A stretch of DNA of 24,982 nt, from the IMG/VR virus record IMGVR_UViG_3300037485_000279, positions 1 through 24,982 of that record; one strand, 5' to 3'. Positions 1 to 24,982 of the stretch are shown one piece after another (the stretch's first letter is position 1; the number at the start of each line of letters is the position of its first letter). A model generated the notes under the pieces. The model was not told where the DNA came from. It saw only the letters and a program-made list of their open reading frames with translations, and made no database searches. Origin of the DNA: a virus. The translations under genes were made by a program, and so were the position numbers.

Positions 1-3
1 TGC

Positions 4-45
4 GCGGTAGTTCTTCTTAGGGAGGACTTACCGTCAAATTTTTTT
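4..45 (+). terminator. Rho-independent terminator of an upstream gene
   Basis: Bases 5-16 can pair with 21-33 (about 12 pairs, one bulged T at 28, two G-U pairs) around a TTAG loop. The stem is followed by seven T at 39-45. This is the classical hairpin plus T-run layout for + strand transcription. It would end a transcript entering from the left, so the promoter region that follows probably starts a new transcription unit. Confidence 0.6.
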
Positions 46-57
46 ATTATTTTCAAT

Positions 58-69
58 CAACACGTGTTG
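58..69. promoter_or_regulatory. 12-bp perfect palindrome, operator-like
   Basis: CAACACGTGTTG is identical to its own reverse complement. It touches the candidate -35 hexamer at 67-72, a position where a bound dimeric repressor would block polymerase. The binding protein is unknown; the helix-turn-helix proteins encoded just downstream are obvious candidates, but that is inference. Confidence 0.4.
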
Positions 70-97
70 GATAAACTACACAATCTTCCTTTATACT
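67..97 (+). promoter_or_regulatory. Candidate sigma70-type promoter for the late genes
   Basis: TTGGAT at 67-72 and TATACT at 92-97 resemble -35 and -10 boxes but are separated by 19 bases, longer than the optimum of 17. The surroundings (38-125) are strongly AT-rich, and the site lies just after a terminator and before the first gene. It could also be read by a phage polymerase or need an activator. Transcription would start near 104 and leave a leader of about 150 bases before the ATG at 253. Confidence 0.35.
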
Positions 98-168
98 GTG
101 GTATCCCTTAATAGATATATATACGTGGTTAGGGTAAATTGGCTTCTAGCGGTTGTGTAGCAAGGGTT

Positions 169-232
169 ACAGCTGTTTTAGCCCTGTTAGTTGTACCTAA
201 CACTTCTGTTGGAATTCTCTCACAGCTGTTAG
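169..232. promoter_or_regulatory. Cluster of small palindromes and a dyad in the leader
   Basis: The palindrome ACAGCTGT occurs at 169-176 and again at 222-229, both times followed by T. Between them lies the dyad TGTTAG (185-190), six bases, CTAACA (197-202). The heptamer CTGTTAG recurs at 184-190 and 226-232. This clustering looks more like a protein-binding leader than coding sequence and supports starting the first gene at 253. No regulator has been identified. Confidence 0.35.
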
Positions 233-252
233 ATTTTGCACTTGGGGTTTGT

Positions 253-615
253 ATGCTAAAGGCTAAGGTTGTTGATACGGATACTGGGGAGGAATTTAAG
301 GCTTTCCCTGTGTTTGCTAGGAAGAATGTTGATTGGTCGTTTATCCAGTTGAGTCAGGATGGGGCTAAGAAGTTGGCTGCTAACCATGATTTGTCTGCTG
401 CTTCTCTTAGAGTGTTTATCTGGTTGTGCGGGAGTGCTGACCATCACTGTGTTGTTAAGGCTACTCAGGGAGAGATAGCGGAAGGGATCGGGATAAGTAG
501 ATGGTCTGTGAATGCTGCGGTAAAGGTTCTCATTGAACAGAAGTATGTAGAGCAGGTTGCTGTTATTGGATACGGTCTGAACAAGGACGTGGTTCGGCGG
601 GGGGGTAAGAAATGA
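253..615 (+). CDS. Winged-helix DNA-binding protein (RepL/MarR-like), possible small terminase or regulator
   Basis: The protein has 120 residues from the ATG at 253. A longer reading from TTG at 139 adds a hydrophobic, poorly conserved-looking stretch over palindrome-rich DNA, so I prefer 253, with a purine-rich TTGGGG five bases upstream. Residues about 50-100 look like a winged helix-turn-helix: a helix, a VVKATQGEIAEGIGIS recognition region, then a strand-rich wing. RepL plasmid-replication proteins and MarR-type regulators share this pattern. The next gene encodes a similar domain (shared SQ/TQ-x-E/D-IAE and S-x-x-SVN positions) and overlaps it by ATGA. Small terminase subunits also bind DNA with helix-turn-helix domains and usually sit here, so that role is possible but unproven. 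Confidence 0.6.
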   Translation: MLKAKVVDTDTGEEFKAFPVFARKNVDWSFIQLSQDGAKKLAANHDLSAASLRVFIWLCGSADHHCVVKATQGEIAEGIGISRWSVNAAVKVLIEQKYVEQVAVIGYGLNKDVVRRGGKK

Positions 616-908
616 GCCTTGATATCGCTTTGAGCCAAGAGGCTTTAGACAAGCTAATGAGAAGCCATGTTGGGGCATTGACGTTCAAGTTGTTCTTCTT
701 CATTGTTGGGAACATGAACGAGAACTACGTTGTTCTTATGTCTCAGAAGGACATTGCTGAATGCCTTGATTGCTCTCTCTGTTCCGTGAATAAGTCGCTG
801 GCTTCTCTCAGAAGGCTTCGTTTCATTAAATCAGGAAACAAGTGCATTGAGATTTGCAGACACGTTGTAACGTTCGATATTCCCGAAGGGAAAGAAGATG
901 GCCGGTAA
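612..908 (+). CDS. Second winged-helix protein, paralogue of the preceding gene; candidate small terminase subunit
   Basis: The protein has 98 residues and starts inside the stop of the previous gene (ATGA), implying coupled translation. Residues about 25-75 carry a helix-turn-helix: LMSQKDIAECLDCS followed by SVNKSLASLRRLRFI. This aligns with the upstream protein at VV, SQ, IAE and SVN without gaps over most of the domain. Cysteines are unusually frequent (four). The last codons overlap the terminase gene by 11 bases. The place directly before the large subunit is where a small terminase subunit is normally encoded, but the winged-helix resemblance to RepL-type proteins makes a regulator equally possible. 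Confidence 0.55.
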   Translation: MSLDIALSQEALDKLMRSHVGALTFKLFFFIVGNMNENYVVLMSQKDIAECLDCSLCSVNKSLASLRRLRFIKSGNKCIEICRHVVTFDIPEGKEDGR

Positions 909-2448
909 CAGGAAGCAGTACAGGGATGAAGAAGAACAGGCGCTGATGATTCATTTATGGACGCCTGAGATTGCGGATGATCCTGAGATGTTTGTACGGT
1001 TTGCTTTCCCTTGGGGTAAAGAGAACACGCCTCTCCATGAGTTCAGTGGGCCTAAGAAGTGGCAGGTCAGAGTCCTTCGGGAGATGGCTAGTCATATTAG
1101 GGAGCAGAAGAAGAACAAGTTGAATAAGCTTGATCTATCTACTTTCAGAAAAGCCGTAGCTTCTGGACGAGGGATTGGGAAGTCTGCTCTGATCTCTTGG
1201 ATTATTCTTTGGATGCTTTCAACAAGAATAGGCTCTACAGTGATAGTGAGTGCCAACTCTGAGCCTCAGTTGAAGTCTGTTACTTGGGGTGAGTTAGCGA
1301 AGTGGCACGCTATGGCGATCAATAAGCACTGGTTTGATATTAGTGCGACGAAGCTTGTTCCTGCGGATTGGTATGGGCAGTTGATTGAACGAGACTTGAA
1401 GAAAGGTTTGAAGTACTACTACGCAGAGGGAAAGCTTTGGTCTGAGGAAAACCCTGATGCTTACGCAGGGGTTCATTCTCAAGACGGAATGATGGTGATC
1501 TTTGATGAAGGCTCTGGTATTCCACAGCCGATTTGGGATGTTGCACAAGGTTACTTCACTGATCCTATTGTTGACAGATATTGGATGGCGTTTTCTAACC
1601 CTCGAAGAAACGAGGGGGCTTTCTTTGAATGCTTTCATGCTAAACGTAACTTCTGGAACACAGAACAGATTGACGCAAGGACGGTTGAATATGTTGATCC
1701 GAAGATATATGAAGCAATTATTGACGAACATGGTATTGATTCAAGACAGGCAAAGGTTGAGGTCTATGGCGAGTTTCCTACTTCTGGCGAAGATCAGTTC
1801 ATATCTCCGGTAGTCGTGCATGACGCAATGACCAGAGAGTTGAATGATGACCCCGGCGCTCCTTTGGTTATGGGTGTTGATGTAGCTCGGTTCGGTGATG
1901 ACCAGTCAGTCATTTGTTTCCGCAGAGGAAGGGATGCAAGATCTATTCCTTGGATTAAGTTCAAAGGAGTCGATACGGTTGAGCTAACGAATGCAATTTG
2001 TCGATTTGCTGACAAGTACAGTCCAGAAGCAATCTTTGTGGATGGTGGCGGAGTCGGTGGTGGTGTTGTGGATCAATTGAAGGCTCTAAGGTACAAGGTC
2101 ATTGAGGTACAAGCCGGTTCTTCTGCTGATGACAAGAACAAGTACCAGAACAAACGAGTCGAGATGTGGGATAGAGCAAGAGAGTGGTTATCTATTGGAT
2201 GCGTTCCTAACGACAATCAACTTGTTAAAGACGCCTGCGGTATTCACTATAGATACACAATAACTGGAAACCAGATGCAGCTTGAAAGAAAGGACGAGAT
2301 GAAGAAGAGAGGAATGTCTAGCCCTGACGTATTTGAGGCTTTGTGCCAGACCTTTGCAAAACCTGTCGCCAGAACGGATACAAGGCATAGCCGCAGTAAT
2401 CGGAGAGTGACTATTGCAAATGATGTTGACTATTCCATATTTGGGTAA
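898..2448 (+). CDS. terL: Terminase large subunit (ATPase and nuclease)
   Basis: This is the motor that drives phage DNA into the procapsid through the portal and cuts the concatemer. The 516 residues match the usual length of the family. The ATPase half shows a Walker A loop GRGIGKS at 90-96, a Walker B strand MMVIFDE ending in Asp203-Glu204, and a coupling motif around AFSNPRRNEG at 231-240. The nuclease half has an RNase H-like fold signature: GVDVARFGDD with Asp328, IFVDGGG with Asp382, and a late acidic SPDVFEAL with Asp477. All catalytic positions appear intact. It follows two small DNA-binding proteins, one of which may be its small subunit. The packaging mode (headful, cos or terminal repeat) cannot be inferred here. 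Confidence 0.95.
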   Translation: MAGNRKQYRDEEEQALMIHLWTPEIADDPEMFVRFAFPWGKENTPLHEFSGPKKWQVRVLREMASHIREQKKNKLNKLDLSTFRKAVASGRGIGKSALISWIILWMLSTRIGSTVIVSANSEPQLKSVTWGELAKWHAMAINKHWFDISATKLVPADWYGQLIERDLKKGLKYYYAEGKLWSEENPDAYAGVHSQDGMMVIFDEGSGIPQPIWDVAQGYFTDPIVDRYWMAFSNPRRNEGAFFECFHAKRNFWNTEQIDARTVEYVDPKIYEAIIDEHGIDSRQAKVEVYGEFPTSGEDQFISPVVVHDAMTRELNDDPGAPLVMGVDVARFGDDQSVICFRRGRDARSIPWIKFKGVDTVELTNAICRFADKYSPEAIFVDGGGVGGGVVDQLKALRYKVIEVQAGSSADDKNKYQNKRVEMWDRAREWLSIGCVPNDNQLVKDACGIHYRYTITGNQMQLERKDEMKKRGMSSPDVFEALCQTFAKPVARTDTRHSRSNRRVTIANDVDYSIFG

Positions 2449-2454
2449 TATCCT
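2426..2454 (+). promoter_or_regulatory. Candidate sigma70 promoter inside the end of terL
   Basis: TTGACT (2426-2431) and TATCCT (2449-2454) are separated by exactly 17 bases. The -35 box matches consensus at five of six positions and the -10 at four of six. The predicted start near 2461 falls inside the 18-bp repeat at 2457-2474, which could then act as an operator. The second copy of the repeat lacks an equally good upstream promoter, which weakens this reading. Confidence 0.35.
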
Positions 2455-2456
2455 AT

Positions 2457-2474
2457 GTAAGCACTTACTAACGG
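2457..2474 (+). repeat. 18-bp intergenic repeat, copy 1
   Basis: GTAAGCACTTACTAACGG lies between terL and the head module and ends nine bases before the ATG at 2484. An identical copy at 24789-24806 ends nine bases before the tail fibre ATG. The first 12 bases are an inverted repeat (GTAAG, CA, CTTAC). The 3' part ACTAACGGAG loosely resembles the downstream half of T3/T7-type polymerase promoters and also leads into a Shine-Dalgarno GGAG. A promoter, operator or translational element is possible. Confidence 0.7.
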
Positions 2475-2483
2475 AGCATCGAA

Positions 2484-2702
2484 ATGGGTAAAGTCGTCAG
2501 TTCTATCTTTGGTGGCGCAAAAGCTCCGAAAGCTCCAGCTCCACCGCCGCCGCCTACCGATAACACTCAAGCCGTTAAAGACGCTGAAGCCGCACAACGC
2601 CAAAGGGCTGCTATTGGTGGACGTGCTTCGACAATGCTTACGGGCGGCGAAGGCGTAGAGGATGAAGCTGTCACTGCCAAGAAGAAGCTTCTAGGCTCGT
2701 GA
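2484..2702 (+). CDS. Small conserved phage protein before the portal gene
   Basis: The protein has 72 residues. An N-terminal segment rich in Ala, Lys and Pro contains a run of six prolines (about 19-24). It is followed by a charged helix and a GGRASTMLTGGEG stretch (about 45-57) ending in a basic tail. Small proteins with a Pro-rich start and an R/G-RAS-T-x-LTG motif are common in tailed phages next to portal or internal-protein genes, but I know no proven function. A Shine-Dalgarno GGAG lies at 2473-2476, seven bases before the ATG. It is the first gene after the 18-bp repeat, and its stop TGA overlaps the portal ATG by one base. Confidence 0.65.
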   Translation: MGKVVSSIFGGAKAPKAPAPPPPPTDNTQAVKDAEAAQRQRAAIGGRASTMLTGGEGVEDEAVTAKKKLLGS

Positions 2703-4324
2703 TGTATTCCAAGGACGAGAGAGTTAAGGACATTCTGCGAAGGGTGTCTTCTGCCCGTGGTGATCGCGGAAATTGGGAGTCTCATTGGACTGAGATCGCA
2801 GAACTCGTTCTTCCGTCTTACTCGGATATGTTCCAGTCGCAGACAAACTATCCTACGCCTGGACAAAAGAAAACAGATAAGCTTTTCGATGCCACGGCTC
2901 CGGGGGCTTTGACTCGTTTCGCTTCTGTTATGGAGTCTATTCTTACTCCACGACAACAGACTTGGCACAACATCAAGGCAACCGATCCTTATCTGATGAA
3001 GGACTACCAGACGAAACTCTGGTTTGAGGAAGCGAACAAAACATTATTCCGTTACCGTTATGGCCCAAAAGCCAACTACGCCAGTCAGCAACATGAGATT
3101 TATATGTCTCTTGGTGCTTTCGGAACAGGTTGTATATTCGTTGATGAACTCGCAGATCAACCTGGCGTTCGGTATCGAGCGATTCACCTAGCGGAGATAT
3201 TCTTCTCTGAAAACCATCAGGGAGTTATTGATACAGTCTATCGGGTCTTCAACATGAAGGGTCGGCAACTGCTTCAGAAGTTCGGAAAGAACGCGCCTGA
3301 AGACATATTGAAAGAGTATCAAAACGGACAGGATAAGGATTACGAAATCATCCATTGTGTTCGACCAAACAATGACCGTGATCCTCGCAGGATAGATTAC
3401 AAGTCAATGGCGTTCGAGTCATTGTACTGTTGTGCAAAACATCAAATGATTCTCGAAGAAGGTGGTTACAAGACGATGCCGTATATCGTCTCACGGTACA
3501 TCACGATTCCAGGAGAAACTTATGGTCGTTCTCCCGCAATGCAGGTACTTCCTGCAATCAAAACACTTAACGAACAAAAGAAAACCGTACTCAAGCAAGG
3601 GCATCGTGCCGTTGATCCGGTTCTGTTGGCTCATGATGACGGGGTTCTTGATTCTTTCTCGATGCGACCAGGCGCTATTAATTACGGTGGTGTTAGTGCC
3701 GATGGTCGTCAGCTAGTTCACGCTCTTCCTGTTGGGAATCTGAGTATCGCAAGAGACATGATGGAAGATGAACGGATGGCGATTAATGATGCCTTCCTTG
3801 TTTCTCTATTCCAGATTCTTGTCGAATCTCCAGCAATGACCGCTACGGAAGTCTTGGAACGCTCAAGAGAGAAGTCTTCATTGATTGCTCCGATCATGGG
3901 GCGTCAACAATCAGAAGCTTTAGGGCCAATGATTGAAAGAGAACTTGCCTTGTTGCTTACACAAGGCTTACTGCCTCCTCCTACGCCTGCTATGCAAGAG
4001 GCAGGAGCAGGGTACAAGATTGAATACGATTCTCCTTTGTCTCGGATGCAGAAAGCAGAAGCCGCTTCGGGTGGTCTTAGGATGTTCCAGTACGCCTCTG
4101 AAATTGCGGCCAATACGCAAGACCCTTCAAGTCTGGACTGGTTTAACGTCGATACCATGATTCCTGACTTGGCTGATGCGCAGGGCATGCCTGCCTCTTG
4201 GATGAACTCTCAAGAATCAGTGGATGCAAAGAGAGAAGGCCGTCAGCAACAAGCTGCACAACAGCAGATGCTTGAAGCGGCTCCAGCGATGGCAGGAATG
4301 ATTAAAGCCACAGGAACACGATGA
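2702..4324 (+). CDS. Portal protein (head-tail connector, T7 gp8 type)
   Basis: This protein forms the dodecameric ring at one capsid vertex through which TerL threads DNA and to which the tail attaches. The 540-residue length and sequence fit the podoviral head-tail connecting family. N-terminal RWESHW-like aromatic residues (GNWESHWTEIAEL, about 23-35) are followed by a stem/wing region and the hallmark YGRSPAMQVLPAIKTLN (about 274-290), then MTATEV (about 379-384), where Thr-Ala-Thr-Glu is typical. The tail end is Gln/Ala-rich. I take ATG at 2702, coupled to the previous stop as TGATG; GTG at 2699 would add one residue. It is followed by the Bbp19-like gene with an ATGA overlap. Confidence 0.95.
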   Translation: MYSKDERVKDILRRVSSARGDRGNWESHWTEIAELVLPSYSDMFQSQTNYPTPGQKKTDKLFDATAPGALTRFASVMESILTPRQQTWHNIKATDPYLMKDYQTKLWFEEANKTLFRYRYGPKANYASQQHEIYMSLGAFGTGCIFVDELADQPGVRYRAIHLAEIFFSENHQGVIDTVYRVFNMKGRQLLQKFGKNAPEDILKEYQNGQDKDYEIIHCVRPNNDRDPRRIDYKSMAFESLYCCAKHQMILEEGGYKTMPYIVSRYITIPGETYGRSPAMQVLPAIKTLNEQKKTVLKQGHRAVDPVLLAHDDGVLDSFSMRPGAINYGGVSADGRQLVHALPVGNLSIARDMMEDERMAINDAFLVSLFQILVESPAMTATEVLERSREKSSLIAPIMGRQQSEALGPMIERELALLLTQGLLPPPTPAMQEAGAGYKIEYDSPLSRMQKAEAASGGLRMFQYASEIAANTQDPSSLDWFNVDTMIPDLADAQGMPASWMNSQESVDAKREGRQQQAAQQQMLEAAPAMAGMIKATGTR

Positions 4325-4581
4325 ATCTAATTGAACGGGCAAGAGAGTTTCTACACCAACGTAGGAATTCTTACAAACGACTGTTCCACTTTGAAAACCG
4401 TGATGCTCAAGTTGTTTTAACAGACTTGGCTAAATTCTGCCGCGCTCACGAATCTACTTTTAATCCTGACGAACGAACTCACGCCTTGTTGGAGGGGCGT
4501 AAGGAAGTATGGCTTCGACTCCAACAACACCTCAATATGACCGAAGAAGAACTTTGGTTACTCTACTCACGTAAAGGATAA
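4321..4581 (+). CDS. Bbp19-like phage structural protein
   Basis: The protein has 86 residues and is all helical in appearance. It begins with AREFLHQRRNSYKRLF, then DLAKFCRAHESTFNPDERTHALLEGR split over residues about 36-60, and ends with HLNMTEEELWLLY. This layout (FCRA, D/ER-x-HALLEGRKEVW, HLNLS-EEL) matches the family named after Bbp19 of Bordetella phage BPP-1, always found beside portal genes. The molecular role is not established; an accessory head or assembly protein is likely. It overlaps the portal stop as ATGA and is four bases from the scaffold gene. Confidence 0.8.
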   Translation: MNLIERAREFLHQRRNSYKRLFHFENRDAQVVLTDLAKFCRAHESTFNPDERTHALLEGRKEVWLRLQQHLNMTEEELWLLYSRKG

Positions 4582-4585
4582 ACAA

Positions 4586-5428
4586 ATGGAAACTATTGCC
4601 TCCGCTGATGGCGGGAACGGCGCTGAAACTGGCGCTGCTGAGTCACAAGTGCCGGTTAATAGTTGGCATTCTGGTTTTGACCAAGAGACAGTCGGCTGGC
4701 TCGATGCGCGAGGGCTGACAAAACTTAATGAGAAAGAGGCTTTGCCGTCACTCGTCAAAGGGTTTAGAAACGCAGAGAAGTACATTGGTACGCCTGCGGA
4801 GAAGCTTCTTCGACTCCCTGATTGGGATAAAGCCGATAAGGTTGAGTTGGATCAGTTCTACGGAAAACTTGGCCGTCCGGCAGAAGCAAAGGACTACAAC
4901 ATTCAGGTTCCAGAAGGAACACCAAGAGACTTTGCTGATTGGGCGCAAGGAATCTTCCACGAAGCCGGATTGAGTCCTCGCCAAGCAAACGCGATTACAG
5001 AGAAGTGGAATGAATACGGCGGTTCTCTGATGGAGAGCCAATCCGCTCAACAACAACAAGTCACAAAAGATCAGGAAGCCGCACTTCGGCACGATTGGGG
5101 TAATGCTTATGATAAGCAACTCTCCATTGCCAAGAACGCAGCAGCGTCTATTGGACTCACGCCTGAAAAGGTTGATGCTTTACAGTCTGCGCTTGGCTAC
5201 GATGGCGTAATGAAGATGATGGCTGATATTGGCGGAAAGATCGGTGAAGCTGGTTTTGTTGGCGGTGACAGTGGCAATAACTTCAACGGAGTATTGACGC
5301 CAAGCCAAGCAGTTGCGCGACTTGCAAACCTTCAGTCTGACAAGGAATGGGTTGGTAAGTACATGGCTGGTAATATGGAAGCTAAGGCCGAAATGTCTCG
5401 TCTGATGAAGATGGCTTATCCTGATTAG
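4586..5428 (+). CDS. Capsid assembly scaffolding protein
   Basis: The 280-residue acidic, Gln- and Ala-rich, predominantly helical protein lies between portal and capsid genes, the standard place for a scaffold. Scaffolds line the procapsid interior and leave before or during packaging. The motif QFYGKLGRPAEAKDYNIQVP (about 88-107) is a hallmark of this family. A central long helix with QSAQQQQVTKDQEAALR (about 151-167) could be a coiled coil, and the C-terminus is a short helical segment with Lys and Met (EMSRLMKMAYPD), as expected for the shell-binding end. AAAGGATAAACAA precedes the ATG. No protease domain is fused to it and no separate protease gene is visible, so removal may not need cleavage. 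Confidence 0.88.
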   Translation: METIASADGGNGAETGAAESQVPVNSWHSGFDQETVGWLDARGLTKLNEKEALPSLVKGFRNAEKYIGTPAEKLLRLPDWDKADKVELDQFYGKLGRPAEAKDYNIQVPEGTPRDFADWAQGIFHEAGLSPRQANAITEKWNEYGGSLMESQSAQQQQVTKDQEAALRHDWGNAYDKQLSIAKNAAASIGLTPEKVDALQSALGYDGVMKMMADIGGKIGEAGFVGGDSGNNFNGVLTPSQAVARLANLQSDKEWVGKYMAGNMEAKAEMSRLMKMAYPD

Positions 5429-5429
5429 C

Positions 5430-5639
5430 ATGGAAAATAAAGAGATCATGCTTGAGTGTATGAAGTTGGGGTTAGCACTCACTTCGCCTACGGTTAGCAA
5501 CAGGCAAGAAGAAGTTGTAAAGTCTGCAAAAATGATTTACAGTGAAATTATTGCTGTTGATTTCAAGTCTTGCGAGTCGGACACGTTAGTAACTGAAGGC
5601 CGGAAGAAACCAGGCCCAAAGCCAAAGCCCCGAGATTAA
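5430..5639 (+). CDS. Small protein of unknown function with basic proline-rich tail
   Basis: The protein has 69 residues and begins one base after the scaffold stop. Residues 1-45 look helical (MENKEIMLECMKLG onward, moderately charged). The end, GRKKPGPKPKPRD, is an extended basic Pro-rich tail reminiscent of AT-hook-like DNA or nucleic-acid contacts, though without the exact GRP core. No clear ribosome site precedes the ATG, so coupling with the scaffold gene is likely. Its place between scaffold and capsid suggests a head assembly role. I do not recognise the family. Confidence 0.6.
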   Translation: MENKEIMLECMKLGLALTSPTVSNRQEEVVKSAKMIYSEIIAVDFKSCESDTLVTEGRKKPGPKPKPRD

Positions 5640-5669
5640 AGCAAGACTGTTTTAGAAGTAGATCGGCTC

Positions 5670-5741
5670 CTCCTAGAGGGTACGCCAAGGAATGTAGCCG
5701 CCTGAAAGGGCCACAAACTTTTGTCGTTAATTCTCTAGGAG
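5670..5741 (+). promoter_or_regulatory. Long-range inverted repeat covering the capsid ribosome-binding site
   Basis: CTCCTAGAG at 5670-5678 is the exact reverse complement of CTCTAGGAG at 5733-5741, and two flanking G-U pairs extend the stem to 11. The downstream arm contains AGGAG, the Shine-Dalgarno sequence of the capsid gene, six bases before its ATG. A smaller hairpin (ACAAACTTTTGT, 5713-5724) lies inside. The 108-base gap 5640-5747 holds no gene. In RNA the pairing would hide the ribosome site unless opened. It may instead be chance or a processing site. Confidence 0.45.
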
Positions 5742-5747
5742 ACTTTC

Positions 5748-6641
5748 ATGTCTGCAAATCTACCCACTCATTTCGTACAGCAGTACAGCACGAACATTCA
5801 ATTGCTGCTTCAAACCAAAGGCGGCAAATTCAGCCAGCATGTAATGCGCGGCACCCACCAAGGTAAAGCAGCATCGCCGGTCGATCAGTTCGGCGCTGTT
5901 GAAATGCAACCCGTTACTTCCCGCTTCGCTCCGATGGGCCGTGTTGATGCTGCCACGGATCGCCGTTGGGTTTATCCTTCGGACTTTGATCTGCCGCAGC
6001 AAATCGACTCGTTCGACAAGCTGAAGATGATTACCGATCCTTCGAGCATGTATGTTCAGAACGCTGTCAATGCTGCGCTTCGCCAGCAGGATCGCTTGAT
6101 TCTTGCTGCCTTTACTGGTACGGCAAAGACTGGCGAAACCGGCGCTACTTCCACCATCTTCACTGCGGCTAACGAAGTTGACGTAGCTGTTGGTGGCGCT
6201 AACTCGAAACTTAACGTTGCCAAAATCAAAGCCGTTAAGGAATTGATGGAAGCTAACGACGTTGATTTCGAGACTGAAGAAGTGTTCATCGGCATTACTG
6301 CTGCTGACCATGCTTCGCTTCTGAATGAAATCCAAGTGATTAGTTCTGACTTCAATAGCGGCGCACCGATCCTGCAACAAGGTCGTGTTGTTGAATTCCT
6401 TGGCTTCAAACTGATTCAATCGCAACTGGTTGAGACGGTTCTTGCTGGCACCAACGAGGTCACGTTGCCGGTATGGTGTAAGTCAGGCATGCATTGCGGC
6501 ATTTGGGATGAAATGAAAACGGACGTTTCGCAGCGTAAAGACCTGCAAGGCCTCCCGTGGCAAGTTTATCTCACCATGTCCGCTGGCGCGACTCGTCTTG
6601 AAGAAGACAAGGTCTACGCGATCGAATCATACCGCGCTTAA
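5748..6641 (+). CDS. Major capsid protein
   Basis: The 297-residue protein lies between scaffold and cement genes. Its sequence matches the podoviral capsid group that includes Bbp17 of BPP-1: an N-terminal arm THFVQQYSTNIQLLLQ, then RFAPMGRVDAATDRRWVYP (about 59-77) with the P-domain-like core, an FGFKLI-like strand (VEFLGFKLIQSQ) and GIWDEMKTDVSQRKDL near the C-terminus. An HK97 fold is expected from the family, not visible directly. No cleavable delta domain is apparent. TAGGAG gives a strong ribosome site, buried in an inverted repeat. The gene is clearly G+C-richer and uses more C-ending codons than its neighbours, as expected for a highly expressed gene. Confidence 0.92.
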   Translation: MSANLPTHFVQQYSTNIQLLLQTKGGKFSQHVMRGTHQGKAASPVDQFGAVEMQPVTSRFAPMGRVDAATDRRWVYPSDFDLPQQIDSFDKLKMITDPSSMYVQNAVNAALRQQDRLILAAFTGTAKTGETGATSTIFTAANEVDVAVGGANSKLNVAKIKAVKELMEANDVDFETEEVFIGITAADHASLLNEIQVISSDFNSGAPILQQGRVVEFLGFKLIQSQLVETVLAGTNEVTLPVWCKSGMHCGIWDEMKTDVSQRKDLQGLPWQVYLTMSAGATRLEEDKVYAIESYRA

Positions 6642-6657
6642 TTGAAAGGAATAAATC

Positions 6658-7173
6658 ATGGCTGTCGATCTTACTCTAAAATCCACCGCGATCACGAATC
6701 GTGAAGCAACTCCGCGAGTTCAGAACAATCCTGGTGCTGGCGCATCGGGAACTGTTCGCCAAGTTCAAGGTTACTTCGCTTCGGTGACTGCTTCGTTGTC
6801 CGATACTTCGGTTATCCGCATGGTTGAAGTTCCGGCCCATGCTACGGTGACTCGCGTTATCTTCGCTTCTGCTGCGCAAACCGCTGGCAACTTCAGTATT
6901 GGTGCTTATCGCACGAATTCTGACGGCGGCGCTGTTGTTGATATGGACTTCTTCGCTTCACGCATTGACTGCGCTTCTGCTGTTGCGCTGACTGACGTGA
7001 CGAACGAATCCACAACCAACACGCTTGCAAAGCAGAATCAACCGTTGTGGCAAGCCCTTGGTATGACTGAACCCGCCAAAGGCACGATGCTTGACATTGC
7101 CGCTACTGTTGATACTACGGCAGTAACGACTGGTACTGGTGCGATCACCCTCAAGGTTGAATACACCATCTAA
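6658..7173 (+). CDS. Capsid cement/decoration protein (Bbp16-like)
   Basis: The 171-residue protein is Thr-, Ala- and Val-rich with alternating hydrophobic residues, indicating a beta-sandwich. The pattern ALSDTSVIRMVEVPAHATV (about 45-65, here ASLSDTSVIRMVEVP) followed by GNFSIGAYRTNSDGG and a closing beta strand ITLKVEYTI matches the Bbp16 family, shown in BPP-1 to be the cement protein that clamps the capsid shell. It is directly downstream of the capsid gene with AAAGGAATAAATC as ribosome site, and is followed by a strong terminator, so the two are probably made together at high level. Confidence 0.85.
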   Translation: MAVDLTLKSTAITNREATPRVQNNPGAGASGTVRQVQGYFASVTASLSDTSVIRMVEVPAHATVTRVIFASAAQTAGNFSIGAYRTNSDGGAVVDMDFFASRIDCASAVALTDVTNESTTNTLAKQNQPLWQALGMTEPAKGTMLDIAATVDTTAVTTGTGAITLKVEYTI

Positions 7174-7177
7174 GCAA

Positions 7178-7206
7178 AAGGGGGGTGAAAGCCCCCCTTC
7201 TTCTAT
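7178..7206 (+). terminator. Rho-independent terminator after the cement gene
   Basis: AAGGGGGG (7178-7185) pairs perfectly with CCCCCCTT (7192-7199) around a TGAAAG loop, giving an eight-pair G-C-rich stem. The following CTTCTTCTAT is pyrimidine-rich but not a pure T-run, so termination is probably partial. It lies between the capsid/cement pair and the appendage block, where it would lower downstream expression. Confidence 0.85.
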
Positions 7207-7217
7207 AGGAGAAGAAA

Positions 7218-7412
7218 ATGGCTGATCGTTTCTATTCGCTTATTAAAGGCGAACATAGCACTTGGCAAGTCACTGAAGGCGCTTCTACTTCGAGTGAGGC
7301 TGTTGAGTTGCGCGTCTCGGATACCATCTACGCAAACAAACTAGATGTAATTCTTTTGCTTGAAGTCTTGGAAGATTACTTCAAGACTGTTGAAACAAGC
7401 CCGATTGCTTAA
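7218..7412 (+). CDS. Small conserved phage protein of unknown function
   Basis: The 64-residue protein starts after an excellent AGGAGAAG ribosome site. A beta-like N-terminal half (RFYSLIKGEHSTWQVTEGAS) leads to STSSEAVELRVSD and an amphipathic helix KLDVILLLEVLEDYF with a short tail. Proteins of this size with E-x-x-STSSEAVELRV and a helix with an L-E-V-L-E pattern recur after capsid genes in many tailed phages, but no function is established that I know of. It is the first gene after the terminator, so its expression may be set by read-through. Confidence 0.65.
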   Translation: MADRFYSLIKGEHSTWQVTEGASTSSEAVELRVSDTIYANKLDVILLLEVLEDYFKTVETSPIA

Positions 7413-7422
7413 AGGATAGATC

Positions 7423-7785
7423 ATGGCTGACGCTATTCGAGCAGTAACCAGAACGGACATTAAATCGGCTGTTCCTGCTGCGGTATTCGCATGGACTGGC
7501 CTTGATCTTGACGATTCTGGAATCCAAATTGAGTGCGCCGATTACGTTGATCGCACTGTTGCGATTACCGGAACTTTCGGCGTTGGTGGTTCTGTCACCC
7601 TTCAAGGGTCTAATGACGGAACGAATTGGTTTGCCTTGACGGATATGCAAGCCAATGCAATCACAAAAACCGCTGCGGCAATGGAGATGGTTATTGAAGC
7701 TCCGTTATACATTCGCCCATTGGTTACGGCAGGCGATGGAACCACAAGTCTGACCGTAACGCTTTTCTGTCGGAGGACTCGATAA
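7423..7785 (+). CDS. Beta-rich virion protein, probable head decoration or fibre component
   Basis: The 120-residue protein is dominated by beta strands. The central motif GGSVTLQGSNDGTNWFAL (about 51-68) is typical of discoidin/jelly-roll-like phage structural proteins whose strands end in a surface Trp-Phe. It is preceded by AAGGATAGATC and its TAA overlaps the next ATG (TAATG). Its place after the capsid genes suggests a capsid or neck appendage. A specific role is not assignable from sequence. Confidence 0.6.
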   Translation: MADAIRAVTRTDIKSAVPAAVFAWTGLDLDDSGIQIECADYVDRTVAITGTFGVGGSVTLQGSNDGTNWFALTDMQANAITKTAAAMEMVIEAPLYIRPLVTAGDGTTSLTVTLFCRRTR

Positions 7786-8249
7786 TGTCTGATTTCATTG
7801 CTGCTGCTGATGAAGTTCGCAAGCTGCTTCGCGGGTTTAAAGCTGTCGAAGTTGTTTCTGCTGCTTTGGAAAAAGTTGGTTCTATTGAGAACGCAAGTAA
7901 GGAAGCCGAAGCAAAGCTTGATTCGCTTAAAGGCTTGATCGCTGCCGCCTCTAGCGATCTTGATAACGGCGTTGCTGCTATCTCAGAGGCCAAAGATCAA
8001 GCAAAGAAGATCGCGCTTGATGCCAAAGCAAAAGCAGAGGCTCGTGTTGAAAAAGCGCAGGAAGAAGCGGCTTCAGTAATGGAGTCAGCAAAAGCCATTG
8101 CTGATGAACATCTTGCTAAAGTCGAAACGCTTGCATCAGAGATCGCAGAAAAGGTTTCTGTTAAAGACGCAGTGTCGGCAGAGCTTGCAGATATTGAAGC
8201 AAAGATCGCAAAAGCAAAAGCGTATCTCGCAAAACTTGCCGGAGGTTGA
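7785..8249 (+). CDS. Long coiled-coil protein
   Basis: The 154 residues are Ala-, Lys- and Glu-rich and almost entirely helical. Residues about 35-150 show near-continuous heptads (KEAEAKLDSLKGLI, AKDQAKKIALDAKAKAEARV and VKDAVSAELADIEAKIAKAK stretches) with Ala in many core positions, compatible with a trimeric or dimeric rod. Flanked by beta-rich structural genes, it could form the shaft of a head fibre, with neighbouring beta proteins as knobs; this is inference. The repetitive AAR/AKA codons make the opposite strand open too, which is a compositional artefact. Confidence 0.65.
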   Translation: MSDFIAAADEVRKLLRGFKAVEVVSAALEKVGSIENASKEAEAKLDSLKGLIAAASSDLDNGVAAISEAKDQAKKIALDAKAKAEARVEKAQEEAASVMESAKAIADEHLAKVETLASEIAEKVSVKDAVSAELADIEAKIAKAKAYLAKLAGG

Positions 8250-8255
8250 TAAGCT

Positions 8256-8672
8256 ATGGCCGCATACGTCAAATACGAACTTGGCATCGAAAAGATGATG
8301 GAAGGCGGCAACGCTGGTTCTGATTCTTGGCGTTTGCTGCTATCTAACACCGCTCCGACTGTTGCCACGGACACCACGGCGGCGAGTATCACGGAGATTG
8401 CCAACGGTAACGGTTACACGACTGGAGGCGCTACGCTCACGGTTGCGACTTCCGCAGCGACGGCGGGCGTTTATAAGCTGACATTCAACACGATTCCAAC
8501 GTGGACGTCTAGCACGGGCAACATGGGGCCGTTCCGCTACGTGATCCTGTACAACCTGACGCAGACGCAAGTGATCGGTTATTGGGATTACGGCTCTGCA
8601 TTGACGTTGAACGGGGTCAACGGCGACACCTTCACGCCTTCGGTAGTTGCTGAAACCTTCTCGGTGACCTAA
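8256..8672 (+). CDS. Beta-rich phage structural protein
   Basis: The 138-residue protein follows the pattern of a widespread small virion protein: Trp-x-hydrophobic-LLSNTAPT, then ITEIANGNGYTTGG (about 45-58), a beta-sheet core, and PFRYVILYN followed by IGYWDYGSALTLNGVNGDTF. Such proteins sit in head or tail appendage clusters and are predicted beta sandwiches; the exact location in the virion is not known. Translation is coupled to the next gene through TAATG. From here to about 13 kb the DNA is generally richer in G+C than in the flanking tail and internal-protein genes. Confidence 0.6.
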   Translation: MAAYVKYELGIEKMMEGGNAGSDSWRLLLSNTAPTVATDTTAASITEIANGNGYTTGGATLTVATSAATAGVYKLTFNTIPTWTSSTGNMGPFRYVILYNLTQTQVIGYWDYGSALTLNGVNGDTFTPSVVAETFSVT

Positions 8673-8965
8673 TGGCTTCGGCCATTGGCACAGCGACGAT
8701 AGACTTCGGCGCGTTCCCAGGAACGTCTGAGGCGTCTGTCGCTGTGACCGGACAAGGAACGATCAGCGCAACGAGCAAGTGCGAAGCGTGGATCATGGGT
8801 GACGACACGAGCGGCGCACATACCGCAGCAGATCACAGATACGCACCGCTACTGATCGCCTTGACGTGTGGCACACCAACTGTAGCTACAGGCTTCACAA
8901 TTTACGGGCGCTGCCTTGACAAAATGCAAGGCACTTTCGCAATCCGTTGGGTATGGTCAGACTAA
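8672..8965 (+). CDS. Small conserved beta-rich virion protein
   Basis: The 97-residue protein begins TATIDFGAFPG, continues with EASVAVTGQGTISATSKCEAW and HTAADHRYAPLLIALTCG, and ends GTFAIRWVWSD. This is a familiar small phage family always near structural genes. The pattern of alternating Thr/Val/Ala strands and a conserved ADHRYA segment indicates a compact beta fold. No biochemical role is known to me. It is often found together with the kind of protein encoded just upstream, suggesting that the two act in the same appendage. Confidence 0.65.
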   Translation: MASAIGTATIDFGAFPGTSEASVAVTGQGTISATSKCEAWIMGDDTSGAHTAADHRYAPLLIALTCGTPTVATGFTIYGRCLDKMQGTFAIRWVWSD

Positions 8966-8974
8966 GGATAAATC

Positions 8975-10477
8975 ATGGCACTCGATACTAAACTCGTAGG
9001 TACTACTTCTGGCACAGGCGTAGAAGTCGCTGGAACGAATCAACTCAAGGTTATCCCGGAAGTCGATACCATCACAAGCCCCGAGAACGTAGGCGCTATC
9101 AAAGCGTTCCAAGAGAACGATGGTGGCTATATCACAGGCGCTTACGCGGTGGCTTCTGGTGAAGTGGATATTGACTATCGCCAGCGGGTAGCCCTTGACT
9201 TGCTGCTTGATGACGAGGTGTTCAACTACACCGCGCAGAACTTCGGCAAGCATGCGAACTTGCTGACGACGATGACCTCTGCTTGGGTAGCTGGACAGTT
9301 TGTCACCAACAACGCCAGTATCGTAACGACAACCACGGCTTGTGCGCTCAAGACCTATGCGACGTTCCCGAATAATGGAACGCAGACACTTTCTTATGAT
9401 GCTGAAATCGGGTTCTCCGCACAACCGGCCGCGAATACCTTTGTTGAGTTTGGCTTGGTTGGCCCCGCTACTGTGCAAGGTGCGGCCCCTACAGACGGTG
9501 TTTTCTTTCGGCTGAACTCAGCCGGATTGCAAGGCATCGCAAGTAACGCCGGTACTGAGACTTCCACAGGTGTATTCCCCTTGTCTGGTGGTACTGGTAC
9601 TTGGGCTTACACCAACAACAAGAAGTATCAATTCATTTGTTATGTTGGGGCTGTATATGCGGCCTTCTGGGTGAATGATGGAACAGGTGCTGTTTTACTT
9701 GGTACGATTCAGAAACCTGAATCACAGAATCGTATCTGCATGTCACAGGGTTTGATGGCTTGGTTCAACCATCGTATCACGGGCGGCGCAGCAGGTTCAG
9801 TATTCCAAGCGCAACTCGGCGCTTACTCGGTACGCCTTGGTGGCTCCAACATTACGACGACCAGCTCCACGCAAGGCAATCGCATCTTTGGTTCTTACCA
9901 AGGGGCAGCAGGTGGTACGCAAGGTTCTCTCGCTCGTATCGGTACAATTACTACAGGTAACGAAGCTAACGTAACGGCTGCGGTTCCAACCACAACGACT
10001 GCAGCGCTTGGCTCGGGTTTGGGTGGTACGTTCTGGGAAACCGTTTCACTTGCGGTGAATACTGACGGCATCATCATGAGCTATCAGGTTCCTGCTGGAA
10101 CAATTAACTTGGCTGGTAGGCGCTTGGTGTTGCGAGGTATGTATCTCGCCAGCTACGTGCAGACTGTAATTGTTGGTGGGCCATATGTTGCTGAGTGGTT
10201 CTTGGCGTTTGGGCATACAGCAGTATCTCTGGCTACTGCGGACGGCGCAGCAACCAAAGCCCCAAGGCGCGTTAATCTTCCGTTCAATCAGGTTGTAACG
10301 GCTGCACAAGCTGTGAGTACAGTGGTCGCACAGCAACAAACCTTCTGTGACTTCGGTGACGCGCCTATCTTCGTGAATCCGGGCGAATTCGTTCAGCTTT
10401 GTACGCGTCACATTGGCACAGTAGGTACCAGCGGTACGGTTGTTCATCGCGTAACCCCTATTTATGGATGGGAATAA
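8975..10477 (+). CDS. Large virion protein with lectin-like central domain
   Basis: The 500 residues fall into three parts. Residues 1-110 contain a conserved structural start (LDTKLVGTTSGTGVEV, then GYITGAYAVASGEVDIDYRQR). Residues about 130-290 look like a concanavalin/LamG-type beta sandwich (TLSYDAEIGFSAQP, TDGVFFRLNSAGLQG, QFICYVGAVYAAFWVNDGTG). Residues about 300-500 are a second beta-rich domain ending in a strand-rich C-terminus. Lectin-like sandwiches in virion proteins usually bind surface glycans, suggesting a capsid-displayed adhesion protein, though this is inferred. The central part (row 9601 has 23 G+C of 60) is poorer in G+C than the neighbouring genes, hinting at domain exchange. 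AAGGATAAATC precedes the ATG. Confidence 0.55.
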   Translation: MALDTKLVGTTSGTGVEVAGTNQLKVIPEVDTITSPENVGAIKAFQENDGGYITGAYAVASGEVDIDYRQRVALDLLLDDEVFNYTAQNFGKHANLLTTMTSAWVAGQFVTNNASIVTTTTACALKTYATFPNNGTQTLSYDAEIGFSAQPAANTFVEFGLVGPATVQGAAPTDGVFFRLNSAGLQGIASNAGTETSTGVFPLSGGTGTWAYTNNKKYQFICYVGAVYAAFWVNDGTGAVLLGTIQKPESQNRICMSQGLMAWFNHRITGGAAGSVFQAQLGAYSVRLGGSNITTTSSTQGNRIFGSYQGAAGGTQGSLARIGTITTGNEANVTAAVPTTTTAALGSGLGGTFWETVSLAVNTDGIIMSYQVPAGTINLAGRRLVLRGMYLASYVQTVIVGGPYVAEWFLAFGHTAVSLATADGAATKAPRRVNLPFNQVVTAAQAVSTVVAQQQTFCDFGDAPIFVNPGEFVQLCTRHIGTVGTSGTVVHRVTPIYGWE

Positions 10478-10480
10478 ACC

Positions 10481-11035
10481 ATGACTCCAGCACAAATGGC
10501 CGTAATTCGCGCAGACATTGACGCTACGCCGGAACTGAGCGCCTTCCCGAATAACTCGGACGGGGCGATTGATATTTGCAAGCTCTACAACGCGCCTTCT
10601 GACCCTGTATTCAACGTGTGGAGTACTCGCGCTCCGGTGTCTTCGGTGTATGACGCTATCAACTGGTCGAACTACACACCAACAGACGCTGCAGACGACA
10701 CGGTTCTCTACACCAACCGTTTGCTGGCGATTCAGACTAAGCAAATGAACCTGCAAAGCATGCTACAGGGAAGGGAGACGATTGATGCGAGTAAAGCAAA
10801 TGTTAGGGCTGGCCTCCGCGATGCCGTCATTGCTCTTCCATCTGGCGCTGGCGGCACTTCTGTTTCTGCTGGCGGCTCTAGCGGTGCAACCGTAATGAAT
10901 GCCTTGTTACGTAACGCCACGCGACTTGAGGCATTGCTTTCAACCAGCCAAGCGACCACTGGAACGGTGACAGCGAACCTTCTCGATTTCGAGGGTAGCG
11001 TCAGTTATCCGCTGATTGACGAAGTAAGGGTGTAA
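10481..11035 (+). CDS. Conserved phage protein, possible head-tail or appendage connector
   Basis: The 184-residue protein starts with a helix MTPAQMAVIRADIDATPEL, then a loop with Asp and Tyr, and the pattern FNVWSTRAPVSSVYDAINWSNYTPTD (in pieces at about 45-69). Next comes a helix RLLAIQTKQMNLQSML and the motif IDASKANVRAGLRDAVIALPSG (about 101-122). Proteins with FNVW-R/S-T and ID-x-x-ANVRAG-x-D are frequent in tailed phages near appendage genes, but no activity is established. The helical first half contrasts with the beta-rich neighbours, so it may be a connector or chaperone. Confidence 0.5.
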   Translation: MTPAQMAVIRADIDATPELSAFPNNSDGAIDICKLYNAPSDPVFNVWSTRAPVSSVYDAINWSNYTPTDAADDTVLYTNRLLAIQTKQMNLQSMLQGRETIDASKANVRAGLRDAVIALPSGAGGTSVSAGGSSGATVMNALLRNATRLEALLSTSQATTGTVTANLLDFEGSVSYPLIDEVRV

Positions 11036-11037
11036 TC

Positions 11038-11547
11038 ATGGCAACTACGACGATCAACTACGGCAGCAACACCACGATCACGATGGATTGCTCTGCGCTG
11101 GCAAACAGCGCAACGTGGATCGCGGGTCGTCAATGCGTGACGGTCGATAACACTACGAACAAGTACGTTGATGTATTGGTTCGCGGCAACTTTACTGTTG
11201 GTACAACGCCAAGTACCACGGGTGCGCTCAACGTCTATGTATGGGGCGCAGACACTGACCCAGCCACGACTGCGCTCGGCCCGATTGTCGGCACAGACTC
11301 CACCTGCACTTTCACCAGTACAAGTCTTGGCGCGACGGTGCTGTTTGCCCGTTCCATCCCTGTGTTGGTAGCAACCAGCGACACTAAGTATCAGGTGCAA
11401 CCGTTCAGCGTCGCTGCGATCTTTGGCGGCATCATGCCGAAGTTTTGGGGGTTGTATGTAGCCAACGCCACCAACGTTGCACTGAAAACTGACGCTGCGA
11501 ACACGAACTCCTTCTCCTACAACGGCATCAAGTACGACGTAGCGTAA
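11038..11547 (+). CDS. Beta-rich virion protein of unknown function
   Basis: The 169-residue protein is Thr-, Ala- and Val-rich with repeated beta strands. A start ATTTINYGSNTTITMDCSAL leads to KYVDVLVRGNFTVGT, a LNVYVWGADTD strand pair, and a late AAIFGGIMPKFWGLYVANAT segment. The composition resembles a decoration or appendage protein. It sits two bases after the previous gene and ten before the lectin-like fibre gene, consistent with a shared appendage operon. No named family recognised. Confidence 0.5.
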   Translation: MATTTINYGSNTTITMDCSALANSATWIAGRQCVTVDNTTNKYVDVLVRGNFTVGTTPSTTGALNVYVWGADTDPATTALGPIVGTDSTCTFTSTSLGATVLFARSIPVLVATSDTKYQVQPFSVAAIFGGIMPKFWGLYVANATNVALKTDAANTNSFSYNGIKYDVA

Positions 11548-11556
11548 GGTGCAGGC

Positions 11557-12954
11557 ATGAGCCTTATTGCGCCCAACGTCCTGAGACAACAGCCGCAATA
11601 TGCGGCGCAGATTGACTGGGGGAACCCACTTTCTGCGGGGCTGGTCAGCTTGCTCTGGGTGCATCCGAACGGGATCGCCTATGATCTACTCGCCCCTTCG
11701 ATTGTCTATACAAAAACGAACGTTAGCCCCCTCGGAACGACGCAGGGGTACGGGTCTCAAGTCACCACCGCAGGGGCTAACGGTATTACTTCGGGTAGAA
11801 ACCTAGCACTGAACTGTAAGGTTGCGTCCTCCCCGATGGCCTACATGCTTTTTGGCGAAATTGGAACTATGGGCGCGTCCAATACGGTTGCTGGGTGCGG
11901 CGGTGGGTACCAGTTGTGGTCACTGTACGGAATCCGCAGCCGAAGGGCGTCGGTTTACGCAGGCGGTTCGCAAAGGAGCGTTGATGTAGGGACATGGGCT
12001 ACAGGGATTGGCGTCTTTGGCGTGGTCGCTGATGGGGGTAATGTCATTGGGTATGAGAATGGCAAAAGCTTTGGCTCAACGGCAGGCTCAGGGGCGATCA
12101 CATACGACAACACGTATGGGCATGCGCATATTTTCGGCGGGGGTGGTGGTGACATCACGTCTTGCACAGGCACTGCTTTCTATTCCGCGACGTGGAATCG
12201 CGCCCTAACTCCAAGCGAAGCAAAAAGCCTAAGCGACAACCCGTGGCAAATCTTCAAAGCCCCGAGTCGCAAGATATTCCTGCCGTCGCTGGGCGGGGCT
12301 GCGTCATATTCACTGTCTCTCGCAGCCGGAACCTACGCCTACGCGGGAACCGCGGCTAACCTGAATACAACCCGCGCACTCTCGCTGGCCGCAGGAAGCT
12401 ATGCTTACGCCGGAGCCAATGCTTCAGTTCCCGCAGGCCGAAGACTTCCACTTGCGTCAGGAACCTACGGTTATACCGGATCAACCGCACTACTCAAAGT
12501 CGCCAGAAGCCTAACGCTTGACGTTGGTACGTATGCTTACGCTGGCACTGCGGCTACTCTAACCTACACGCCGGGAACCTCTGCGATTGGCAGACCTGTC
12601 AGTGACGCCTTGGCCGGCGCATGGACGCCGAGTGCAGGGGGCGATCTCTATGCGATGGTGGATGAAGTCTCGCCAAGCGATGCAGATTTCATTAGTACCG
12701 CATCAGGCTCTACGTGTGAGATGGTGTTTAACCCGACAACCTTCCCCGGAACAGCCACACAAACGATTTCATACAGGGCTTCAAGTACCGTTGGAAGCAC
12801 CCTGACTGTGACGCTATTCCAAGGCGCGACGACTATCGCCTCGTGGAGCCACGCGCTTACTGGAACGATCACGCTCTACACCCAAACATTGACTGCCCCT
12901 GAGATAGCCACTATTGTTGCCGGCGCGATCAGCGTCAGATTGACGAGCAGCTAA
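11557..12954 (+). CDS. Fibre-like protein: LamG-type domain, four 22-residue repeats, C-terminal beta domain
   Basis: Residues about 20-230 resemble a concanavalin/LamG sandwich, ending with the typical AFYSATWNRALTPSEAKSL followed by NPWQIFKAP, a signature of many phage lectin-like proteins. Residues 251-336 are four tandem 22-residue repeats of the form L-x-LAAG-x-Y-x-Y-x-G-x-x-A-x-L-x-x-x-R-x, with their Gly at 258, 280, 302 and 324. Residues about 345-465 form a further beta domain (DALAGAWTPSAGG onward). The design of adhesive head, stalk repeats and distal beta domain suggests a surface fibre. The gene is richer in G+C than most of the window (37 of 60 bases in row 12241). The TAA overlaps the next ATG. 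Confidence 0.65.
   Translation: MSLIAPNVLRQQPQYAAQIDWGNPLSAGLVSLLWVHPNGIAYDLLAPSIVYTKTNVSPLGTTQGYGSQVTTAGANGITSGRNLALNCKVASSPMAYMLFGEIGTMGASNTVAGCGGGYQLWSLYGIRSRRASVYAGGSQRSVDVGTWATGIGVFGVVADGGNVIGYENGKSFGSTAGSGAITYDNTYGHAHIFGGGGGDITSCTGTAFYSATWNRALTPSEAKSLSDNPWQIFKAPSRKIFLPSLGGAASYSLSLAAGTYAYAGTAANLNTTRALSLAAGSYAYAGANASVPAGRRLPLASGTYGYTGSTALLKVARSLTLDVGTYAYAGTAATLTYTPGTSAIGRPVSDALAGAWTPSAGGDLYAMVDEVSPSDADFISTASGSTCEMVFNPTTFPGTATQTISYRASSTVGSTLTVTLFQGATTIASWSHALTGTITLYTQTLTAPEIATIVAGAISVRLTSS
12307..12564 (+). repeat. 22-codon tandem repeats (4 copies)
   Basis: The repeat period is exactly 66 bases and the copies are divergent, so purifying selection acts on the protein pattern rather than on DNA identity. 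Each unit carries LAAG followed by Y-x-Y-x-G and A-x-L. The same unit recurs in the next gene at 13050-13451. Confidence 0.85.
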
Positions 12955-13697
12955 TGAGCTTACTTCTCGCACTGACAGGCACAACCTCGATAGACGCCAA
13001 AGTAACGTGGGTTGAGTTCAACACGGCTGCGGGCGGCGGTGCGGTTAATTACACACTGACTTGCGCAGCCGGAGCCTACGCTTATACCGGAACAGCGGCG
13101 AACCTGAAAACCGCAAGGGCGCTATCCTTGGCAGCAGGCGCTTACAACTACGCAGGTGTAGCGTCCAACCTGAAGACTTCGCGGTTCGTCTCTCTCGCAG
13201 CAGGCAGCTACGTCTATGCCGGTCAAGCAGCGATCATCGGCGCAGGAAGAGTTCTTCCGCTTTCCGCTGGCGCGTACAACTACACAGGCACTTCAGCAAA
13301 CCTCAAGACGGATAGGCATCTTCAACTCGCAGCAGGGGTTTATAATTACTCTGGCGAAGACGCAACGCTTACCTACACAGCAGGTAGCGCAACCGTAAAT
13401 TACACGTTAGACCTCGCAGCAGGAACTTATTCATACACTGGACTACCAGCAAAAGCGATATTGGAGGTTGATATGATTGTCGGAGCTACGCCAGCGGAAG
13501 TCTGGGATGAAGTTTTAGAATCAGGATATTCTGCGCGGCAACTTATGCGAATCATGACATCGGTACTCGACGGAAAAGTCTCCGGCGCTGGAACTGGAAC
13601 AGAATCTTTCCGTGATCTGGCAGACACAAAGAACCGCGTTGTCAGCACAGTAGATTCAAATGGAAACAGAACATCGGTGGTGATAGATGCCTCTTAA
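12954..13697 (+). CDS. Repeat-containing virion protein, partner of the upstream fibre gene
   Basis: After a short start, residues 33-166 contain six copies of the same LAAG-x-Y-x-Y-x-G repeat found in the previous protein. The first five are spaced exactly 22 residues apart (Gly at 40, 62, 84, 106, 128) and the sixth is 29 further on. The last 70 residues form a different domain: TPAEVWDEVLESGYSARQLM, SVLDGKVSGAGTG, FRDLADTKNR and VDSNGNRTSV. I recognise this end as a common C-terminal module of phage repeat proteins, without a known function. It has no lectin-like head, so it may interact with the upstream fibre through the shared repeat. A 43-codon gene overlaps its last 11 bases. Confidence 0.65.
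   Translation: MSLLLALTGTTSIDAKVTWVEFNTAAGGGAVNYTLTCAAGAYAYTGTAANLKTARALSLAAGAYNYAGVASNLKTSRFVSLAAGSYVYAGQAAIIGAGRVLPLSAGAYNYTGTSANLKTDRHLQLAAGVYNYSGEDATLTYTAGSATVNYTLDLAAGTYSYTGLPAKAILEVDMIVGATPAEVWDEVLESGYSARQLMRIMTSVLDGKVSGAGTGTESFRDLADTKNRVVSTVDSNGNRTSVVIDAS
13050..13451 (+). repeat. 22-codon tandem repeats (6 copies)
   Basis: Five units have a 66-base period and a sixth follows after an insertion of seven codons. They are homologous in pattern to the array at 12307-12564 in the neighbouring gene, which implies intragenic expansion plus sharing between adjacent genes. Confidence 0.85.
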
Positions 13698-13818
13698 TCA
13701 CTTCAAAGCTAAACACTTTGGGGCGAAGCATTTCGCTACTATCGGTAGTTTAATTGGTGATGTAGTTAATGCTATAGTAGAATGGATTACGTTCGCTAGG
13801 CGAAGGGGCAAGAGATGA
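13687..13818 (+). CDS. Small 43-residue protein with HFxAK pentad repeat and hydrophobic C-terminal half
   Basis: ATG at 13687 opens 43 codons that end in TGA at 13816-13818. The gene overlaps the previous one by 11 bases and the next one by ATGA, and fills a gap that would otherwise be empty. The protein begins MPLNHFKAKHFGAKHF, with His-Phe at 5-6, 10-11 and 15-16: a perfect pentad HF-x-AK. Residues 17-37 (ATIGSLIGDVVNAIVEWITFA) are hydrophobic or amphipathic, and the end RRRGKR is strongly basic. Short phage proteins starting with an NHFKA-K/R-HF motif occur next to similar repeat proteins, which supports reality. A virion peptide or membrane-active peptide is conceivable; the function is unknown. 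GGTGG lies eight bases upstream as ribosome site. Confidence 0.6.
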   Translation: MPLNHFKAKHFGAKHFATIGSLIGDVVNAIVEWITFARRRGKR

Positions 13819-14540
13819 CGATTACGACTAGAGCAGGAAAAGGCTCTGAGCTATCACACAACGAACTTGATACCAACTTCACTGACCTTCGTGATGGTGT
13901 TGGTGGTCTTCAAGTTCCAAAGACTTCTGGCCTAGGGATTAAAGTCGATTCCACCGGAACGCCAACATTCCCTTGGCGCGATCTTATCGGAGACATAACC
14001 CCAAAGACTTCTGGTGCTGGCGCTCCAACTCTTGCGGTTTTCCGTGGTGGAAATGTTCGGTCTTTCTTTTATTCCGCTGGCGATGATGGGGATGTTGTTT
14101 TCCATGTTCCACATGATTATGTTCCTGGAACTGATTTGTTTTTGCATCTTCATTGGGCGCATAACGGAACGGCTATTAGCGGAAGTCTTGTTGTTGATTT
14201 CTATATCACATACGCCAAGGGTCATAACCAAGTAAGTAACGGTAACTTTGCCGCGGAAGTGAATCGGACGCTTACAGTATCAACTCCTGATATTGCGACG
14301 ATTCCACAATACAGGCATCGCGTTGATGAAACGCAAATCAGCGCGGCAAGCCCTGCTGCTAGTCAGATTGACTCTGATTTTATCGAGGCTGATGGGCTTA
14401 TATTGGTTCATTTCAACGCTACAACTATTCCGACTATTACAGGCGGCGCTACAAACGAACCTGCGTTATTCACGCTTGATATTCATTACCAGAGTACAGG
14501 CTTGGGAACAAAACAAAAAGCGCCTGATTTCTGGACGTAA
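13815..14540 (+). CDS. Phage structural protein with fibre-type N-terminal motif
   Basis: The 241-residue protein starts MTITTRAGKGSELSHNELDTNFTDL split over its first 26 residues; the SHNELD-x-NF-x-x-L motif is a common leader of phage fibre and appendage proteins. The body contains HVPHDYVPGTDLFLHLHW (about 95-112), AISGSLVVDFYITYAKGHNQ (about 118-137) and YRHRVDETQIS. It ends with LDIHYQSTGLGTKQKAPDF. This core is a recurrent phage family with a predicted beta-sandwich, usually annotated only as structural. It overlaps the 43-codon gene and ends nine bases before the tail tubular A gene, so it may be the last member of the appendage block. Confidence 0.65.
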   Translation: MTITTRAGKGSELSHNELDTNFTDLRDGVGGLQVPKTSGLGIKVDSTGTPTFPWRDLIGDITPKTSGAGAPTLAVFRGGNVRSFFYSAGDDGDVVFHVPHDYVPGTDLFLHLHWAHNGTAISGSLVVDFYITYAKGHNQVSNGNFAAEVNRTLTVSTPDIATIPQYRHRVDETQISAASPAASQIDSDFIEADGLILVHFNATTIPTITGGATNEPALFTLDIHYQSTGLGTKQKAPDFWT

Positions 14541-14549
14541 GGAGATAGC

Positions 14550-15122
14550 ATGGCTTCCGAAGTAGATATTGCTAACCGCGCACTTCAAAAGCTTGGCGCT
14601 GAATCAATTGTGTCTCTGACTCAAGACAGCGAGAACGCTCGTGCTTGCAACCTTTGTTATGAGCCTATCAGAGACGCTGAGTTACGCGCTCACCCTTGGA
14701 ACTTTGCAATCAAACGCGCATCGCTTGCTGCTGATTCTACCGCGCCTGAGTTTGGATACGACGCTGCCTATACGCTTCCTTCTGACTGTCTAAGGGTTCT
14801 TCCTCCTGACCCTTATGTAAATTACAACACGATGGATTGGCAGATTGAAGGCCGGAAGATTCTAACGAATGATGGCGCTCCGCTTGAGATACGTTATATC
14901 AAGCGTGAGACTGATCCAAACCAGTATGACTCATTATTCATTGAATGTCTTTCGTCAAAGATCGCAGTAGAGTTAAGCGAGAAGCTTACGCAAAGTAATA
15001 GCAAGGGCGCTGCTGCAAGAGAGGATTATGTTCGTTCTATTCGTGAAGCGAAGAAAATGAATGCTTTTGAGAACATATCCGCAGAACAACAGATTGATAC
15101 TTGGATTACCTGCCGTCAATGA
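14550..15122 (+). CDS. Tail tubular protein A (T7 gp11-like head-tail adaptor)
   Basis: This protein forms the ring between portal and tail nozzle. The 190 residues match T7 gp11 in size, and the start VDIANRALQKLGAESIVSL followed by DSENARACNLCYEPIRDAEL and HPWNFAIKRASL (about 49-60) is a clear family signature. YTLPSDCLRVLPP is also typical. AAGGAG eight bases before the ATG is the best ribosome site in the window. The next gene overlaps its stop as ATGA. Confidence 0.92.
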   Translation: MASEVDIANRALQKLGAESIVSLTQDSENARACNLCYEPIRDAELRAHPWNFAIKRASLAADSTAPEFGYDAAYTLPSDCLRVLPPDPYVNYNTMDWQIEGRKILTNDGAPLEIRYIKRETDPNQYDSLFIECLSSKIAVELSEKLTQSNSKGAAAREDYVRSIREAKKMNAFENISAEQQIDTWITCRQ

Positions 15123-17329
15123 AAGCATCTCCGCTCAAGGATAATTATAACGCAGGGGAAATGTCTCCACTGATGGCCGCTCGTGTCAGAGTAGACAAGT
15201 ACGCCAATGCGTTAAAGACCTGCGAGAACATGATTCCATTGGTTCAAGGTGGTGTTACGCGTCGGCCTGGTACGATGTACGTAGCAGAGACAAAACAACT
15301 TGAGGAATATGTTGCTGATGGATACGTAGCTGATGACTATGTAACTACAGCAAGCGGAGAGTCAAGGCTTATTCCTTTTGAATTCTCCGTAACTCAGGCT
15401 TACGTTCTTGAGTTCGGTAATTTGTATATCCGGTTCTATAAGGATCGTGGGCAGATTCAAACATCAGGCGTTTCTGCTTGGGTTACAGCAACGGCTTATG
15501 TTGTTGGAAACATGGTTACTAATGGTGGTATTACTTACTACTGCATTACGGCTCATACGTCTGGAGCCACATTTGCCGGAGACTCAGCCAAGTGGTCGGC
15601 TCAAGACGGAACAATTTATGAGATTCCAACACCTTACTCAAACGGGTATATTTCAGAACTGAAATTCACGCAGTCTGCTGATGTGTTGTTCATTACGCAT
15701 CCGCTTTTTGAGCCAAGGAAACTGACGAGAACTGGACACACGACTTGGGTTCTTTCGGTTATTGAGTTTCTTGATGGCCCATATCTGAACACCAATATCA
15801 CAACAACGACAATCACGCCTTCTGCGACTACCGGAACAATTACGCTTACTGCGAGTGCATCGCTATTCGCATCAACCGATATAGGAAGACTGATTCGTAT
15901 TAAGCATTCCTCAACATGGGGCTATGTGCTTATTACCGCTTATACATCTCCAACAGTCGTTACAGCACTGGTTAAATCAACGCTAGGTGGCACAGGCGCT
16001 GTTACTGAGTGGAGGTTAGGGGTTTATGGCTCAGCGAATGGTTATCCGTCCTGCTGCATGTTCTTTGAAGATCGGCTGTTCTTCGCCGGATGTACGAATT
16101 ATCCTCAACGAGTTGATGGATCACAGTCAAGCCTATATGACAATTTTGCGCCTTCAAGTACCGCAGGCGTTGTCAGTGATAGTAACGCGGTTGCGTTCTC
16201 GCTGAATGCTTCGGACGTGAACGTAATCCGATGGATGCAAGATGATGAAAAAGGACTTCTGATTGGCACAGTTGGAGGTGAATGGATGCTTCGTCCAAGT
16301 AGCCAGTCACAGGCTTTGACTCCGACGAACGTTACTGCTAAACGATCAACTGCTTTTGGTTCTGCGAACGTACAAGCGGTTCGCGCAGGAAGGGCTTCAA
16401 TCTATGTCCAACGCGCAGGACGCAAGGTTAGAGAGTTAGCTTACGTTTATGAAGTCGATGGATTCAGATCGCCTGATATGACTGTTCTTTCTGAGCATAT
16501 CTCAGAAGGTGGATTGATCTATTCTGATTACCAACAAGAGCCTTGGTCGATTATCTGGTTTGTTCGTGAAGATGGTCAGCTTATTGGAATGACCTACGAG
16601 CGCGACCAAGACGTTATCGGCTGGCATAGGCATATCATTGGTGGTTCTTTTAACGGTGGTGACTCAGTAGTTGAGTCTGTTGCTTGCATTCCTACGCCGG
16701 ATGGAACGGCAGATGAAACATGGCTTATCGTCAAAAGAGATATTGACGGAACAACTCGCAGATTTATCGAATACATCACGACCAAGTTTAACGCCACAAC
16801 GACAACAAACGCTTTCTTTGTAGATTGCGGATTAACCTACGACTCGACTCCTGCGACGACGATTACTGGTTTGGATCATCTTGAAGGCGAGACTGTAAGC
16901 GTATTGGCCGATGGCGCTAATCATCCTGACAGAACGGTTAGCGGAGGTTCTATTACACTGAACAGATTGGCTAGTGTTGTTCATGTTGGATTCAGTTACG
17001 ACTCAAATGTCCAGACGTTGAATATCGAAGCTGGCGCTGCTGACGGAACATCGCAAGGTAAAACAAAGAGAATCCATAGAGTATCAATTCGACTACACAA
17101 GACGCTAGGTTTGAAGTTCGGCCCTAACGCTGATTCTTTGGACGTGATGACGTTCAGAGCATCATCCGACCCAACGAATAGTCCTCCAGCTTTATTCACT
17201 GGCGACAAATCGATTAACTGGAACGGGCATTACGAGACAGAAGGAAGTATGTATTTCAGGCAAGATCAACCATTACCTTTTACTTTGCTTGGTTTATTTC
17301 CTCAATTAGTCACGCAGGATAGAGGATGA
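15119..17329 (+). CDS. Tail nozzle / tail tubular protein B-like protein
   Basis: The 736-residue protein is a beta-rich, nozzle-type tail protein found after TTPA in podoviruses. The N-terminal pattern NYNAGEMSPLMAARVRVDKY (about 9-28), then ALKTCENMIPLVQGGVTRRPGT across 30-51 and LIPFEFSVTQAYVLEFGN (about 84-101), is the hallmark of this family. A C-terminal domain follows after a variable middle region. I start at ATG 15119, which overlaps the previous stop (ATGA); an upstream TTG at 15101 would add six residues and lacks a ribosome site. Position and size fit T7 gp12, but sequence identity to T7 itself is not evident. Confidence 0.85.
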   Translation: MKASPLKDNYNAGEMSPLMAARVRVDKYANALKTCENMIPLVQGGVTRRPGTMYVAETKQLEEYVADGYVADDYVTTASGESRLIPFEFSVTQAYVLEFGNLYIRFYKDRGQIQTSGVSAWVTATAYVVGNMVTNGGITYYCITAHTSGATFAGDSAKWSAQDGTIYEIPTPYSNGYISELKFTQSADVLFITHPLFEPRKLTRTGHTTWVLSVIEFLDGPYLNTNITTTTITPSATTGTITLTASASLFASTDIGRLIRIKHSSTWGYVLITAYTSPTVVTALVKSTLGGTGAVTEWRLGVYGSANGYPSCCMFFEDRLFFAGCTNYPQRVDGSQSSLYDNFAPSSTAGVVSDSNAVAFSLNASDVNVIRWMQDDEKGLLIGTVGGEWMLRPSSQSQALTPTNVTAKRSTAFGSANVQAVRAGRASIYVQRAGRKVRELAYVYEVDGFRSPDMTVLSEHISEGGLIYSDYQQEPWSIIWFVREDGQLIGMTYERDQDVIGWHRHIIGGSFNGGDSVVESVACIPTPDGTADETWLIVKRDIDGTTRRFIEYITTKFNATTTTNAFFVDCGLTYDSTPATTITGLDHLEGETVSVLADGANHPDRTVSGGSITLNRLASVVHVGFSYDSNVQTLNIEAGAADGTSQGKTKRIHRVSIRLHKTLGLKFGPNADSLDVMTFRASSDPTNSPPALFTGDKSINWNGHYETEGSMYFRQDQPLPFTLLGLFPQLVTQDRG

Positions 17330-17751
17330 TTGAAGTAGTCAAATTCAAGAAAGAGCATCTTGACAGGATGATTCTGCAAGAGAATCAAAAAGGACTAGAG
17401 TTTCTTGAAACGACTGAATTATTCTCTTCTCTTGAGTCAGAAGATTCTTACTCAGTGATTGATGGTAGTGAAGTCTTATGCTGTGCTGGTGTAGTGGCAA
17501 TGAATGTAGGAAGAGGCGTGGCTTGGGCTTATCTTTCCGCTGATTTAAAAGAGCGAATGATTAGCGTAACGAGAGCAGTAAAACGGTATTTGAATATCGC
17601 GGCATTCCACAGAATAGAAATGCACGTTGATTGCGATTTCAAAGAGGCTCACAGGTGGGCGGAGATGCTAGGATTTAACATGGAGTGCGAACGAATGATA
17701 GCTTTCACTCCTGACAAACGCGACTGTGCGTTATATGCAATGACGAGGTAA
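17326..17751 (+). CDS. GNAT-like acetyltransferase fold protein (T7 gp13-type position)
   Basis: The 141 residues show a shortened GNAT pattern: VVKFKKEHLDRMILQENQ, a strand SEVLCCAGVVAMNVGRGVAWAY, and the late helix-strand unit AHRWAEMLGFNMECERM (about 107-123), where LGF is the usual GNAT ending. The middle segment replacing the acetyl-CoA loop is poorly conserved (SADLKERMISV), and the canonical R/Q-x-x-G-x-G/A motif is not visible. Catalysis is therefore doubtful, and a structural or assembly role like that of T7 gp13 is plausible. It is coupled to TTPB by ATGA and precedes the internal virion genes, as in T7. Confidence 0.8.
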   Translation: MIEVVKFKKEHLDRMILQENQKGLEFLETTELFSSLESEDSYSVIDGSEVLCCAGVVAMNVGRGVAWAYLSADLKERMISVTRAVKRYLNIAAFHRIEMHVDCDFKEAHRWAEMLGFNMECERMIAFTPDKRDCALYAMTR

Positions 17752-17753
17752 TC

Positions 17754-18314
17754 ATGGAAGCAGCACTTGTATTTGCGAAGACATACGGCGGTTTAATTTC
17801 TGCCGGTATGTCTGCTGTATCTGCTATCAGCGGCGCAAGCCAGCAAAAGGCAGCGTCTAAATATAACGCCAAAGTAGCTGAGAACCAAGCTATTGCAGCA
17901 AGACAACAAGCAGGCGCTAATGCTGAGATGCAGCGCCGGTCTTCAGAGAAAAAGATAGGATCAATGCAGGCCGCTTATGCGGCTTCTGGTGTATCAATCG
18001 AAGGTTCTGCTTTGGATGTTCTTGAAGAATCCGCACGTAACGCGGAAATGGATCGTCAGAATATTATCTACGGTGGAGAGCTTAAAGCTATTGGAAGCGA
18101 AGGAACGGCGCAGCTAGAACGTTACCAAGGAAAGAACGCGATGACTTCAGGGTATCTGAGCGCAGCGGGTTCTTTGTTTAAAGCAGGCGCTTCTGCTTAT
18201 GGTGGTTCTGGAAACAGTTCTTCCGAAAGCGGTTCTTCTTCATCGTCAAGTGGTCAAGATTCCTATGGCGATAATGTGAATGCTTCATTCGCTAATCTTT
18301 GGAGAGACGGCTAA
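17754..18314 (+). CDS. Internal virion protein (T7 gp14-like)
   Basis: The 186-residue protein has a hydrophobic Gly/Ala-rich start (TYGGLISAGMSAVSAISGA, about 10-28) and a long helix rich in Ala and Gln (ASKYNAKVAENQAIAARQQA). The motif GSMQAAYAASGVSIEGSALDV (in parts, about 69-89) is a signature of the gp14 family, and the end is low-complexity Ser-Gly-rich (NSSSESGSSSSSSG). T7 gp14 is ejected and forms an outer-membrane pore at the start of infection, so a similar role is likely here. Its TAA overlaps the next ATG. Confidence 0.85.
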   Translation: MEAALVFAKTYGGLISAGMSAVSAISGASQQKAASKYNAKVAENQAIAARQQAGANAEMQRRSSEKKIGSMQAAYAASGVSIEGSALDVLEESARNAEMDRQNIIYGGELKAIGSEGTAQLERYQGKNAMTSGYLSAAGSLFKAGASAYGGSGNSSSESGSSSSSSGQDSYGDNVNASFANLWRDG

Positions 18315-20950
18315 TGGCTATCGTTAGAGAATACGACCGTCAAATCGGTACGCCTTCTGCTGACTTCGGGCGCAGGGCTAACGCTCAAGACATGGGGTTC
18401 GCTCAAGGTATTAGCGATCTTGCTCATGGTATTGGTGATGCTTCAATGATCCTAAAAAGGCACGAAGAAGATCGGGAGATTTCCGATGCCCAACTTCGTG
18501 TGGCCAACCTAGAGAACGAACTTGATACTAGGCAGAAAGAGATTCAATCCACAGCACAACCTGGGATAGCAACTGCTGACCAAGTTCGCACAGATACGAC
18601 TGAGGCTTACACAAGCCTTAGTGGGCAGTACAAGACTCCTAAAGCGCAGCAGTACGTAAAGCTTCATGGAGCAAACGCAACAGGCAACAGGGTAAAAGCG
18701 TCAAGAGCATTCGACATGGATTTGTACGTTCATGACCAAAGCGCAAAACGTGAAGCGTTGTTTGATGATTCAGCAAAGAGCGCGTATGCAGACCCTTCGT
18801 TGTTTGAGCGTAGTGCAGAAAGACTGACGTTCGACTACAAGAACAAGATGGGCGTGTTCAGCACTTCTGGCGACCCTCGCGTTGATCTTGCAATGGGGGA
18901 ACGCTTCAAGATTGGTATGACAAAGATGGCTTGGTCTGCTGCTGTAGGAAGTGTTGATAAAGACCCTGTGATACGTGGTCAAGTTGCTTCAATGGCTCCT
19001 AGCGGAGCTTCTGCTTTGATTGCTTCTGTGATGAAAACAGAAGGCGGGTTTGTTGCTAACGACAATAACAAAGGCGCTACAAATCGAGGTATCAATGGGC
19101 TTGCTAACGGATTAACCGAAGAACAAACGAAGAACTTAACCAAAGAAGGCGCAGAGGCAATCTACAAAAAGAACTATTGGGATAAGTTCGGTATCGAACA
19201 ACTCAATCCAACTGTTCAGGCTGTTGTCTTTGACGGTGTTGTAAATCATCGCGTTGATTTTGCCAAGCAACTTGTTGAGGCTGCAAAGGGCGGCGCAACT
19301 GCGGCGCAACTCGGACAAATGCGGAAAGATGAATACAACCGTCTTGCTGAGAATCCAGACAACCAAAAGTATCTGAAATCGTGGATGGGGCGAGTCGATA
19401 AGACTGTTGGAGAAGTCGCGCCAGTAGCTGATTACGCTCCACCAAAAGAACTTACCGGCGCTCCGTGGTGGCCGCATCTTACAGTCGATCAACAGCACAA
19501 CCTTACAAAGCAAGCGCAGGAAAGACAGCGTAAAGAAAACGTTATTGCTGACCATGCGCTAAAGCAAACCATTGAAGATCAGAAGTCTGAGTTTGCTTCG
19601 TTAGGGAAGGTTTCTAGTAACGAACTTCCAGCAACTGCATTTAGAGACGCTGTTCAATATGCCGATTACAAGAACTTCTACCAGACTTCAAAGACTGTAG
19701 AAGCTGTAATAGATCAGCCCGTATCAACACAGCAATTGATGGTTGAGTCAATGAAGCCGCAGCAAGGACTTGAACCAGGGTTGTATCGACTACAGAACGA
19801 TAGGTATCAGCAAGCAGTGAATATGATCAATAGCGCGAACAATAAGCGCGAAGAAGATCAGGTTGGTGTGGCGATAATCAGAGGGTTTTCTGCACAGAAT
19901 CCAATTGTACCTATACAGGACTTCTCCGCTGACAAAATCGCTGAAGCTATGGCCGTTCGTTATCCGCAGTCAGAAGCTGTCAGAGAGGCTGGTTCTCTCA
20001 GAACGCACAAGCCATTGGGGAACAACGAAGCCGCTAATTTGGCGCAATACTTCAAGCAACTTCCCCCCGATCAAAAGTCTGATTACATCAGCAAGCTTGC
20101 TAAAGCAGGAACTGCACAGCAGTTTAACGATTTGGCAGAGCAAGTATGGAAAGACGAAAACGCTGTGCTTGGCGTGGCTAAATTAGCCGTTATTCCAGAG
20201 AGCAGATCGCAGAATGGATCAACGCCGCAGCGTACATCGCAGATGATGATGGCTGGTTATGAAATTCTTTCTCTCAAAGAGAAGGGCGATGGAGCAAAAG
20301 ATAACAAAGGATTTTCTGGAATCCTTCCAAACGCAGAGAGTATCAGAGTTGCTGTTGGTACTCATTTGGCAGGACAGAAGCTTAGTGAAGACGTTGTTCG
20401 TCGCATGAGCGATGCCGTTAGAGCGCACTACGTTGGATCAATGGTTAGCGGTGGTGTATCTGGTTCGCTTGAGATAACCGGAGACAAAGCAACGAAAGAG
20501 AACAAAGCGGCTTTGGTTAATTCAATCAAGACAGTTATTGGCGAACCTGCTTCTGTAGGATCAAGCAAGGTGCTAAAGCCTTGGGGAATGTCTAACGTTG
20601 AATTCACTGAGCTTGTAAAAGCAGAAGGTGAGAAACAGGGATACGGTAGTAAGTATTACGGGCTTCAGCCTATCGACGGCGCTAATCAGAAGTATGCAAT
20701 TCTCGTTGATGGAATGGTTCAGTATCGTGATGGCAAGGTTGTTGAAATTGACATGAACGAGGCAAAGAAAACCATTGCATCGAAGGAATCGTATAACCGA
20801 GAAATGAAACGCAACGAAGAATTCAGCAAAGAGATGCGAACTCAAAGACAGGCTTCTGAAAGGCTTGCTGTTGATGTAATGAAACCAAGCCCTGTGACTT
20901 CGCAGGACATTTATGCACCTGTTTATTCCGCACTTGGGATTAACAAATGA
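18314..20950 (+). CDS. Internal virion protein with GH108-type muramidase domain
   Basis: The 878 residues start from ATG 18314, which overlaps the previous stop and follows GGAGAG at 18301; a TTG at 18299 is less likely. Residues about 228-365 resemble glycoside hydrolase family 108 with its peptidoglycan-binding part: MKTEGGFVANDNNKGATNRGIN (about 241-262, Glu243 the expected catalytic acid), YKKNYWDKF and VVFDGVVNHRVDFAKQL. The rest is long, helical and polar, with a Lys/Glu-rich end. T7 uses an SLT domain in gp16 for the same purpose, opening peptidoglycan during DNA ejection. The domain differs here in family and in its host protein. The next gene overlaps by ATGA. Confidence 0.88.
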   Translation: MAIVREYDRQIGTPSADFGRRANAQDMGFAQGISDLAHGIGDASMILKRHEEDREISDAQLRVANLENELDTRQKEIQSTAQPGIATADQVRTDTTEAYTSLSGQYKTPKAQQYVKLHGANATGNRVKASRAFDMDLYVHDQSAKREALFDDSAKSAYADPSLFERSAERLTFDYKNKMGVFSTSGDPRVDLAMGERFKIGMTKMAWSAAVGSVDKDPVIRGQVASMAPSGASALIASVMKTEGGFVANDNNKGATNRGINGLANGLTEEQTKNLTKEGAEAIYKKNYWDKFGIEQLNPTVQAVVFDGVVNHRVDFAKQLVEAAKGGATAAQLGQMRKDEYNRLAENPDNQKYLKSWMGRVDKTVGEVAPVADYAPPKELTGAPWWPHLTVDQQHNLTKQAQERQRKENVIADHALKQTIEDQKSEFASLGKVSSNELPATAFRDAVQYADYKNFYQTSKTVEAVIDQPVSTQQLMVESMKPQQGLEPGLYRLQNDRYQQAVNMINSANNKREEDQVGVAIIRGFSAQNPIVPIQDFSADKIAEAMAVRYPQSEAVREAGSLRTHKPLGNNEAANLAQYFKQLPPDQKSDYISKLAKAGTAQQFNDLAEQVWKDENAVLGVAKLAVIPESRSQNGSTPQRTSQMMMAGYEILSLKEKGDGAKDNKGFSGILPNAESIRVAVGTHLAGQKLSEDVVRRMSDAVRAHYVGSMVSGGVSGSLEITGDKATKENKAALVNSIKTVIGEPASVGSSKVLKPWGMSNVEFTELVKAEGEKQGYGSKYYGLQPIDGANQKYAILVDGMVQYRDGKVVEIDMNEAKKTIASKESYNREMKRNEEFSKEMRTQRQASERLAVDVMKPSPVTSQDIYAPVYSALGINK

Positions 20951-22272
20951 TTGAGTTACAGACCGACGAAGAAGGGCAAAGATCACTCTCTTATGCTGGA
21001 TTTGATCAATTGCTAAAGAGTGATGCTGGATTCTTTGACGGTGCTATTTCCGCTCCTTTCGTTGGCATCAAACACGCATGGGATGTTGGCGCAGCGGCTT
21101 TGTCTGATGCGGCTATGCCGACCATTGAAGCCGTCGCGCCTGAGAGTATCAGCGGTTGGTTCAAAGATCAGCAGTCTAAAGCATACAAGTCGCTGTATGA
21201 CACTAGACCAGACCCGTCAAACATGGGAACCGTTGCACAGATCGGACACTCGTTAGGATCGGTTCTAACGATGGGGTTAGCAGGAGGCTTAATCGCTGGA
21301 CCTACTGGCGCGGCGGCGGCGATTGGATCAGGCTCTTATTACGACAAGTTTAAGGAGCTTAGAGGCCAAGGAGTTGATGAAGACACAGCAATGAAAGTAT
21401 CGGGAGTTACCGGCGCAGTAATGGGTATTGGCGCTGCGCTTCCTGCTTTCATGGGCAAGGCTATAACAACACAGGTTCTATCTGGTATTGGAATGAACGT
21501 TCCTTTGGGAGTAGCAGAGCGTGGAGCAACGGCAAACATCCTAGAAGGCGCTGGTTACAAAGAGATGGCATCGCACTATAAGATGCTTGACTACACAGCC
21601 ATAGCGACTGACGCTGTGCTTGGAGCAGCCTTTCCTTTTGGCGCAAGAGCATTAAGAAGATCAGAGAAACCGCCGTTGTCAGAGATAGACGCTGCGCAAG
21701 ACGCTAACCGTGGATTGGTTGAGAGAACAAGAAATCCAGCGACTCCGGGAACGCTTGAGGCCGCAGACAATATTCGCCTTGCAGAAGATTCTTTCGCCAA
21801 GCAAATGATCGAGGAAGGTAAGTCGATTGAGGATATTGAAGTTCCTCGCGGATTATATGACGAGTCTGTTGAAAATCCATCTCTAACAAGAGAGGTCGTT
21901 GAGACGACGAATTCGTTTAATGACCTAGCTGCTAAAGAGGGATACGCTCCATTGAATAAAATGGAGCAAGCAGTTAAGTCTATGGACGATGCCTATACTT
22001 CCGTAAAAGAAACTGCTGATGCAATCGAGGCAAAGCCGGAAGGCGATATTGTCGCAAAACTCGCTGAAGCAAAGGAAGGCGCTGAAGTATTTACAACAGA
22101 TAGAGCCAATAGAATTGCTGACGAGAACTCAGGAATGACTGTTGCTGACGAAAGCGGTAATTTTGTAAGCGCAAAAGAAATGCTTAACAAAGCAGAAGCT
22201 GAGTTTCAGAACGATATTAAATCAGCGAAGCTTTCAGAAGTCGCTATCAAATGTGCATTGGGGGTTGGTTAA
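20947..22272 (+). CDS. Internal virion / ejection protein with hydrophobic segments
   Basis: The 441-residue protein has an amphipathic start and a central hydrophobic, Gly/Ala-rich region: about 103-128 (GSVLTMGLAGGLIAGPTGAA within it), 151-172 (SGVTGAVMGIGAALPAFMG) and 214-232. These resemble membrane-inserting hairpins of ejected proteins. The second half (about 240-440) is acidic and helical, ending in AIKCALGVG, an ending seen in large phage internal proteins. It lies between the muramidase-bearing and the largest internal protein, the position of a translocation-channel component. Assignment to a T7 counterpart is not clear. Confidence 0.65.
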   Translation: MIELQTDEEGQRSLSYAGFDQLLKSDAGFFDGAISAPFVGIKHAWDVGAAALSDAAMPTIEAVAPESISGWFKDQQSKAYKSLYDTRPDPSNMGTVAQIGHSLGSVLTMGLAGGLIAGPTGAAAAIGSGSYYDKFKELRGQGVDEDTAMKVSGVTGAVMGIGAALPAFMGKAITTQVLSGIGMNVPLGVAERGATANILEGAGYKEMASHYKMLDYTAIATDAVLGAAFPFGARALRRSEKPPLSEIDAAQDANRGLVERTRNPATPGTLEAADNIRLAEDSFAKQMIEEGKSIEDIEVPRGLYDESVENPSLTREVVETTNSFNDLAAKEGYAPLNKMEQAVKSMDDAYTSVKETADAIEAKPEGDIVAKLAEAKEGAEVFTTDRANRIADENSGMTVADESGNFVSAKEMLNKAEAEFQNDIKSAKLSEVAIKCALGVG

Positions 22273-24768
22273 ATGAGGCCAGAGTGTATTGCTGCTGTTC
22301 AAAAAGCCGCTGAAGCTATCGGGAAGAAACTGACTGTCGGTGATATTCGAGACATTGACACGAAGATTGCTCAAGCCAGAGTCCAACTTGCCCGTCAGGA
22401 CATTACTGCATACAGGTCTATGACCCGCGACGAACAGATCATAGCGGCGGGAAAGTCTGTTGCAGATCAAGCCTTACATGATGCGATCAAAAAGAAGCAA
22501 AGAGCCGATCTTACTGTTATCAAGAAATCAGAGAGGGAAGCTGTGCTAGGAAGGATGATGGCCGATGGAATAGACCGGCTTGAAGCTTTGCGTAGATTTA
22601 CTGCAACTGTTTCTGACGGAAAAGGAAAGGCCGTTTCTTATGAGTCTTACGCAGGAGGCTTGGAGCGTGAATACCTTCGCAAGCTAACTGACTTTACGAA
22701 GTTCATGGAAGAATCCTCGTTCGCTGGCTTTGTAACAAAGAAGCAGAACATGAACGATCTTGAGATGGAGATGTTCGGACAGGACAGCGGCAACGCTTCT
22801 GCAAAGAAGGCATGGAAGAATCTTGAAGCGGTTCGTAAAGAACAGATGGATCATTTCAACCGTCTCGGAGGTGACATTGCTCCGTTGGCAAACTACCGTA
22901 ACGGACAAGCCCTGAACGGCTTCCTTGTCCTGAAACGTGGTGGATCAGGAAAAGACAGAGGCAAGACGTTTGTTGATGACTACATGCAATGGGTTGATAG
23001 AAGCATGTACGTAAAACCAAGCGGCGATGCAATGAACGATGTTGAATTAAGAGAGTTCCTTAACGCTTCATACGTTACACACGTTACCGATGGCGCAAAC
23101 AAACCTCCAGGAGAAGGCGGCGTTGGTTCTGCGGCTAATCGAATGAAAGCCCATAGGCAGATTCACTATAAATCCCCTGAAGCCTATCGAGCAGCAATGG
23201 AAAAGTACGGTGCTGGAAACTCATTTGAGCAAGCAAGAATGGGTATTGAAAGCATGGCAGGAGATATTGCACTCGTTGATAAGTTTGGCCCGAATGCCAT
23301 ACATGAGTTCAACAAGGAATATTCAGACGCAGTAACCGCTACGAATGGGCGAACAGACAATCTGCTTCAATCTGCATTCCAAAGAATGAGCGGCCAGATC
23401 AGCCAAGAAAGTGTCACAGTTTCTCACTACGTTGGGGAAATTAAAGCAGCAATGGTTGCTTCACGACTAGGTTCGATGCTGTTCTCGCAGATTGCAGACC
23501 TTGGAACAATGAACGCAGCAGCAAGAGCAATGAATATCCCAAAGACAGAACTCGCTGCTTGGATCAAGAACGTTTCAACGGATGGGGGTTTGCGATCAAC
23601 ACTGAGGATTCACGGCCTTGGGATTGAGAGCGCACTGAACACAATCACAAGATTGTCTGATGGCATTTCAAACACCGGAATGTTCGGCAAGTTAGCCAGT
23701 GCTATTCCTACGGTACAAGGCGCACACCTATGGACTAAATCGCTACGTCAGGCGTTCGGCGCGATGATGGAAGCAAAGATAGGAGACATGGCTACCAAGT
23801 ACGACTCAATGGCGAAGCTACCTGAGACTGACCGGAAGATATTTGAAGCCATTGGAATCAACGATACGGATTGGGCTATCTATCGCTTGGCAAAGCCTTT
23901 CGATTACAAAGGCAGCAAGTTAATGAACGCAGAGGCTATCGAGAATATTCCAATAGCAGAGATACGAAAAATGGCAGGCGTTAGGTCAAACGCAGATGCC
24001 GAAATAATTCGCCAAGATGCCGCTATCAAGTTCGTTTCTCTTGTTGCAGAGCAATCAGAACAGGCAATCTTGCAGCCTGGGGCATTAAGCCAAGCAACGA
24101 TGCAAGGAAGTGCGGCTAGAGGTTCGGTTGCTGGAGAACTTACTTCGTTGATGACTCAATTCAAGTCTTTCCCTATGGCGTTCTTCCGTCAAACATTGAT
24201 GGAGAGAGCCAACTTCCAAGCCGCAGGTTATAACCCAATGATGTTCAGGGCGAACGTATTGATAGCAACCTCGATGCTTGGGGCAATGGGTGTTCTGTTG
24301 AACGAACTTGCTTCCGGTAAAGACCTTAGAGACTTGGATACGCCAGAAAAGTCTCTAAAACTCGCAAGAGAAGGCTTCTTAAAAGGCGGCGGTCTAGGCG
24401 TGTTCAACGAAATTATCGAAGCTGGATTTGGTTCTGTTGAAAGCCCTTGGCAATCTGGAACCAAGCTTCTAGGGCCAGCAATAGGGCATACCGTTGGCAC
24501 TGTTATACCTACGCTTGCACACGGTCTAAATTATGCTGCGTCTGAATTGTCTGGCGAGCCTGACGAGAAGGCATTAAAGAACTTCACCAAGAATGCCTAC
24601 AACTCAATCAAAGGAATTACTCCAGGTCAAAACTTGTGGTTTGCAAAAGGAATCCTTCATAACGTATTGCTTGATGGGTTTCAAGAAGCCGCGAATCCTG
24701 GATACAAAGAACGGGCAAAAGAACGAGCCGCTAAACAAGGTCAAGAATATTGGCTAGGCTATCAGTAA
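22273..24768 (+). CDS. Large internal virion protein (probable DNA-ejection component)
   Basis: The 831-residue protein is mostly helical. N-terminal residues 1-10 with Cys (MRPECIAAVQKAAEAIGKKL) are typical of large podoviral internal proteins. The C-terminal third is well conserved in such proteins: AGELTSLMTQFKSFPMAFFR (about 617-636), a hydrophobic stretch at about 661-677 (NVLIATSMLGAMGVLLNEL), KDLRDLDTPEKS, and near the end ITPGQNLWFAKGILHNVLLD with a basic Arg/Lys/Ala tail. No SLT or lysozyme motif is visible, so the enzymatic role is probably carried by the 878-residue protein. The last gene before a second 18-bp repeat, it is preceded by GGGGG as ribosome site. Confidence 0.8.
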   Translation: MRPECIAAVQKAAEAIGKKLTVGDIRDIDTKIAQARVQLARQDITAYRSMTRDEQIIAAGKSVADQALHDAIKKKQRADLTVIKKSEREAVLGRMMADGIDRLEALRRFTATVSDGKGKAVSYESYAGGLEREYLRKLTDFTKFMEESSFAGFVTKKQNMNDLEMEMFGQDSGNASAKKAWKNLEAVRKEQMDHFNRLGGDIAPLANYRNGQALNGFLVLKRGGSGKDRGKTFVDDYMQWVDRSMYVKPSGDAMNDVELREFLNASYVTHVTDGANKPPGEGGVGSAANRMKAHRQIHYKSPEAYRAAMEKYGAGNSFEQARMGIESMAGDIALVDKFGPNAIHEFNKEYSDAVTATNGRTDNLLQSAFQRMSGQISQESVTVSHYVGEIKAAMVASRLGSMLFSQIADLGTMNAAARAMNIPKTELAAWIKNVSTDGGLRSTLRIHGLGIESALNTITRLSDGISNTGMFGKLASAIPTVQGAHLWTKSLRQAFGAMMEAKIGDMATKYDSMAKLPETDRKIFEAIGINDTDWAIYRLAKPFDYKGSKLMNAEAIENIPIAEIRKMAGVRSNADAEIIRQDAAIKFVSLVAEQSEQAILQPGALSQATMQGSAARGSVAGELTSLMTQFKSFPMAFFRQTLMERANFQAAGYNPMMFRANVLIATSMLGAMGVLLNELASGKDLRDLDTPEKSLKLAREGFLKGGGLGVFNEIIEAGFGSVESPWQSGTKLLGPAIGHTVGTVIPTLAHGLNYAASELSGEPDEKALKNFTKNAYNSIKGITPGQNLWFAKGILHNVLLDGFQEAANPGYKERAKERAAKQGQEYWLGYQ

Positions 24769-24788
24769 TTTGATACCATACATAAGCA

Positions 24789-24806
24789 GTAAGCACTTAC
24801 TAACGG
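24789..24806 (+). repeat. 18-bp intergenic repeat, copy 2
   Basis: Identical to 2457-2474, including the GTAAG-CA-CTTAC inverted repeat, and again ends nine bases before an ATG. It lies between the last internal virion gene and the tail fibre/spike gene. The upstream bases differ from copy 1 apart from short similarities such as AT(A/C)CATA. No strong sigma70 hexamer pair is visible here. Confidence 0.7.
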
Positions 24807-24815
24807 GGTAACGCA

Positions 24816-24982
24816 ATGACAATCAGTTCAACCACAAACCGAGTCAGTTACACGGGTAACGGTGTTACTACTGCCTTCTCTTTCCCGTACAAGTTCCTTG
24901 AAGATGCCGACCTCATTGTGTATGAGGACAGCGTAGTTCAGGTAATAACCACAGACTACACAATCACTGGCGCAGGAGATGA
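24816..24982 (+). CDS. Tail fibre or tailspike protein, N-terminal part (runs off the window)
   Basis: Only the first 55 codons are inside the window. They read SSTTNRVSYTGNGVTTAFSF, then PYKFLEDADLIVYED, and TTDYTITGAG, which is the virion-attachment domain of many podoviral tail fibres and spikes (distantly like the T7 gp17 N-terminus). The receptor-binding part lies beyond the end, so whether this is a fibre or an enzymatic spike is unknown. The upstream 18-bp repeat and CGGGGT supply the leader. BPP-1-like phages can carry a diversity-generating retroelement acting on a tail protein in this region. Confidence 0.8.
   Translation, partial: MTISSTTNRVSYTGNGVTTAFSFPYKFLEDADLIVYEDSVVQVITTDYTITGAGD

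Follow-up and report, generated by a model that had tools for sequence, protein, structure and literature searches.

The nucleoid-occlusion factor SlmA is a dimer of the TetR family, and it occupies its sites as a dimer of dimers. In Escherichia coli it binds a 12-bp palindrome, GTGAGTACTCAC, and its binding sites (SBS) are found mostly in coding regions (PMC3116907). Binding to these sites activates SlmA (PMC4726725), and the protein can double as a transcription factor (PMC5519180). When SlmA, at a modest level, is moved onto sites carried by a multicopy plasmid in E. coli, Z-ring formation is blocked (PMC4117426). Similarly, a single copy of the binding site of Noc placed on a multicopy plasmid leads to a division defect (PMC4726725). 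The literature searched did not describe a phage with SlmA sites. Here we describe an enriched 12-bp palindrome, conserved at homologous places and with compensating changes in its arms, the full set of which is carried by only three related phages.

The DNA analysed (24,982 nucleotides, hereafter the window) is the whole of the IMG/VR record IMGVR_UViG_3300037485_000279, which represents a partial virus genome. Profile hits and gene order give the succession terminase, phrog_831, head-tail adaptor/portal, Bbp19-like protein and major head protein, then tail proteins, internal virion proteins and fibre. Such features place the phage, as judged from sequence, with the podoviruses of the BPP-1/BcepC6B type, and BcepC6B is syntenic with it. 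The hosts of isolated relatives include beta- and gammaproteobacteria, among others. The terminase is 90% identical to that of the window in contig L003 and 83% in L004, and contig 3300047095_000089 (L061/L058) is another close relative. L003 and contig 3300047095_000089 come from one metagenome, and their ends overlap exactly over 127 bp; this fits their being adjacent pieces of one assembly, which would represent about 36.1 kb of one phage (the relative). Extension of this genome by its end sequence yielded no additional contig. The early part of the relative carries genes for a Sak annealing protein, an O-like initiator, a DnaB-like helicase and a resolvase, and looks like that of phages using the host polymerase. 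One internal virion protein is of 831 aa in the window (22273–24768) and of 1206 aa in the relative (L058 9980–13600), apparently owing to a long charged helical insertion in the latter. An adjacent gene pair of the window (11557–13697) contains about seven imperfect repeats, many at 66-nt spacing, which encode variants of LAAGTYAYAGTAA.

The preliminary description of this DNA reported an 18-bp repeat, GTAAGCACTTACTAACGG, ending nine bases before a start codon and following a stop region at each of two places. Exactly two matches are indeed present in the window, at 2457–2474 (copy 1) and 24789–24806 (copy 2), both on the + strand, and the window contains no further copy at three or fewer mismatches. 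Shuffled sequences predict 0.01 occurrences against the two observed. Copy 1 occupies part of the 35 nt that follow the terminase gene (stop at 2448) and is separated by nine bases (2475–2483, + strand) from the ATG at 2484. Copy 2 lies within the 48-nt gap after the stop at 24768, with the nine bases 24807–24815 (+ strand) separating it from the ATG at 24816. The gene array is tightly packed: only five gaps reach 35 nt or more, and the repeat is present in two of them. At the proposed head-module boundary, the first gene 3' of copy 1 encodes a 72-aa phrog_831 protein (2484–2702, + strand); the portal gene (2699–4324) is next, and the copy does precede the head genes. The gene 3' of copy 2 is that of the tail fibre (24816–24982, + strand), which continues past the record end.

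The inverted repeat noticed earlier is also present within the 18-mer. It reads GTAAG-CA-CTTAC and forms a palindromic core at 2457–2468 and 24789–24800. As previously stated, the 3' half leads into the ribosome site: the terminal CGG(A/G)G is a Shine–Dalgarno (SD) sequence, with an SD-like GGAG straddling 2473–2476 in copy 1 and GGGG straddling 24805–24808 in copy 2. The 18-mer thus consists of a 12-bp palindrome, GTNAG-YR-CTNAC, followed by a spacer and an SD sequence. The exact 18-mer has no match elsewhere in IMG/VR, the repeat gave no match in an Rfam search, a BLAST search of a phage collection with the motif returned only chance-level matches, and scans of genome collections did not find a related prophage.

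In the relative the element occupies both homologous positions, one on each of its two contigs: GTGAGCACTCACTATCGG upstream of the phrog_831 gene (L003, 10685) and GTGAGCACTCACTAACGG upstream of the fibre gene (contig 3300047095_000089 at 18814, L058 13621). In L004 it is present at the first of these positions (GTGAGCACTCACTTACGG, 1976). Absence from the same two positions in close relatives had been named as an argument against function; its presence at both of them in a close relative therefore favours function. The motif is conserved at 15/18 and 16/18 positions, while fourfold-degenerate sites are 34–44% identical between these phages. Within the palindrome of these conserved copies, only positions 3 and 10 change, and they change together, from A..T to G..C: both window copies carry the A..T arm variant and the three other conserved copies carry G..C.

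A search for GTNAG-NN-CTNAC, with the centre left free, was extended to about 67 kb of the window phage and its relatives (four records). It found 11 sites against 0.08–0.3 expected (Markov order 1–4; one Markov mean was 0.2), a number in which sites at homologous places are not independent and in which five of the 11 are those from which the core pattern was derived; the other six are still above expectation, three of them being a homologous third site and three specific to one phage. Codon shuffles of the window genes give 0.15 sites. When 256 palindromic arm patterns were ranked, GTNAG/CTNAC came top with 11 sites, the next best having two, and the reversed pattern had none in the four records. 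The sites start at 2457, 5471 and 24789 in the window, at 1860 and 10685 in L003, at 341, 1405 and 18814 in contig 3300047095_000089, and at 766, 1976 and 4991 in L004, so that the window has three, the relative five over its 36 kb and the third phage (L004) three over its 5.7 kb. Among the remaining, unselected relatives the count is mostly zero. Eight of the 11 centres are CA, two TG and one TA; dropping the YR requirement left the same 11 sites, so that every centre is of this type even though YR was not asked for. The 22 half-sites read GT(G11,T6,A5,C0)AG, and the palindrome is often flanked by A...T.

The third copy in the window, GTTAG-CA-CTCAC (5471–5482, + strand), lies inside an ORF (5430–5639) upstream of the capsid gene and lacks the SD part. 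The 32-nt block around it (5454–5485, + strand) is identical in the relative, and the sole difference in L004 is a centre of TG in place of CA. The centre is thereby replaced by its own reverse complement with the arms fixed, as expected of a dimer site on DNA. Taken together, the preliminary description was right that the element at the two boundaries is real and selected, but what carries the information is the 12-bp palindrome, which is found beyond these two boundaries and has a nucleoid-occlusion site as its closest known counterpart; the third, degenerate copy had been missed. This palindrome is very probably the binding site of a dimeric DNA-binding protein, as far as can be predicted from the sequences compared. 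Next to the ORF carrying the third copy, the gap before the capsid gene (window 5640–5747) is conserved in the three phages, with blocks including AAAGGG and TAGGAG; it is possibly a structured capsid leader.

The preliminary description had also pointed to a likeness between the 3' half of the repeat and T3/T7-type promoters, and a promoter for a T7-type single-subunit phage RNA polymerase, with a start at the GG of the repeat, had to be considered. It shares with T7, T3 and SP6 promoters the core ACTYACTA..GG and the position in a compact gap, and over positions −10 to +2 the agreement with the T7 consensus is 11/12 in L003, 10/12 at the fibre site of the relative and 9/12 at the others. The likeness stops there: the full 23-bp T7/T3/SP6/K11 consensus is matched at 10–15/23 at the five sites, nowhere above background, and equal scores are reached at between 11 and about 5,000 places of this DNA, depending on the consensus and the site. 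No single-subunit RNA polymerase was found among the window ORFs checked, nor was PF00940 found in the approximately 36 kb of the relative or the 5.7 kb of L004, a soft result since the model matched no control genome and the genome is unclosed. To our knowledge, conserved symmetric arms are no feature of T7-type promoters; neither the matched changes in the two arms nor the lack of GG in the third copy agrees with one, and the relative's early region, with its annealing protein, initiator, helicase and resolvase genes, looks to be of the host-polymerase type. With an unexceptional consensus match and no polymerase found in the partial genomes searched, we rejected the T7/T3/SP6/K11 promoter as a most improbable explanation. 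A scan of part of the phage ORFs, from a genome still unclosed, gave no Pfam hit to a sigma factor. Control of translation of both genes, by an RNA hairpin or a protein-binding RNA upstream of the SD sequence, is very improbable too, even though two sites stand immediately upstream of an SD sequence and their arms could form a 4-bp stem. Folding energies of −0.5 to −4 kcal/mol are no better than those of shuffles (native-site z-scores −0.57 to +1.69). In RNA, a 2-nt loop would keep the inner G..C of the two arms from pairing, and the third copy is not near a start codon. The RNA hairpin was accordingly rejected, its folds matching the shuffle level. What stands of the earlier suggestion of translational control is the adjoining SD sequence, which the third copy is without. 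The other earlier suggestion, an operator for a phage regulator, is supported as to the kind of element, a palindromic, dispersed and selected protein-binding site, the reader of which may be a phage or a host protein.

Among candidate readers of the palindrome, host SlmA is tentatively the leading one, at a likelihood clearly short of even; if the palindrome is granted to be the site of a dimeric protein, the sequence comparison brings SlmA close to an even chance. All 11 phage sites agree with GTGAGTACTCAC, an E. coli consensus, at 9–11 of 12 positions. The commonest phage half-site, GTGAG, is equal to the half-site of the SlmA consensus. As with SBS, the number of copies per replicon (3, 2, 3 and 3 in the four records) is beyond chance, and no TetR-type protein is encoded in these phage records. 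Many transcription-factor palindromes exist, and a chance look-alike is possible, at a rough estimate with a small probability. The 400 kb of the E. coli K-12 chromosome surrounding oriC contain no match to the strict pattern GTNAGNNCTNAC. Since E. coli SlmA sites are looser than those of the phages, this absence is a weak test and the strict form does not define SBS; two E. coli SlmA sites, known from primers, are without the inner G..C (PMC4117426). The centre is CA rather than TA in all three window sites, and the equal distance of two sites from their start codons would sooner be expected of an operator in gene regulation than of a division decoy. We keep SlmA at a tentative level because the likeness was recognised only after the motif had been found and because the strict form is absent near the K-12 oriC. 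Thus, SlmA stands barely ahead of a phage-encoded regulator.

The latter would be a dimeric repressor or late regulator with dispersed operators in a stoperator-like layout, and it is itself a serious possibility that falls short of an even chance. Such a protein would cover a sigma-70-type late start at copies 1 and 2 and block elongation at the inner sites. In the three phages the best sigma-70-like hexamers end 2, 0 and 1 nt before copy 1, and for copy 2 the distance is 9 nt in both phages compared; the predicted start would accordingly fall within the palindrome or slightly 5' of it. These hexamers, which are predictions only, are TTGACT-17-TATCCT in the window (2426–2454, + strand, ending 2 nt before copy 1), TTGACT-17-TAGGAT in L003 and TTGATT-17-TAGTAT in L004, and, for copy 2, the weak TTGGCT-18-TACCAT in the window (24750–24779, + strand) and TTGGCT-18-TAATAT at the corresponding position of the relative. 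The predictions are weak (8–9/12), however, and the −35 hexamers fall within coding ends. The regulator could be a product of the winged-helix genes that separate the small terminase gene from the large one, or be encoded in the unsequenced part of the genome. On the + strand of the window, the terminase gene is closely preceded by two genes for small winged-helix proteins, one RepL/MarR-like (253–615) and one RepL-like (612–908), and L003 has such a gene at 8609–9007; a fold search gave weak matches to DNA-binding domains of the ArsR/MarR/CRP type and did not thereby identify the reader. Within a genome the two sites do not differ in their arm variant, which is A..T for the window and G..C for the relative; co-evolution of site and reader would have this result. 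On the other side, the full-core site is absent from candidate early control regions of L003, a winged-helix ORF is absent from the 417 bp upstream of the L004 terminase, and several of the palindromes are located inside genes. Another host DNA-binding protein, be it a regulator of the TetR/MarR type or an organiser of the chromosome besides SlmA, is improbable: the enrichment and the symmetry name no reader, but no better published match emerged from a limited literature search.

Two further elements were noticed near the winged-helix genes. A 37-nt non-coding element, AGGGAGGACTTACCG(T/C)CAAATTTTTTTATT (window 18–53, L003 8399–8435), shows 94.6% identity between phages that share only about 75% in their coding DNA; a terminator preceding these genes is one possibility, a packaging or regulatory site another. 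A perfect palindrome, CAACACGTGTTG (window 58–69), lies near the predicted promoter of the winged-helix gene and was not seen in the corresponding stretch of L003.

The presence of SlmA sites on these phages would have consequences for the host. SlmA bound to phage sites would be switched on as an FtsZ antagonist. With several sites per genome and many copies of a replicating phage, it would be drawn off the nucleoid, and division of the host would be held back during infection, no phage-encoded inhibitor protein being needed. At copies 1 and 2, the protein would sit on, or just downstream of, the predicted late-gene start points, and expression of the portal/head and fibre genes could be delayed or tuned. 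Palindromes that are SlmA sites, acting through the division block we infer, give the best single explanation of the data, at somewhat under an even chance. If SlmA does bind, a division block is rather more probable than a neutral or a purely transcriptional effect. It is unlikely, on the other hand, that the whole scheme holds, in which the conserved set of SlmA sites, non-coding and in part embedded in coding DNA, brings about a division block without any phage protein, while a pair of them also serves as operators timing the portal/head and fibre genes. Phage lambda inhibits host division by means of a protein, Kil. With SlmA as the reader, these phages would control host division through binding sites in their own DNA and not through an inhibitor protein. 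With a phage protein as the reader, the sites would constitute a small dispersed system of palindromic operators in a BPP-1-like podovirus and would give a handle on a late regulator.

Degenerate scans with 15–16 fixed bases recovered the true relatives together with unrelated matches at about the number expected by chance. Look-alikes just before an ATG in the ‘MPLG’ gene family (L069, L076, L084 and L085) and in the L065 family were not counted, as their symmetry is in another register and each genome has a single copy. In the MPLG family, which belongs to unrelated phages, GTNAG-YR-CTNACTGACGGAG stands seven bases before the gene after the portal (L069 4356–4375, L076 1330 on the minus strand, L084 152–171 and L085 9222–9241), and this element may be a hairpin, GTCAG-N6-CTGAC, or due to chance. 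In many contigs of the L065–L082 group (e.g. L080), a perfect palindrome, AGTTAGTG-AG-CACTAACT, precedes a 111-aa gene and looks like a TetR-type operator.

The phages share with BPP-1 and BcepC6B the order terminase, small gene, portal, capsid, tail tube, internal virion proteins and fibre, as well as the Bbp19-like protein. Copies of the palindrome are absent from BcepC6B, in which a visually suggestive repeat at the two corresponding boundaries was not significant and had a third copy inside a gene; a group-wide property was therefore rejected. Like the late promoters of phiEco32-like phages (7-11), the sites include short common elements upstream of late genes, but those of 7-11 (GTAAtg-16-aCTA or a single tAATGTAtA) are read by a phage sigma factor and are not palindromic (PMC8948821). 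Like the stoperators of cluster A mycobacteriophages (L5), they are repeated, dispersed protein sites found in short intergenic gaps and at promoters. The L5 stoperators are more than 20 asymmetric 13-mers, bound by a monomer and dependent on orientation (PMC9283540), whereas the phage sites are few and, being palindromic, have neither this asymmetry nor a single orientation. The Noc sites of Bacillus subtilis are likewise palindromes of the nucleoid-occlusion type, but they are of 14 bp, bind a ParB-type protein and differ in sequence and phylum. The phage sites depart from SBS in being on a phage genome, in having an inner G..C stricter than in E. coli and in abutting an SD sequence at two copies. 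With the SBS of E. coli and V. cholerae they have in common a 12-bp palindrome with GTGAG/CTCAC arms, a YR centre and several dispersed copies (PMC3116907, PMC5519180), and as E. coli SBS are mostly in coding regions, so several of the phage sites are found inside genes.
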